In this document: piece after piece, positions 1 through 64,000 of the stretch
Position numbering within the stretch: the first letter of the stretch is position 1
Layout of the letters: the number at the start of each line of letters is the position of its first letter
Assembly (NCBI RefSeq): GCF_000517085.1
Contig: NZ_KI912107.1
Location: 930,398 to 994,397, forward strand
DNA: 64,000 bases
Direction of reading: 5' to 3'
Source: Saccharicrinis fermentans DSM 9555 = JCM 21142
GTDB taxonomy: Bacteria; Bacteroidota; Bacteroidia; Bacteroidales; Marinilabiliaceae
Notes under the pieces: model-generated
Told to the model about the DNA's origin: nothing
The model's input: the letters and a program-made list of their open reading frames with translations, nothing else
The model's database searches: none
Position numbers and translations under genes: made by a program

Positions 1-2
1 GG

Positions 3-353
3 CTTGTGAAAAATGGAGATTATGATCAGCTTCGGGTATATCCAATGGATGTAAATTCAACAGTAGATGAGATTTCCAATACGGTGAATTGTGTAATCAC
101 TGTTCCTTCTGCAACCGATACAGGTGCTAACCCTAAAGACGATTTTCCGACTGAAATTAGAAATCAAGTTTCCTTGTCTTCTTTAGTGGGTTATGCCAAT
201 ATATCAACGGCAGCTACCATGTCGCCAATAGATAATGCACCTAAGTTGGGTGAAATGGGTGATTATAGTGTTTCTCCGTTGATGTATAAAGTAGTGGCAG
301 CTGATGGTACAGTGAAGGAATGGACACTGAATATTACTGAATTTAATAAGTAA
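3..353 (+). CDS. C-terminal part of a surface lipoprotein (partial)
   Basis: The reading frame is open to the left edge of the window (codon CTT at 3-5, no start needed), so this is the end of a longer gene. A GTG at 6 could be called as a start but is more likely internal. About 116 residues are visible. The end, with a pattern like VVAADGTVKEWTLNI, resembles the short Ig-like repeats (DUF5018 type) found in surface glycan-binding lipoproteins beside SusD, where 'xxAADGxxKxWTVxI' is common. No catalytic motif is visible. The likely role is extracellular glycan binding or spacing, but the family cannot be fixed from this fragment. It is followed by a hairpin at 369-403, so it probably ends an upstream operon. 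Confidence 0.6.
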   Translation, partial: LVKNGDYDQLRVYPMDVNSTVDEISNTVNCVITVPSATDTGANPKDDFPTEIRNQVSLSSLVGYANISTAATMSPIDNAPKLGEMGDYSVSPLMYKVVAADGTVKEWTLNITEFNK

Positions 354-368
354 TAATAGTTTGATTTT

Positions 369-403
369 ACCTGACCTATCCATTTAAAGTGGATGGGACA
401 GGT
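369..403 (+). terminator. hairpin after the partial lipoprotein gene
   Basis: ACCTGACCTATCCA pairs with TGGATGGGACAGGT across a 7-base loop, with one A-A mismatch and one G-U pair. Only a weak T-rich tail follows. It lies 16 bases after the stop codon, so a terminator is the simplest reading. Confidence 0.5.
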
Positions 404-454
404 TTAGTATCTGTTTTATACTTGGTAACACAAAGAAGAATCTTTTAGCCCGAA

Positions 455-500
455 TGTTGCATTATAATTTCAGAATAGATTTTCTAATGTGTTTTTTAGG
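455..500 (+). repeat. extragenic hairpin element, copy 1
   Basis: The TGCATTATAA...TTCTAATGTG segment around the shared core AGAATAGATTTTCTAATG closely resembles 56550-56590, where the arms form an 11-bp perfect palindrome. Here the arms pair imperfectly. It is followed by a T run, so it may be a terminator-like element shared by two surface-lipoprotein operons. Confidence 0.4.
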
Positions 501-584
501 TTTATACAACGAAAAGTAATGGTGCGGATATGATTCATACAGCTGTTAAAATATTAATCTTAAGATACATGAATAAGATTTTAT

Positions 585-1961
585 TTGTTACTCTTTTTTT
601 CATTTTTATCTGTTTTTTCACAGACTAGATTGGCCTCGGTTTTGTCTGACCATATGGTATTGCAGCAAAAATCAAATGTTGCGTTATGGGGTAAAGACAA
701 GCCCAATGTGAGAATCATTGTTAGATCAACATGGGGAAAAGATGCCTATTCCCTAAGCGATATGTATGGAAATTGGAAAGTAAATATTGAAACCATTGAA
801 GCAGGAGGACCTTATGAGATAGAAATAGTGGGTTCGGAAAGGATTGTATTACACGATGTTTTATTGGGTGAAGTTTGGATATGCTCAGGTCAGTCTAATA
901 TGAAAATGCCATTAATAGGTAATTATGGACAACCTGTTTTTGATAGTAATTTGGAAATATTAAATAGTACCAATAAGAATCTACGTTTTTTTGACGTAGC
1001 ATGCACAACAAGTTCGGTTCCTCTTGATGATTGTGAAGGAGAGTGGAAATTGTCTAATCCGAGAACGGCATCTAAGTTTAGTGCCGTGGCTTATTTTTAT
1101 GGAAAGATGCTTCAAAGTCAACTCGACGTACCTATTGGTCTTATTTGTAGTGCATGGGGTGGGACTCCTGCGCAAGCATGGACTCCTCGCTATGTAATTG
1201 ATGAAGGGTTTAAAGAGTTTGAAAATAGTATTGAAGATGTGAAGTCTTATTCGAGTAAGACGCCTACTCTATTGTATAATAGTATGATACATCCGCTGAT
1301 TAATTATACAATAAAAGGAGCTATATGGTATCAGGGAGAGGCAAATAGAAGTAACCCAGAGCAGTACTTACGTTTGTTTCCTGCGATGATTGAGAGTTGG
1401 AGAAAAGCTTGGAGGTTGGGAGATTTCCCATTTTATTTTGTACAGGTGGCTCCATTGGGATGGGGAGATGGTCAATGGCCATTGATAAGAGAGGCACAGT
1501 TGAAGAGTATGCTTGCGGTGCATAATTGCGGTATGGTAGTTACTCTTGATATTGGTGAGCCAACTTGTATTCACCCACCGCATAAGAAAGCGGTGGGCCA
1601 ACGTTTGGCACTTTGGGCACTGGCAAAGACCTATGGATATACTGAATTACAATATAGCGGACCTGTTTACCGATCCATGGAGATAAGGGGTAAAGAAGTC
1701 TTTTTAAATTTTGATTATGCACCCAATGGTGTAACAAGTATGTATAAGGAGTTAAAATATTTTGAAGTGGCTGGATTGGATAATATTTATCATCCGGCAG
1801 AGGCTCGTATTGACAAGGGGCAATTGAAGGTTTGGTGTGATGATGTGGAAGAACCTGTAAATGTTCGGTATGCTTGGTCTGATTATGTGGATGGCTGTCT
1901 TTTTAATACCGCCGGATTACCTGCGTCTTCTTTTAGAACCGATTCGTTCGGTGTAAAATAA
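585..1961 (+). CDS. SGNH/SASA-family carbohydrate esterase (sialate O-acetylesterase-like), frameshifted signal peptide
   Basis: The protein matches the SASA family (PF03629; secreted carbohydrate O-acetylesterases related to CE20). The nucleophile block GQSNM lies at residues 102-106 counted from the TTG at 585. A WYQGEANR block follows near residue 248, and an HPPHKKAVGQR block, which probably holds the catalytic His, lies near residue 330. The natural start appears to be ATG 569, which gives MNKILFVTL, but that frame stops after 19 codons. Removing one T from the seven-T run at 594-600 would join it to this frame and restore a standard signal peptide. As it stands only a TTG (585) or an internal ATG (653) can start the long frame. 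It sits ahead of a sulfatase in the same direction. The substrate is unknown, since carrageenan is not usually acetylated; a minor substituent is an inference. Confidence 0.75.
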   Translation: MLLFFSFLSVFSQTRLASVLSDHMVLQQKSNVALWGKDKPNVRIIVRSTWGKDAYSLSDMYGNWKVNIETIEAGGPYEIEIVGSERIVLHDVLLGEVWICSGQSNMKMPLIGNYGQPVFDSNLEILNSTNKNLRFFDVACTTSSVPLDDCEGEWKLSNPRTASKFSAVAYFYGKMLQSQLDVPIGLICSAWGGTPAQAWTPRYVIDEGFKEFENSIEDVKSYSSKTPTLLYNSMIHPLINYTIKGAIWYQGEANRSNPEQYLRLFPAMIESWRKAWRLGDFPFYFVQVAPLGWGDGQWPLIREAQLKSMLAVHNCGMVVTLDIGEPTCIHPPHKKAVGQRLALWALAKTYGYTELQYSGPVYRSMEIRGKEVFLNFDYAPNGVTSMYKELKYFEVAGLDNIYHPAEARIDKGQLKVWCDDVEEPVNVRYAWSDYVDGCLFNTAGLPASSFRTDSFGVK

Positions 1962-2021
1962 TCTTTACCTTAAGTCTGTATTGGTGATGAATTATAGTTT
2001 TTAATATCATAAAATATAAAA

Positions 2022-3473
2022 ATGAAATCTGTATTATTTAAATTGTTTTTGCTGTTACCGCTGTGTTTATGCTTTGCAAGCTGTCAGGACACTAAGCAGC
2101 AGATTAAAAAACCTAACATATTGTGGATTGTTGCGGAAGATTTGAGTCCATATATGGGATGTTATGGCGACAGTATTAATGAGGGGCATACCCCTGTAAT
2201 CGATAAGCTGGCAGCCAGTGGTACCTTGTTTACAAAAGCGTATGCTCCAGCTCCTGTTTGTTCACCTTGTCGTTCTGCTTTTATTACGGGTGTGTCTCAA
2301 ATAAAAACAGGAACCAATCATCATCGTTCCAGTCGCACAACAGATGGCGAAGTGGTACCAGAGGCTCTACGGATTAACTTACCAAACGGGATGAAGACCA
2401 TACCACAATTAATGAAAGACGCAGGGTATTTTACTTTCAATAGTGGTAAAGATGATTATAACTTTCACTATAATCGTTTGGATTTATATGATGTTGGTAG
2501 CGAAGATGATTACAAGCCCGGCATGAATGGATGGCAAGGCAATCATGCTAAAGCAATGATGTCGGTTACGGAAGGAGTTTGGAGTGCTCGTAAAGATAAA
2601 GATCAAGCATGGTTCGGACAGGTTCAGATTATGGGGGGTAAGGCTGATTATAAGTATGTGCGCGAAGGAGAACGTTTGGCGCCAGATGAGGTGCCATTGC
2701 CTCCTTATTTTCCTAATATTCCTTCGCAACGTAAGGCCTGGGCTGATCATTACAATGCCAACCGAGGTTCTGATGTGAGAATAGAATCCATATTAAAACA
2801 ATTGGAGCTGGATGGCGAGATGGAAAATACTATCATATTCTTTTTTTCTGATCATGGTAGTCCTACATCCTTGCATCATAAGCAATTTTGTTATGAAGAC
2901 GGTATGCATGTGCCACTAATAATCAAAGGAAAGGGTATTGAGGCAGGTGTCATTAGGGACGAATTAGTTTCTTTATTAGATGTGAGTGCAACCACATTGG
3001 CATTAGGAGGCGCAGAAATGCCAGCGTATTTAGATGGACAGAATTTATTGGATAAGAATTTTAAATCACCTGAGTATATTTTTGGAGCTCGTGATCGTTG
3101 TGATTTTACCATCGACCGTATTCGTACTGCTCGTTCAGAGAAGTATCGTTATATACGTAATTTTTTTCCGGAAAGGCCTTTAATGCAACCTGGATATCGC
3201 GATCTGAAACCCATTGTAACGGATTTGAAAAATGCATATAAGAATGGAGAATTGACTCCTTATCAGGAAAAATTTTGGTTTGGTGTTCGTCCGGAAGAAG
3301 AGCTGTATGATATTGCAGCCGATCCTTTTGAAATGCATAATCTGGCATTGGATTCAGCTTACCAGGATGTTCTAAAACAACATCGTATAGCTTTAAATAA
3401 TTGGTTGAAAGAATGTGGTGATAATGGAGATCAAGAAAATGCCGTTCAGTTGAAAGCTACCTATGATTTGTAG
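2022..3473 (+). CDS. S1 family sulfatase, lipoprotein, probably shortened by an in-frame TAG
   Basis: This is a formylglycine-dependent sulfatase of the alkaline phosphatase superfamily. A lipoprotein signal ends at Cys21. A metal-binding stretch (ILWIVAEDLS) lies at 33-42, the formylglycine motif C-S-P-C-R is at 80-84, and a second metal block SDHGSP is in the middle. The layout recalls the sulfamidase-like group (S1_8), but the subfamily is not certain. After the TAG at 3471-3473 the same frame continues for 21 more sense codons (beginning KDRPQF, ending HQFMNK) to a TAA at 3537-3539. The missing tail therefore looks like real protein and TAG may have replaced TGG. The catalytic core is upstream of the stop, so activity may survive. 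The expected location is periplasmic or outer-membrane anchored, removing sulfate from imported galactan fragments. Confidence 0.85.
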   Translation: MKSVLFKLFLLLPLCLCFASCQDTKQQIKKPNILWIVAEDLSPYMGCYGDSINEGHTPVIDKLAASGTLFTKAYAPAPVCSPCRSAFITGVSQIKTGTNHHRSSRTTDGEVVPEALRINLPNGMKTIPQLMKDAGYFTFNSGKDDYNFHYNRLDLYDVGSEDDYKPGMNGWQGNHAKAMMSVTEGVWSARKDKDQAWFGQVQIMGGKADYKYVREGERLAPDEVPLPPYFPNIPSQRKAWADHYNANRGSDVRIESILKQLELDGEMENTIIFFFSDHGSPTSLHHKQFCYEDGMHVPLIIKGKGIEAGVIRDELVSLLDVSATTLALGGAEMPAYLDGQNLLDKNFKSPEYIFGARDRCDFTIDRIRTARSEKYRYIRNFFPERPLMQPGYRDLKPIVTDLKNAYKNGELTPYQEKFWFGVRPEEELYDIAADPFEMHNLALDSAYQDVLKQHRIALNNWLKECGDNGDQENAVQLKATYDL

Positions 3474-3640
3474 AAAGATCGACCACAGTTTAAAAATGCT
3501 GATGTTAATCCGGAGTATCATCAGTTTATGAATAAATAAAGAAATGATTAAGAATGTGGTTGACTAATTCTGTGCATTGCTAAAGTATATATGTTTAGGT
3601 TGGCAGAGTGATTTGAAATTTTAAGTAAGCGATATTTATC

Positions 3641-3730
3641 ATTATGAAACGTGCCTTGATAAAGTATTTCATACACAGGAGTATGATTAATATCGGCGAG
3701 TTCCATATGACTATTGAAAGAAAAATATGA
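3641..3730 (+). promoter_or_regulatory. repeated structured 5' leader, copy A (before GH2 operon)
   Basis: TATGAAAC (3643-3650), an internal GT/GA mismatch, and GCC pair with GGC-GA-GTTCCATA downstream. Between them CATAC (3670-3674) pairs with GTATG (3681-3685) around an AGGA-containing loop. A 15-codon ORF runs from ATG 3683 to TGA 3730 (MINIGEFHMTIERKI), and its stop overlaps the GH2 start at 3727 as ATGA. It shares sequence and layout with copies at 15961, 24861, 29575 and 56881. Confidence 0.75.
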
Positions 3731-6186
3731 ACATGAAACAATATTTATTTATGCTTGCCATAATGCTTGGCACAAGCCTGATGGCGCGCGACAAGGTTCC
3801 TTTCGATTCTAATTGGAAATTTGCCCGTTTTGGTTCCATGCCGGATGGTTCGTTTAAAAGAGAACACAAGGATATTGATGAAATAGATTATGATGACTCT
3901 TCGTGGCGTGTGTTGGATGTACCTCATGATTGGGGTATTGAAGGACCTTTCCGTTCCGACCTGCCTAACCAAACGGGTAAACTGCCTTGGGCTGGTATTG
4001 GTTGGTATCGCAAAGTGTTTGAATCCCCGGAATCTGATCAGGGTAAACGTGTTTTTGTGGAGTTTGATGGTGCTATGTCGGGTACGCAAATTTGGCTCAA
4101 TGGATGTTATGTTGGTGAATGGCCGTATGGTTATACATCTTTTCAAATGGAGCTTACAAAATACCTTAAGGTGGGACAGAAGAATACCATAGCTGTGCGT
4201 CTTGATAATAAGGAGCATTCATCTCGTTGGTATCCGGGAGGCGGGATATATCGCCATGTACGCTTGGTGAAAACAAACCCTATAAAAATTGAACATTGGG
4301 GTGTGTTTGTGACCACTCCTGATGTTTCAAAGGAAAAAGCGACCGTAAATATTTCCACCGAGATTGATGGAGACACCGAGGGATTGGTTATTCACCAGGA
4401 AATTTTTGTCCCAGGTGACCCCCTTATTAAAGTTGCTGAGAAAAAATCTTTCAAGGGAGAGCTTTGTTCTGTAGACATCATAAAACCCAAACTTTGGGAT
4501 CTTAACAACCCTAATTTATATGTGCTTAAAACATCATTGATAAAAGATGGGGAAGTGATAGATGAGCTAGACAATACATTCGGGGTTCGATCAATAGCGT
4601 ATACTGCACAAGGTTTTTATTTGAATGGCGAGAAGGTGCGCATGAATGGGGTTTGCATGCATCACGACTTGGGGCCCTTGGGCACAGCCGTCAATGTTCG
4701 TGCTATGGAACGTCAAATTGAAATACTAAAAAGTTTTGGAACAAATGCTATTCGTACTGCGCATAATCCTCCTGCACCTGAGTTTCTTGATTTGTGCGAT
4801 CGTATGGGTATACTTGTTCAAGTAGAGTCCTTTGATGTTTGGCAAAAACAAAAAGTGGAGAATGACTATTCTACTCTGTTCGGAGCATGGCATGAACGCG
4901 ATCTAAGAGCCATGGTACGACGCGATCGTAATCATCCCAGTGTAGTGATGTGGAGTACTGGTAATGAAATGATTGAATTGCGTAGTGGTAATGATGCACC
5001 TATGGCTGTAAGGTTGGCTGATATTATTCGTTCTGAAGATGCAACACGACCTACTACTTTTGGTTGTAGTCGTCCCGAAGCTATTTCTAATGGCTTTGAA
5101 CACACAGCGGATGTATTTGGCCTGAATTATAAACCACATTTATACCAGGAACTTCGCGATGCTAAACCAGATCTTCCTATTTATGGTAGTGAAACGGCTT
5201 CGACAGTTAGTTCAAGAGGTGAATATTTCTTTCCTGTTTCTGAGGATAAAAGAAAAGGCTCCGGCGGATATTTCCAGGTGAGCAGTTATGACTTTTCCGC
5301 ACCAAACTGGGCTTACCGACCAGAAGTAGAATGGGAGTCATTAGACAAAAATCCATGGGTTTTGGGTGAGTTTGTATGGACGGGTTTTGATTATATTGGG
5401 GAGCCTACTCCTTATAATAAAGACAAGACAAATCTTCTGAATTTTAGCGATCCAGCCGAAAAAGCAAAAATGGAAGCTGAATTGAAAAAAATGGGAAACC
5501 AAATTCCTCCGCGAAGTTCGTATTTTGGTATAGTAGACCTGTGTGGTTTTCCTAAAGATCGATATTATTTGTATCAATCGCGGTGGTTGCCTGATGTACC
5601 AATGGTACATATCTTACCCCATTGGAATTGGCCCGAGAGAGTAGGTAAAGTGACGCCTGTTTTTGTGTATACTTCTGGTGACGAGGCAGAATTGTTTCTC
5701 AATGGAAAATCCTTGGGGCGTAAAAAGAAAGCTAATTTTGAGTATCGTTTGCGTTGGGATGATGTCATTTATCAACCAGGGGAGCTTGAAGTGGTTGCTT
5801 ACAAAGGTGGTAAGCTGTGGGCGAAGAGTAAGGTTCAAACAACCCAAGATGCCGCTAAGCTTTCTCTTGAAGCAGATAGAACAATGATAGCTGCCGATGG
5901 ACAAGACTTGTCTTTTGTTACAGTAAGGGTATTGGATAAATCGGGTTTAATGGTTCCAAGAACGCATAACTCGGTTAAATACACCCTATCTGGACCAGGT
6001 GAAATTATCGCTGTGGGTAATGGAAATCCTACCAGTCACGAATCATTTCAGGCAACTCAACGAAAGGTTTTTAATGGTATGGCATTGGTTGTTATACGTT
6101 CAAAGAAAGGTGAATCGGGTAAAATAAAGTTGATCGCAGAATCTGATGGTTTAAGAAAAGCTGAACGAATAATCAGAGCAAAATAG
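3727..6186 (+). CDS. GH2 family glycoside hydrolase (beta-galactosidase-like, DUF4982 type)
   Basis: This 819-residue protein has an N-terminal signal peptide (about 1-20) and the usual GH2 order: sugar-binding jelly roll (about 25-185, with RWYPGGGIYRHV), Ig-like domain (190-290), and TIM barrel (290-590). A DUF4982 domain (about 610-710, HILPHWNWPE and FLNGKSLG) and a GH2 C-terminal Ig-like domain (about 715-819) follow. The acid/base is Glu414 in STGNEM; the probable nucleophile is Glu489 in YGSETAS. The block normally reading MDEAFDxW is altered to VESFDVW. It should release terminal beta-linked galactose or a modified galactose from galactan oligosaccharides in the periplasm. It opens a five-gene operon with two sulfatases, a GH82-like protein and a second GH2. 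ATG 3727 overlaps the leader ORF stop; ATG 3733 is an alternative start. Confidence 0.9.
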   Translation: MNMKQYLFMLAIMLGTSLMARDKVPFDSNWKFARFGSMPDGSFKREHKDIDEIDYDDSSWRVLDVPHDWGIEGPFRSDLPNQTGKLPWAGIGWYRKVFESPESDQGKRVFVEFDGAMSGTQIWLNGCYVGEWPYGYTSFQMELTKYLKVGQKNTIAVRLDNKEHSSRWYPGGGIYRHVRLVKTNPIKIEHWGVFVTTPDVSKEKATVNISTEIDGDTEGLVIHQEIFVPGDPLIKVAEKKSFKGELCSVDIIKPKLWDLNNPNLYVLKTSLIKDGEVIDELDNTFGVRSIAYTAQGFYLNGEKVRMNGVCMHHDLGPLGTAVNVRAMERQIEILKSFGTNAIRTAHNPPAPEFLDLCDRMGILVQVESFDVWQKQKVENDYSTLFGAWHERDLRAMVRRDRNHPSVVMWSTGNEMIELRSGNDAPMAVRLADIIRSEDATRPTTFGCSRPEAISNGFEHTADVFGLNYKPHLYQELRDAKPDLPIYGSETASTVSSRGEYFFPVSEDKRKGSGGYFQVSSYDFSAPNWAYRPEVEWESLDKNPWVLGEFVWTGFDYIGEPTPYNKDKTNLLNFSDPAEKAKMEAELKKMGNQIPPRSSYFGIVDLCGFPKDRYYLYQSRWLPDVPMVHILPHWNWPERVGKVTPVFVYTSGDEAELFLNGKSLGRKKKANFEYRLRWDDVIYQPGELEVVAYKGGKLWAKSKVQTTQDAAKLSLEADRTMIAADGQDLSFVTVRVLDKSGLMVPRTHNSVKYTLSGPGEIIAVGNGNPTSHESFQATQRKVFNGMALVVIRSKKGESGKIKLIAESDGLRKAERIIRAK

Positions 6187-6259
6187 CTAGAGGTATTGGA
6201 TGTTACATGATAATGTGCACCATAAGGCTGTTGAGGATTATTTATTAAAACGATTTTTT

Positions 6260-7708
6260 ATGAAAAAGTATATGTATATTCTTGCTTTATTTTTCGCCTG
6301 TAGCTCCATATATGCCAGGAAAAAGCAGCCTAACTTACTTATCATTCATACCGATGAGCATAGTTTTAGAACCCTGAGCTGTTACCAAAAATTGATGCCA
6401 GAAAATCAGGCTTTTGTATGGGGAAAGGGAAATAATGTTCAAACTCCATATATTGACAGAATTGCTAATGAGGGGGCCATATGTATGAATTATTACGCCT
6501 CTTCTCCGGTTTGTACGCCATCACGTGCATCATTGGTCACAGGTTTATATCCTCAGGCAACAGGAGCTCCTAAAAATGGAATGAGTATTCGCCAAGATGT
6601 TCAAACATTTGCTCAAGTATTGTCTGAAGCGGGTTATGCAACATCTTATGTGGGTAAGTGGCATCTTGATGGTCATCGTAAGTATAAATTTGATATAGCG
6701 TATAATGCAGGTTTTGATGATAATAGGTATATGATGACTGGAGGTCATGCGCCTTATTTTCAGATTAATAATGAGGTAATAATTGCTTTAGGACAACGCC
6801 AAGCTCAAAGAATGCAGAGTAATGGAGAACAAGATATTACGTATGTAACCGATTTCTTTACTGACAAAACATTGGAAATACTGGAGCGAGATAAGGATAA
6901 ACCTTTTTGTGTAATGTTATCTATTCCGGATCCGCATACCCCAGATGTTGCCCGTGAACCTTATGTTAGTATGTATAAAGAGATGCCCGTTCGTGCACCT
7001 TTTACCATGTCGCCGGAGTATACAGAAAAAAAACCACAATGGGGTAGAGGGGGACGTGATGATAAAAATGAAGTTAAACAGTTTAATCCGGATGCACTTC
7101 GTAATTATTTTGGTATGGTAAAGTGTATTGATGATAACGTGGGACGTATTCTTAAATTTTTGGATGATAATGATTTAACAGATAATACCATTGTTGTTTT
7201 TACTGCCGATCATGGAGATATGTTTTTTGAACATAATCGACTCAACAAGGGCGTGCCTTACGAAGCTTCATCTCGTATTCCATTTGTCATAAGGTATCCC
7301 CGCGAAATTGTGCCTGGTAAGGTTATCCGTAAAGCTTATACAAATGTAGACTTTGCACCAACCATCTTGAGTTTAATGCATGTAAATAACTCTTTGAAAT
7401 GTCATGGTACGGATACTTCGACAGACTTTTTGAGCAATGATAGAGAAGTGTCTGGTGAACGTATTACATATTTTGCAAAAAATGGTGGTTGGTGGGTATG
7501 CGCGGTGAATCGTCATTACAAATTGATACTTGACAAAAAAGAGAAACCATGGTTGATCGATTTAGATAAGGATCCATTTGAAACCACAAATTATTATTAT
7601 CATTCAGATTATAAGGATATTGCAAAGTTATTTCAAAAAGAGTTGTATGTTTTGATGAAGAAATTTGATGAGCCCGGATTAAAAACACAGCCTTATATAA
7701 CAGAGTAA
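6260..7708 (+). CDS. S1 family sulfatase
   Basis: I start at ATG 6260 (MKKYMYILALFF...) rather than the upstream ATG at 6200, because only the downstream start gives a clean export signal. The product is 482 residues. A metal-binding segment (LLIIHTDEHS) follows the signal, the formylglycine motif C-T-P-S-R begins at Cys85, GKWHLDG follows, and TADHGD supplies the second metal cluster. LIDLDKDPFE near the end is typical of the sulfatase C-terminal subdomain. TDEHS replaces the more common ADD at the metal site; its last Asp/Glu pattern still offers ligands. It is third-party independent of the ATP pool and needs a maturase to convert Cys85, which is not encoded here. It lies between GH2 and the GH82-like gene, so a role in desulfating carrageenan fragments is inferred. 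The exact sulfate position is unknown. Confidence 0.88.
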   Translation: MKKYMYILALFFACSSIYARKKQPNLLIIHTDEHSFRTLSCYQKLMPENQAFVWGKGNNVQTPYIDRIANEGAICMNYYASSPVCTPSRASLVTGLYPQATGAPKNGMSIRQDVQTFAQVLSEAGYATSYVGKWHLDGHRKYKFDIAYNAGFDDNRYMMTGGHAPYFQINNEVIIALGQRQAQRMQSNGEQDITYVTDFFTDKTLEILERDKDKPFCVMLSIPDPHTPDVAREPYVSMYKEMPVRAPFTMSPEYTEKKPQWGRGGRDDKNEVKQFNPDALRNYFGMVKCIDDNVGRILKFLDDNDLTDNTIVVFTADHGDMFFEHNRLNKGVPYEASSRIPFVIRYPREIVPGKVIRKAYTNVDFAPTILSLMHVNNSLKCHGTDTSTDFLSNDREVSGERITYFAKNGGWWVCAVNRHYKLILDKKEKPWLIDLDKDPFETTNYYYHSDYKDIAKLFQKELYVLMKKFDEPGLKTQPYITE

Positions 7709-7760
7709 AGGAGATCGTGAAAAATGTAGGCATAGGTATGTTAGAATGTATCTAATAAAA

Positions 7761-7783
7761 CATAGAACTATGATCGTCTTGGC
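7761..7783 (+). repeat. possible decayed fragment of the leader repeat
   Basis: CATAGAACTATG (a hairpin) followed by ATCGTCTTGGC resembles the inner hairpin and the start of the 3' strand of the leader copies (compare 24896-24918 and 56914-56937). The 5' strand and the rest are absent. The short match could be chance. Confidence 0.25.
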
Positions 7784-7809
7784 ACATTAAAACTTAAAAA
7801 AATATCAAA

Positions 7810-9087
7810 ATGAATTTCATATTCAATTATTTTAAAGCTAAATACATTTGTTCTGCGCGTCTTTGTGCAGTGTGTTTTTTAAATTATATACTTTTAGTTG
7901 GTATAACAGCGCAAAACACAAAAGAATCTGATTTTTATACCGAGACGAACCACCTGGGTGTAGTAAAAAACTTTGTGAATGACTATGGTGGTAATGGAAA
8001 CGATGCCTTAGATGATAGTGAAAAGCTTCAAGAGGCCATTGATGAACTCTCATCTTTAAAAAATGGAGGAAAAATAATTTTTCCTTCAGGAACTTATTAT
8101 TTGGCTGAAATTCAGCTGCGATCTAACGTTCATCTTGTGATTGATAGAGAAACAACAATAATCCCTGTTCAACGTCAAAATCAAAAAAATTATAAAATTT
8201 TTCAGCTTGATGGACAAAATGAAATTATAAAGAATGTTAGTATTCGTGGAGTGGGAGGCGCATTTAAAGTAGATTTAAGAAATCTAAAGAATAAAAATGT
8301 TGGCGTCTTTTCCTGTGGTAATGTTGAAAATTTTCTTATCGCAAATTTTCATGTACTGGATGATTACACTAAGTTTTCAGCAGTAACTTTTGGTGTTTCA
8401 GCGTTTAAAGGTGGGTATAACTATGCTTCCAGGGGCGTTATAAAAAATGCGAGTATAAAGAATGCTAATTATGGATATGGTCTTATTCAAACCCAAGCTG
8501 CACGTGATATATTGTTTGAAAATATTTCTGGATCAGGAGGTGTTACCTTGCGGTTTGAAACAGGATATGATAAGATGAATAAACTACAGGTAGGGGGTGT
8601 TTTTAATATGGTGGCCAGAAATGTTTCTTGTGAAAATGGGAATGCTGCTTTAATGATATCTCCTCATTCGATGCATAATGGAAGCGTTAATGTGGATGGA
8701 GTATATGCTAAAAACTGTGGTTTTGCTGTGCGGATAGAAAAAGGTTATGTTAAAAAAGGATTGAAGTCTTTAAATCTTGTGCCAGGTATATATGAGCCTT
8801 CTGAAGTAAAAAATGTGACTGCAATTTATGGTAATTCAGCTCAACTTAAATCAAAGCATTTTAAATATATGCGATGTCATTTAAGAAATCTAATTACCGT
8901 GGATGCCAATCACACTCTCGAAAAAATATATAGCGGACCGTCTATTGCCGCTGTTTTGAATGGAGCAGAAGGTGAAGGTAAAGGAAAGTTTTTAGTAAAA
9001 GTTAGTAATGTTTCTTCCTCGGGATTTACCGAAGACCAAAAAGATATTTTGTATGAAGAGGATACATACCTTTGTTCTGAAAATTAA
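7810..9087 (+). CDS. right-handed beta-helix enzyme, GH82-like (iota-carrageenase type)
   Basis: The protein has 425 residues and an N-terminal hydrophobic export signal (about 15-35). A pectate-lyase-3-like start (VVKNFVNDYGGNGND, LDDSEKLQEAID, GGKIIFPSGTYYL) leads into repeating beta-helix coils to about residue 400. The GH82 enzyme of Alteromonas fortis is, from memory, built on Gln222, Glu245, Asp247 and His281. This protein has Gln227, Glu250 and His286 with exactly the same spacing (23 and 36), but Gly252 stands where Asp247 would be; Asp254 is nearby. This fits a divergent GH82 cleaving iota-carrageenan or a relative, with a changed base. A GH28-like or other beta-helix hydrolase remains possible. 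Its place between two sulfatases in a GH2 operon supports a galactan substrate. Confidence 0.6.
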   Translation: MNFIFNYFKAKYICSARLCAVCFLNYILLVGITAQNTKESDFYTETNHLGVVKNFVNDYGGNGNDALDDSEKLQEAIDELSSLKNGGKIIFPSGTYYLAEIQLRSNVHLVIDRETTIIPVQRQNQKNYKIFQLDGQNEIIKNVSIRGVGGAFKVDLRNLKNKNVGVFSCGNVENFLIANFHVLDDYTKFSAVTFGVSAFKGGYNYASRGVIKNASIKNANYGYGLIQTQAARDILFENISGSGGVTLRFETGYDKMNKLQVGGVFNMVARNVSCENGNAALMISPHSMHNGSVNVDGVYAKNCGFAVRIEKGYVKKGLKSLNLVPGIYEPSEVKNVTAIYGNSAQLKSKHFKYMRCHLRNLITVDANHTLEKIYSGPSIAAVLNGAEGEGKGKFLVKVSNVSSSGFTEDQKDILYEEDTYLCSEN

Positions 9088-9136
9088 AAAGCAATGGTAA
9101 GTGAGCTTCTTTTTTTTAACTATAAATTATATAAAA

Positions 9137-10594
9137 ATGAAAGTATTAGTTGCAATAGTTTTTCTATTATTAATCATATTCACATCATGCTCTGAAACAA
9201 GCATTAAAAAACAGAAGAAGCCAAATATCATATATATCTTGGCTGACGATGCAGGTTATGGAGATTTTAGTTGTTATGGGCAAACAGCGTTTCAAACTCC
9301 TAACATAGATAAATTGGCCCAACAAGGTATGAAATTCACACAGCATTACTGTGGGGCTAGCGTTTGTGCACCCTCTCGTTCTACTTTGATGACAGGTTTA
9401 CATACCGGTCATACTGCTATTCGTGGGAATAGGGAATTGAAGGATCGTGAAGGACAGTTACCTATGGCAGCAGAATATGTGACTGTGGCTGAGCTTTTAA
9501 AAAAGGCGGGGTATGTTACCGGTGCCTTTGGTAAGTGGGGGCTTGGCTTTATTGGATCTGAAGGTGATGCTATTAATCAGGGTTTTGATGTTTTTTATGG
9601 TTATAATTGCCAGCGTATGGCTCATCGTTATTATCCTCCTTACTTGTGGGATAATGATGAAAAAGATTTTTTGGATGGTAATGACTGGAAGCATACGGTG
9701 ACTTATGCACCAGATGTGATTCAAGAGAAAACATTAGCATTTATTGAAGATAATAAAAATAAACCTTTTTTTGCTTATGTACCACTTATACAGCCTCATG
9801 CTGAGTTGCTTGTGCCAGAAGATTCTATTTTTTTAAAGTTTAAAGGTAAATTCGAAGAACCTAAAAATTATAAAGAGATTCAACGATATGGATCCGATTA
9901 TGGATCGGATATTGTACTTGAAAAATATTGCTACCAAAAATATCCCAAAGCAACATTTGTATCTATGATTTACCGTATGGATGTGTATGTGGGGCAAATT
10001 ATGGCTAAACTTGAAGAACTGGGTATTGCCGATAATACAATTATCATGTTTGCTAGTGATAATGGTCCGCATGATGCTGGAGGTGCTAATCCTGTATATT
10101 TTAATAGTGCTGCAGGTTTTAGAGGTATGAAACGTGATTTATATGAAGGTGGTATTCGTACTCCATTTATTGTAAAGTGGCCTGCTAAAGTGAAGGCAGG
10201 GACACAAAGCGATCACGTGTCTGCTTTTTGGGATTTTTTACCAACCTGTGCAGATATTGCTGGTGTTAACATTGATCATTCTATCGATGGTATTTCGTTT
10301 TTACCTACGCTAACTGGTGCAGGAGTGCAAAAAAAACATGATTTCTTATATTGGGAGTTTGCCCACAAGGGAGGAAAGCAAGCCTTGAGAATGGGACAGT
10401 GGAAGGCTGTTATTAATAAAATAAACTCAACAAAGAATGCTAAGCTTGAACTATACAACCTAAATGAGGACAAGGAGGAAACAAATGACGTTGCTGCTGA
10501 TTATCCTGGTGTTGTTGAAAAGATGAAGCAAACGATTGTAGAACAGCATGTTTCGTCTAACTTATTTCCTTTATTCAAGGAGGAAGTACAATAA
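9137..10594 (+). CDS. S1 family sulfatase, lipoprotein
   Basis: I start at ATG 9137 rather than the upstream start at 9101, because MKVLVAIVFLLLIIFTSC is a classic lipoprotein signal with Cys18 as the lipidation site. The mature protein has the arylsulfatase layout: YILADDAGYGD (metal ligands, 33-43), the formylglycine motif C-A-P-S-R at 77-81, GKWGLG near 135, and FASDNGPHDAGG for the second metal and sulfate cluster. A C-terminal subdomain reads LYNLNEDKEETND. It is 485 residues long, normal for the family. It lies 49 bases after the GH82-like gene and before a GH2 gene, in one operon. Removal of a sulfate from a galactose unit before GH2 attack is inferred; the subfamily is not assigned. 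Confidence 0.9.
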   Translation: MKVLVAIVFLLLIIFTSCSETSIKKQKKPNIIYILADDAGYGDFSCYGQTAFQTPNIDKLAQQGMKFTQHYCGASVCAPSRSTLMTGLHTGHTAIRGNRELKDREGQLPMAAEYVTVAELLKKAGYVTGAFGKWGLGFIGSEGDAINQGFDVFYGYNCQRMAHRYYPPYLWDNDEKDFLDGNDWKHTVTYAPDVIQEKTLAFIEDNKNKPFFAYVPLIQPHAELLVPEDSIFLKFKGKFEEPKNYKEIQRYGSDYGSDIVLEKYCYQKYPKATFVSMIYRMDVYVGQIMAKLEELGIADNTIIMFASDNGPHDAGGANPVYFNSAAGFRGMKRDLYEGGIRTPFIVKWPAKVKAGTQSDHVSAFWDFLPTCADIAGVNIDHSIDGISFLPTLTGAGVQKKHDFLYWEFAHKGGKQALRMGQWKAVINKINSTKNAKLELYNLNEDKEETNDVAADYPGVVEKMKQTIVEQHVSSNLFPLFKEEVQ

Positions 10595-10631
10595 ATGAGA
10601 ATATTTACTTATCTATTAGTTTGAGGTTTAT

Positions 10632-13600
10632 ATGAGGTATACGGTTTTATTCATGTCGTTGTTGTTGATAATGAACTTATCGGCGCAAGAAAACATAAGT
10701 TTTAATTCCAAGTGGAAGTTTCAATTGGGTGATCATAAGGAAGTATCCGATGTTCAATATGATGATGCTAATTGGAGAGTTCTTGAATTACCACACGATT
10801 GGAGCATTGAAGGTGAATATAGCCCAGATGCACCTATGGGTGGTCAATGTGGTTATTTGCCTGCCGGAATTGCTTGGTATCGTAAAACTATGCATGTGCC
10901 GGAAGAGTGGAAAGGAAAGCATGTTGAAATTGCTTTTGATGGTGTTTTTATGAATAGTACAGTATATGCCAATGGTAAAAAGTTAGGGACACGACCTTAT
11001 GGTTGGATATCCTTTTATTACGATATAAGTTCCATCGTAAATCAATCGGATGAAATTATTTTTGCTGTTCGTGTAGATAATGAAAAGCAGCCTTCGGCTC
11101 GGTGGTATACGGGCAGTGGTATTTATGCCAATACATGGATACGTATTAGAGATCATGTACATGTGCCACAAGATGGGATATTTGTTCGTACGAATAAGAA
11201 TGTGCTCACCATAGATACTGAAGTAAGAAATAAATGGAATCAAGATATTAGAGCCAGATTGCTGACTTCGGTACTTGACGCCAATGGAAATGAAGTGGCA
11301 TCAGTTGAAGATAAGGTAAGATTACAGGCTGATACTATCCATAAAATACGTCAGACCATTACTGTGAATAATCCAAATTTATGGAATATTGACGCTCCAT
11401 ATCTGTATACCTTGGTTACGCGTGTTAAAACAGGAAGAAAGATACGGGATCGTAGAGAGACTCGTTTTGGAATCCGAGATATTGAATGGAAGCCTGAAAC
11501 AGGTATGTGGTTGAATGGCCAAAATGTCAAGCTTCAGGGGGTTTGTAATCATCAGGATGCAGGGGCTTTAGGTGCTGCAGTACCCGATAAAATATTGCGT
11601 TATCGAATCAAGCAGTTAAAGGAGATGGGAGTAAATGCCATTCGTACTGCCCATAATCCTCAAACGCCTCAATTTTACGCTATGTGTGATGAGATGGGGA
11701 TGTTAGTCATGGATGAAATTTTTGATGGCTGGATGAAAAAAGCAGCGAATGACTATGGAGCACATGCTTTTAAGGATTGGTGGAAACAGGATCTAAGGGA
11801 TTGGTTAAAACGAGATCGTAATCATCCATGTGTAGTTATTTATAGTGTAGGAAATGAAACGCATGGAGAGGTAGGGGAAGATCTTGTTCAACAGTGCCAT
11901 CTTTTAGATCCTACCAGACCGGTTACTTCTGGTCACTCAGGTTCTGAGTATATGGATGTGTTAGGCGTGAATGGACATAGTGAGAAGATGGGATTTTTTG
12001 ATGAGTTGCAGGATGATCGTGTATTTATTGGTACTGAGAATACGCACACTTGGCAGGTGCGAGGATATTATCGTACCAAAACTTGGTATCGAGATGGTTA
12101 TCCTAATAACCGACAAAAGCCCTATTGGTATCCTGATTTAACCAAAGAGGAAGTGTTTTCAGATGATTGGACCAATGCCGCTGGGAAGTCACATTTTAAA
12201 CAGGTTTTTAACTCCAGTTATGACAATGCGATGGTGCGTTTAACTTCTCGGCAAAATATTGAGCAGTTACGTGATATTCCCAAGTATGCGGGTTCTTTTC
12301 GATGGACAGGTTATGATTATATTGGAGAGGCGACCTATGTACATGGAGGATGGCCCTTTAAAGCTTTTATGGGTGGGGCGATTGACTTAGCTAATTTTGA
12401 AAAGGATTTATTTTACTTGTATCAAAGTCAGTGGACCGATAAACCAATGGTGCATATCTTACCTCACTGGACGCATCCAACTATTCAAGAAGGAACAAAA
12501 ATACCTGTTTGGGTATATTCTAATTGCGATGAGGTGGAATTATTTTTCAATGGACAATCTTTGGGACGTAAACCTAAAGGTAGTAAATGGAATGAGATGC
12601 AGCGTGAATGGTTGGTTGCTTATCAACCTGGGGAGTTGAAGGCTGTGGCCTTCAACCAAGGGAAAGAGGTAGCGCAACAGACAGTTCGTACAGCTGGTCC
12701 TCCTTCTAAAATTTCTCTATCAGTCGACGGGGAGCCTTTGGCTAATGAAGGAAAGGATATTGTTCAGGTGCGTGTGACCACTACAGATGCTAATGGTGAA
12801 TTTTATCCCTATGGTGAAAATCGTACTTATTTTCATGTGATAGGAAATGGAAAAATAAGAGCGTTGGATAATGGTAGTCCGATTGATGTGGAGAAGCATT
12901 TTGAGGCTTCTGATCGTATCGCTTTTTATGGACTGACACGTGCTTACATAGAATCTGTAGCAAAGAATGGTGATATTTCACTTTTAGCTACCTGTATTTT
13001 AGGCGAAAAGAAACAGGTTATCTCAAAGCAAGTAAGTATTGATACCCAAATGTTGACCTTACGAGGTAAGGCTACTAAAGTTGATGTTAAAGTTTATTAT
13101 ACCATTGATGGTTCAGAACCTAATTTTCATTCCAAACTTTATCAATCTCCTTTTGAAGTTGAATTGGGTACCACCGTAAAAGCATTGGTAGTTCTCAATG
13201 GTAAAGCACTTTACATCATGGAAGAGCGCTTTGCTAAAGATGAAGGATTTGTTTGGGATGCCGTTCAACAGGCAGTAAACCCTGGAGGTGATCAGGCCGA
13301 GGATGCTACATTTAATATAGCCTATAAATCTACACAAGGCATGGGTTTTAAGGGTACTGGATATCTTGATTTTGGTCGTAATAGTGGTGGATACGTTGAA
13401 TGGTATCAGGAAAATGACGGAAGTGCAGGAGCGTTTACATTAAAAATCAGATATAGTGCAAATAAAAAGATCAGACCTGTTTATAGAGTTAAACTAACTG
13501 TAAATGGTAAGTCGAAAGAAATAAGGATGCCTGCTACTGATAAATTCAGAACCCAATGGGACACCTTTGAAACGTTTGCCTACTTTGGGGTAGGTGCAAA

Positions 13601-13664
13601 CACAATTCGTTTAGAAGCCCTTGAGGATGATGGTTTGGGAATCGATGAGCTTCGAGTGGAATAA
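10632..13664 (+). CDS. GH2 family glycoside hydrolase with C-terminal accessory domains
   Basis: This 1010-residue protein has a signal peptide (1-19). The sugar-binding, Ig-like and TIM-barrel GH2 domains span about 20-600. The acid/base is Glu409 in SVGNETHG; the probable nucleophile is Glu469 in FIGTENTHTW. A DUF4982 domain follows (HILPHWTHP, FFNGQSLGR), then a GH2 C5 Ig-like domain (about 710-800). A short chitobiase-like C-terminal fold follows (YTIDGSEPN, about 828-875), and the last 130 residues look like a galactose-binding beta-sandwich of the CBM35/malectin type. The accessory domains make it about 190 residues longer than the GH2 at 3727, and they suggest it holds polymeric or cell-surface substrate. 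It closes the operon started at 3727. Exo-beta-galactosidase activity on desulfated oligosaccharides is inferred. Confidence 0.9.
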   Translation: MRYTVLFMSLLLIMNLSAQENISFNSKWKFQLGDHKEVSDVQYDDANWRVLELPHDWSIEGEYSPDAPMGGQCGYLPAGIAWYRKTMHVPEEWKGKHVEIAFDGVFMNSTVYANGKKLGTRPYGWISFYYDISSIVNQSDEIIFAVRVDNEKQPSARWYTGSGIYANTWIRIRDHVHVPQDGIFVRTNKNVLTIDTEVRNKWNQDIRARLLTSVLDANGNEVASVEDKVRLQADTIHKIRQTITVNNPNLWNIDAPYLYTLVTRVKTGRKIRDRRETRFGIRDIEWKPETGMWLNGQNVKLQGVCNHQDAGALGAAVPDKILRYRIKQLKEMGVNAIRTAHNPQTPQFYAMCDEMGMLVMDEIFDGWMKKAANDYGAHAFKDWWKQDLRDWLKRDRNHPCVVIYSVGNETHGEVGEDLVQQCHLLDPTRPVTSGHSGSEYMDVLGVNGHSEKMGFFDELQDDRVFIGTENTHTWQVRGYYRTKTWYRDGYPNNRQKPYWYPDLTKEEVFSDDWTNAAGKSHFKQVFNSSYDNAMVRLTSRQNIEQLRDIPKYAGSFRWTGYDYIGEATYVHGGWPFKAFMGGAIDLANFEKDLFYLYQSQWTDKPMVHILPHWTHPTIQEGTKIPVWVYSNCDEVELFFNGQSLGRKPKGSKWNEMQREWLVAYQPGELKAVAFNQGKEVAQQTVRTAGPPSKISLSVDGEPLANEGKDIVQVRVTTTDANGEFYPYGENRTYFHVIGNGKIRALDNGSPIDVEKHFEASDRIAFYGLTRAYIESVAKNGDISLLATCILGEKKQVISKQVSIDTQMLTLRGKATKVDVKVYYTIDGSEPNFHSKLYQSPFEVELGTTVKALVVLNGKALYIMEERFAKDEGFVWDAVQQAVNPGGDQAEDATFNIAYKSTQGMGFKGTGYLDFGRNSGGYVEWYQENDGSAGAFTLKIRYSANKKIRPVYRVKLTVNGKSKEIRMPATDKFRTQWDTFETFAYFGVGANTIRLEALEDDGLGIDELRVE

Positions 13665-13964
13665 ACTTGTAAACAATGGGTAGTATCAATATAGTGGTTA
13701 TCAACGACCCCCTCGGAAGCTACTGCGCCTTGCATCATAAATTAATATACGACAGGGTGTAAGGTTCGCCGTGCGATGTGTTGGTCATGCCCTCGCTAAC
13801 CATCAAATCAAAATGTTTTTAATGCCGCCATGATATTATATTTTTAGAGGCTAAACAAGCCTGTTGGGTTTAAGTTTAAAATATAGTTAAACTATTGCAA
13901 AATAAAATTATGGTAACCCTTGAGGTAGCCAAGTTCGAGGGGCTTACCATTTATAATAGTGTTT
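13665..13964. other. gene-free stretch after the GH2 operon
   Basis: About 300 bases without a credible gene. The part from 13680 to 13800 is richer in G+C than its surroundings and may be a worn remnant of inserted DNA, but I recognise no family in it. An inverted repeat lies at 13910-13950. Confidence 0.5.
13910..13950 (+). terminator. long hairpin, possible terminator
   Basis: ATGGTAA-CCCTTGA faces TCGAGGGG-CTTACCAT, giving a long stem with small bulges. No strong T tract follows directly. It may end the GH2 operon or be a REP-like extragenic hairpin; the GGGGCTTACC arm resembles the hairpins at 23942-24003. Confidence 0.4.
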
Positions 13965-14034
13965 TTTTATAATCCTGGGCACTTTTAAACTAACCTGCTC
14001 TTGCATATGGTAGAGACTGTTTAAAAACGACTAA
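13965..14034. repeat. direct repeat R1 upstream of GH16
   Basis: TTTTATAATC...TTTTAAACT...GAGACTGTTTAAAAACGACTAA matches 15731-15799 over about 70 bases at roughly three quarters identity. Each copy can fold with a TTTTAAAC/GTTTAAAA outer stem and an inner hairpin whose arms differ between copies. Confidence 0.65.
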
Positions 14035-14080
14035 ATATGTGTGAATCAAAAGTTAATAAAGATAATATTTGACTAATGTT

Positions 14081-14125
14081 AGGTAATATTGACGATAATT
14101 ACCGAACCAAACGTTTTTATTTTTG
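14081..14125 (+). promoter_or_regulatory. GH16 promoter with upstream AGGTAATAT box
   Basis: TATTTTTG at 14118-14125 fits the Bacteroidota -7 consensus TAnnTTTG. AGGTAATAT lies at 14081-14089, 41 bases before the TTTG. The same arrangement occurs at 29441, 30809, 36311 and 60519. Confidence 0.6.
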
Positions 14126-14153
14126 ATAAACAATAATTTAAACTTTGGTAAAA

Positions 14154-15467
14154 ATGAAAAAGAAAATTATACTACAATGCCTAATTATGCTTTTATGCAT
14201 TTCGACCTATGCACAACAACCCTTTGGGTTGTCGGGAAATTGGGAGTTGCAAAATGCTCTTTCGGATGAGTTCAATGGTGGATTAAACACTGGTAAATGG
14301 GAACATGATCCTGCTGACTGGGGGCCATGGTCATGGAAACCAGAACGTACAAAAGTTAGTAATGGAAAATTAAAATTAACTCTAGATTGGGACAAGCATA
14401 TACGAGGAGGAGAACAACTATACTTTACTTCTGGGATTATTAGGAGTAAACAATCCATTAAATATGGATATTTTGAAGTGAAAATGAAGGGTGCCCCTCA
14501 ACACCCGGGTGTATGCCCTGCATTTTGGACATATAGCATAGGGCAACCTGCCATAGTTTATAACGGACAAACAATAAAATATAACGAAATTGATTTTCCC
14601 GAAATACAGCAACGCTTACGAAATGTTAAACTAATAGATTGGAATGTCATAAGAGCTGATGCCACAGGCAAAAGAACTTCTGTTAGAGAAACGACAGGAG
14701 GAGGTGTTGGACCAAGTTTTGATCCAAGAAGTGGTTATCATATTTATGGGTGTTTATGGGAAAAAGATAATATTGAGTTTTATATTGATGGTGCATTGGT
14801 TGCTACAGCCGACCCTACAGAATCTATTTATCAATTTCATCAGCAGCATTTGGTTATTTCGTTAGGATTGAGGGAGCCTTATTATGAATATATAAACGGG
14901 CAAAGAAAAGCTATTAAAACTGAAAGCAGACCAGCAGGTTTTCCAACTACAATGCAAGTAGAATATGTAAGAACTTGGAAAAGGTCTACTGAGGGAACTA
15001 ATACTTGTGATGATACTTGGAAATCAACTGCAACATATTCATTGTCTGATGAAGTAATTTATAACGGTACTAAATGGAAGTGGAAATCTAGAACGGACGG
15101 AAACTGTACCCCTGGAAATTGTGGCAGATGGAGAAATCTAGGTGCTTGTTCAACACTTAAAAGTGCAAGTGTATATGAACCTTCTAACGATGTTGAAATT
15201 CAAAAAAAGAATTCTGAAACATCTCGGAATATAGATTCTGGAGCTACTGGTATGTTAAAAGTAAGTCATAATAGTGCGGATGATATTTTAATAATTACTT
15301 CTGATGACAAAACTAATGTAAACATCTATGACATAAATGGTAAAGTCATGCTTTCAAAATCTTTTAATGGATGTATCGAGTTAGATATTAATTTTCTACC
15401 TCAAGGTTTGTATATAGTTAAAGTAGCTAATAAGGTAAATAGTGTTACTAAAAAGATTGTTAAATAA
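14154..15467 (+). CDS. GH16 endo-galactanase with CBM and T9SS sorting domain
   Basis: I start at ATG 14154 ([17 protein letters not shown], signal peptide) rather than the TTG nine bases upstream. The GH16 beta-sandwich covers about 25-285. The catalytic site is Glu145-x-Asp147-x-x-Glu150 ([10 protein letters not shown]), the ExDxxE form used by carrageenases, agarases and porphyranases; the exact subfamily is not resolved. Residues about 290-340 carry a Trp- and Cys-rich module ([25 protein letters not shown]) like CBM5/12 chitin-type modules. The last 75 residues form a type A T9SS C-terminal domain ([20 protein letters not shown]). It should be secreted or displayed outside the cell to cut the polymer. 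It stands alone with its own promoter and is bracketed by direct repeats. It is the only T9SS substrate in the window. Confidence 0.88.
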
Positions 15468-15671
15468 TAAAGAAATATACTCCTTTTTTTATTGGCATTG
15501 TCCTTTGGGGTAAAGTTACATGATAGTATGTATTTTGTGTACAATTGTGAAAGACCAATAAATAATAATGGATGTAAAAGAATTGTGGTTCTGGCAAATC
15601 TAAATTCCCTTGCTAAGTGGATATATAATTCTAGACTTATTTATAAAAAATAGGGTGAATATGACTGTAAT

Positions 15672-15716
15672 AAACCTCTCTTATCTTCTTTGGAGGATAA
15701 GGGAGGTTTTTATCAT
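15672..15716 (+). terminator. strong rho-independent terminator
   Basis: AAACCTCTCTTATC and GATAAGGGAGGTTT form a 14-bp stem with one G-U pair, followed by TTTTTAT. It ends GH16 transcription about 200 bases after the stop codon. Confidence 0.85.
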
Positions 15717-15730
15717 TTTAAGGGTGTTAA

Positions 15731-15799
15731 TTTTATAATCTTGAACATTTTTAAACTGACCACCTTCGCACATGAAGGAGACTGTTTTAAAACGACTAA
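15731..15799. repeat. direct repeat R2 downstream of GH16
   Basis: This is the partner of 13965-14034. Its inner hairpin is CCTTC/GAAGG where R1 has CTCT/AGAG, so the fold is kept while the sequence differs. Confidence 0.65.
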
Positions 15800-15960
15800 C
15801 TTTATTTGTTCTTGATGCTTTTTGTCTTTATGTACCCATAAAAACAATTAATTTACTCTCAGGTATATATTCTTTTTCCAGGTAAGCTACATTTATTAGT
15901 TGAAATCAAACCGTGTTTATACAATGCTTAAAAAAATAGCGATCACTTTATAATAATCTA

Positions 15961-16060
15961 CATATGAAACGAGCCACGGGAACGTGTTCCACACACATAC
16001 AGGAGTATGATTGATTTTGGCGAGTTCTATGTGACCTTTGAAAAGATAAATTAGAGTATA
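15961..16060 (+). promoter_or_regulatory. repeated structured 5' leader, copy B (before FAD oxidoreductase operon)
   Basis: CATATGAAAC-GA-GCC at 15961-15975 pairs with GGC-GA-GTTCTATGTG at 16019-16034, using G-U and U-G pairs in place of some Watson-Crick pairs of other copies. The inner hairpin is CATAC-AGGA-GTATG (15996-16009). A 15-codon ORF runs from ATG 16007 to TAG 16054 (MIDFGEFYVTFEKIN), ending 5 bases before the gene start. Confidence 0.75.
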
Positions 16061-17976
16061 TGAAAAGAAGAGATTTTTTTAGAAAGGGAGCCAAAGGTGT
16101 TGCTGGAGCTAGCTTACTTTCTATTGCAGGTCCTGTTTCTGCAAGAGATTTAGGGAGAAATGACCGATCAAAAGATAATTGGTATCAGGTGGCAACTGGT
16201 AATATGGGAATTCCGCAGAGACAGCAAACGGTAAAATGCGATGTGCTGGTTGTTGGTGGTGGTATGGCTGGCATTTCAGCGGCCGTATCTTCTGCACGAA
16301 ATGGAGTTAAAACGATATTAATTCAGGATCGGCCCGTGTTGGGAGGTAATGCATCCAGTGAAATGCGTATTACTGTTAATGGTGCTCCTCAAGAAAGGGA
16401 AACAGGTATTGTTGAAGAAATTCTCATTGAAAATTGGGTTCATAACAAGCAGCAATCTTATCCAGTGTGGGATCATGTGCTATATAACTATGTTACGCGT
16501 CAACCGAATCTGCAATTAATACTTAATACACAGGCTGTTGATGTGCTTTTGAATGATAATGTAATAAAAGCAGTTAAATGTTGGGGTTTGACGAATGAAA
16601 CAGAGACTACCATTTATGCAAAACAGTTTATTGATTGCTCAGGGGATGGTTTAATGGCAGCTATGACGGGTGCTGAATATCGAACGGGACGTGAAGGTAA
16701 GGATGAATTTGGTGAGTCATATGCGCCTGATCGTCCGGATGGATGGACTATGGGGGATTGTATCATGATGATTACGAAAGATATGGGGCGACCCATGCCA
16801 TTTAAAGCACCTGATTATGCCATTCCTTTCGACCACGAAACCGCGTTTAAAGACAAGCACCGACGTATTAAGCAGGTTAAAGAAGGATTTTGGTGGATTG
16901 AAGTGGGCGATGATTTTGATATTATTGGTCATCGTGAGGATATTAGACATAAATTAATGGCTTATTTTTATGGTGTTTGGGATTATATAAAAAATTCGGG
17001 TAATTATCCTGAAGCCGAAAATATTGCTCTAGATTGGGTGGGATCTATCCCCGGACGACGTGAGTCACGTCGCTTTGTGGGAGACTATATGCTTACACAA
17101 AATGATATTTTAAAGTGTCGCCACTTTAAAGATGCAATTGGTTTTGGGGGGTGGTCTTTGGATGAGCATAACCCTGGAGGTGTCGAAAATATGACTGAAC
17201 CTGCAAGTTATTTTCATGCAAGAAGTGCTGAAGTTTATGAGATACCGTATGGTATTTTGTATTCCAAGAATATCTCAAATCTTTCTTTTGCAGGAAGAAA
17301 TGCAAGCTTAACACATATTGCTCTTTCTTCCACGCGCGTTATGGCTACTTGCTCTTTAATGGGACAGGCTGTAGGAACGGGTGCTTCTATCTGTGTTAAA
17401 AAGGAAATTAACCCGCGAGAATTACGTACCAAATATATGGATGACTTGCAAGAACAGTTATTGCGCGACGATGTATTTATACCTAAGCGGCCGGCTATGG
17501 ATAAAAGAGATTTGGCACGTACCGCAGATTTAATGGTGGGTTCGTCTACGCTTTCAGGTGACGTTCAGTTGTTGATAGATGGTGTGTCTCGTGATAGAGA
17601 TAACGAAGTGCATCATTGGGAGACAGATGGATTACCTGCCCAGTTGCAATTGGAATGGAAAGTGCCAGTGAACATATCCAAAGTAGAAATGAAAGGTGAT
17701 ACCAATGTACATCGTCATTTGATGATGCATAAAAATCCAGACAAATATATACAAAAAAAACAGCTATTAGATGTTCCTCCCGAATTAATAAAAAAGCTTA
17801 GAATTGAAGTTCGTGATCAGGGTAAATGGGTTGAGGTGTCAAACATAGAGGAGAATATTACGCGTTCTATTAAAACAACCTTTGCACAGGTGAAAACTTC
17901 GGCTGTTCGCATTACCTTGTTGGATACTTGGGGGTATGAAAATGCTAAGTTATTTGAAGTGAGATGTTATTCGTAA
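16060..17976 (+). CDS. Tat-exported FAD-dependent oxidoreductase
   Basis: The 638-residue protein begins with a twin-arginine signal (MKRRDFFRKG, then a hydrophobic stretch to about 28), so it should be folded with cofactor before export. The FAD-binding Rossmann motif VVGGGMAG lies at 64-71, followed by VLGGNASSEMR, as in the FAD_oxidored family (PF12831). A second dinucleotide-contact block is near the middle (DCSGDGLMA). The final 130 residues look like a discoidin/F5-8C-type galactose-binding domain (HHWETDGLPA, NISKVEMKGD, VRITLLDTWG). The substrate is unknown; the binding domain and the operon suggest a sugar or oligosaccharide. Its stop overlaps the next gene as TAATG. A paralogue with the same layout is at 42374. 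Not seen: any membrane electron-transfer partner. Confidence 0.85.
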   Translation: MKRRDFFRKGAKGVAGASLLSIAGPVSARDLGRNDRSKDNWYQVATGNMGIPQRQQTVKCDVLVVGGGMAGISAAVSSARNGVKTILIQDRPVLGGNASSEMRITVNGAPQERETGIVEEILIENWVHNKQQSYPVWDHVLYNYVTRQPNLQLILNTQAVDVLLNDNVIKAVKCWGLTNETETTIYAKQFIDCSGDGLMAAMTGAEYRTGREGKDEFGESYAPDRPDGWTMGDCIMMITKDMGRPMPFKAPDYAIPFDHETAFKDKHRRIKQVKEGFWWIEVGDDFDIIGHREDIRHKLMAYFYGVWDYIKNSGNYPEAENIALDWVGSIPGRRESRRFVGDYMLTQNDILKCRHFKDAIGFGGWSLDEHNPGGVENMTEPASYFHARSAEVYEIPYGILYSKNISNLSFAGRNASLTHIALSSTRVMATCSLMGQAVGTGASICVKKEINPRELRTKYMDDLQEQLLRDDVFIPKRPAMDKRDLARTADLMVGSSTLSGDVQLLIDGVSRDRDNEVHHWETDGLPAQLQLEWKVPVNISKVEMKGDTNVHRHLMMHKNPDKYIQKKQLLDVPPELIKKLRIEVRDQGKWVEVSNIEENITRSIKTTFAQVKTSAVRITLLDTWGYENAKLFEVRCYS

Positions 17977-19109
17977 TGGTGCAGCGTAAAATAATATGGG
18001 CTTTTTTGACTTTTTTTTTGTTTAGTTTCTCATACGAAAAAGTAAATAGTATTTCCAAAAGTCGTGAGAAAAAGATGCACCGAATTGTATTGTCTCATCC
18101 TGCTTATGAGGATAGTTTGATTTGTGAATTGCGTGAAACTTATGATAAACAAAACCGACTTGTTGGATTTAATATGGATGTGTTGTCCGTTTATTGTGCA
18201 GAGCATGTTTGTAGTGTGGATACAGTACATTTATTTTGGAATGTGATGGGACAATACTTGCGTTATGAATTGCCTGAAGGTGTGACATTGGAGAAAAATG
18301 ATGGAAAGCCTTTTGTGAAGCAAGATTATGAGTTACTGCATGAAATATTAAATGATGAAAATGCCCGTTTTAACAAATTATCATATAACGATATCGTTAA
18401 AAAAAATGATGTTGAGCATGGACTTGAATTAGATGGGTATTCTGGAGCTACTATCATTGCTTTTGATGATGGCGAAGCTGTAAAAGGTGCTGCCTTAACA
18501 TGCTATACCTTGTGGCATTACGTTTATGGTGATGTGAAGAGCTATATGAGGAGGGTTGCTATTGAGAAAACTACAGAGGAAAAGGCCGTGGAGTATCTAT
18601 TGATGGATAGCTTGGAATTTAAAATTTTTGCCATTGAGTGGTTTACAAAGGAACATGTTTATAAGCCCGCCATTTCCGATATGGTATTGAATGAAATGTT
18701 ACTCTATCCGCAATTGATAAAAATAGGTATTGCATATATGGAACAGTTACCTGTAAAGTTATACCAGAATGTTTTATATGAGTTGTGTGGTAGCTCTGTT
18801 TCGGAAATAAGATTAGCAGCTTTGAAATCTATGTCGGGTTCTTTGACTCAAATTGAAGGCCGTTTTATGGATGATGTTTTTGTTCTATTTAAAGGTGCAG
18901 ATGTTTATAAGGAGTTAAACTTGCTCTTTAATATTGCTGATCAAAATAATATAAACTCAAAAGCAAGTATTGAATTAGCTTTGTCTTTGTTGGAGAAAGA
19001 TATTATAGTTTCGAGGCGTGCCTATTATTTTTTATTGAATCAGACGCTTAATCAAAAACAAAATAGAGTTGTACAGAAGTATTATGTAGAATATAAAAGT
19101 TTTTTGTAA
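17976..19109 (+). CDS. exported protein with a flavinylation-like motif (FMN_bind-like)
   Basis: I start at ATG 17976, which overlaps the upstream stop as TAATG and gives MVQRKIIWAFLTFFLF, an export signal; an earlier start at 17964 would overlap further. The protein has 377 residues and I do not firmly recognise the family. Near residue 153-159 it carries D-G-Y-S-G-A-T, which fits the D-x-x-(S/T)-G-A-(T/S) sequence modified with FMN by ApbE in FMN-binding domains. The following block GAALTCYTLWHYVYG is helical. The C-terminal 180 residues look all-helical and HEAT-like. Tight coupling to a Tat-exported FAD oxidoreductase suggests a periplasmic redox pair in which this protein carries electrons. 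This is inference; a plain structural role is possible. Confidence 0.5.
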   Translation: MVQRKIIWAFLTFFLFSFSYEKVNSISKSREKKMHRIVLSHPAYEDSLICELRETYDKQNRLVGFNMDVLSVYCAEHVCSVDTVHLFWNVMGQYLRYELPEGVTLEKNDGKPFVKQDYELLHEILNDENARFNKLSYNDIVKKNDVEHGLELDGYSGATIIAFDDGEAVKGAALTCYTLWHYVYGDVKSYMRRVAIEKTTEEKAVEYLLMDSLEFKIFAIEWFTKEHVYKPAISDMVLNEMLLYPQLIKIGIAYMEQLPVKLYQNVLYELCGSSVSEIRLAALKSMSGSLTQIEGRFMDDVFVLFKGADVYKELNLLFNIADQNNINSKASIELALSLLEKDIIVSRRAYYFLLNQTLNQKQNRVVQKYYVEYKSFL

Positions 19110-19224
19110 TAAGAGCTTATTTATTCTGGCTTATTCCTAAATTATTTATTACCACAATTCCAGAATCAATCACAGTATAGAACGTAGTAAAAGTAGAGTT
19201 TTTAGTTTCATAATGGAAAATAAA

Positions 19225-20115
19225 ATGAAAAGAAAGATATTATATTTGATTGTTGTTATCAGTATTATTTCATTAAATAGTATTGCTCAAAATGTTGTTC
19301 ATGTTGTTTTACTTGGTGGGCAATCTAATATGGCTGGAGCCGGCAATTATTATCAATTGGACAGTACGCTTCGAGAACGTATTGAAGTAGCATCTCAAAG
19401 GGTTGAGTTGAGTGTTGATGGCTTGCCACCCAGACCTTTGAGTTATACATACTCTACTTTTCAGAAACGAAAACGAGGGTTTGGTGCAGTTTTTGGACCT
19501 GAATTGCTTTTAGGTGTTACTTTAGCAGAAGCCTATCCAAAACAAGAATTTTTGTTTATAAAATTAGCACAAGGAGGTACTTCTCTTTATGGCGCATGGA
19601 ATCCGGAATGGTCGCGGGATAAAGCCTTGGAGTTAGAGCGAGGAGAGATGAAACAAAATCTGCAATTATTTAAAAAACATGTAGATATTATACATGAACA
19701 ATTATTACATCTCAAAAACAATGGTAGATTATATCGTATATTAGGTATGGTATGGATGCAAGGTGAAAATGATGCAGCCCGTGAAGTGAGTGCGCGTAGT
19801 TATCAAACGAACCTAAATAAATTGATAGAAGCTTATCGTAAAGAATTTAAGATCCCGGATATGCCGTTTGTAATGGGACAGATTAATTCAAATTATGGAA
19901 GGTTTGCACAAGGTCCTCAAATGGTTAGAGAGGCAATGGTGAATGTTGCCCAGAGTGATGTTCATGTGGGAATAATTACCACAGTACCAAAATCACCATG
20001 GCTTGATTATCCTAAGCATACTGATAATGTACATTACAATACAGAAGGCCAAAGAAGATTAGGTATTGCCTTTGCAAAAATACTAATTGATTTGTCCTGC
20101 AAAATGGAGGATTGA
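19225..20115 (+). CDS. SGNH/SASA-family carbohydrate esterase
   Basis: I start at ATG 19225 (MKRKILYLIVVISIISLNS, signal peptide); ATG 19213 is also possible. The 296-residue protein has the SASA nucleophile block LLGGQSNMAGAG, the WMQGENDAA block, and a late VHYNTEGQRRLG block with the catalytic His. It is a shorter relative of the esterase at 585. The family removes acetyl groups from sugars. Its place between redox proteins and the anhydrosugar transporter gives no clear substrate. The name sialate esterase should not be taken literally, because no sialic acid genes are present. Confidence 0.8.
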   Translation: MKRKILYLIVVISIISLNSIAQNVVHVVLLGGQSNMAGAGNYYQLDSTLRERIEVASQRVELSVDGLPPRPLSYTYSTFQKRKRGFGAVFGPELLLGVTLAEAYPKQEFLFIKLAQGGTSLYGAWNPEWSRDKALELERGEMKQNLQLFKKHVDIIHEQLLHLKNNGRLYRILGMVWMQGENDAAREVSARSYQTNLNKLIEAYRKEFKIPDMPFVMGQINSNYGRFAQGPQMVREAMVNVAQSDVHVGIITTVPKSPWLDYPKHTDNVHYNTEGQRRLGIAFAKILIDLSCKMED

Positions 20116-20249
20116 TAAGCTAAATAAAATTGATTTTTCATATAATTGGTATCGTTTAGGGTAAAATAGTGTAATGGCTAGATAAATTAAGCGAATTTGA
20201 TTTCTTAAAATTCCATTTCATTTGTATAAAATATAAATAGTATACAATT

Positions 20250-21260
20250 ATGGAATTTGCATTTATACCATTGTTACTCGTTTTATTTGCGAGTATTTTC
20301 CAGGGTTCGTTTGGTCTGGGTATGAAATTTATGTCTCCCTTGAAATGGGAAGCTTGGTGGTTTGTCCATGCTACAGTGGCAATGATTATTGTACCTGTCG
20401 TTTGGGCTTTGATAGTTGTCCCTGATTTATTTCAAGTGATAGCAAAGGCTCCTTCCCAAGCCATAATAATAGGAATGTTATTTGGTTTTCTTTGGGGTAT
20501 TGGGGGCATTATGTTTGGTAAAAGTATTCCTTATATTGGTATTTCATTAACGTATGGTATCGTAATGGGTACCTGTTCTGCAGTGGGAAGCTTAATCCCA
20601 TTTTTTCAAATAGATAATGCTATTAGTTTGCCTGCTTTTCCTTATGTAATAGTGGGGGTAGTCATTATGTTGTTCGGTGTAGCGGTATCTGCATATGCAG
20701 GAATTAAACGGGATAAACTAATCGGTGATACTTCAGGTGGAAAAATAAACCTTAATAAAGGTATCGCTATTGCGCTTGTTAGTGGGGTGTTATCTGCTTT
20801 TCTTAATGTAGGTTTTGTCAATGCGCAATCCGTAGGAATAATAGCTGAATCGGTGGGTGCTTTGCCTCGTAATAGTAGTTTGGCTGTATGGGTAGTTGTT
20901 CTCATGGGAGCTTACCTGATGAATGCAGGATATGCTATCTTTCTTCTTGCAAAAAATAAAACATGGAGTTCATTTGCTGTTTCTCATTCCTCAAAAGCTT
21001 ATGTTTGGTCTATAGTGGCTGGTCTATTGTGGTTTGGTGCATTAGGGATTTATGGGCAGGGAGCTACTCTAATGGGAGGAATGGGGCCTGTTATTGGGTG
21101 GCCTATTCTTCTGGGTGTATCATTAATAGTGAGTAATGTGTGGGCCTATATAAATAATGAATGGAAAGGAGCAAAAGTACCTTTTATTTGGTTATTGGCT
21201 GGTTTGTTTATTCTGATTGTTGCTACCGTGGTGCTGGGATATGCAAATGGAGTAAATTAA
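20250..21260 (+). CDS. RhaT-type sugar:proton symporter
   Basis: A 336-residue integral membrane protein with about ten hydrophobic segments, starting at ATG 20250. The repeated pattern of the drug/metabolite transporter fold is visible: FGLGMKFMSPLKWEAWWFVHA at the start (shown in short form: GMKFMSP and EAWWFVH), FGFLWGIGGIMFG, GVLSAFLNVGFVNAQ, and GAYLMNAGYAIFLL. These match the L-rhamnose-proton symporter family. Because it is directly followed by cycloisomerase and dehydrogenase genes, the likely cargo is 3,6-anhydro-D-galactose or free galactose across the inner membrane, not rhamnose. No rhamnose isomerase, kinase or aldolase is present. Confidence 0.85.
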   Translation: MEFAFIPLLLVLFASIFQGSFGLGMKFMSPLKWEAWWFVHATVAMIIVPVVWALIVVPDLFQVIAKAPSQAIIIGMLFGFLWGIGGIMFGKSIPYIGISLTYGIVMGTCSAVGSLIPFFQIDNAISLPAFPYVIVGVVIMLFGVAVSAYAGIKRDKLIGDTSGGKINLNKGIAIALVSGVLSAFLNVGFVNAQSVGIIAESVGALPRNSSLAVWVVVLMGAYLMNAGYAIFLLAKNKTWSSFAVSHSSKAYVWSIVAGLLWFGALGIYGQGATLMGGMGPVIGWPILLGVSLIVSNVWAYINNEWKGAKVPFIWLLAGLFILIVATVVLGYANGVN

Positions 21261-21334
21261 ATGGTTCATACCAAACTTAAATACTAGGATCTTATATACC
21301 TGCCGTATAATTTTTGAAAAATAAATATAATCAT

Positions 21335-22468
21335 ATGAAAGTTACATCAATAGAAAGTTTTATTCTTTCTGACACATTGAAGGAAAGCTTTTATTTCTCG
21401 CAATGGGAGTACTGTGAACGACAAATTTGTATTGTAAAAATCACTTGTGATGATGGACATGTGGGCTGGGGTGAAGGTTATGGTCCCGCGAAATTGGTGA
21501 AAGCCGGAATTGAACACTTGACTCCTTATGTGTTGGGTCAAAATCCTTTGCAGACCGAAACGATTTGGAGTATTATGTATCGGAGAACCTTGGATTTTGC
21601 GCGTCGAGGTATCTTGGTTTCGGCCATGAGTGCTATTGATGTGGCTCTTTGGGATCTAAAAGGAAAAATATGTGATCAACCTGTTCATTTGTTGTTGGGA
21701 GGTAAAAAACGTGATGTTATTTTGCCGTATGCTACAGGTATGTACTATTCTAATTGCGATAATTTGGGACAGAAACTAGCCAATGAGGCAAAAGAATATG
21801 CAGACTTAGGATACAAGGCTATGAAAATGAAAGTGGGACTAGGAATAGAGGAGGATATTGAGTACGTTAGGATGGTTCGTGAGGCCATTGGACCCGATGT
21901 GGCACTTATGATTGATGCCAACCATGCGTATTGTTTGCGAGAGGCTGTTCAACTGGCAAATGCCGTAGAAAAATACAATATAGCTTGGTTTGAAGAGCCA
22001 ATATCGCCCGAATACTATGAGCAATATGCCGAATTGCGTAGTAAGACTACTATTCCAATTGCAGGAGGAGAATGTGAATATTTGCGTTACGGTTTTCAAA
22101 CCTTGTTAAAATCAAATTCAGTAGATATTATTCAACCCGATATTTGTGCAACAGGAGGATTAACAGAGGCCAAACGTATTGCTGTTTTAGCTTCGGTATA
22201 TGGAGTTGAGGTTGTTACGCATACCTGGGGTACAGGTATCGCTATTTCTGCTGCCTTGCATTTTGTAAGTAATTTGGATAGTATCCCAGGACGTTTGAAA
22301 ATGCCGTATAATCAGATAGAATATGATCGGACAGAGAATGGTCTCCGAGAAGAGCTTACCACAACAAAAATGGTTGAGAAAAATGGTGAAATCATTGTTT
22401 CTGATGATCCAGGACTCGGATTTGAATTAAATGAAGATGTGTTATGTAAATATCTTTTAAAAGAATAG
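21335..22468 (+). CDS. dauB: enolase-superfamily cycloisomerase (3,6-anhydro-D-galactonate cycloisomerase type)
   Basis: I start at ATG 21335 (MKVTSIESFIL) rather than 21314. This 377-residue protein has the mandelate racemase-like layout: capping domain, then barrel. The Lys-x-Lys general base motif is K164-M-K166. Metal ligands are Asp194 (MIDANH), Glu220 (WFEEP) and Glu246 (GGECE), and the second base is His296 (THTWGTG). In carrageenan users an enzyme of this family opens 3,6-anhydro-D-galactonate to 2-keto-3-deoxy-D-galactonate. The neighbouring dehydrogenase, kinase and aldolase complete that route, which is the main ground for the specific name. The symbol follows the Zobellia naming from memory. 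The next gene starts four bases after the stop. Confidence 0.8.
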   Translation: MKVTSIESFILSDTLKESFYFSQWEYCERQICIVKITCDDGHVGWGEGYGPAKLVKAGIEHLTPYVLGQNPLQTETIWSIMYRRTLDFARRGILVSAMSAIDVALWDLKGKICDQPVHLLLGGKKRDVILPYATGMYYSNCDNLGQKLANEAKEYADLGYKAMKMKVGLGIEEDIEYVRMVREAIGPDVALMIDANHAYCLREAVQLANAVEKYNIAWFEEPISPEYYEQYAELRSKTTIPIAGGECEYLRYGFQTLLKSNSVDIIQPDICATGGLTEAKRIAVLASVYGVEVVTHTWGTGIAISAALHFVSNLDSIPGRLKMPYNQIEYDRTENGLREELTTTKMVEKNGEIIVSDDPGLGFELNEDVLCKYLLKE

Positions 22469-22472
22469 TGTG

Positions 22473-23909
22473 ATGAATTTCGGATATAAAAAAATGTATA
22501 TAGGTGGCCAACTTAGGGATGCCATTTCGGGAGATAAGAAAGAAGTGGTTTGTCCTGCGAACCAAGAAGTAGTGGCTGAGGTTGCTTCAGCTGGAGTGGG
22601 TGATGCAGAGAGGGCATTGAAAGAAGCTGATAAGGGTTTTAAAGTGTGGTCGCGTTTTTCTTTGGCGCAACGAACGAAGTGGATGATACGATTTCGTGAT
22701 GAAGTGCTTGCCTATGAAGATATATTGCGTAAAGCTATTATGTTTGAGATGGGGAAATCGTACGAAGCGGCAGCTGAGGATGTTCAGTTATTGACCGATG
22801 GGCTAGCATTTTATCCTCAAGCTATGCGAAATATGCACGATGAAATTATTCCGGATGTGGAAAATACGCATAGACATAAAATAGTTCATCAACCGGCCGG
22901 CGTAGCTGTGGCTTATCTGGCCTGGAATTTTCCTTTACTCAATGTAGGTTATAAGGTAGGTCCTGCTTTGGCTGCTGGCTGTTCCATCGTTATAAAACCT
23001 TCTGAATTATCTCCGCTGTCTTCATATATACTTGGTGAAATTTTGTTTAAAATAAATTTTCCGGCTGGTGTTATTAATATTATTAGTGGGCCGGTTGAAC
23101 AGGTGGCAACAACCATGACGAAGAGTAAGATACCAAAGGTGCTGACTATGATTGGTTCTTCTGCATCAGGAAAGAGGGTGATTGCTGATTCAGCAACATC
23201 AGTAAAGCATGTTAGTTTAGAATTAGGAGGAAATGCACCTTTTATTGTATGTGAGGATGCTGATATTAATACTGCTGTGGAGATTGGTATTGCCCTTAAA
23301 TATGGCAATTGTGGGCAAATATGTGTATCTCCCAATAGATTTATCATTCATGAAAATGTATATGATGAGTTTCTTGATAAGTTTACGAAAAAAGCAAACC
23401 AATTAAAGGTAGGTTTTGGTATTGAGGAGAAACCTGATATGGGGCCTTTGGTTACATTGCGTGACAGAGAACGTATATTAAAGATGATTGAAGATGATGT
23501 AGCTGCTGGGGCTAGTATTCATTTAGGGGGTAATATTCCGGAAGATAAACCCAATGGCTTCTTCTTGGAGCCGACTATTTTGACTGGTGTTACACGAGAT
23601 AGCAGATGTTTTAAAGAAGAAATATTTGGCCCAGTTGCAGCCATGATGAAATTCTCTGATGTTGAAGAAGCTATTGAAATCGGAAACCAAACAGAGTATG
23701 GTTTGGTGTCGTATGTATTTTCCCAAAACGAAAAAGTAATTCGTCGAATGTCTGAAGAATTAGACTTTGGTGAAGTACAAGTGAATGGCGTTAAATATGC
23801 CATCTATTTGCCACATGGCGGTATTAAAGAAAGTGGAATTGGTCATGATTGTTCTTACCTGGCTTTAAACGATTACTTAATAAAAAAGAGAATAACAATT
23901 GCGCTATAA
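22473..23909 (+). CDS. dauA: aldehyde dehydrogenase (3,6-anhydro-D-galactose dehydrogenase type)
   Basis: I start at ATG 22473 (the GTG at 22470 is also possible); the product is 478 residues, normal for the family. NAD(P)-dependent aldehyde dehydrogenase marks are clear: WNFP at 151-154, the cofactor-binding IGSSASGKR near 227, Glu250 in ELGGN, and the catalytic Cys284 in GQICVSPNR. By position in the pathway it should oxidise 3,6-anhydro-D-galactose to the aldonate in the cytoplasm. Agar users employ a related enzyme on the L-form; here the absence of the extra L-sugar steps and the presence of carrageenan enzymes favour the D-form. Symbol by analogy. Confidence 0.8.
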   Translation: MNFGYKKMYIGGQLRDAISGDKKEVVCPANQEVVAEVASAGVGDAERALKEADKGFKVWSRFSLAQRTKWMIRFRDEVLAYEDILRKAIMFEMGKSYEAAAEDVQLLTDGLAFYPQAMRNMHDEIIPDVENTHRHKIVHQPAGVAVAYLAWNFPLLNVGYKVGPALAAGCSIVIKPSELSPLSSYILGEILFKINFPAGVINIISGPVEQVATTMTKSKIPKVLTMIGSSASGKRVIADSATSVKHVSLELGGNAPFIVCEDADINTAVEIGIALKYGNCGQICVSPNRFIIHENVYDEFLDKFTKKANQLKVGFGIEEKPDMGPLVTLRDRERILKMIEDDVAAGASIHLGGNIPEDKPNGFFLEPTILTGVTRDSRCFKEEIFGPVAAMMKFSDVEEAIEIGNQTEYGLVSYVFSQNEKVIRRMSEELDFGEVQVNGVKYAIYLPHGGIKESGIGHDCSYLALNDYLIKKRITIAL

Positions 23910-23923
23910 TTTTATTGGCGCCG

Positions 23924-24018
23924 CCAAAAGGTATAATACCTCGAGGCTTGCCTCGTTAATGAATTTAGTTTTCAACTTCATGCCTCGTGGGCTTGCCCCG
24001 AGGTTGGTTGACTCAACG
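23924..24018 (+). repeat. cluster of short hairpins between dehydrogenase and aldolase genes
   Basis: CGAGG-CTTG-CCTCG lies at 23942-23955 and CCTCGTGGGC-TT-GCCCCGAGG at 23983-24003. A TTGGC/GCCAA hairpin is just upstream and GTTGACTCAAC followed by a T run is just downstream. These GCTTGCC-loop hairpins look like REP-type extragenic palindromes. They may weaken expression of the aldolase or protect mRNA ends. Confidence 0.6.
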
Positions 24019-24038
24019 ATTTTTTAAAAATTTAATAT

Positions 24039-24713
24039 ATGCAACCTATTGCACAAAGGGCTATGTCGCCTGAGATAATTACAAAAATACATGATTGTGG
24101 TATAATAGCGGTATTGGTATTGGATGAACTGAAACATGCAGTTCCGGTTGCCCAGGCTCTTCTTGAAGGGGGCGTGAATGCTATTGAATTAACACTCCGT
24201 ACATCTGTTGCCATGGACGCAGCTCGTATAATAAAAAAGGAAGTTCCAGAAATGAATTTAGGTTTTGGAACGGTTTTAACCGTTGATCAAGTGAAAGCTA
24301 TTACTGATCTAGGAGCCGATTTTGCCGTAGCTCCTGGTTGTAATCCTAAAATTATTGCAGAAGCATATAAACAAGGCTTATCTTTTGCGCCAGGAGTTGC
24401 GACCCCATCAGATATTGAAATAGCTGTTGAGGAAGGATGTAGAGTGCTTAAATATTTTCCTGCAGAAACGGCTGGCGGTATGGTGCATCTAAATAATATG
24501 GTGGCTCCTTATCAATATTTAGGATTATCTTTTATCCCCTTGGGTGGATGTAATATTGATAATGCGTCTTCTTATTTGAAATCTTCATTAATTACTGCAA
24601 TCGGTGGTTCATGGGTGGCTAAACGTTCTCTTATTCAAGCAGAAAATTGGGAGGCTATCAAATTAAATGCACAGAATATTAGGGATTTAATCATAAGAAT
24701 TAGAAATAATTAG
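24039..24713 (+). CDS. dauD: KDPG/KDPGal aldolase family
   Basis: The 224-residue protein fits the class I Entner-Doudoroff aldolase family. Glu50 (ELTLR) and the Schiff-base Lys138 (VLKYFPAE) are 88 residues apart, as are Glu45 and Lys133 of E. coli Eda. GFGTVL, APG and FIPLGG blocks are present. It should split 2-keto-3-deoxy-6-phosphogalactonate into pyruvate and glyceraldehyde-3-phosphate. ATG 24039 is the chosen start; a later ATG at 24063 would also fit the family. It ends the operon starting at 16060. The matching kinase is in the next transcription unit. Confidence 0.88.
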   Translation: MQPIAQRAMSPEIITKIHDCGIIAVLVLDELKHAVPVAQALLEGGVNAIELTLRTSVAMDAARIIKKEVPEMNLGFGTVLTVDQVKAITDLGADFAVAPGCNPKIIAEAYKQGLSFAPGVATPSDIEIAVEEGCRVLKYFPAETAGGMVHLNNMVAPYQYLGLSFIPLGGCNIDNASSYLKSSLITAIGGSWVAKRSLIQAENWEAIKLNAQNIRDLIIRIRNN

Positions 24714-24860
24714 ACTCATGTGGATTTGTTTGGTTTCTGACAAAAATTCTAAGTCTTGTGCCATTTATTGAATTAGTGAGACAAGTATGTTAGAGAACCT
24801 TCATCCAAAGATGAATAATTTTTATAGGAAATTGTATAAGACCATTGTGAATGATTTTTG

Positions 24861-24955
24861 TGCATATAAAACGACCATAATAAAGCATTTATCATACAGG
24901 GGGATGATTCGTTTTGGCAAGTTTCATATGACCATTGAAAGAAAAATTTAAACAC

Positions 24956-24956
<1 letters not shown>
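24861..24956 (+). promoter_or_regulatory. repeated structured 5' leader, copy C (before kinase-LacZ operon)
   Basis: GATTTTTG at 24853-24860 resembles a -7 box directly before the element, so the transcript would begin at its 5' stem. CATATAAAAC-GA-CC pairs with GGC-AA-GTTTCATATG. A 15-codon ORF runs from ATG 24904 to TAA 24951 (MIRFGKFHMTIERKI), followed by the shared tail AAACACATGAA that contains the gene start. Confidence 0.75.
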
Positions 24957-29294
<4,338 letters not shown>

Positions 29295-29301
29295 TTCAAT
29301 A

Positions 29302-29339
29302 GTTTTTCTCAAAAAAGCTTTCTTTTTTGAGAAAAACTA
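29302..29339 (+). terminator. strong terminator after LacZ gene
   Basis: AGTTTTTCTCAAAAAAG and CTTTTTTGAGAAAAACT form a 17-bp perfect stem around a tiny loop. The stem itself holds a T run on both strands. Confidence 0.88.
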
Positions 29340-29440
29340 AGTTGTTTTATGTTTTGGGATCCACCCAATGGCAGTACGTATATTTTTTTAGTTTTGTATT
29401 GTTTACCCCATAACTGATAATGAGAATGTTTTGTAAACAC

Positions 29441-29487
29441 AGGTTAATATATGTAAGGTTAATGTTTACCGTATTTTAGCATATTTG
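29441..29487 (+). promoter_or_regulatory. promoter of AraC gene with AGGTTAAT boxes
   Basis: AGGTTAATAT at 29441-29450 and a second AGGTTAAT at 29456-29463 precede CATATTTG at 29480-29487. The first box is 43 bases from the TTTG. The same 8-base -7 box occurs at 36349. Confidence 0.55.
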
Positions 29488-29574
29488 TGGATCCTGAGTT
29501 ACCAAGGGTAGGTGATAAATGATTGCATTTTAAAAAAAAGAGAATAATACTTTTATATGTTAATTATTTGTGAT

Positions 29575-29667
29575 AGATAAAACGAGCCGTGGGAATTGTT
29601 TGGCACACAGGGGAATGATTAATACTGGTGAGTTCCGTGGGGCCATTGAATGATAATTTTAAACACA
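29575..29667 (+). promoter_or_regulatory. repeated structured 5' leader, copy D (before AraC gene), partly decayed
   Basis: A TTATTTG box at 29564-29570 lies just ahead. ATAAAAC-GA-GCC faces GGT-GA-GTTCCGTG, with a weaker outer stem than the other copies. The small ORF starts at ATG 29615 (MINTGEFRGAIE) but stops early at TGA 29651-29653. The TTTTAAACACATGAAA tail is kept. Confidence 0.65.
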
Positions 29668-30524
29668 TGAAACTAATACTGAAAAATACCGATAGCTTTA
29701 AAAATGAGCGGATTGATATTACCAAAAAAGAAATACCATGTTTAGATTCTTCGTGGCATTATCATGCTCAGTTTGAACTGTTATATATTTCTAAAAGTAA
29801 TGGTATTCGTTTTGTGGGTGATAGTGTTTCTCATTTTTTCCCGGGTGATTTAGTATTGGTAGGACCTTATCTACCTCATCTATGGCGTAACGATTCGTCG
29901 TATTATAAACAAGAAGAGACGAATAAAGTAAAAACTATTATTATAAAGTTTTCTAAAGATTTTATAGGAGAAAATACATTTAATTTACCTGAGTTTTCCA
30001 AAATCAATCAATTGTTGGAAAAATCTAAATTTGGAGTGAGTTTTGGTAAAGATGTGAGTAGGATGTTGCATAACGAATTGCTGTGTATCATTGATTTGAC
30101 GCCGGCAGAACAATCTGTGAAACTTTTAGACATTCTTTGCCGCTTGTCTCTTACTGAAGAAAAAAGGACTTTATCTTCAGCCGATATGCGTCAATATACC
30201 ACGGAGAATTCTCCTCGTTTGGATGAGGTTATCAAGTATATCTCTAATAATTATTTTAAAGATATTAGCTTGAAAGATGTATCTGATGTAGCCTGTATGA
30301 CTACCAATTCATTTTGTCGTTTTTTTAAAAAAATGACCAATAAATCATATGTGCAATTTCTGAATGAAGTTCGTATTCGTAACGCTTCTCGTTTATTGGT
30401 TCAAGAAGAAATAACAATATCAGATGTTTGTTATCGGGTAGGATATAAGTCTGTTACTAATTTTAACAAGCAGTTTAAGCAAATTGTAGGTTGCACGCCT
30501 AACACTTACCGTACTAAATTGTAA
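29667..30524 (+). CDS. AraC-family transcriptional regulator with cupin sensor domain
   Basis: I start at ATG 29667 (MKLILKNTDSFKNE); the frame open from 29628 covers the leader. The 285-residue cytoplasmic protein has an N-terminal cupin-like domain (SSWHYHAQFELLYI, FFPGDLVLVGPYLPHLW) that probably senses a sugar. Its C-terminal AraC-type domain has two helix-turn-helix units: ISLKDVSDVACMTTNSFCRF, then TISDVCYRVGYKSVTNFNKQFK in outline. It is the only regulator in the window and lies centrally among the operons, so it is the best candidate to read the AGGT(T)AA boxes or the ACCCAT repeats at 47054. Its own upstream region has two AGGTTAAT boxes, suggesting autoregulation. Confidence 0.9.
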   Translation: MKLILKNTDSFKNERIDITKKEIPCLDSSWHYHAQFELLYISKSNGIRFVGDSVSHFFPGDLVLVGPYLPHLWRNDSSYYKQEETNKVKTIIIKFSKDFIGENTFNLPEFSKINQLLEKSKFGVSFGKDVSRMLHNELLCIIDLTPAEQSVKLLDILCRLSLTEEKRTLSSADMRQYTTENSPRLDEVIKYISNNYFKDISLKDVSDVACMTTNSFCRFFKKMTNKSYVQFLNEVRIRNASRLLVQEEITISDVCYRVGYKSVTNFNKQFKQIVGCTPNTYRTKL

Positions 30525-30808
30525 GAATCTTCATGTGGTGTTTTATTTGTTGAAATGAGGCATAATTGTGCTATGCCTGGTCTCAATATGTTCTTTATTG
30601 ATTGCACTTTTAATTTTCACGCATCATTGGTGCCCAATGATTGCAACTTTAAAAATATTAGTTGGGTTTATTCTTGCACTATATGTTATGGGTACATGTT
30701 GCGGAGTTCTATTTTTATTACGCGCAGTTTTCTATTCTTCCTCCTCTAAAGTTTCCTAGTCGCTATTTTTTATGTCAAATTTTAAATAGGGTAAAATAAT
30801 GTCATTAA
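30525..30808. other. gene-free stretch before SusC1
   Basis: Two overlapping frames of about 64 codons (30555 and 30568) are hydrophobic but lack a convincing ribosome site or known family, so I do not call them genes. Nothing else is recognised up to the promoter at 30809. Confidence 0.5.
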
Positions 30809-30854
30809 AGGTTAATTTATATTGATTATCCATTTAAGTTGAAATATATCTTTG
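30809..30854 (+). promoter_or_regulatory. SusC1 promoter with AGGTTAAT box
   Basis: TATCTTTG at 30847-30854 matches TAnnTTTG. ATTG at 30821-30824 may be the -33 box. AGGTTAAT at 30809-30816 lies 42 bases before the TTTG. The predicted untranslated leader is about 125 bases. Confidence 0.65.
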
Positions 30855-30988
30855 TGATGCAAATTCAAGAACAGCAGTACAATGCGTATTTGCGAATAAA
30901 AATAACTAAACAGGAAAGTACTGCACTACTTCCCTGTAAAAGTTAAAAATGAAAAATCACTATATAATTCATTTCTAAATGTAAACCT

Positions 30989-33900
30989 ATGAAAATAATC
31001 CAAAATCAAAGATTAAAATTTATCTTTTCTGTTCGATGTTGCACATCTTTATTGATGTTAAGATTTTTAATGATTGCTTTTTTGTGTTTATCGCTTGGTG
31101 TGTCCTCCGCAATGGCTCAGTCTAAAACTATTTCTGGTACTGTTCGGGATACTGAGGGGGTGCCTTTACCTGGGGTTACGGTTGTTATTAAAGGTACAAC
31201 TACAGGTACAATTACGGATATCGATGGAAATTATTCCTTAACAAATATTCCTGTTGGCTCTACGTTGGTGGTTTCTTTTGTAGGAATGACGACAAAGGAA
31301 ATTGTTATTACTGATCAATCGATGGTAAATGTTGTTTTAGAAAGCAGCTATATCGGCCTTGAAGAGGTGGTGGCTATTGGTTATACAACACGTAAAAAAG
31401 GGGAGGTTACTGGCTCTATTAGTTCGGTAAATTCTGAAACTCTCGAAAGAACTTCCAGTAAAGATCTTGAAAAATCGTTAGCGGGTAAAATTCCTGGATT
31501 AATTGTAAGCGATAAGGGAGGTTACCCAGGTTCTAGTGATGTAACGCTTCTAATACGAGGTAAATCTACATTAAATAACAATGAACCTCTCATCTTAATT
31601 GATGGTATTACCGCAGGAAGCTTCTCTCACTTATCTGCACAGGATATTGAGTCATTGACTGTATTAAAAGATGGGGCAGCTGCTATCTACGGAGCAAGAG
31701 CAGCGAATGGAGTTATTTTGATTACTACTAAACGCGGAAAATCAGGAAAACCTTCCATCAACTTATCCACTTCTTACAATGTGTCTAGTTTTTCTGCTAA
31801 GCCTAACTTGCTAAATTCTGCTCAGTTTGCGACTTGGCAAAATGAAGCTGCAGAGCGAAAAGGAGAGGCTTTGCCTTTTACACAAGAAGATATAGACAAG
31901 TATGCAGCTGGAAATGATCCAAATTATCCTAGTACCAATTGGTCTGATGTGACTTTTGCTGATTATTCACCAGAATCTAGAACTTCTTTGTCTATTTCTG
32001 GAGGAAATGAAAACGTTAAGTATTTTGTAAGTGGAGATTATTTAGACCAGGTTGGTATGTATAAGTCTGGCGATCTTAATTTTAAACAATATCAAGTCCG
32101 TTCGAATTTGGATATAAATATTTGCAAAAATTTGAAATTGGGTATTGATTTGTCTGGTCGATTTGGAGATGCTAACGAACCTGGTGTGGAAGAGAGTTAC
32201 ATTTATAAACATATTTACGTAAATGAACCTACGGAAGTGGCTATTTATCCCAATGGTTTAGCAGCTTGGGGAGGAGAAAATGGTTCGAATCCGTATGTTA
32301 TGTCTAGCAATGAGTCAGGATTCGTGAATAAAGTAGATAATGATATTCGTGCAAAATTTTCATTTGATTGGGATTTATCAGAATTTGTTAGTGGTTTAAG
32401 AGCAAAAGGCTTTGCTGGAATTCGGAAAATGAGTTATGATAAAAAATCGTGGTACACACCTTGGACTGTGTATCAATTTCAAGAAGGATCAAATGACTAT
32501 GTGCCGTCAACAGGGTATTCGCAAAGTGGTAACAAAAGAATCTTGCGAGAGTCTTTTTGGAAATTTAATGAATTGATGTTAAATGCAACAGTGCATTATT
32601 CTAAAGTATTTAATGAGAAACATACATTAGGTGCGTTTGCAGGGATAGAACAAATGAGTTCCGATCAACGTGAGTTTTGGGCTGAAAAAAAGGACTTTCC
32701 AACAAAAGACCATTCTGAGTTATTTGCGGGAAGTGATGATGCGCAACAATCGAATGGAATTTCGGCCGAATGGGGAAGACTTAATTATTTTGGTTCCATC
32801 AGTTATGATTATAGAAAAAAATATTTCATAGACCTAACATTACGTCATGATGGCTCCAGTAATTTTGGTCCTGGAAATCGCTTTGGAACCTTTCCCGGAG
32901 CCGCTGTATCTTGGTCACTGGGCAATGAGTCTTTTATGGATTGGTCGGATGCTTGGTTGGACGTTCTAAAAATTAGATCATCTTGGGCCATTATGGGTAA
33001 TGATCGTATTGGTGCGTTTCAGTATTTGACACGCTATAATTATAGTGGAAATACCAATGTGGCTCAGCCTAATTATTATTTGTTTGGTGTACCTGCTACT
33101 AGATACAATGGCTATTCGAGCGATAATGTTCCTAACCCTGATATTACTTGGGAAACTGCAGATATGAAAAATTTAGGCTTGAACTTCGTTATGCTCAATA
33201 ACAGATTGTCGGGAGATATCAATTATTTTTATCAGAAACGTGAAGACATACTTATTACAAGGAATGCTTCGATTCCAGATGTTGCTGGGTTAACCTTGCC
33301 ACAGGAGAACTTGGGAAAAGTGGATAATTTTGGATGGGAATTTGAGTTGGCCTGGAATGATAAAATGGATGATTTTAATTATAACCTGGGCGCAAATCTT
33401 ACCCAGGCAAAAAATGAAGTAGTGTATTTGGATGAGCCTGCTGATGTCCCGGAGTGGCGTAAACGTGAAGGACATCCAATGGACTCTTATATCATTTATC
33501 CAACGGCAGGTATTTTTTATGATCAGGAACAAGTGGATGCCACTGAGGTGAAATTACCAGGTACTGTAGCAGGTGAACCCATCTATTTGGATACCGATGG
33601 AAATAAAAAGATTGATTCAAATGACCGTATTCGTTCGTATGCCTCGGACGTACCTGAAATTCAGTTTGGTATTTATGGAGGTGCAGCGTATAAAGGGTTT
33701 AACCTTAATTTCTTATTCCAAGGACAAGCCAAGGCAAAGATGATCGTATATTTTGAAGAAAAAGGGGCCTTGCCTGACTTTATATACAAGAATAGATGGA
33801 CACCTGAAAACCGTAATTCGAGATACCCAAGGGCCTTTCTTAAAGGAGATGCATATAGTGGTAATTTGAATACAGCAGATAATTTTCAAGGAGCCGATTT

Positions 33901-34141
33901 ATGGTTGCGTGATGCTTCTTTTTTACGATTGAAGGAATTGGAGCTGGGGTATACTTTTGCACAGGATAAAATTAAAATTGGTACTCTAAAGGTATATGTA
34001 AGAGGAAATAACTTGCTTACCATGTTTTCTGATATTTATGATCTGGGTCTTGATCCCGAAGCAACAGGGTATGTTGACTTTAGGAAAAGTAAATATCCTT
34101 CTTTGAAAACATATACAGTTGGGCTGAATTTTAATTTTTAA
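30989..34141 (+). CDS. susC: SusC-type TonB-dependent outer-membrane transporter 1
   Basis: This 1050-residue protein has an unusually long positively charged signal region (about 1-44, ending AMAQ). A carboxypeptidase-D-like beta-sandwich follows (ISGTVRDTEGVPLPGV, about 48-125), then the plug (LEEVVAIGYTTRKKGEVTG) and a 22-strand barrel ending in an aromatic residue (VGLNFNF). There is no STN domain, so it does not signal through an anti-sigma factor. It imports oligosaccharides together with the SusD lipoprotein encoded 28 bases downstream. It is only distantly related to the transporters at 49209 and 60740, which are close to each other. It follows the regulator gene and uses an AGGTTAAT promoter. 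Confidence 0.95.
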   Translation: MKIIQNQRLKFIFSVRCCTSLLMLRFLMIAFLCLSLGVSSAMAQSKTISGTVRDTEGVPLPGVTVVIKGTTTGTITDIDGNYSLTNIPVGSTLVVSFVGMTTKEIVITDQSMVNVVLESSYIGLEEVVAIGYTTRKKGEVTGSISSVNSETLERTSSKDLEKSLAGKIPGLIVSDKGGYPGSSDVTLLIRGKSTLNNNEPLILIDGITAGSFSHLSAQDIESLTVLKDGAAAIYGARAANGVILITTKRGKSGKPSINLSTSYNVSSFSAKPNLLNSAQFATWQNEAAERKGEALPFTQEDIDKYAAGNDPNYPSTNWSDVTFADYSPESRTSLSISGGNENVKYFVSGDYLDQVGMYKSGDLNFKQYQVRSNLDINICKNLKLGIDLSGRFGDANEPGVEESYIYKHIYVNEPTEVAIYPNGLAAWGGENGSNPYVMSSNESGFVNKVDNDIRAKFSFDWDLSEFVSGLRAKGFAGIRKMSYDKKSWYTPWTVYQFQEGSNDYVPSTGYSQSGNKRILRESFWKFNELMLNATVHYSKVFNEKHTLGAFAGIEQMSSDQREFWAEKKDFPTKDHSELFAGSDDAQQSNGISAEWGRLNYFGSISYDYRKKYFIDLTLRHDGSSNFGPGNRFGTFPGAAVSWSLGNESFMDWSDAWLDVLKIRSSWAIMGNDRIGAFQYLTRYNYSGNTNVAQPNYYLFGVPATRYNGYSSDNVPNPDITWETADMKNLGLNFVMLNNRLSGDINYFYQKREDILITRNASIPDVAGLTLPQENLGKVDNFGWEFELAWNDKMDDFNYNLGANLTQAKNEVVYLDEPADVPEWRKREGHPMDSYIIYPTAGIFYDQEQVDATEVKLPGTVAGEPIYLDTDGNKKIDSNDRIRSYASDVPEIQFGIYGGAAYKGFNLNFLFQGQAKAKMIVYFEEKGALPDFIYKNRWTPENRNSRYPRAFLKGDAYSGNLNTADNFQGADLWLRDASFLRLKELELGYTFAQDKIKIGTLKVYVRGNNLLTMFSDIYDLGLDPEATGYVDFRKSKYPSLKTYTVGLNFNF

Positions 34142-34169
34142 TCTATTTGAGCACTTAAAAGGAATAAAC

Positions 34170-35885
34170 ATGAAAAATATAAAATTAACATATTTATTGA
34201 TACTATTCGTATTGCTGGTAAGTTACAGTTGCGAAGACGTTTTAGAAACCAATGCAAAGGATGCTTTTGCCGAAGATTTAATATACGAAGACCCTGACCA
34301 AGTGGAACGCTTAGTTTATACAGCTTACAATAGTACCGAGGGTTGGGGGGTAAACCGTTTTCAGTGGTGGAGTAGGAGATTTAATATTGAAGCAGCTTCT
34401 TTTGAAGCAAAATTTAATTTTAATAATTTGGATCTTTTTAAATTACGGAGCGTAGGGATTACACCCAGCAGTATGGGCGTGTGGTTGCAAAAATGGAGTA
34501 ATTATTGGGATTATGTTCGTTCTTGTAACGAATTCTTGGATAGAATAGACAACAGTGTGGCAATGAGTGTGGATGCTGAAAGAGTCAATGTGCTGAAAGC
34601 GGAAATGAAATTTTTGCGAGCAAATTTGTATGCCAAATTAATAAATTATTATGGGGGTGTACCTATTATGAACCGGGCATTAGGTTTACAAGATGATTTT
34701 AATTTGGAGCGTAATAGTTATGAAGAATGTGTGGACTTTATTGTCAGTGAATTAGATGAAGTGGCTGCCATTCTTCCGGAAACACGTCCCGAAACAGAGT
34801 TTGGTAGAGCGACTAAATTGTCGGCTTTAGCAGTGAAGTCACGTATATTATTGTATGCAGCCAGTAAGCTGCACGATCCTTCATCTGCACCCGCAAATGA
34901 TCCTTTATATGTTTATACAAAATCATCTAAATGGCAAGATGCTGCAGATGCTGCGAAAGAAATTGTAGACATAGTGGAAGGACGTGATCTGATTGCTGTA
35001 GCGGATGCAGAGGAATATCAGAAGTTGTTCTTATCTCCCAACCAGGACATTTTGTTTGCTAGACCTTATGGATCTGCATATTATGATTTTGGTACAGATG
35101 CAAATTCATTGTGGGATCAAACACAATCACCCAATGGTTACGGTGGTTGGGGCTTATCTTCACCTACACATAACTTTGCTTTGCAATTTAATATGCAGGA
35201 TGGGAGTGGAACAACGAGTGCTGCGTTTGACCCATTAAATCCCAATGCAAATCGTGAAATGAGGTATTACGCAAACCTACTTTTTAATGGAGCTCAATTT
35301 AGAGGTCGTGATGTTCAGTATTATTTATCAGATGACGTGAATAAATTCCCTCATGGCTTAGACTCTCCTGAAGGTATAGGTAATACCTCGCACTCGTCAA
35401 AAACAGGTTATAATATCCGTAAATTTCAAGATGAAAGTGTTGATGTAGCAGGAGGTATTTCACCTCAACGTCCATATATTTTATATCGTTTGGCCGAAAT
35501 TTATTTAAATTATGCTGAAGCTTTATACCATATTCCAGGCCAGGAAGTAGTCGCCAGAGAGTATCTTAATAAGGTTTCTACAAGAGCTCTGCAACCTGAG
35601 ATTACAGCTAGTGGGGACGAGCTTCTGGAAGCTATTAAAAGAGAAAGAAGAGTAGAGCTTTGTTTTGAAGGTCATAATTTTTTTGATGAAAGACGGTGGA
35701 TGGAAGACGACCACTTAGGATTTGATATAAAAGGTTTAAAATGGACGAAAACTGATGATGGGTCTTTGACCTTTGTTGAAGAAACAGTAGTTACAAGGCC
35801 ATGGTATAACAAGCATTATTATTTACCAATTCCCTCTGTAGAGCTTGAAAAAGCTCCTTCTTTATTGCAGAACTACGATTATTAA
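34170..35885 (+). CDS. susD: SusD-type surface glycan-binding lipoprotein 1
   Basis: A 571-residue RagB/SusD-family lipoprotein. The lipid-attachment Cys follows LLVSYSC near residue 21. The TPR-like helical half and the FLRANLYAKLINYYGGVPI block are typical, and the C-terminal block FDERRWMEDD and the final YYLPIPSVELEKAPSLLQN match the family end. It forms the lid over SusC1 and captures substrate at the cell surface. It closes its operon, with a terminator 24 bases later. Confidence 0.94.
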   Translation: MKNIKLTYLLILFVLLVSYSCEDVLETNAKDAFAEDLIYEDPDQVERLVYTAYNSTEGWGVNRFQWWSRRFNIEAASFEAKFNFNNLDLFKLRSVGITPSSMGVWLQKWSNYWDYVRSCNEFLDRIDNSVAMSVDAERVNVLKAEMKFLRANLYAKLINYYGGVPIMNRALGLQDDFNLERNSYEECVDFIVSELDEVAAILPETRPETEFGRATKLSALAVKSRILLYAASKLHDPSSAPANDPLYVYTKSSKWQDAADAAKEIVDIVEGRDLIAVADAEEYQKLFLSPNQDILFARPYGSAYYDFGTDANSLWDQTQSPNGYGGWGLSSPTHNFALQFNMQDGSGTTSAAFDPLNPNANREMRYYANLLFNGAQFRGRDVQYYLSDDVNKFPHGLDSPEGIGNTSHSSKTGYNIRKFQDESVDVAGGISPQRPYILYRLAEIYLNYAEALYHIPGQEVVAREYLNKVSTRALQPEITASGDELLEAIKRERRVELCFEGHNFFDERRWMEDDHLGFDIKGLKWTKTDDGSLTFVEETVVTRPWYNKHYYLPIPSVELEKAPSLLQNYDY

Positions 35886-35908
35886 TATCAGTCTGATATA
35901 CTTAAAGG

Positions 35909-35938
35909 AGGCTGTTTCTTATGAAACGGCCTTTTTTG
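35909..35938 (+). terminator. terminator after SusD1
   Basis: GGCTGTTTC and GAAACGGCC pair (one G-U) around a 4-base loop, followed directly by six T. Confidence 0.88.
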
Positions 35939-35980
35939 GTATGCTGGGCATGGTAATAGTCTGGCGAGATGTAAGTCTTT

Positions 35981-36255
35981 GTGTGCGCCGAGTTGAAAGA
36001 AAGCGCTAGCGATTGGCTAGGGCGTTGTGAGCACTACAAATCTGAAAGAAGCCATTAGTAAAGTTGAAGTATTGGCGCACAGAAATCTGATATAAGGCTT
36101 ACTTGGTGGGGCAACCGAGCCATAGAATGGGAACGCCCAAATATTAACCGTAATACCATAAAGTAAATCAGGCAGTACGCAACGAAAGAATATTATCTTA
36201 TTTCGTGTGGTCTCAACAGGGCGAGGGGGTAATTCCTTTACCTACTCGATTTTGC
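35981..36255 (+). mobile_element. probable group II intron fragment (domain I only)
   Basis: GTGTGCGCC at 35981-35989 is like a group II intron 5' end (GUGYG) and pairs with GGCGCAC at 36074-36080. AAATCTGATATAAGG and GAATGGGAACG resemble conserved domain I stretches of the Lactococcus Ll.LtrB intron as I remember it. No reverse transcriptase gene and no clear domain V are present, so this is a remnant. A CGAG...CTCG hairpin lies near its end (36219-36247). Confidence 0.5.
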
Positions 36256-36310
36256 GATGATCATATAATAGTGATTCAACTTCACGAACAAGGTAAAATA
36301 TTGTAATATT

Positions 36311-36356
36311 AGGTTAATATTTATTTATGCTAAACGGTGTAACTTCTTCATATTTG
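36311..36356 (+). promoter_or_regulatory. GH127 operon promoter with AGGTTAATAT box
   Basis: AGGTTAATAT at 36311-36320 is 42 bases before the TTTG of CATATTTG (36349-36356). About 200 untranslated bases follow before the first gene; they hold nothing I recognise except a possible decayed leader fragment near 36483. Confidence 0.6.
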
Positions 36357-36562
36357 CATCAAGTGTTTTAAAATGGATGAATAAGACTCATGCCTAAATT
36401 TTTTAACAGATACTAAGAGCATCCTTTGTTTTGAGGTTTCGCAATAAAATGATCTTTTGTATTGAGGTGATATCGTTATTTACATAGGAGTACTAATGTA
36501 TCGCTGGTGGGTATTTTCTTTATAGTTTAAAATAAGTTTGTAAATTAATCTAAATTAGAATA

Positions 36563-38581
36563 ATGGATAAAATAATGTTATTGGTGTTAAGCCTAGTTGT
36601 TCTTCATGCTGCATCGGCGCAACAAAAAGGGATTGTTAATAATGCAAATAGTCCTTATGTAAAATTAAAAAGTATTGACATGGGCGATTGTATCTGGACC
36701 GAAGGTTTTTGGGCAGATAAATTTAAAGCCGCAACAGAAAGTATGGTTCCATATATGGGCGAAGTATTGTGTGGAGATACAGGACATGCTTTAAATAATT
36801 TTAAAATTGCAGCTGGTGAAAAAGAAGGTCATCACCATGGAATGCGATGGCACGATGGTGATTTTTATAAATATATGGAAGCGGTGTCGTATGTATATGC
36901 GCAAACAAAAGATAAAAAATTACTGAAGGAGTTGGATGAATATATACGTATTATTGGTAAGGCTCAGGAAGAGGATGGATATTTACAGACACAGATTCAG
37001 TTAAATCCCGAAGTAGATCGTTACGATAATCGTAAGTATCATGAAATGTATAATACCGGGCATCTGTTAACAAGTGCTTGTATTCATTATCGTGTCACTG
37101 GTCAGCGTAATTTCTTAGATATAGCCATAAAACATGCTGACTATCTATATACTATTTTTATGCCTGAGGATAAGAAATATGGTCGTTTTGGTTTTAATCA
37201 AACGCAAATTATGGGACTTGTTGAGTTGTATCGTACGGTGGGAGATCAAAGATATTTGAAATTAGCAGAAAAATTTATTAATAATCGAGGTAAGTATAGA
37301 GTAGAAGAAACACCAGCTACAGAAGGATATCCTATTGGTGATATGGTGCAGGAATATACACCTTTGCGCAAAGAGGATGAAGCAGTAGGGCACGCAGTTT
37401 TGGCTTTGTACTTTTATGCCGGAGCTGCTGATGTTTATTCCGAAACAGGTGAGAAAGCGTTGCTAGACGCTTTGGATCGTTTATGGGAAAATGTCACAGA
37501 TAAAAAAATGTATGTAACTGGTGCTGTTGGACAAACTCACTATGGTGCCTCAACAAACCGACAGATGATAGAGGAAGGTTTTATTGATGAATATATGATG
37601 CCCAATATGACAGCTTACAATGAAACGTGTGCTAATATTTGTAATTCTATGTTTAGTAAGCGTATGTTGGATATTCATGGAGAGTCAAAATATGCCGATA
37701 TTATGGAACTCGTAATGTATAATAGCGGTCTTTCTGGTATAAGTCTTGACGGTAAAAATTATTATTATGCGAACCCTTTACGCGTTATTGATGGAGCAAG
37801 AGATTATAGTAAAATGAATACTGAATTCCCTGAACGTCAGCCTTATTTAGAATGTTTCTGTTGCCCTCCAAATTTAGTTCGTACTGTAAGTAAATTATCC
37901 GGTTGGGCCTATAGTAAAACGGCCAATGGTATTGCTGTTAATTTATATGGAGGAAATAAGTTGAATACGAAGTTATTAGATGGTTCTGAATTAAAGATTA
38001 CACAAGTTACTAAATATCCATGGGAAGGTCGTATTAAATTAACGATTGATAAATGTAAAAAAGGTGCATTCGATATTACGCTACGAATTCCTAATTGGGC
38101 GCGTGGAACACGTATTACGGTAAATAATATGGATGCAGGTATTGATGTGAAAGAAGGAAAATTTGCTGTTGTCAATAGAGCTTGGAAAAAAGGCGACGAG
38201 GTAGTAATCGATATGCCTATGAATATAAACCTTGTTGAAGGCCACTCTCGTATAGAAGAGGTACGCAATCAAGTAGCTATTAAACGTGGACCGATAGTTT
38301 ATTGTATAGAATCTCCCGACCTTCCCCAAGGAACGGATATTGTAGATGTTTATTTAAATGGTGAAGTACCTCAAAAAGCAGTTTTTAATAGTGATCTACT
38401 TGGGGGTGTTACAACCGTTGAAGCTGCGCTATTATTGAGAAAGGATAGTAATAAAGAAAAGATGTACAAAACAGTTCGCAAACCGGTTTTTGAATCATAT
38501 AAAACAAGGCTGGTACCCTATTTTTCATGGAGCAATAGAGGACGGTCAGAAATGACTGTGTTTATGCCTGTTGTATGGTAA
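36563..38581 (+). CDS. GH127 family glycoside hydrolase (3,6-anhydro-D-galactosidase candidate)
   Basis: A 672-residue protein with a signal peptide (1-20). The (alpha/alpha)6 barrel and beta-sandwiches of GH127 (formerly DUF1680) are recognisable. The zinc-thiolate site of Bifidobacterium HypBA1 (Glu322, Glu338, Cys340, nucleophile Cys417, Cys418) maps with identical spacing onto Glu338, Glu354, Cys356, Cys433 and Cys434 (EEGF, NETCAN, CFCCPPN). GH127 members in carrageenan loci remove terminal 3,6-anhydro-D-galactose from neocarrageenan oligosaccharides, and the anhydrosugar pathway at 21335-26047 supports that here. beta-L-arabinofuranosidase activity is the alternative. It starts a four-gene operon and has a close paralogue directly downstream. 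Confidence 0.87.
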   Translation: MDKIMLLVLSLVVLHAASAQQKGIVNNANSPYVKLKSIDMGDCIWTEGFWADKFKAATESMVPYMGEVLCGDTGHALNNFKIAAGEKEGHHHGMRWHDGDFYKYMEAVSYVYAQTKDKKLLKELDEYIRIIGKAQEEDGYLQTQIQLNPEVDRYDNRKYHEMYNTGHLLTSACIHYRVTGQRNFLDIAIKHADYLYTIFMPEDKKYGRFGFNQTQIMGLVELYRTVGDQRYLKLAEKFINNRGKYRVEETPATEGYPIGDMVQEYTPLRKEDEAVGHAVLALYFYAGAADVYSETGEKALLDALDRLWENVTDKKMYVTGAVGQTHYGASTNRQMIEEGFIDEYMMPNMTAYNETCANICNSMFSKRMLDIHGESKYADIMELVMYNSGLSGISLDGKNYYYANPLRVIDGARDYSKMNTEFPERQPYLECFCCPPNLVRTVSKLSGWAYSKTANGIAVNLYGGNKLNTKLLDGSELKITQVTKYPWEGRIKLTIDKCKKGAFDITLRIPNWARGTRITVNNMDAGIDVKEGKFAVVNRAWKKGDEVVIDMPMNINLVEGHSRIEEVRNQVAIKRGPIVYCIESPDLPQGTDIVDVYLNGEVPQKAVFNSDLLGGVTTVEAALLLRKDSNKEKMYKTVRKPVFESYKTRLVPYFSWSNRGRSEMTVFMPVVW

Positions 38582-38630
38582 GATTTAATATAGTTTTTGA
38601 ATACATTGTAGTATGGTTAAAATCTTAAAA

Positions 38631-40640
38631 ATGAAAAAAATATGGATGGCTATGGGTGCTTTTATTTTTATGGGGAGCACTATAGCTCAAAAGCAGGGCA
38701 TCATAAATAATGGAGACAGTCCTTATGTGCAATTTAAAAGCATCAATATATCCGATTGCCAATGGACCAGTGGTTTTTGGGCCGACAAATTTAAAGTCTG
38801 TGAGGAAACCATGGTTCCTCATATGGGTGATATTTTGACTGGAGATGTAGGGCATGCTCTTAATAATTTTAAAATTGCTGCAGGAATACTGGACGGAGAC
38901 CACCAGGGCATGAACTGGCATGATGGGGATTTTTATAAATGGATGGAAGCTGCTATGTACATTTATGCCCATAACAAGGATGCAGCTATTCTGAAACAAT
39001 TGGATGAATATATCGACATAATAGGCAAGGCTCAACAAAGTGATGGTTATCTACAAACTCAGGTTGAAGTAAAGGGTTTGAAGAGATTCGGTAACCGTCA
39101 ATATCATGAATTATACAATGCTGGACATTTATATACAAGTGCTTGTATTCATCATCGCGTAACAGGCCAAACAAACTTTTTGGATATTGCGGTGAAAAAT
39201 GCAGACTATTTATATAAATTATTTATGCCGCAACCAGATAGCTTAAAGCGTTTTGGTTTTAATCAAACTCAAATCATGGGATTGGTAGAGTTGTATCGCA
39301 CCACACATGATAAAAGGTATCTCGAATTGGCGGAATTGTTTATTAATATGAGGGGTAAATCAAAAGTAAAACCTGATGAACATGCTAATTATAAGCATAT
39401 TGGTGATATGGTTCAGGAACGAAGGCCCTTACGAAAAGAAACAGAAGCGGTGGGACATGCTGTTTTAGCTCTTTACTATTATGCTGGAGCTGCAGATGTG
39501 TATGCCGAGACAGGTGAGAGGGAATTGATTGATGCGTTGGATCGATTATGGGAAAATGTAGTGAATAAAAAGATGTATATAACAGGTGCATGCGGACAAA
39601 CGCATCATGGAGTGTCTTCGCGTGTAGACATGGTGCATGAAGGTTTTATTAATGAATATATGATGCCCAATGCTACAGCTTACAACGAAACTTGTGCTAA
39701 TATTTGTAATGCCATGTTTAGCTATCGTATGCTGGGAGTCCATGGTCAGGCTAAGTATGCGGATATTATGGAGCTAGTTATGTATAATAGTGCTCTTTCT
39801 GGTATTAGCATTGAGGGAAAAGATTATTTTTATACGAATCCATTACGAAAAACGCATTACCATACAGATTATTCGTCTACAGAATCTGCGAACCGTGAGC
39901 CATATATCGAATGCTTTTGCTGTCCTCCAAATCTTGTTCGTACAATTGCTAAACTATCGGGGTGGGCCTATAGTTTATGTGATAATGGTTTAGCTGTTAA
40001 TCTTTATGGAGGTAATAGGTTGAATACTCGATTGCTAGATGGTTCAAAAATTCAATTAAGGCAAGAAACGCAATATCCTTGGAATGGTGATGTAAAGATA
40101 ACGGTTGATCAATGTAAAAAAGAAGCTTTTCAGATATTGTTAAGGATACCAGGATGGGCCAAAGGTTCAAAAATACAGGTGAACGGAAAGTATATTGATA
40201 AGAAAGTAAATCCAGGTACTTATTTAAAGTTGGAACGGAATTGGAAAAAAGGTGATGTTGTAACTGTTTCGATGCCTATGAATGTTCAACTTATGGAGGG
40301 AAATCCACGAATAGAAGAGGTGCGTAATCAGGTTGCTGTAAAACGTGGACCCGTGGTCTATTGTATTGAATCGCCCGACTTACCAGAAGATACAGAAATT
40401 CTTGATGTGTACTTGCCGCGGGATAATGATTTTGTTCCAGAATATAAATCTGATTTCTTAGGGGGTTTAACCACTATTCAAACACATTTAAAGTTACGTA
40501 AGGATAAAAAACAGGGAATGTATCGTCAGTTGGTCTCACCTGAGTGGGAGACTGTGAAAACGCAGTTAATTCCTTATTTTTCTTGGAGTAATCGTGGAAC
40601 TTCCGAAATGTCTGTATGGTTACCTATCATTTGGGAATAA
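38631..40640 (+). CDS. GH127 family glycoside hydrolase, tandem paralogue
   Basis: I start at ATG 38631 (MKKIWMAMGAFIFMGSTIAQ, signal peptide); ATG 38613 is possible but weaker. At 669 residues it is collinear with the upstream GH127, with the same NETCAN and CFCCPPNLVRT blocks, so the Cys nucleophile and zinc ligands are kept. The two proteins differ mostly in surface loops and in the last 60 residues. A tandem duplication followed by specialisation is likely, for example one enzyme for kappa- and the other for iota- or beta-type ends. Which acts on which cannot be seen from sequence. Confidence 0.87.
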   Translation: MKKIWMAMGAFIFMGSTIAQKQGIINNGDSPYVQFKSINISDCQWTSGFWADKFKVCEETMVPHMGDILTGDVGHALNNFKIAAGILDGDHQGMNWHDGDFYKWMEAAMYIYAHNKDAAILKQLDEYIDIIGKAQQSDGYLQTQVEVKGLKRFGNRQYHELYNAGHLYTSACIHHRVTGQTNFLDIAVKNADYLYKLFMPQPDSLKRFGFNQTQIMGLVELYRTTHDKRYLELAELFINMRGKSKVKPDEHANYKHIGDMVQERRPLRKETEAVGHAVLALYYYAGAADVYAETGERELIDALDRLWENVVNKKMYITGACGQTHHGVSSRVDMVHEGFINEYMMPNATAYNETCANICNAMFSYRMLGVHGQAKYADIMELVMYNSALSGISIEGKDYFYTNPLRKTHYHTDYSSTESANREPYIECFCCPPNLVRTIAKLSGWAYSLCDNGLAVNLYGGNRLNTRLLDGSKIQLRQETQYPWNGDVKITVDQCKKEAFQILLRIPGWAKGSKIQVNGKYIDKKVNPGTYLKLERNWKKGDVVTVSMPMNVQLMEGNPRIEEVRNQVAVKRGPVVYCIESPDLPEDTEILDVYLPRDNDFVPEYKSDFLGGLTTIQTHLKLRKDKKQGMYRQLVSPEWETVKTQLIPYFSWSNRGTSEMSVWLPIIWE

Positions 40641-40651
40641 AGAAAAGAGTA

Positions 40652-42298
40652 ATGAAGTTACAAATAGCAAGCCTTTTTTTAATTTTTGTGCTTTTTGCAT
40701 GCGTTCAAGTAAAGCAAGAAGATAAGAAAAAACCTAATATTTTATTTTTGGCGGTGGATGATTTACGCCCAGAACTAGGTTGTTATGGTTCGCCTGTTGC
40801 TCGGTCTCCTAATATAGATAGATTGGCTAGTGAAGGTTTATTGTTTAAAAGAGCCTTTTGTCAACAGGCTATTTGCGGTCCTTCGCGTGCCAGTCTAATG
40901 TCGGGAGTGCGTCCTGAATCATTAGGCGTTTTGCATAACTATACCTTATTGCGTCAGAGTGATATGCCCAATGTCATTACTCTTCCACAGTATTTTCGTA
41001 ATAATGGTTATGAAACGGTTTATTGTGGGAAAATTTTTCATGGTGATGATGCTTTGGATACTTTGTCGTGGAGCAGAGAACCAGCTAGAGATGCTCCGGC
41101 TGTGAAAAAATTACCTAAACCGGTTACCTTTGCATTGAAGGAAGATATTGAAATACAAAAGGCAGACAGAAAAGTAATGTTTGCTAAGTATGGTGAGCAA
41201 GCCAAATATGGATTGGCAAGTGGCCCGGCTTTCGAATCTGCAGATGTGCCTGATCAAACCTATCATGATGGGTATAATACTGATTTGGCTATAGCTACTT
41301 TAAAGGATATGTTGGCTAAAAATCCGGATAAACCCTTTTTTTTAGGTTTAGGAATGAAAAAACCTCATTTAAATTGGGTGGCTCCTCAAAAGTATTGGGA
41401 CATGTATGATACGGTGGATATTGTTAATGCAATGCAAACCAAAGCGCCCCAAGGAAGTGCCGCTATGGGATTGCATGCTTCTTTTGAGTTACGTGTTCGA
41501 TCTGGTATTCCTAAAGAGGGGGAACTAGGAGCTGCTTTGTCTAGTAAATGTACACATGCTTATCTGGCCTGTGTTAGTTATATAGATGCCCAGATTGGTC
41601 GTATGGTCAAAGCCATTGAAGAGGCTGGTGTTCGTGAAAATACTATTATTATATTGTGGGGAGATCATGGTTGGCATTTGGGAGATATGGGTATTTGGGG
41701 TAAGGCAACGAATTATGAAATAGCAACCCGGGTGCCTATGATTATATGTGTGCCTGAAATGTCAGATAAAGTACGTGGTAAATCAACGAATGCACTTGTA
41801 GAATTGGTTGATGTTTACCCTACTCTTTGTGAGCTGGCAGGGCTGGATTTGCCTACACATCTGGATGGGCAGAGTTATGTTCCGTTATTAAAGGAACCAG
41901 ACCTGAAATGGAAAAATGCAGTATTTAGTCAGTTTCCAACGCCTGCTTTACGAGAATGGGGAGCCATTCCGTTACGACCTGGAATGAGAGAAACCTTTTT
42001 TGGCCCCCTGATTTCTAAAGTTGAAAAGCGCATAAAAGAACAAGTAGGTGTTCAGTGGGATCGTGAATTATTTGAAAATTATATGATGGGGTATGCTATG
42101 CGTACTGATAGGTATCGTATGATTTTATGGAAAGATCGCAGAAAACAGGATGCACCACCCGTGTTTGTAGAATTATATGATCATTGCAAGGATCCTTTGG
42201 AAACTAAAAATATTGCGGATCGTGAACCACAACTGGTTCAAAGGTTGATAAATGAATCTAAAGGAGGGTGGAATGAGAAGTCTGCAATGTCCCATTGA
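40652..42298 (+). CDS. S1 family sulfatase, iduronate-2-sulfatase-like (S1_7 candidate), lipoprotein
   Basis: I start at ATG 40652 (lipoprotein signal ending LFAC, Cys17); the ORF can be extended upstream to 40616 but then overlaps the GH127 gene. The 548-residue protein has LAVDDLRPELGCYG at 33-46, the formylglycine motif C-G-P-S-R at 75-79, and WGDHGWHLGDMGIWGK for the second metal site. These blocks are the hallmark of the iduronate-2-sulfatase-like S1_7 group, which includes carrageenan sulfatases. The gene begins 11 bases after a GH127 gene, consistent with removing a sulfate that blocks GH127. A close paralogue is at 56974. Confidence 0.9.
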   Translation: MKLQIASLFLIFVLFACVQVKQEDKKKPNILFLAVDDLRPELGCYGSPVARSPNIDRLASEGLLFKRAFCQQAICGPSRASLMSGVRPESLGVLHNYTLLRQSDMPNVITLPQYFRNNGYETVYCGKIFHGDDALDTLSWSREPARDAPAVKKLPKPVTFALKEDIEIQKADRKVMFAKYGEQAKYGLASGPAFESADVPDQTYHDGYNTDLAIATLKDMLAKNPDKPFFLGLGMKKPHLNWVAPQKYWDMYDTVDIVNAMQTKAPQGSAAMGLHASFELRVRSGIPKEGELGAALSSKCTHAYLACVSYIDAQIGRMVKAIEEAGVRENTIIILWGDHGWHLGDMGIWGKATNYEIATRVPMIICVPEMSDKVRGKSTNALVELVDVYPTLCELAGLDLPTHLDGQSYVPLLKEPDLKWKNAVFSQFPTPALREWGAIPLRPGMRETFFGPLISKVEKRIKEQVGVQWDRELFENYMMGYAMRTDRYRMILWKDRRKQDAPPVFVELYDHCKDPLETKNIADREPQLVQRLINESKGGWNEKSAMSH

Positions 42299-42373
42299 CT
42301 TTTCTATGCCTATTACCTGGTTGTTACATATTATTCCATCGTAGATTGAATGATGGAACTAAAATAGTAAAAG

Positions 42374-44299
42374 ATGAAACGTAGAGATTTTTTCAGAAAA
42401 AGTGCAGCTAGTGCTTTGGGAGCTAGCCTTGTGCCAAGCGTTGTGAATGCAGCAGGGCTTGGACCTATAAAGCCTGATAGAACAATTGATAATTGGCTGA
42501 GTATGGGTACTGGAGAAATGAGAGAACCCACAAGAAAGAAAGAGGTGACTTATGGTGTGGCAGTATTGGGTGGTGGATTAGCAGGAATGTGTGCAGCTGT
42601 GGCAGCCGCTAGGAATGGAGCAAAAGTTGTCTTGGTACAAGATCGGCCAGTGCTTGGAGGAAATGCATCTAGTGAAATGAGGGTACATGTTAATGGAGTT
42701 ACTCACTTAAAACCAGACAATTTCCCAGAACGTGAAACCGGGATCATTGAGGAAATATTGCTTCATAATCGTTTTTTTAATCCACAGGAATCTTTTGCCG
42801 TATGGGATCATGTGTTATATGACTTTATTTATCAGGAAGATAATATTGATCTAATGCTGAATACGCAAGCAACAAGAGCCATTATGTCAGGTGATAAAAT
42901 TGCGTCGGCGCATTGTTGGCAAATTACCACGGAAACAGAATATATTATACATGCGAAACAATTTATTGATTGTTCCGGGGATGGCTTGCTGGCAGCTTCG
43001 GCTGGAGCATTGTATCGAACAGGTAGGGAGGCATCCTCTGAATTTGGGGAGAAATATGCTCCCAAAGTGGCCGACGGCTGGCAAATGGGGGCAACTCTTC
43101 TGATGTTATCAAAAGATATGGGTAAACCAGTTTTTTTTGACCCCCCTTCCTATACTATAAAGTATGATGCCGAAAAATCGCACCCCAAGCGTAACTTTAA
43201 AGCTTATCAAGATGGAATATGGTGGGTAGAGGTAGGTAGTGATGATGATATCATTGGTGAGCGAGAAATTATTCGACATAAATTAATGGGATATATGTAT
43301 GGCGTTTGGGATTATATTAAAAATTCTGGTAAGTTTCCTGAAGCAGAGAATTTAGCATTGGATTGGGTAGGTTCCATCCCAGGTATGCGTGAATCCAGAA
43401 GGTTTATTGGTGATTATATTCTGTCAGAAAAGGATTTGCTTGGGCATACACATTTTTCAGATGCAGTGGCTTATGGGGGATGGTCGTTAGATGAACATAA
43501 TCCCGGTGGAATTGAAAACTTGAAGGAACCTCCTAGTTATTTTCATGAAAGGTTTTCAGAAGTATATGAGATTCCTTACCGAAGCCTATATTCTAAAAAT
43601 ATTTCAAACCTGTTTTTTGCTGGTAGAAATATCAGTCAAACACATATTGCCTTATCTTCCACAAGAGTAATGGCTACTTGTGCTTTGATGGGGCATGCGG
43701 TGGGTATTGCAGCAGCTATGTGTGTGCAAAAAAATATTTTTCCGCGCGATATAACACACCAATATATGAATGAACTACAGGAAAAACTATTAAGAGAGGA
43801 TGCATTTATCCCCAATCGGCCTGCTAGAGATATTAATGATTTGGCCAAAAAATCTGCGCTAGTTTTTGCTTCTTCTACGTCATCAGGAGATGTGAGCTTA
43901 TTATTGGATGGAATATCGCGTGATTTTAATAATGAGGTGCATCACTGGCAATCTGATGGGCTACCAGCAGAGGTTCAATTGGAATGGAAAAATCCAGTTA
44001 CTATTTCAACTGTAGAAATTAAATGTGATACCAATTTGAGACGTAATATAATGATGCGTAAAGATTCTAAAGTGAGCGATTCTTTTTGGAATGATATTCC
44101 CAAAGAACTTATTAAATCGCTTGAACTCGTGGTACGAGTTAGTGGAGAATGGATACGTGTTGGATCTCTCAATAAAAATATGAAACGATTGATTAAATTT
44201 AATTTTGATACAGTAAAAGTTACTGCTGTTCGAATTATATTAAATGATACTTATGGAGTAAGAAATGCCAAATTGTTTGAGATTCGATGCTATCGTTAA
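42374..44299 (+). CDS. Tat-exported FAD-dependent oxidoreductase, paralogue of the one at 16060
   Basis: The 641-residue protein starts with the twin-arginine signal MKRRDFFRKSAASALGAS. The FAD motif is LGGGLAG near 66-72, followed by VLGGNASSEMR, then a family-typical DCSGDGLLA block. A C-terminal discoidin-like domain (HHWQSDGLPAE) matches that of the 16060 protein, and the two align end to end. This one has an extra short insertion after the GGNASSEM region (HLKPDNFP). It lies last in the GH127 operon and has no flavinylated-type partner beside it, so it may share the partner encoded at 17976. The substrate is unknown. Confidence 0.85.
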   Translation: MKRRDFFRKSAASALGASLVPSVVNAAGLGPIKPDRTIDNWLSMGTGEMREPTRKKEVTYGVAVLGGGLAGMCAAVAAARNGAKVVLVQDRPVLGGNASSEMRVHVNGVTHLKPDNFPERETGIIEEILLHNRFFNPQESFAVWDHVLYDFIYQEDNIDLMLNTQATRAIMSGDKIASAHCWQITTETEYIIHAKQFIDCSGDGLLAASAGALYRTGREASSEFGEKYAPKVADGWQMGATLLMLSKDMGKPVFFDPPSYTIKYDAEKSHPKRNFKAYQDGIWWVEVGSDDDIIGEREIIRHKLMGYMYGVWDYIKNSGKFPEAENLALDWVGSIPGMRESRRFIGDYILSEKDLLGHTHFSDAVAYGGWSLDEHNPGGIENLKEPPSYFHERFSEVYEIPYRSLYSKNISNLFFAGRNISQTHIALSSTRVMATCALMGHAVGIAAAMCVQKNIFPRDITHQYMNELQEKLLREDAFIPNRPARDINDLAKKSALVFASSTSSGDVSLLLDGISRDFNNEVHHWQSDGLPAEVQLEWKNPVTISTVEIKCDTNLRRNIMMRKDSKVSDSFWNDIPKELIKSLELVVRVSGEWIRVGSLNKNMKRLIKFNFDTVKVTAVRIILNDTYGVRNAKLFEIRCYR

Positions 44300-44367
44300 T
44301 TGTTCTTGTGTGTTAAAAAAAAAAATCTAAAATCTAAATAGTTTTATTTATTTCATTTTTATTACCT

Positions 44368-44404
44368 AGAGGTGAGGGATTTATTTAATCTCTCGCCTTT
44401 TTTT
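44368..44404 (+). terminator. terminator after the GH127 operon
   Basis: AGGTGAGGGATT faces AATCTCTCGCCT with G-U pairs, around a short loop, followed by seven T. Confidence 0.85.
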
Positions 44405-44469
44405 ATTCCAGCAACCAAGAAATTTATTGAGAGGCACATATGTGGAACTGAATATATGAATATTGCCTT

Positions 44470-44487
44470 TAGAATATATATATTCTA
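44470..44487. promoter_or_regulatory. perfect 18-bp palindrome upstream of the GH42-like gene
   Basis: TAGAATATATATATTCTA is a perfect inverted repeat 26 bases before the start codon at 44513. It could be an operator for a dimeric regulator, but AT-rich palindromes also arise by chance. Confidence 0.3.
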
Positions 44488-44512
44488 CATAACTAATTAT
44501 TACTAAAAAATC

Positions 44513-46798
44513 ATGAAGGTTTATAGATTGTTACTAAGTACAGCTATGGTGTTTTGTTTTAGCTTGAGTGTTTTTTCCCAAAGTCTAAATTCGCAAGCTG
44601 AGCAAAAAATAAAATTATTAAAAGAGCAAGTTGCTAAGGCTGAAAAAAAAGGCTTGCCCGTAGAGCGAGAAAAAATGACGCTTTGTACGGCACAAACTTA
44701 TTTAACATTTGCCGATTGGGATGAGGAAAACGTGGTTGCCAATACGAAGTACTTTAAACTTGTTTCTATTTATAAGGATCAAGCTGAAGAAATGGCTCAG
44801 AAATTAGCGGATTGGGAGCGTAATGATGTGATTAAAATGTTAGATAGCTCCATCATAACTGTTCAAAAGGTACTGCGTGGTGAAATTGTACGAAAAGAAA
44901 CACCAAAGATCGATTGGGCCAGGGTGAAGCATGAGGGAGATTTGCTTACTTTCAATGGGCGCCCGGTTTTTGTAGCTGATTATACCTGGAAACAGGAGGA
45001 TAGTAACTGGATGGAGTATTATGGCGCACAAGATGGTTTTTTTCTGACGCCTTCATATGTCATCAATAAAAAAGGTGATATAAATCCTGCAAAATTAACT
45101 GAGTTGAGAAATAAGCCTGATGGGCGTCTGGGATTTATTTTTATTAACAATAAAAATGTGCCTGACTGGGCAGAGAAAGCTTATGGTCCGGGTTTTAAGA
45201 TGCGTGAAGATACTTATACCAATTATGATATTGATAATCCTGGTGCTCGTAAAATGATGGGTGCTTTGATAAAGGGTACGGTACCTTATATGGCAGGGAA
45301 AAAATATAGCGAACTTGGCTATATGCTTTGCAATGAACCTCATTTTTATACAACCACAAATGGCGATAAACTTGATTGGGCAAGTGGTCCAGTATCCGAA
45401 TTTACCATTGCTAAGTTTAAAAAATGGTTGAAGAAAAAACATCAAACTATAGCGGTTCTTAATTCACTTTGGAAAACAGACTTTGCTTCGTTTGATGAAC
45501 TTAAAATATCTATTCCAATAGATATCCGTTTGCAAGGAACGGCTCAATGGTATGACTGGATCTTATTTAATAATGATCGTGTTACACAATGGTATAGTTG
45601 GCTTAAGTCTGAAATACTTCGATATGATCCTAGTGCAAAAGTTCATCTTAAGATAATGCCTAACCTCTGGTCTGATAATAAACGTGGACATGGTATTGAT
45701 TTGGAGGCCTTGACTAATATGAGTCAGATCATAGGTAATGATGCAGGCGCTGCTTATAATAAAATGTGGGGACCAACTCAGGATTGGGAACATGATTACT
45801 CATTTGACTGGCGTGAAATGTGTATGAGCTATGATTTTCTAAAGTCTGTTAGTCCTGATAAAATTATTTTTAATTCTGAAGCACATTACTTATCAACCGG
45901 ACGTTCGAGAGATTTATATATGAACCCTCAATATGCACGAGCAACATTTTGGCAAGCACATGTTCAGGGGCTTAGTGCCAGTCAAATTTGGTATTGGCCT
46001 CGAAAAACGGATGGATCATTGAATAGAAACCCGGGTAAAGGCTATGGCGGTTCTAATAATCAACAGCCTCGTGTTTTAAATGAAGTAACTTCCACTTTAA
46101 TGGATTTGAATTCTTTTAGTGAAGAGATTGTGCTTATGCAACGCCAACGTAAGCCAATACGTATTTTTTATTCTGAAACATCGGCTATTAATAAGTCTGA
46201 TTATATGGATGGTCTATTTGCTCTTTATGAACATGTTTTTTTTGAAGGGGTTCCCATAGGGTTTGCTACAGAAAATATTATTAACAAACAAAATCATAAC
46301 GATTGGGATATGATACTTGTTCGAAACACAGAATTTGTTACTCAAACGGAATTAGATGCTCTTCAGGCTTATGCAGATCAAGGAGGAACCGTTATTGTGG
46401 ATGATGAAAGCTTGAAGAAGAATGAGTATGGGATTGCTATGCCGGGATTAATAGGTAAGCATGTGCAAAAAGCTTCATCGATCGATGAATATAAAAATAA
46501 AGCGTTTGCGCTATTAGATGATAATGGTGGGCTTCCTGAAATTGAGGTGAAAGAATTAAAGGAGAGCTCTAAGAAGGTGTGCGCATGGAAGTGTGTGAAA
46601 GATAAAGATGGTAAGCTTTTTTTATCTGTAGTAAACTTAGGAAAAGATCAAACTAAAATTCATGTGTCCTACAGGAAAGATGGTTCGGATGTAACTGGTA
46701 CGGATTTATTCACAGGCAGAAAGGTGATGTCGGAGATCTCTTTAGAAAAATATGGTGTTGCATTTATTCAAATAGAGTCTCAATTGATGCCAAGATAG
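44513..46798 (+). CDS. GH42-like clan GH-A hydrolase (possible GH167-type carrageenan enzyme)
   Basis: A 761-residue protein with a signal peptide (1-22). Residues about 25-125 are charged and helical, probably a coiled coil. A TIM barrel follows with Glu275 in MLCNEPHFY as probable acid/base and Glu456 in FNSEAHYL as probable nucleophile, 181 residues apart. A Rossmann-like trimerisation domain (about 560-680) and a small beta-sandwich end the protein. The layout is that of GH42 beta-galactosidases, but it is distant. GH42-like enzymes reclassified as GH167 cut beta/kappa-carrageenan, and the locus makes that plausible. I cannot separate the two by eye. It has its own transcription unit between terminators. 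Confidence 0.7.
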   Translation: MKVYRLLLSTAMVFCFSLSVFSQSLNSQAEQKIKLLKEQVAKAEKKGLPVEREKMTLCTAQTYLTFADWDEENVVANTKYFKLVSIYKDQAEEMAQKLADWERNDVIKMLDSSIITVQKVLRGEIVRKETPKIDWARVKHEGDLLTFNGRPVFVADYTWKQEDSNWMEYYGAQDGFFLTPSYVINKKGDINPAKLTELRNKPDGRLGFIFINNKNVPDWAEKAYGPGFKMREDTYTNYDIDNPGARKMMGALIKGTVPYMAGKKYSELGYMLCNEPHFYTTTNGDKLDWASGPVSEFTIAKFKKWLKKKHQTIAVLNSLWKTDFASFDELKISIPIDIRLQGTAQWYDWILFNNDRVTQWYSWLKSEILRYDPSAKVHLKIMPNLWSDNKRGHGIDLEALTNMSQIIGNDAGAAYNKMWGPTQDWEHDYSFDWREMCMSYDFLKSVSPDKIIFNSEAHYLSTGRSRDLYMNPQYARATFWQAHVQGLSASQIWYWPRKTDGSLNRNPGKGYGGSNNQQPRVLNEVTSTLMDLNSFSEEIVLMQRQRKPIRIFYSETSAINKSDYMDGLFALYEHVFFEGVPIGFATENIINKQNHNDWDMILVRNTEFVTQTELDALQAYADQGGTVIVDDESLKKNEYGIAMPGLIGKHVQKASSIDEYKNKAFALLDDNGGLPEIEVKELKESSKKVCAWKCVKDKDGKLFLSVVNLGKDQTKIHVSYRKDGSDVTGTDLFTGRKVMSEISLEKYGVAFIQIESQLMPR

Positions 46799-47153
46799 TG
46801 CAGAGTATAACGATCTAGCATAAAAATATGATCGTATATTGGTGTGTTTGTTGAACCTGGTTTATGCGTTAATGATTGATTCCAAACCTAAACAGTTTTG
46901 ATTCTTCTATATACTTTGGGGCTACCTATTATTACAATTCATAATTAAATTAGGTTAAGTATGTTTTGTAAAAATAATGAACAATGTGCTATTAATCAGT
47001 GTGTTGTTGTGTATTTTTTAGTCTTTGAACTTGCTTTTTATTTGTACATATTAACCCATGAGTACAACGTTATTACCCATAAGTTAAATATAGATTTTTT
47101 AAAAGTGAAATTTTGTAAATAATAAATTAAGAAATATAAAAAGATACATTACT
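46799..47153. other. intergenic region before GH110
   Basis: This 355-base AT-rich stretch contains no gene. It includes an isolated AGGTTAAG box at 46952 without a fitting -7 box, and the ACCCAT direct repeat at 47054-47084. Confidence 0.55.
47054..47084 (+). promoter_or_regulatory. candidate operator: ACCCATRAGT direct repeat with 21-bp period
   Basis: ACCCATGAGT (47054-47063) and ACCCATAAGT (47075-47084) are nine of ten identical and exactly two helical turns apart. This is the geometry of AraC-family binding sites. They lie about 70 bases before the GH110 start. Confidence 0.5.
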
Positions 47154-47154
47154 T

Positions 47155-49047
47155 ATGGTAAAAACAATACTAGTTAATAGGCAATGGATTGTATGGATAA
47201 TGCTTGTTTTTTTTCAATATGGTTGTTCAAAGACGATTGATAATTCTATGATTCTCAGCTTTGGTACAGAAATTTCTGACGACGCTACACCAGATGTGTT
47301 AGCCCAAATATTAAACTCGAATCAAAATATATCAAAAATCAAGTTTGAAAAAGGAATATATCATTTTTACCCAGATAAGGGATTAGAAGAATATTGTCAT
47401 ATTTCTAATCATTGTGATGTAATGGTAAGTACAGCTTTTCCCATTAAAAATTTTAAAAATTTAACCATTGACGGCCAGGGTTCAACATTTATTTTTCATG
47501 GCATCATGGTGCCGTTTTTAGTGCAAGCAAGTCATAATATAACGGTAAAGAATTTATCGATCGATTGGTATAATCCATTCCATAGTGAAGGACTGATTGT
47601 GGCTCGTGATGAAAAAAATCGAACTTTTGATATGCAAATATCCGAAGCGTATCCTTATGAAATACGAAATCATCAATTGTATTTTGTGAAGGAATATTAT
47701 GAACATAATATTGGACAATCTATTTTGTATGATCCTCAACGTTCTGCCATCGCTTTTAATACAGAAGCTTATACGAACTTAACCACTATAAAAAAAGCAG
47801 AAACAAGTAGGTATCTTTCTAATATAAAATACAAGTATGATTTTGATTTCAGGGCTCCGGAATATAAGAAGCTTGGTAAAGAAGATAGGTTGTTTGTCGA
47901 GGAAATTAAAAAGGGACTTGTGCGTGTGCATAATCATGGAAAGTTACTTCCTCAGGTTGGATTAATTCTTACCATGAAAGGGGAGCAAGGGTTTAATAGG
48001 GTAGCTCCTGCTTTTAGAGTAACAACAACAGATGGTTTTAATGCTCAAAATGTCAATGTACATCATGCAGGAGGAATGGGTATTATTGCAGAAAACTCAG
48101 CTAACTTAACACTTGATAATTTTAATATCACGCCTTCTAAAGGTCGGATGGTTTCTACTACGGCTGATGCTACGCATTTTGTTGGATGCCGAGGGAAAGT
48201 GATTTTAAGAAATTGTACTTTTAATAATCAGTTAGACGATGCAGCAAATATACACGGTACTTATCAAATTGTAGAGGATGTATTAGATGAATATCGTATA
48301 GGAGTGCGTATGGGACATCATCAACAAAAGGGTTTTGTTATTGGTGTTCCTTCTGATACCATTGGTTTGGTCAGGTTAAGTGATTCTTTTGATCCATATG
48401 ACCAACTTACCGTAAAAGACATTCAGTATCTCAATGGACGATATCAGATTATTACCTTTCATCAAAAGTTACCTCAAGGTATACAGAAAGGTGATCTGAT
48501 TGAAAACCTATCCGCCTATCCTGAGGTGTGGGTGCAAAATTGTAATATAGCTAATAATCGAGCTCGCGGATTGCTTATTTCTACACCTAAAAAAACAATT
48601 ATTGAAGATAATTATTTCAGTACTGAGATGGAAGCCATACTGATTCCTGTAGAGAGCAGCCATTGGTATGAGTCCGGTAGTGCTTCAAATGTACTTATTC
48701 AGAATAATACATTTCAAGATTGTCAGCATAGTGGTTATAAACGTGGCGTAATTCGTTTAGATACAGATGATGACAATACGAATCTGGCATTCCGGAATAT
48801 TGAAATATCTAATAATATTTTTAATCAATTTGACAACATGATTGTACAGATAGCCAATGTAGATGGTTTTAAATTTATTGGAAATACAATATCAAATTCA
48901 GGAACATTTCCTCAGTTATTTCCCGATGCACCAGCTTTTACGGTTGATGTGTCTAAAAATGTGGTGTTTGAAAATAATACCTATGGTGGCAAGGCAAAGC
49001 AATTGATTGTAACGGATGAATCGTCTGGAGATATTGAATTTAAATGA
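47155..49047 (+). CDS. GH110 family alpha-1,3-galactosidase
   Basis: A 630-residue lipoprotein (MVLVFFQYGC-type signal, Cys24) with a long right-handed beta-helix. The GH110 block is clear: ADATHFVGCRG, then QLDDAANIHGTY. Asp338, Asp361 and Asp362 have the same 23-residue and adjacent spacing as the catalytic Asp321, Asp344 and Asp345 that I recall for a Pseudoalteromonas GH110. The family removes alpha-1,3-linked galactose by an inverting mechanism. In carrageenan this linkage occurs where the D-unit is galactose rather than anhydrogalactose, as in lambda, mu or nu units or after desulfation, so the locus would handle mixed chains. It is monocistronic. Confidence 0.87.
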   Translation: MVKTILVNRQWIVWIMLVFFQYGCSKTIDNSMILSFGTEISDDATPDVLAQILNSNQNISKIKFEKGIYHFYPDKGLEEYCHISNHCDVMVSTAFPIKNFKNLTIDGQGSTFIFHGIMVPFLVQASHNITVKNLSIDWYNPFHSEGLIVARDEKNRTFDMQISEAYPYEIRNHQLYFVKEYYEHNIGQSILYDPQRSAIAFNTEAYTNLTTIKKAETSRYLSNIKYKYDFDFRAPEYKKLGKEDRLFVEEIKKGLVRVHNHGKLLPQVGLILTMKGEQGFNRVAPAFRVTTTDGFNAQNVNVHHAGGMGIIAENSANLTLDNFNITPSKGRMVSTTADATHFVGCRGKVILRNCTFNNQLDDAANIHGTYQIVEDVLDEYRIGVRMGHHQQKGFVIGVPSDTIGLVRLSDSFDPYDQLTVKDIQYLNGRYQIITFHQKLPQGIQKGDLIENLSAYPEVWVQNCNIANNRARGLLISTPKKTIIEDNYFSTEMEAILIPVESSHWYESGSASNVLIQNNTFQDCQHSGYKRGVIRLDTDDDNTNLAFRNIEISNNIFNQFDNMIVQIANVDGFKFIGNTISNSGTFPQLFPDAPAFTVDVSKNVVFENNTYGGKAKQLIVTDESSGDIEFK

Positions 49048-49208
49048 ATGAGTAGGGTGTTTTGATTCATCAGAATGGGATACAGGTGGGTAACTCATTT
49101 TTATTGGAGAGTTTTATCTGTTGTGAGGATGAATGTAGACAGTGTTGAGCAAACTTAAATCAAATGGAGAACAATAAAATGCACTTTAAATCTAAAATCT
49201 AATTAATA

Positions 49209-52200
49209 ATGAAACAATACAAGATGTTGAAATTTAGTCAAACGATGGCTCGATACCTGTTTTTGACTATAATATTGATGATGACTTGGAGTATTCAAGC
49301 ACAGGAAAAAAATATGATGGTTACCGGGACTGTCGTATCTTCGGCCGATGGTTTGGGGATACCAGGTGTAAGTGTCGTAATTAAAGGAACAATGTTGGGA
49401 ACAATTACTGATATGGATGGAAATTATTCTCTCAAAGCAGAAATGGGAGATGTGTTCCAATTTAGTTTTATTGGTATGGAGTCGACCGAAAAAGAAGTGA
49501 GGGGAAAAATAGTGGATGTTTCGATGAAACCAGATGTAGTGAGCTTGGATGAGGTGGTTGCTATTGGTTATGGAAGTGTAAAAAAGAAGGAGCTTACAGG
49601 TGCTGTTGCGCAGGTTAAATCTGAAGATATTTCGCGTGTGGTTACCTCTGACTTTGGGGCTGCACTGCAAGGGTTAGTGGCAGGTGTAAATGTGACCGCT
49701 AATTCTGGTGCCCCAGGAGAAAATTCTAATATTCTTATTCGAGGTGTAAGCTCTATTAGTGGTAGTAATACCCCACTTTTTGTTGTGGATGGCGTTCCTC
49801 AGGAAGGTGATCCTCGATTGAGTACCAATGAAATAGAAACCATCGATATTCTTAAAGATGCGGCTTCGGCAGCTATTTATGGTACGCGTGGTGCAGCAGG
49901 AGTTATTCTTATTACTACTAAACAAGGTGAGGCAGGATCCCTAAGAGTGCGTGTTAATAGTAGTTACGGAGTTGAAGATATTAGATCGGGTACCCCTGTG
50001 ATGAATGCTGTTGAACAGACTTATGCAGACTTTCTATATCATCGAAACCTGAACGGAACGAACTATACTGATATAAATCTAAGTACTCTGCGTACTTCAG
50101 AGAGTTTTCAGAATAATACAGATCTCGGATCTTTGGTGTTTATTGATTATGCACCCGTGCAGGAGCATAGTATTAATGTTTCGGGGGGAACCAAGGATAT
50201 TTCTTATAATGTAATTGCTGGCTATTTTAATAAGGAAGGTGTAATTGTTAATTCAGGTTTTGAACGATTTAATACCCGGGCTAATACAACTTATCGTCAT
50301 GGTAAATGGCGTATTAATGCCAATGTAGGTCTAACACAAGAAAAAAAGAAGAGTTCTCCTGGTGGGATAATTACCCAAACAATTAAGTATCACCCTACAA
50401 TGAATATGATAGATGTGGATAGCGATGAGGCTTTGAATACCAGTCATTCGTTTGAATCCAATCGTGTGAATTGGGTGATGGATAGTTTTAGAAATACAGA
50501 TGTAAATCATCGCACATCAGCTTTTGCTAATTTTAATATCAACTTAGAGCTAATTAAGGATCTTAATTTGTCTACACGTATTGGAAACTCGTTTACCAAT
50601 GATTACCGTCATAGATTTAGTCCATATCAGGAAGTGTACGATGTAGATGGGGAGCTTGTTGGAGATCCTTCTACTAATAGTTATGTATGGGATCTTAGTA
50701 GCAGAAGAACCGCATTGACTTTGGATGCGGGTTTAACTTATCAAAAAAAGTTTGATAAGCACAAATTAACCGTATTCTTAGGTCAATCGGTTGAAAAGTA
50801 TGTTTACGATAGTTTTGAAGCAAAAAAAACAGCTGTTTCAAATAATGAAATAGATCGCTTGGATGGAGCGGTATCTAATCCTTATGCAAGCTCGATGGAT
50901 AATGATTACGTTAATAAGTTAATCGGCTCTATCGGAAGAATTCAATATGATTATAAAAGTAAATATTTGCTAAGTGCAAGTATTCGGCGTGATGGATCTT
51001 CAAAATTTGGAAGTGATAATCGTTGGGGTATTTTCCCATCTGCTTCATTGGGGTGGAATGTATCTGATGAAGGCTTTTGGCAAGGTATAAAAGAGGTGGC
51101 TAATAATTTTAAGTTAAGAGCGAGTTATGGTACTGTTGGTAACCAAAGCTTTGATCCATATACCTATTCGGCCGGTATTACACCTGGAATCAATTATATT
51201 TTCACCTCTCAAAATGCAGATGGAGGGCAAAATAATAGCTTAGTTAATGGTTATGTGCAAACTGAGTTTGCCAATGGAGATGTTAAATGGGAGACCTCGA
51301 TTCAGACTAATATTGGTATGGATATCGCTTTTTTTAATAATAAACTCACGTTTACTGCGGAATACTACAATACCAACAAAAAAGATATGTTAATGCCGAT
51401 TCAATTGCCGGGTTCAACAGGTAATATTCCCAATGTAAATATGCACAATCCTAAATCTTCGGTGGTGGTGTTGAATGTGGGTGATATGACCAACCAAGGC
51501 TTAGAGTTTGCGATGGGATACCGAACTAAAACAGGTCGTGTAAGCTGGGGTGTTAATGGAACTTTCAGTACTAACAAAAATGAAGTAACAAAGGTTAATG
51601 GTATGGGAGGGTTTACATTGCTGGATGATGGAGGACTTATCTCTGGAAAAAAATCAGTGTCTCAGGTAACTGCTATTGCTGAAGGTTATGAAGCGGGTGC
51701 TTTTTTCTTAAGGCCAACAAATGGAATCGTAGATTCACATGAGAAATTGGCTGAATATCAAAATATTAGACCGGATGCGCGAATGGGTGATTTAATTTAT
51801 AAAGATACCAATGGAGATGGCTTAATATCTGATTTAGATAGGGTATACAGCGGAAGTGGATTGGTAGAATACGAGGTGGGCTTGAATGCACAGGCCAGCT
51901 TTAAAGGTTTTGATTTCTCAATGCAGTGGTATTCGGCCATAGGGCATGAAATTATGAATGGTGCCAAGGCTACTGCTTATGGTTGGGGACGACATAAAGA
52001 TTTGCTTTATCAGTGGTCAGAAGCAAACCCAACCTCATCGATTCCTTCTTATAAGGGAGAGCCTAATAAACATTTCAATTATGAAGGACATAGCGATTTG
52101 TGGCTGGAGGATGGAACGTATTTGCGTCTTAAAGAAATTACCCTGGGATATACCTTGCCACAAGTATCAACACGTGGCTGGGGAATTGATAAATGTCGGT

Positions 52201-52349
52201 TTTATGTAACGGCTCAAAATCCACTTACGTTTACTGATTATTCTGGGTATGATCCGGAAGTGGGTGGTAATGTGAAGAGTAGGGGTGTGGATAAAGGAAA
52301 CTACCCGGTTACTTCTCTGTATACTGTTGGCGTAAATCTTAACTTCTAA
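49209..52349 (+). CDS. susC: SusC-type TonB-dependent transporter 2
   Basis: The 1046-residue protein has a signal peptide (about 1-32, ending IQAQ) and a carboxypeptidase-D-like domain (VTGTVVSSADGLGIPGVSV, about 38-110). The plug opens with LDEVVAIGYGSVKKKELTGA, and the 22-strand barrel ends with TVGVNLNF. It is very similar to SusC3 at 60740 throughout, including the barrel end (GYDPEVGGNV, DKGNYPVTSLY), which marks a recent duplication. Its SusD partner starts 11 bases downstream. No AGGTTAA box was found in front of it. Confidence 0.95.
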   Translation: MKQYKMLKFSQTMARYLFLTIILMMTWSIQAQEKNMMVTGTVVSSADGLGIPGVSVVIKGTMLGTITDMDGNYSLKAEMGDVFQFSFIGMESTEKEVRGKIVDVSMKPDVVSLDEVVAIGYGSVKKKELTGAVAQVKSEDISRVVTSDFGAALQGLVAGVNVTANSGAPGENSNILIRGVSSISGSNTPLFVVDGVPQEGDPRLSTNEIETIDILKDAASAAIYGTRGAAGVILITTKQGEAGSLRVRVNSSYGVEDIRSGTPVMNAVEQTYADFLYHRNLNGTNYTDINLSTLRTSESFQNNTDLGSLVFIDYAPVQEHSINVSGGTKDISYNVIAGYFNKEGVIVNSGFERFNTRANTTYRHGKWRINANVGLTQEKKKSSPGGIITQTIKYHPTMNMIDVDSDEALNTSHSFESNRVNWVMDSFRNTDVNHRTSAFANFNINLELIKDLNLSTRIGNSFTNDYRHRFSPYQEVYDVDGELVGDPSTNSYVWDLSSRRTALTLDAGLTYQKKFDKHKLTVFLGQSVEKYVYDSFEAKKTAVSNNEIDRLDGAVSNPYASSMDNDYVNKLIGSIGRIQYDYKSKYLLSASIRRDGSSKFGSDNRWGIFPSASLGWNVSDEGFWQGIKEVANNFKLRASYGTVGNQSFDPYTYSAGITPGINYIFTSQNADGGQNNSLVNGYVQTEFANGDVKWETSIQTNIGMDIAFFNNKLTFTAEYYNTNKKDMLMPIQLPGSTGNIPNVNMHNPKSSVVVLNVGDMTNQGLEFAMGYRTKTGRVSWGVNGTFSTNKNEVTKVNGMGGFTLLDDGGLISGKKSVSQVTAIAEGYEAGAFFLRPTNGIVDSHEKLAEYQNIRPDARMGDLIYKDTNGDGLISDLDRVYSGSGLVEYEVGLNAQASFKGFDFSMQWYSAIGHEIMNGAKATAYGWGRHKDLLYQWSEANPTSSIPSYKGEPNKHFNYEGHSDLWLEDGTYLRLKEITLGYTLPQVSTRGWGIDKCRFYVTAQNPLTFTDYSGYDPEVGGNVKSRGVDKGNYPVTSLYTVGVNLNF

Positions 52350-52360
52350 ATCTATTTATC

Positions 52361-54112
52361 ATGACATATAAATTATTTAAATATTTAGCACTCGTTGTTG
52401 TTCTTGCTCTTACAGTGTCGTGCAACGATTGGTTAGAAGAAACAAATCCGAATCAGTCTGATAGTGATTCGTACTGGAAAAATTTGACACAAACAGATGG
52501 TACTTTAATTGCAACTTATGGTAGTTTATTTAATCATGGAGTGTTAAATATTCGTGAAGAAGCTTGGCGTTCAGATATGGGTTTTCCAGGCTACGGACGC
52601 CCCTCATATAGTGGTGATGGCGTTGTTTGGTATAATCAAATTTATACCAATACCAATACGTATATCACTAAAAAGTGGGAATCGCTTTACCTTGGTATTT
52701 TTCGGGCTAATCAGGTTATTGATGGTCTAAAAGGACTAGAGGGATCGGTTGATAATGAGGAATGGGAGGAGCAAATGGCACAAGCTCGCTTTTTAAGAGG
52801 GCTTTTCCATTTTTACTTGCATTCGTCATTTAATAAGGGAAATATAATTATCAGGGACTTTGTGCCGAAAACCACAGCTGAGTATAATATTCCTGTATCA
52901 GCTTCGGCCGAGGTAATCGCATTTTTCAGGTCTGATTTACGTTATGCATATGAACATTTGCCAGTGAGTTGGGCAGATGAGGGAGAGATAGGTAGAGCTA
53001 CCAAAGGTGCCGCAGCAACCATCTTGGGAACTAGTTTTTTATATGAAAATGAAATTGACTCTGCGATCGTTAAATTTGAGGATGTGGTGAATAATGTGTC
53101 TGCAAAATATGGATATGAATTGGTTCAAGACCCTTCGCTTTTATTTACAACTGCTGGTGAATTTAATAAGGAGTCTATTTTTGAAATAGCTTATTCTAAT
53201 GAGTTTAGTCCAGAATATAATACTTGGGTGGAAGATCGTACTACTAACCGACTGGCAGCCGATAGCTATGCAAATACATCGTCTTCTTTTTTTCCTTCTT
53301 GTTGGATTACGTGGGAGTATTTAAATGAACCAATGGACAGTAAAGATAGTCGGAATTATTATCTCTCCGATCCTGAAGATCCGGCTAGTGAGACTTTACG
53401 TGATGTGCCACTAAGAGCTTCTTCTATGATCGCTTTAATTCAAGATGAGCAGTCGTCTTATTACGGCAAGAAAGTATGGGAGAAAGCAACTTTTAACATA
53501 CAAAATGGATTCGCACGTTATAAAAAATACACGAATCATGACCTGTTAACAGATGAAAATGATAATCCCGGAGGACGAAACCACTCAGGGAAAAACGTAA
53601 CGGTTAACCGTTTGGGAGATGTTTATCTGATGTTGGCCGAATGTTACATTAAAAAAGATGATGTAAAAAGCGCTTTAGATTTGATAAACGCTGTACGTAG
53701 CAGGTGGGGCCTTCAACTTATAGGATTGAGTAATGGTGATACGGAGCATGAATATAATGAGGTTTCTTATGATGCGCAATCGTTGATGGAGCGATTAATG
53801 AATATTGAAAAGCCGCTGGAAACATCAGTTGAAGGGCATGCCATCCGATGGTTTGATCTTAGACGATGGGGGAAATTAGAGGAAAACTTTAAAAAGAAAG
53901 CAAACGAAGTATATTGGTCTGATCATTATACACCTAAAGATCAAACAAAAACAAAATGGAACAGTACGCTTACCGCAATCGATCCAGGAGATAGTAATAG
54001 ACAGGTATATAAGGATTATGAGCAGGCAGCCATGAATTTCAACTATGAATTACATGCCTGGTTACCTATTCCTGCAACTGAGGAAGTGAGCAATCCGAAT
54101 TTATACAAATAA
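52361..54112 (+). CDS. susD: SusD-type surface glycan-binding lipoprotein 2
   Basis: A 583-residue RagB/SusD lipoprotein; the lipidation Cys follows LALTVSC near residue 21. ARFLRGLFHFYLHSSF and the C-terminal IRWFDLRRWGKLEENF and HAWLPIPATEEVSNPN blocks fit the family. It belongs with SusC2. Its start (NDWLEETNPNQSDSDSYW) is close to the partial SusD3 at 63874, so the pairs were copied together. Confidence 0.94.
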   Translation: MTYKLFKYLALVVVLALTVSCNDWLEETNPNQSDSDSYWKNLTQTDGTLIATYGSLFNHGVLNIREEAWRSDMGFPGYGRPSYSGDGVVWYNQIYTNTNTYITKKWESLYLGIFRANQVIDGLKGLEGSVDNEEWEEQMAQARFLRGLFHFYLHSSFNKGNIIIRDFVPKTTAEYNIPVSASAEVIAFFRSDLRYAYEHLPVSWADEGEIGRATKGAAATILGTSFLYENEIDSAIVKFEDVVNNVSAKYGYELVQDPSLLFTTAGEFNKESIFEIAYSNEFSPEYNTWVEDRTTNRLAADSYANTSSSFFPSCWITWEYLNEPMDSKDSRNYYLSDPEDPASETLRDVPLRASSMIALIQDEQSSYYGKKVWEKATFNIQNGFARYKKYTNHDLLTDENDNPGGRNHSGKNVTVNRLGDVYLMLAECYIKKDDVKSALDLINAVRSRWGLQLIGLSNGDTEHEYNEVSYDAQSLMERLMNIEKPLETSVEGHAIRWFDLRRWGKLEENFKKKANEVYWSDHYTPKDQTKTKWNSTLTAIDPGDSNRQVYKDYEQAAMNFNYELHAWLPIPATEEVSNPNLYK

Positions 54113-54134
54113 TAGATAATTAAAGCATAATTCA

Positions 54135-55796
54135 ATGAAAAAATTAAACATATTATTACCGCTTTTTGCCTTGTTATTTGTGGTAGCATGCGATGAAGAT
54201 GATTATGTAGCACCAGGTACGGTTACCGATGTTGCTTGGTACACCAGCGAAAAAAATAATGGAGATTATAAGTTAAATCAGGGCGATTATATGTCTTTTG
54301 TGGATTTATCTCAAGGTTATGAAAGTCATGAATGGAGTATTGAAACTGGGAACTACTTTTTGAAGGCAGGTTTTAGTCAGTATGATTCTTTGCCTTTGTT
54401 TATTGATCAAGAAAAAGGATTTGTTACTGACGATGCTACTGTTCATATTCTCTTTAATAAAGCGGGAATTAATAAGGTGCGTTTGTATAATACTTTTAAT
54501 CAAAAAGTTGTTTTTAACGGATCTGAACCTTTTGAGGTAGTGAATAAAGACGGTGTTTGGGTGATTGATACTACTTTTTTGGTTGATGTATATGGTGATG
54601 TCTTGCCAGCTTTTAAAGTTTATCAATTAGTGGAAGACTATGATGGTAATATTATTGAGGAAAAAGAGGTTTGTAGTATTACTGAAACGGATATGCCAGA
54701 TGCAGATAAAGCTGAGACTTGGCCAAGTATAGATGTGGAAATGGGAGGACGTCTTAAATTTGTAGATTTAACCACTAAAGATAGACCTACAGGTAGGATT
54801 TGGACTGTATTTAACCAGCAAAAATCGACTACGTCAAATGACTCTGTAGCAATTGTTTATTTTAATACATTGGGGTATACAACAGCCAAGGGGGTTGGAT
54901 CTATTAAAGCAGAAAGGGTGAGTGATGATGAATTGCCAAGTGCCTCAGCTGTAAAAGTGATACCTTTTAATGTTAATGTGATAGCATCTGCTAAACCTTT
55001 TGTATATACTGGTAATATTAAGGAGAATGAAGATGAATCTATCATCATGAATGTGTCTGGTGAAATGAAATCTTTTTCAGGTGTTGAAGATGCTTTTACG
55101 GTGCATGTGTTGAATGCTGCATCTGGCTTTGAAGAAAATATAGCAGCGGCTAAAGCAGAAGTAAATCCCGAAGATGCTACATCTATTAAACTAAAGCTTA
55201 GTGAGGCGATCTATAATTCTGATCAAGTATATGTTTCTTATGATAATACGAAGGGTGCTATTTTGCGTGCTGATGATAAAATATTAGAGAACTTTGGCCC
55301 AGTTGGGGTAGATATGTATACTCAAAATTTTGCGGATGTTGATTTTTATGGAGCAGAAGCCGGAGGTGATGGTTGGTTTATTCAGCATGCCAATCAATGG
55401 TTTATTAATACCGAAAAGTCTTCTTCAGGGAGTTATGGTTTTAAATATGTTTATGACACAGCTAGTAGTCCTGGAAATAATGCTAAAATTCAAAGCACTG
55501 CACCGAATGTTTTTGGTGTAGAGGAAGGTGAATATCTAATGAGTCTCGAGGTATGGATGGAAGAAAGTTCAAATATTGCGTTTTTACGTACTAACCTATC
55601 TACTCCCGATTGGTTACCTTTGACATGGGATTTATCTTCTATTGAAAAAGGTAAATGGGTAAGACTAACTCAGCAAATTTCTTTGGGGGATCATAGTAAA
55701 TTTATATTTCAAATTAACAAGGCGGATGTGCTTGGCGATAACGCTATTATGTATATTGATGATATTGAGTTTACTAAATTAGAAATGAGGCCTTAA
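54135..55796 (+). CDS. surface glycan-binding lipoprotein (SGBP)
   Basis: A 553-residue lipoprotein with the signal MKKLNILLPLFALLFVVAC. Several Ig-like or PKD-like beta-domains follow (about 25-390); SFVDLSQG and LKFVDLTT look like repeats of one fold. The last 155 residues resemble a CBM4/9-type carbohydrate-binding sandwich (GWFIQHANQWFINTEKSS, then YIDDIEFTKLE). No catalytic motif is seen. As the gene after SusD2 it should be a surface glycan-binding protein handing substrate to the transporter. The partial protein at the left edge may be of a similar class. Confidence 0.75.
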   Translation: MKKLNILLPLFALLFVVACDEDDYVAPGTVTDVAWYTSEKNNGDYKLNQGDYMSFVDLSQGYESHEWSIETGNYFLKAGFSQYDSLPLFIDQEKGFVTDDATVHILFNKAGINKVRLYNTFNQKVVFNGSEPFEVVNKDGVWVIDTTFLVDVYGDVLPAFKVYQLVEDYDGNIIEEKEVCSITETDMPDADKAETWPSIDVEMGGRLKFVDLTTKDRPTGRIWTVFNQQKSTTSNDSVAIVYFNTLGYTTAKGVGSIKAERVSDDELPSASAVKVIPFNVNVIASAKPFVYTGNIKENEDESIIMNVSGEMKSFSGVEDAFTVHVLNAASGFEENIAAAKAEVNPEDATSIKLKLSEAIYNSDQVYVSYDNTKGAILRADDKILENFGPVGVDMYTQNFADVDFYGAEAGGDGWFIQHANQWFINTEKSSSGSYGFKYVYDTASSPGNNAKIQSTAPNVFGVEEGEYLMSLEVWMEESSNIAFLRTNLSTPDWLPLTWDLSSIEKGKWVRLTQQISLGDHSKFIFQINKADVLGDNAIMYIDDIEFTKLEMRP

Positions 55797-55905
55797 TTCA
55801 AAAATTAGTGATTTAATGATGCTGGTAGTTTATTTATACTCTTTGCTATTGGCTTGGTTCAGATGGCCTTAAAAATAAATTATAAACAAATGAAAATTAT
55901 AACGT

Positions 55906-56355
55906 ATGAAAAATTTACTAAATATATTGACCGTGGTTGGTTTTGTAATGTTATTAGGAGGATGTGATGAATCGGAATGGCCCGAATCTAGCGTTAAACT
56001 AGTTCCTGTGTATTCAGCAACGGATATAGATGGTGAGGGTGCGCCCTTCGCCTTAGAAATATATCAAGAAAAGCCATTGTTGATTGAATATGTTAATGCC
56101 AATATACTCAATAGTTTTAGTTATTACGATTTTGTAGATAAATCTTCATCGACTCGTTTTGACTTGAGCTATGCTATTCAACGACCAGCTATTACAGATG
56201 CTGGTAAGGATACTTTAATAACAAATGTTTATAGGTTATTTGGTCTGAAAAATGATTTGAAACCTGATACCCTTTGGTATGGAGTGGCTATTTCTGTGGA
56301 TACTACCTATAGTGAATTTTATACTACTATAGAAGAAAAACAAGTTTATAATTAG
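55906..56355 (+). CDS. small lipoprotein, unknown function
   Basis: The 149-residue protein has a lipoprotein signal (VMLLGGC, Cys20) and then a single beta-rich domain. I do not recognise a family. It lies 109 bases after the SGBP gene and is the last gene of the SusCD2 operon, so a role in surface glycan binding or complex assembly is plausible. No other clues are visible. Confidence 0.7.
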   Translation: MKNLLNILTVVGFVMLLGGCDESEWPESSVKLVPVYSATDIDGEGAPFALEIYQEKPLLIEYVNANILNSFSYYDFVDKSSSTRFDLSYAIQRPAITDAGKDTLITNVYRLFGLKNDLKPDTLWYGVAISVDTTYSEFYTTIEEKQVYN

Positions 56356-56549
56356 TCTTTGCAAGAAAACTCCAAATACTGCGTTATTCTCATTTTTGAA
56401 ACAGTCGCTTACCATCAGTAAACTCCTTGGTTTCAAAAATATCGAAAGCCTTGTCTTTGAAGCTTTCTTATCAAAGCTAGAAAACGACTGTTTTTTCTGG
56501 CAATGACTAATTTAGCGTGTACACAAAAAAAATTATTAAACCCTGCAAG

Positions 56550-56590
56550 ATGCATTAGAACTTCATAATAGATTTTCTAATGCATTTTTC
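56550..56590 (+). repeat. extragenic hairpin element, copy 2
   Basis: ATGCATTAGAA and TTCTAATGCAT form an 11-bp perfect palindrome around a 14-base loop containing AATAGATT, followed by TTTTTC. It shares its core with 455-500. Confidence 0.5.
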
Positions 56591-56600
56591 TGGTTAAAAG

Positions 56601-56628
56601 GAGGCTGCCTGTAGGCGGTCTTTTTTTT
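56601..56628 (+). terminator. terminator before the sulfatase pair
   Basis: GGCTGCC and GGCGGTC pair (with G-U) around a TGTA-like loop, followed by eight T. Confidence 0.82.
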
Positions 56629-56880
56629 GTTCGAAGTGTTGTGCAAGGTATATTATTTTTTATTACGTGTTGAAATAAAAGGTTCATCGACACTATTTAT
56701 GCTTGTTACCTAAAGATAGGATTACTCCTTCTTTGCATCATAGATGATGTTGGTTGTGATGCTATTAATAAAGTAGTTAAAATCTTATTATAATGGGTTA
56801 ATTTTGATGATGTCGGAACTGTATAAAGAGTGTTAATTTGTTCGTTGCATATGACGTATTTATATGTTGAAATATTAGGA

Positions 56881-56974
56881 TATGTGAAACGAGCCATGAT
56901 AAAAAACTTCACACATAGAATTATGAATAATATGGCGAGTTTCATGTGGCCATTGAAAATTAAATTTAAACACA
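56881..56974 (+). promoter_or_regulatory. repeated structured 5' leader, copy E (before sulfatase pair)
   Basis: TATGTGAAAC-GA-GCC (56881-56895) pairs with GGC-GA-GTTTCATGTG (56935-56949), the best stem of all copies. The inner hairpin is CATA-GAAT-TATG. One base fewer after the ATG breaks the small ORF frame seen in copies A-C, while the stem is kept. The TTTAAACACATGAAA tail is present. Confidence 0.75.
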
Positions 56975-58623
56975 TGAAAAGGATACCTGTATTTTTATTA
57001 GCAGTAGTGACACTATTTGCTTGCAATGTTAAATCAGTACAACATGAGAGTAAAGGAAAGAAACCTAATATACTTTTTATTGCCATTGACGATCTTCGAC
57101 CGGAGTTAGGATGTTATGGTTCACCCATTGCTATTACGCCTAATATTGATCAATTGGCTGAGCAGGGCTTACTGTTTGAGAACGCCTATTGTCAACAAGC
57201 TATTTGTAGTCCTTCACGTGCCAGTTTAATGACTGGTGCCCGGCCTGAATCTATTGGAGTGATTGAAAATTACACAGACTTTCGTGATGTAAACCCGGAT
57301 ATTGTTACTTTACCTCAACAGTTTATTAAGTTTGGTTATGAAGCAGTTTGTTTGGGGAAAGTTTTTCATGGTAAATATAATGACCCTGATTTTTCATGGA
57401 GTAGGTTGCCGCTTAAACCAAGCATCAAGCGACTACCTACTAAAGGGGGGTTCGCATTGAAAGAAAATCAAGAGTTTTGGAAAAGGGATCGTGATAAAAT
57501 GGTGGCTAAATATGGTCCAGATGCTACTAAAAATGGTTTAGCTCAAGGGCCTGCATTTGAATGTGCTGATGTGCCAGATGAGACCTATGAAGATGGTTAT
57601 AATACTGTTGCCGCAATTGCAACACTAAAAGATATGTTGGCTAAAAATCCAGAAAAACCTTTTTTTCTTGGGTTTGGTATTAAAAAACCCCATTTGAATT
57701 TTGTGGCACCTAAAAGATATTGGGATTTATATGATCGTGAAGATATCTCATTGTCTTCATATACAGAGGCACCAATTAATGGTGCTGCCATGGGATTACA
57801 CCCTTCTTTTGAAATGAGAGCTAGGGCAGGTATTCCTAAGTTCGGAAGTATTAGTGATTCTTTAGCTCGTGTATTAAAGCATGGTTATTTAGCTTGTGTG
57901 AGTTATGCCGATGCCCAGGTTGGTAAGGTAATGCAGGCGTTGGAGGAGGCTGGCGTTAGAGACAATACAATTGTTATTTTATGGGGCGATCATGGTTGGC
58001 ATCTTGGAGAAATGGGAGTGTGGGGAAAAGCCACTAATTATGAAATTGCTACACGTGTACCGATGATAATTTCTGCGCCTAATATGCCTGATGAAATTAG
58101 GGGTGTAAAAACCGGTGCCTTAGTGGAGTTGGTGGACATGTATCCAACGCTTTGTGAGTTAGCAGGCGTAGATAAGCCAAGTCACCTGGAGGGACAAAGC
58201 TTCGCTCCTCTATTGACAAATCCTACCCACGATTGGAAGAAAGCTGTATTTAGTCAGTTTCCTACACCCGCACTAAGGGAATGGGCTGCAAATCCACTTT
58301 CTAAAGGAATGCGCGAAACTTATTTTGGTCCATTAATAAATCAAGTTGAAGATCGTATTATTGTTCAACAAGGGAGTAGATGGAATCGAAATCTATTTGA
58401 AAATCGTTTGATGGGATATGGAATGCGTACAAAAAAATATCGGCTTATCGTATGGAAGGATTACACGGACGCAAGTGCTGAACCTATCTTTATCGAGTTG
58501 TTTGATCATATGAACGATCCATCTGAAACAAAAAATATTGCGGAAGAAAATCCTCAGGTTGTACGTACTTTATTACAGCAATTTAATGAGGGATGGAAGG
58601 GTAATATGGCTGAGATAAAGTAG
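56974..58623 (+). CDS. S1 family sulfatase, iduronate-2-sulfatase-like (S1_7 candidate), lipoprotein
   Basis: I start at ATG 56974 (lipoprotein signal ending LFAC, Cys17), which follows the shared leader tail; the frame is open much further upstream but that part is leader. The 549-residue product aligns end to end with the sulfatase at 40652. It has AIDDLRPELGCYG near 36-48, the formylglycine motif C-S-P-S-R at 78-82 (C-G-P-S-R in the paralogue), and WGDHGWHLGEMGVWGK. Both share the long insertion after the active site (PAFECADVPDETYEDGYN-type block). Different sulfate positions or chain contexts are likely for the two. It forms a two-gene operon with the next sulfatase. Confidence 0.9.
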   Translation: MKRIPVFLLAVVTLFACNVKSVQHESKGKKPNILFIAIDDLRPELGCYGSPIAITPNIDQLAEQGLLFENAYCQQAICSPSRASLMTGARPESIGVIENYTDFRDVNPDIVTLPQQFIKFGYEAVCLGKVFHGKYNDPDFSWSRLPLKPSIKRLPTKGGFALKENQEFWKRDRDKMVAKYGPDATKNGLAQGPAFECADVPDETYEDGYNTVAAIATLKDMLAKNPEKPFFLGFGIKKPHLNFVAPKRYWDLYDREDISLSSYTEAPINGAAMGLHPSFEMRARAGIPKFGSISDSLARVLKHGYLACVSYADAQVGKVMQALEEAGVRDNTIVILWGDHGWHLGEMGVWGKATNYEIATRVPMIISAPNMPDEIRGVKTGALVELVDMYPTLCELAGVDKPSHLEGQSFAPLLTNPTHDWKKAVFSQFPTPALREWAANPLSKGMRETYFGPLINQVEDRIIVQQGSRWNRNLFENRLMGYGMRTKKYRLIVWKDYTDASAEPIFIELFDHMNDPSETKNIAEENPQVVRTLLQQFNEGWKGNMAEIK

Positions 58624-58677
58624 TAATTTAAGGAAAGAAAGATAGTTTATGTTATTGAATATTTTAAAGAATATATT

Positions 58678-60201
58678 ATGAAAAAGAATAAGTTTCTCTT
58701 ATCAATTTTATTGTTTTTTTTATGTTTGTGTTTTCAATCTTTAAGAGCACAAACTACGAAAATAAGAAAGTCTCAACCAAATATTCTGGTTATACTATGC
58801 GATGATCTGGGTTATGGAGATGTGGGCTTTAACGGTTCTGTTGATATTAATACACCTTCGCTGGATAAGTTGGCTAAGAATGGAACAATATTAAATGCAG
58901 CCTATGTTACCCATCCCTTTTGTGGTCCTAGCCGTGCATCTATTATGACAGGGCGCTACCCGCATCATATTGGTACTCCATACAATTTAAGAGACGTGGG
59001 CGTAAGGATAGATAAAGGAGTTCCTAAAGAGGAGCTTTTTATGAGCGAAATGTTGCAAAAAGCTGGATATTATACAGCAGCAATAGGTAAGTGGCACATG
59101 GGTTGGGCATCTGGTTTTCGGCCGAATGAAAGAGGGTTTGATGAGTTTTACGGCTTTTTGGCTGGAGGCCATGAATATTTTCCGCAACGATTTATACCTG
59201 CCTATGAAAAACAACGTGCTGCTGGTGTATATCCCATTAGAGAGTATATTAAGCCTCTTTTGCATAATGATAAAGAGGTGGCTGAAAAGGAATATCTGAC
59301 AGATGCATTTACTAGGGAAGCGATTAGTGTCATTAAGAAATCTGAAAAGCAAGAAAATCCCTTTTTTCTATATTTGGCTTACAATGCTCCTCATACTCCA
59401 TTGCAAGCTAAAGATGAGGATCTTCAGAAATTTTCTCATATAAAGGATAAGAAACGTCAAACCTATGCTGCAATGGTTTATGCGGTTGATAGAGGTGTGA
59501 AAAATATTGTAGCTGCTTTAAAAGAAACGAATCAATTTGATAATACCTTGATTGTGTTTTTTAGCGATAATGGAGGTAGTGTAGATCATGGAGCCAGCAA
59601 TGCACCATTGAAAGGGACAAAAGGAGATACCTGGGAGGGTGGTTTTAGAACACCTATGTTCTTTCATTGGCCAAATCGTATTTTGGCTGGAAAAAAAGTG
59701 GATACACCTGTTTCAGCATTGGATTTATTCCCTACTTTCGCCCATCTGGCAGGTGCGAAATTACCAAAATCAAAGAAATTGGATGGTTTAAACCTGGCAC
59801 CAGTCTTATTTGATAAGAATGAAGACTCATTTAAACAAAGAATGATATTTTCGTTGCGTTACCGTGAAGGATATTGTGATGTGGGCGCTCGCAAAGGGGA
59901 TTGGAAAATTGTTCGTATGGCCAATGAGCCTTGGTTATTAATTAATATCAAAAAAGATATGAAGGAACAAAGCAATTCAATAAGACGATATCCTGAAATT
60001 TTTGAACAGATGATAGCCGAAACCAAAAAATGGAGTGAAAGTCATGTTAAACCATTGTGGTATTATTCGGCTAAAGATGAACAACTATGGAATGACGGTA
60101 TATTGCCCGGTTATAAACAGACTTTTGAGACAGAGATTCTAGAACAGGCTCCTCTTGATTATGTAAATAAAAAGGAAAAAGTGTTAGAGAGTAGAAAATA
60201 A
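58678..60201 (+). CDS. S1 family sulfatase
   Basis: A 507-residue secreted protein with a signal peptide (about 1-25, ending SLRAQ). LCDDLGYGDVG supplies the first metal ligands, and the formylglycine motif C-G-P-S-R lies at 82-86. GKWHMGW and FFSDNGGSVDHGASN supply the other metal and sulfate-binding parts, and GTKGDTWEGGFRTP is typical of arylsulfatases. The C-terminal part reads RKGDWKIVRMANEPW. It is not close to the sulfatase before it, so the pair probably removes two different sulfates. Carrageenan S1_19 is one possible group, but I cannot fix it. Confidence 0.9.
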   Translation: MKKNKFLLSILLFFLCLCFQSLRAQTTKIRKSQPNILVILCDDLGYGDVGFNGSVDINTPSLDKLAKNGTILNAAYVTHPFCGPSRASIMTGRYPHHIGTPYNLRDVGVRIDKGVPKEELFMSEMLQKAGYYTAAIGKWHMGWASGFRPNERGFDEFYGFLAGGHEYFPQRFIPAYEKQRAAGVYPIREYIKPLLHNDKEVAEKEYLTDAFTREAISVIKKSEKQENPFFLYLAYNAPHTPLQAKDEDLQKFSHIKDKKRQTYAAMVYAVDRGVKNIVAALKETNQFDNTLIVFFSDNGGSVDHGASNAPLKGTKGDTWEGGFRTPMFFHWPNRILAGKKVDTPVSALDLFPTFAHLAGAKLPKSKKLDGLNLAPVLFDKNEDSFKQRMIFSLRYREGYCDVGARKGDWKIVRMANEPWLLINIKKDMKEQSNSIRRYPEIFEQMIAETKKWSESHVKPLWYYSAKDEQLWNDGILPGYKQTFETEILEQAPLDYVNKKEKVLESRK

Positions 60202-60202
60202 A

Positions 60203-60239
60203 TAAAAAAGGAGTTGCCTAAGGGGAACTCCTTTTTTAT
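60203..60239 (+). terminator. terminator after the sulfatase pair
   Basis: AAAAAAGGAGTT and AACTCCTTTTTT form a 12-bp stem with the tail built into the arm; it can act on both strands. Confidence 0.88.
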
Positions 60240-60518
60240 TCTTGATATTTCTGTGTCTTTATTTTTTTGAATTTCTATTAAAGTATTGACTTGTTTTATT
60301 TGCACATGTGCGATAACCGTATTGTGCTTCCCCTCCCTTTTGTTTTGATGTATTAGAACTTAGGCATACGATTTATTAAATGTGTTTCTCAAACCAGATT
60401 TAATATTGGGACCATGCCTATGTGTAAGTTCTAGGCAGTAAAAGAGATGTCATTGACGTATGTTAAATGACAGTTCATAGAAAGTGCTTGTTGTATAGGA
60501 TAAAATGATGTTATAAGA
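60240..60518. other. gene-free stretch before SusC3 promoter
   Basis: AT-rich with no credible ORF, repeat or RNA gene recognised. Confidence 0.5.
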
Positions 60519-60563
60519 AGGTAAGATTAGTAAACTAATTATAGCAATATAGATGCATCTTTG
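60519..60563 (+). promoter_or_regulatory. SusC3 promoter with AGGTAAGAT box
   Basis: AGGTAAGAT at 60519-60527 is 41 bases before the TTTG of CATCTTTG (60556-60563). It matches the layout at 14081, 30809 and 36311 with a weaker box. Confidence 0.45.
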
Positions 60564-60739
60564 TTAGGTTGATGAAGGTTGTATTTGTATGATGTTTAGG
60601 TTGTTAGTGGATGGTAGTGGGGTGTATATGCGCCTATTAGAGCGTCTTCATTTTTGTGGAATGTATTTTTTGATAGACTTAAAATTAGTGTGATAGTTTA
60701 ATATTTCTAAGAAGTGTAATGTGAAAAATAAATCAATTT

Positions 60740-63700
60740 ATGAAAAGTAGAGTTATGAATGTTGTAAAGCAGGTGACAAAACGATGTGTGGTTTTTACTA
60801 TAGGTATTTTGTTGTTCTTCAGCTCTGTTTTGTTGGCTCAAGATATGAAGGTCGGTGGAGTAATTACTGACTCCTCCAATGGGGAAGCTATTCCCGGTGT
60901 CACTGTTGTAAAAAAGGGTACTGCTATAGGTACCATATCTGACATTGAAGGCAAATACAGCATTTCGGTAAGTAAAGGAGATGTATTGTTATATAGTTTT
61001 ATTGGGATGAAAAGCCAGGAGATTATAGTGTCCAAACCAGTACAAAATATTCAATTAGCTCCCGAGTTAATTGGTCTTGATGAGGTAGTAGCTATCGGAT
61101 ATGGAAGTGTTAAAAAGAAGGAGTTAACTGGGGCAGTAGCTCAGATACCATCAGAATCAATTGAAAAAATTGTGACTTCTGATTTAGGGAATGCCATTCA
61201 AGGTTTGGTAGCTGGTGTTAATGTTAGCGCATCATCTGGACAACCTGGGGAGAGTTCTGGAATATTAATTCGAGGGATAACCTCAATAGAAGGCGGTAAT
61301 ACGCCTCTGTTTGTCGTGGATGGAGTTCCTCAAGAGAGTGATCCCCGTTTGAGTACAAACGAAATAGAGACTATTGATATTTTAAAAGATGCAGCATCTT
61401 GTGCTATTTATGGGACTCGTGGTGCAGCAGGTGTTATACTCATCACCACAAAACAAGGTAGAGCAGGGTCAATGAAGATAGGCATAGATGCTAGCTATGG
61501 TATTCAGGATATTCGTTCAGGTACACCGTTGATGAATTCTTCTGAACAGGTATATGCCGATATACTTGAAATGAATAATATTTATGATGGTGTATCTGGA
61601 ATGGATGATAATATCAGACTTGCTATGCTGCGAAGTCCATATTATTTTCAGTACAATACTGATATCTCAGATGCTGTATTTATTGATAATGCTGTCGTTG
61701 AAGATTATAATCTGAATTTATCTGGCGGAACTAAGGATATGTCTTATAATGTTACTGTTGGCTATTTTAATCAAGAAGGAGTGGTCATCAACTCAGGATT
61801 TGAACGTCTCAATACACGAATTAATACGATCTACAAGCATAATAAATGGCAGATAAATGCGGCTGTTGGCATTTCACTGGAAGAAACGGGTTATTCGCCG
61901 GGAGGTATCATCACTCAAGCGATTAAATATCATCCTACAAATCAAAGTCTGGATTTTTCTAGCGATGATCCTATTTATGCACCTGGAGATCATGAGTCCT
62001 TAAATGTCAATTGGGTGCTTGATACTTTTAAAGATATCAACAAAAAATCGCGAAATAAGTCATTTGGAAATATTAATGTTAAATACAAACTGTTTAATAG
62101 TCTGGAGTTAAATGCAAGAGTTGCAGTAAATGCAATGAATGACTATCAAAAGCGTTTTAGTCCTTTTTCCGAAGTGTATAATGCCGAAGGAGAATTAACA
62201 AGTGATCAAATTAGAGATAGTTATGTTCAGAATGACGCAGGTAAAAATCGTTCTTATAATGCAAATATAGGAGCTACTTATCGTACATCATTTCATCATC
62301 ATAACCTTACTATGTACGGAGGAAGTTCGCTGGAGAAATATACCTACGAAAGTTTCCGTGCGTCTCAGGATGGGGTTCAGAATAATGATATCCAGGTTTT
62401 AGATGGTGCAGTAGCGAATCCATATGCCAGTTCATTGAGTAATGATTATACGAATAAGTTGATAGGATTTATAGGACGGGTTCAGTATAATTATAAACAA
62501 AAATATTTATTGAGTGCTAGTGTTCGGCATGATGGATCGTCTAAGTTTGCGGAGGAAAATACTTGGGGAACTTTTCCTTCAGCATCTGTAGCATGGAACC
62601 TTTCTGATGAACATTTTTTTAATGGTTTAAAGGGTACCATTAACTCTTTAAAACTTAGGTTAAGTTATGGAGAAGTGGGGAATCAAAGTTTTGAACCATA
62701 TTCTTATTCGGCAGGGATTGTAAGTGGTACCGATTATGTTTTTGGGGGGGAACAAAGCTATGGATTAGCCCAAACTAGTTTTGCGAATGCAAATGTAAAA
62801 TGGGAAACTTCTATTCAATCCAATGTGGGTTTTGATATGGCTCTATTGAATAATAAAATCACTTTAACTGTTGAATACTACAAGACCAGTAAAGAAGATA
62901 TGTTGATGCCCATTGAAGTGGCAGGTTCAAACGGCTCATTACCCAATGTCCAAATGGAAAATTTTACTGATCCAGAGGTGATACTGAATGTGGGTGACAT
63001 GACCAACCAAGGGATTGAATTGGCCTTGCGTTACAAAGCAAAAACGGGAAAAGTAAATTGGACTGTGAGTGGCACCTTCTCGACGAACAACAATGAAGTT
63101 ACCAAAATAAACGGACTGAAGAGATTTACTTTGTTGGATGATAGTGGTTTAATTGCAGGTAAGAAAACTCAATCGCAGGTGACAGCCATTGCTGAAGGAT
63201 ATGAAGCAGGTGCTTTCTTTTTGTTTAGGACAGGAGGTGTCATTAAGACAGTTGAGCAGTTGGCGGAATATCAGCAAATTGATCCTACTGCAGAAATGGG
63301 AGATCTTATATATATGGATATGGATGGAGACCATGCGATAACTGATAATGACCGACAATATGGAGGCAGTGGATTACCTGAGTATGAAGCAGGATTGAAT
63401 ATAACAGCTATTTACAAAGGTTTTGATTTTTCAATGCAGTGGTATTCGGCTGTGGGGCATGAGATAATGAATGGAGCTAAAGCTACAGCTTATGCTTGGA
63501 GCAGACACCGAGATATGACTTCGCAATGGAGTCCTATCAATCTTAATTCTGATATTCCTGCCTATAGAGGTGAACCAGGTACCCATTCTAATTACAATGG
63601 TTATACTGATTTGTGGCTGGAGGATGGTAGTTATGTTAGATTAAAAAATGTGACTTTGGGTTATTCATTGCCACAACGATGGATCCAAAAGATGAATATC

Positions 63701-63862
63701 TCCAAATGTCGTTTATACGTATCTGCAAAAAATCCTTTAACGATAACTCATTACGAAGGATATGACCCAGAGGTAGGAGGTAGTGTGACCAATAGAGGTT
63801 TGGATAAAGGAAATTATCCAGTTACTTCTCTTTATTCAGTAGGATTAAATCTAAAATTTTAA
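60740..63862 (+). CDS. susC: SusC-type TonB-dependent transporter 3
   Basis: The 1040-residue protein has a signal peptide (about 1-34, ending VLLAQ) and a carboxypeptidase-D-like domain (VGGVITDSSNGEAIPGVTV). The plug starts LDEVVAIGYGSVKKKELTGA and the barrel ends SVGLNLKF. It is a close copy of SusC2 (49209), with most differences in barrel loops, where substrate specificity is set. Its SusD starts 11 bases after the stop, as in the SusCD2 pair. Confidence 0.95.
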   Translation: MKSRVMNVVKQVTKRCVVFTIGILLFFSSVLLAQDMKVGGVITDSSNGEAIPGVTVVKKGTAIGTISDIEGKYSISVSKGDVLLYSFIGMKSQEIIVSKPVQNIQLAPELIGLDEVVAIGYGSVKKKELTGAVAQIPSESIEKIVTSDLGNAIQGLVAGVNVSASSGQPGESSGILIRGITSIEGGNTPLFVVDGVPQESDPRLSTNEIETIDILKDAASCAIYGTRGAAGVILITTKQGRAGSMKIGIDASYGIQDIRSGTPLMNSSEQVYADILEMNNIYDGVSGMDDNIRLAMLRSPYYFQYNTDISDAVFIDNAVVEDYNLNLSGGTKDMSYNVTVGYFNQEGVVINSGFERLNTRINTIYKHNKWQINAAVGISLEETGYSPGGIITQAIKYHPTNQSLDFSSDDPIYAPGDHESLNVNWVLDTFKDINKKSRNKSFGNINVKYKLFNSLELNARVAVNAMNDYQKRFSPFSEVYNAEGELTSDQIRDSYVQNDAGKNRSYNANIGATYRTSFHHHNLTMYGGSSLEKYTYESFRASQDGVQNNDIQVLDGAVANPYASSLSNDYTNKLIGFIGRVQYNYKQKYLLSASVRHDGSSKFAEENTWGTFPSASVAWNLSDEHFFNGLKGTINSLKLRLSYGEVGNQSFEPYSYSAGIVSGTDYVFGGEQSYGLAQTSFANANVKWETSIQSNVGFDMALLNNKITLTVEYYKTSKEDMLMPIEVAGSNGSLPNVQMENFTDPEVILNVGDMTNQGIELALRYKAKTGKVNWTVSGTFSTNNNEVTKINGLKRFTLLDDSGLIAGKKTQSQVTAIAEGYEAGAFFLFRTGGVIKTVEQLAEYQQIDPTAEMGDLIYMDMDGDHAITDNDRQYGGSGLPEYEAGLNITAIYKGFDFSMQWYSAVGHEIMNGAKATAYAWSRHRDMTSQWSPINLNSDIPAYRGEPGTHSNYNGYTDLWLEDGSYVRLKNVTLGYSLPQRWIQKMNISKCRLYVSAKNPLTITHYEGYDPEVGGSVTNRGLDKGNYPVTSLYSVGLNLKF

Positions 63863-63873
63863 ATAAGGCTAAA

Positions 63874-64000
63874 ATGAAAATTAGAATATACAATTATTTT
63901 GCTATATGCATGGTATTTGCTTTTTCTTCTTGTACAGACTGGTTACAAGAAAGAAATCCAAATATGACAGATAAAGATTCGTATTGGGCTACTTTAGATC
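63874..64000 (+). CDS. susD: SusD-type lipoprotein 3 (5' part, cut by window edge)
   Basis: ATG 63874 opens a frame to the end of the window (42 codons). The signal ends VFAFSSC, followed by TDWLQERNPNMTDKDSYW, which closely matches the start of SusD2 (NDWLEETNPN...SDSYW). It is the partner of SusC3; the rest lies outside the window. Confidence 0.88.
   Translation, partial: MKIRIYNYFAICMVFAFSSCTDWLQERNPNMTDKDSYWATLD

Follow-up and report, generated by a model that had tools for sequence, protein, structure and literature searches.

The structured 5′ leader that recurs in front of five transcription units in this part of the Saccharicrinis fermentans genome is best read, at a probability of roughly 80%, as a family of gene-less mobile DNA units of approximately 85–100 bp that insert 3′ of GAAA and that would be guided by an internal strand, served by an external enzyme and tolerated by the host. 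The unit is mobile, and it inserts 3′ of GAAA; usually this GAAA belongs to the ATGAAA at the opening of a gene, and the orientation is then sense. A sequence-only reading of the same DNA had described the copies as a leader that may link the regulon of one locus; its observation was largely right and is real in part, and its interpretation as a regulatory leader is partly supported.

Copies of the Unit in the Window

All five copies are present in the window (the whole 64,000-nucleotide stretch of DNA that was analyzed), and each of them ends, as had been noted, at the start of the gene that it precedes. The features of the window are as follows.

3650–3738, + strand: unit copy A, which runs from the base following the ATGAAA on its left to the ATGAAA that is restored in the GH2 gene; 88.8 bits at 3637–3742
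15970–16065, + strand: unit copy B, before the FAD oxidoreductase gene; 83.0 bits at 15957–16067
21291–21342, + strand: likely 3′ tail of a decayed unit, ending CATATGAAA; 32.3 bits, E = 0.00025
24872–24961, + strand: unit copy C, before the PfkB-family kinase gene; 88.0 bits at 24859–24963
29583–29672, + strand: unit copy D, before the AraC-family regulator gene; 89.5 bits at 29570–29674
55827–55897, + strand: possible decayed unit with the tail TTCAGATGGCC..AAACAAATGAAAA; 22.6 bits, E = 0.031
56353–56480, − strand: carrier repeat without a unit, with the empty site CTTTGATAAGAAA/GCTTCAAAG and its junction near 56463
56890–56979, + strand: unit copy E, before the sulfatase gene; 87.4 bits at 56877–56981

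The scores derive from a covariance model (R1) that was built from 32 copies of the source genome; as copies A–E are among these 32, their scores of 83.0–89.5 bits express kinship and lend no independent support. The belief that no named RNA fits the description holds, in that Rfam 15 returned zero matches at its gathering scores and, for the window, also up to E = 5.

Junctions, Empty Sites, and Mobility

As the junctions make plain, the first base of the unit follows GAAA, and the unit itself closes with GAAA. Its 5′ end is CGAGCC (TGCCC or TCGAGC in distant genomes) and its 3′ end is CANATGAAA, which leaves the host gene with an ATGAAA start codon. The ATGAAA to the left belongs to the host (ATG precedes AAAC in 109/144 copies), and the long outer stem of the sequence-only reading therefore mixes host and unit DNA.

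Filled and empty sites occur side by side in a carrier repeat of about 170 bp that begins AGTGGCTGCAAGAAAACG and apparently represents the ends of a Y1 transposase element. Fourteen carrier repeats were found in the DNA examined, six of them empty, six with one unit and two with two units, and the cut is always GAAA/GC (the slash marks the junction): the empty site reads CTTTRATAAGAAA/GCTTC and the filled site AAGAAA/CGA...CATATGAAA/GCTTC. Because the carrier repeat is itself dispersed, the filled copies prove at least two insertions and not eight. Near 2.73 Mb, duplicated genes have in common an old leader that is recognizable by the diagnostic CATATTACCATTGAAAG; in one paralogue an additional unit of the near-identical group S1 lies exactly at ATGAAA/TTG. 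The leuB gene of the source genome likewise has a unit upstream (113 bits), and the model finds none before leuB in the same-genus orthologues (0/7). By eye, the stretch upstream of one leuB (L072) could be a decayed relative of the unit.

Both filled and empty sites with precise ends and near-identical dispersed copies, as expected of a miniature mobile element, are thus on record; an autonomous parent with the same ends was not seen in the DNA examined, which makes up part of the genome.

Copy Number and Gene Context in the Source Genome

A pattern made from the 3′ part of the unit (≤2 mismatches) has 186 + 189 matches in the genome, vs. 65 + 49 for the reversed pattern. Of 5,519 first-look candidates a set of 150 was scored, and R1 matches all 150 with E below 1e-6, so that 150 copies is a lower bound. 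The pattern counts and the model matches are independent evidence that the likeness of the copies did not arise by chance. Strand bias was considered and rejected, 70 copies lying on the + and 80 on the − strand.

Sequence was assembled for all 150; six of the copies could not be parsed and were dropped. The end of the copy is exactly the start of an open reading frame in 97 of the 144 that remain; a further unit follows directly in 22 (14 of the same type and 8 of a second type), a reading frame starts no more than 150 nt away in 13, and no start follows in 12, four of which lie within a carrier repeat. Among 60 ATGAAA sites outside gene interiors in 124 kb of the source genome, 28 are start codons and 32 are not, left flanks of units being among the latter, and it is by this comparison that start codons are over-represented among the copies. 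Pfam annotation of 10 host genes added isocitrate/isopropylmalate dehydrogenase, adenylosuccinate lyase, rRNA dimethylase, aquaporin and Hsp20 to the five of the window, and no consistent class of downstream genes was found among these 10 or among others viewed by eye.

The proposal that the leader links the regulon of a single locus finds no support in these data: at least 150 copies stand before unrelated genes across the genome, units occur in tandem, and sites are found both filled and empty. A regulon confined to one polysaccharide utilization locus is ruled out by the genome-wide copies. Nor need an mRNA begin with the fold, as had been suggested from promoter-like boxes before copies C and D, since the leuB copy sits approximately 180 nt behind the apparent end (by eye) of an upstream gene on the same strand.

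The near-identical group S1 comprises 29 of the 150 copies at a similarity score ≥0.9; its 29-nt 5′ block has 26 exact copies and its 32-nt 3′ block 30, and reversed controls have 0. Nineteen of the 29 immediately follow another unit or the end of one, the latter judged from a loose motif match, and in eight of the nine tandem pairs that have exactly one S1 member it is the gene-proximal one. Not everything fits a simple scheme, since 14 of 41 S1 tails (≤3 mismatches) are without the S1 5′ block at its normal spacing. Six of these were inspected: two (L193 and L194) carry another unit body, one (L195) carries remnants of one, and three (L192, L196, and L197) have no or little recognizable unit body upstream. 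S1 tails on other bodies would most simply be products of deletion between tandem units. Such deletion would account for the tails on other bodies and not for the bodiless ones.

Distribution beyond the Source Genome

R1 matches 24 of 41 related genomes (source genome included), namely all nine of the genus (source included), 12 of 16 others of the family and 3 of 16 others of the order. In a sample of the phylum it matches 7 of 198 genomes, again with the source included, and of the six non-source matches five fall in a single further family of the class and the sixth in a different class. At least one match was obtained in a pattern scan of named genomes, the unit being present in Breznakibacter xylanolyticus (Marinilabiliaceae); a separate pattern scan of named genomes gave no unit match.

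Fold of the Unit

The covariance-model analysis bears out the expectation of a structured element with real covariation and with copies beyond the source genome, although the helices that covary are not those that had been singled out. Single-sequence minimum-energy folds form the long outer stem in full in copies B and E, form it in part in A and C, and lack it in D. As the main conserved helix this stem is a weak candidate: in the source genome 9 of its 13 pairs vary one-sidedly, and its outermost part is host DNA to the left of the unit. The inner CATAC-AGGA-GTATG hairpin, likewise proposed, is complete only in A and B (with four pairs in E and three in C, by eye); over 32 copies of the source genome its pairing does not exceed that of shuffles in either of two registers (63.1% vs. 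63.2% and 53.8% vs. 53.8%), with zero two-sided changes. The GA/GA step beside GCC/GGC is found again, on inspection, in altered stems of distant genomes.

Helices were tested on 63 copies from 16 other genomes. In a 3′ hairpin, an internal CATNTG (TTCCATNTG) pairs with a terminal CANATG (CANATGAA), that is, with the restored start codon; copy E has the CATGTG/CACATG variant. The N position is G-C in 20 copies, C-G in 19, A-T in 17, G-T in five and unpaired in two, which amounts to Watson–Crick pairing in 56 of 63 (61 with G-U) against a mean of 39.1 in within-genome permutations, and none of 20,000 permutations was as good, within genomes too. The first base of the unit also pairs with the base before TTCC (C-G in 42 copies, T-A in 18, other in three). 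The corresponding position of the left flank has no association with the internal strand in these 63 copies (24/63; permutations as high in 2,753/20,000, and in 15,715/20,000 within genomes), so that the covariation of the left cleavage site which a retargeting guide would predict is not seen.

An alignment (A3) of 55 of the 63 copies leaves out five that contain N, have a misplaced or cut left end or are >97% alike, as well as three of a long-hairpin type that were removed by hand. In A3, an inner hairpin, the first-base pair and the 3′ hairpin jointly have a covariation score of 0.278, vs. 0.102 (SD 0.010) for shuffles and at most 0.079 for slid versions. Two-sided changes occur in five of six pairs of the inner hairpin and in one of eight pairs of the 3′ hairpin, whose remaining pairs are nearly invariant and whose A-C mismatch is kept in 55/55 copies. 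The N position covaries within the source genome too (Fisher P about 0.001 per variant, from related copies that are not independent). Covariation by itself cannot separate DNA structure from RNA structure.

When the left flank is included in single-sequence folds, the left ATGAAA is paired, and when folding begins at AAC, the 3′ hairpin pairs the host start codon; the internal strand can thus, in these predicted folds, alternatively pair with the ATGAAA to the left of the unit.

A conserved, covarying fold, mostly in sense orientation at start codons and with the start codon of the host gene held in its 3′ hairpin, is also what one would expect of a cis-regulatory RNA leader (a riboswitch, an attenuator or a protein-binding leader) that is kept by selection and was spread by duplication of regulatory DNA. 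We consider this origin very improbable, because it is inconsistent with filled and empty sites in a carrier repeat that is non-genic, with near-identical copies before unrelated genes, with same-genus leuB orthologues that have no unit, and with tandem units.

Mechanism and Candidate Enzymes

The internal strand of the unit may be a guide that recognizes both cleavage sites and the target. This use of a guide would follow the single-strand transposition logic of IS200/IS605 elements, with an enzyme that is presumably encoded elsewhere. The text available from PMC5934647 describes guides in IS608 that base-pair with the cleavage sites and a left-flank tetranucleotide that is the target, and the resemblance of the unit to IS608 lies in its fixed left flank, its lack of inverted ends and the pairing between internal strand and right end. 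Two features expected of IS200/IS605 or RAYT-mobilized elements are observed, insertion 3′ of a fixed left flank that is kept (of 14 carrier repeats, the 8 that are filled have GAAA there) and an internal strand that pairs with the right cleavage site, for which a role as guide is a proposal.

A narrower explanation is that the unit is a REP/RAYT or IS200/IS605 relic moved by the Y1 (HUH) transposase of the same genomes. The absence of a flanking duplication beyond GAAA agrees with it, as does the IS608 logic of a fixed left flank with guide-like pairing at the right end (insofar as PMC5934647 sets this out), and two test sets, which share genome G005, have Y1 genes in 14 of 16 and in 4 of 5 of their genomes. 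We nonetheless regard it as somewhat unlikely. The Y1 family PF01797 is absent from G014 (28 copies), G022 (41 copies; the genome is 76% complete) and G226 (2 copies), and few units lie near Y1 genes: the examined flanks contain a unit at one of four loci in the source genome and at 2 of 30 and 1 of 17 in further sets, the closest being a diverged unit somewhat over 100 nt upstream (L168). The flanks examined, which belong to part of the Y1 genes, revealed no cognate Y1 transposase flanked by the unit, and on either side of the RAYT-like genes inspected lie other palindromes or the carrier repeat.

Alternatively, an RNA-level element could reverse-splice into mRNAs at AUGAAA and then be copied back into DNA. 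This would suit the preference for start codons over other ATGAAA sites, the gene-proximal position of the young S1 units in 8/9 mixed tandem pairs and an internal strand that can pair with the left flank as well as with the 3′ end; the 14 of 41 S1 tails that lack the 5′ block would be 5′-truncated copies, and it is truncated copying as an alternative origin of these tails for which we retain the idea at all, at a very low probability. A retroelement or a relative of group II introns should be accompanied by a reverse transcriptase in all copy-bearing genomes, yet PF00078 is absent from G009 (54 copies), G180 (13), G022 (41) and G226 (2), and the ends of the unit are exact wherever both junctions are known. 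As universal partners, neither the Y1 transposase nor the reverse transcriptase is supported, each being missing from some copy-bearing genomes.

Returning to the mobile DNA unit with an external enzyme, insertion at start codons would be tolerated because the unit supplies an A-rich initiation region together with a start codon. We tentatively propose, with rather less than even confidence, that the internal anti-start strand pairs with AUGAAA twice, as the target and then as the 3′ end of the unit itself, so that insertion would renew the start codon and the initiation region, units would stack head to tail between promoter and gene, and every insertion would be a translational switch.

Possible Consequences for the Host Gene

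It is plausible from its sequence and position that the unit influences expression of the host gene, and any such effect may be a by-product or a later use. In a placed unit, the anti-start strand could mask one or the other of the two start codons, old or new. A more specific version holds that the mobile unit is now also a translation device, in which ribosomes starting at the old start codon would pass through short frames with ATGA stop–start overlaps, open the 3′ hairpin and use the restored start. S1 can be read in this manner (copy 23063), as MKRAMRVISHTGE and a stop, ATGA, 8 codons, ATGA, 10 codons and the ATGA of the gene start. Of 103 copies that run from ATG to ATG, all from the source genome, 58 representatives remained after clustering at 88%, and close re-initiation reaches the gene in 46 of the 58, vs. 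17.1/58 in shuffles. The other two frames, however, give 42/58 and 53/58; as they do about as well, nothing favors the native frame. Moreover, shuffling destroys ATGs that the fold needs anyway, and the final spacing varies, and we therefore consider the device unlikely. A conserved small open reading frame in the unit was rejected since the signal is not frame-specific (46, 42 and 53 of 58).

Relation to Known Elements

Judged against the text available from PMC5934647, the unit resembles IS200/IS605 ends and their non-autonomous relatives in its insertion 3′ of a fixed left-flank sequence, in an internal strand that pairs with the right end, in its hairpins and in having, on inspection, no inverted terminal repeats. 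It differs in that one internal strand faces both ends and in that the target is a start codon which the unit rebuilds; the unit is also only about 90 bp long, has no gene and is linked here to no Y1 transposase. With REP/REPIN sequences and their TnpA-REP (RAYT) it shares, as far as the text available from PMC6006769 describes them, the character of a high-copy, short, structured intergenic repeat with tandem forms, whereas it is oriented, lies at a start codon, has no GTAG tag at its ends and was seen with no unit-flanked RAYT gene. The same source ascribes atypical flanking structures to the Bacteroidetes RAYT subclass 2.6, and REPs of P. entomophila and S. wittichii sit near the 3′ ends of genes according to the text available from PMC3733652.

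Like MITEs, the unit is short, gene-less and multicopy, with empty and filled sites, but it has no terminal inverted repeats (on inspection) and carries an initiation region and a start codon. Like the cis-regulatory RNA leaders of Rfam it has a covarying fold beside a start codon, but it has no Rfam match, is dispersed by insertion and precedes unrelated genes. We found no description of such a unit in the literature searched, which consisted of titles and the openings of abstracts and included few subscription papers.

Significance

Mobile DNA usually either stays clear of genes or disrupts them. This family of units has settled on a highly sensitive spot of a gene, the start codon, and rebuilds it, and ending in a copy of the start codon that it interrupts may let the unit settle at gene starts with little harm. 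A mobile unit that rebuilds start codons is of greater importance than the local reading as a riboswitch of one polysaccharide utilization locus, and it provides a natural example in which base pairing may direct an insertion to its address. The units would confuse predictions of leaders, promoters and regulons in these bacteria. If the anti-start reading is true, each gene that receives a unit in front of it also acquires a translational switch that is ready for use. In one Marinilabiliaceae genome the unit alters the leaders of some hundred genes or more, and it recurs in distant Bacteroidota.

Unit variants and neighbouring repeats

A second type of unit, which follows GAAA and reads CTGGCATGGCCAGCGCAAATAATT..GGTGAATGATT..TTAGTGAAGTTTCGCTAATTTTTAAACATATGAAA, has its core and both ends in common with the first and, as with the first, lies ahead of further units or gene starts. 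Variant units carry ~50 nt extra between the core and the 3' part, around GAAATA..CGTATTCATGAATAC, and at loci L192-L197 the bodies joined to tails of S1 (the group of near-identical unit copies) are older or unrecognisable. Four units of genome G000 lie behind TTGAAA or CTGAAA in surroundings that look alike and that probably represent another carrier repeat.

Unit variants and intron match by position
Second-type units: loci L013, L045, L087, L089, L097, L118, L129, L139, L141, L144
Variant units with the ~50-nt extra stretch: loci L025, L265, L269
Units behind TTGAAA/CTGAAA: G000, 660155, 2873929, 5598517, 5899298
Group II intron D1-D4 domain: window 36025-36196 (Rfam RF02001 match, 87 bits)

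RVT_1 (reverse transcriptase) matches number 29 in the Saccharicrinis fermentans genome. Other repeat-like sequences, such as AAGACAAAAGTATTAAGTATAAAGAC, occupy the same short pre-ATG spacer of leuB in the same-genus orthologues (L071-L077). Short palindromes such as GCGAAGTTnnnAACTTCGC flank the genes for RAYT-like Y1 (HUH) transposases at L286, L288, L184 and L175; these palindromes are a repeat family different from the unit.
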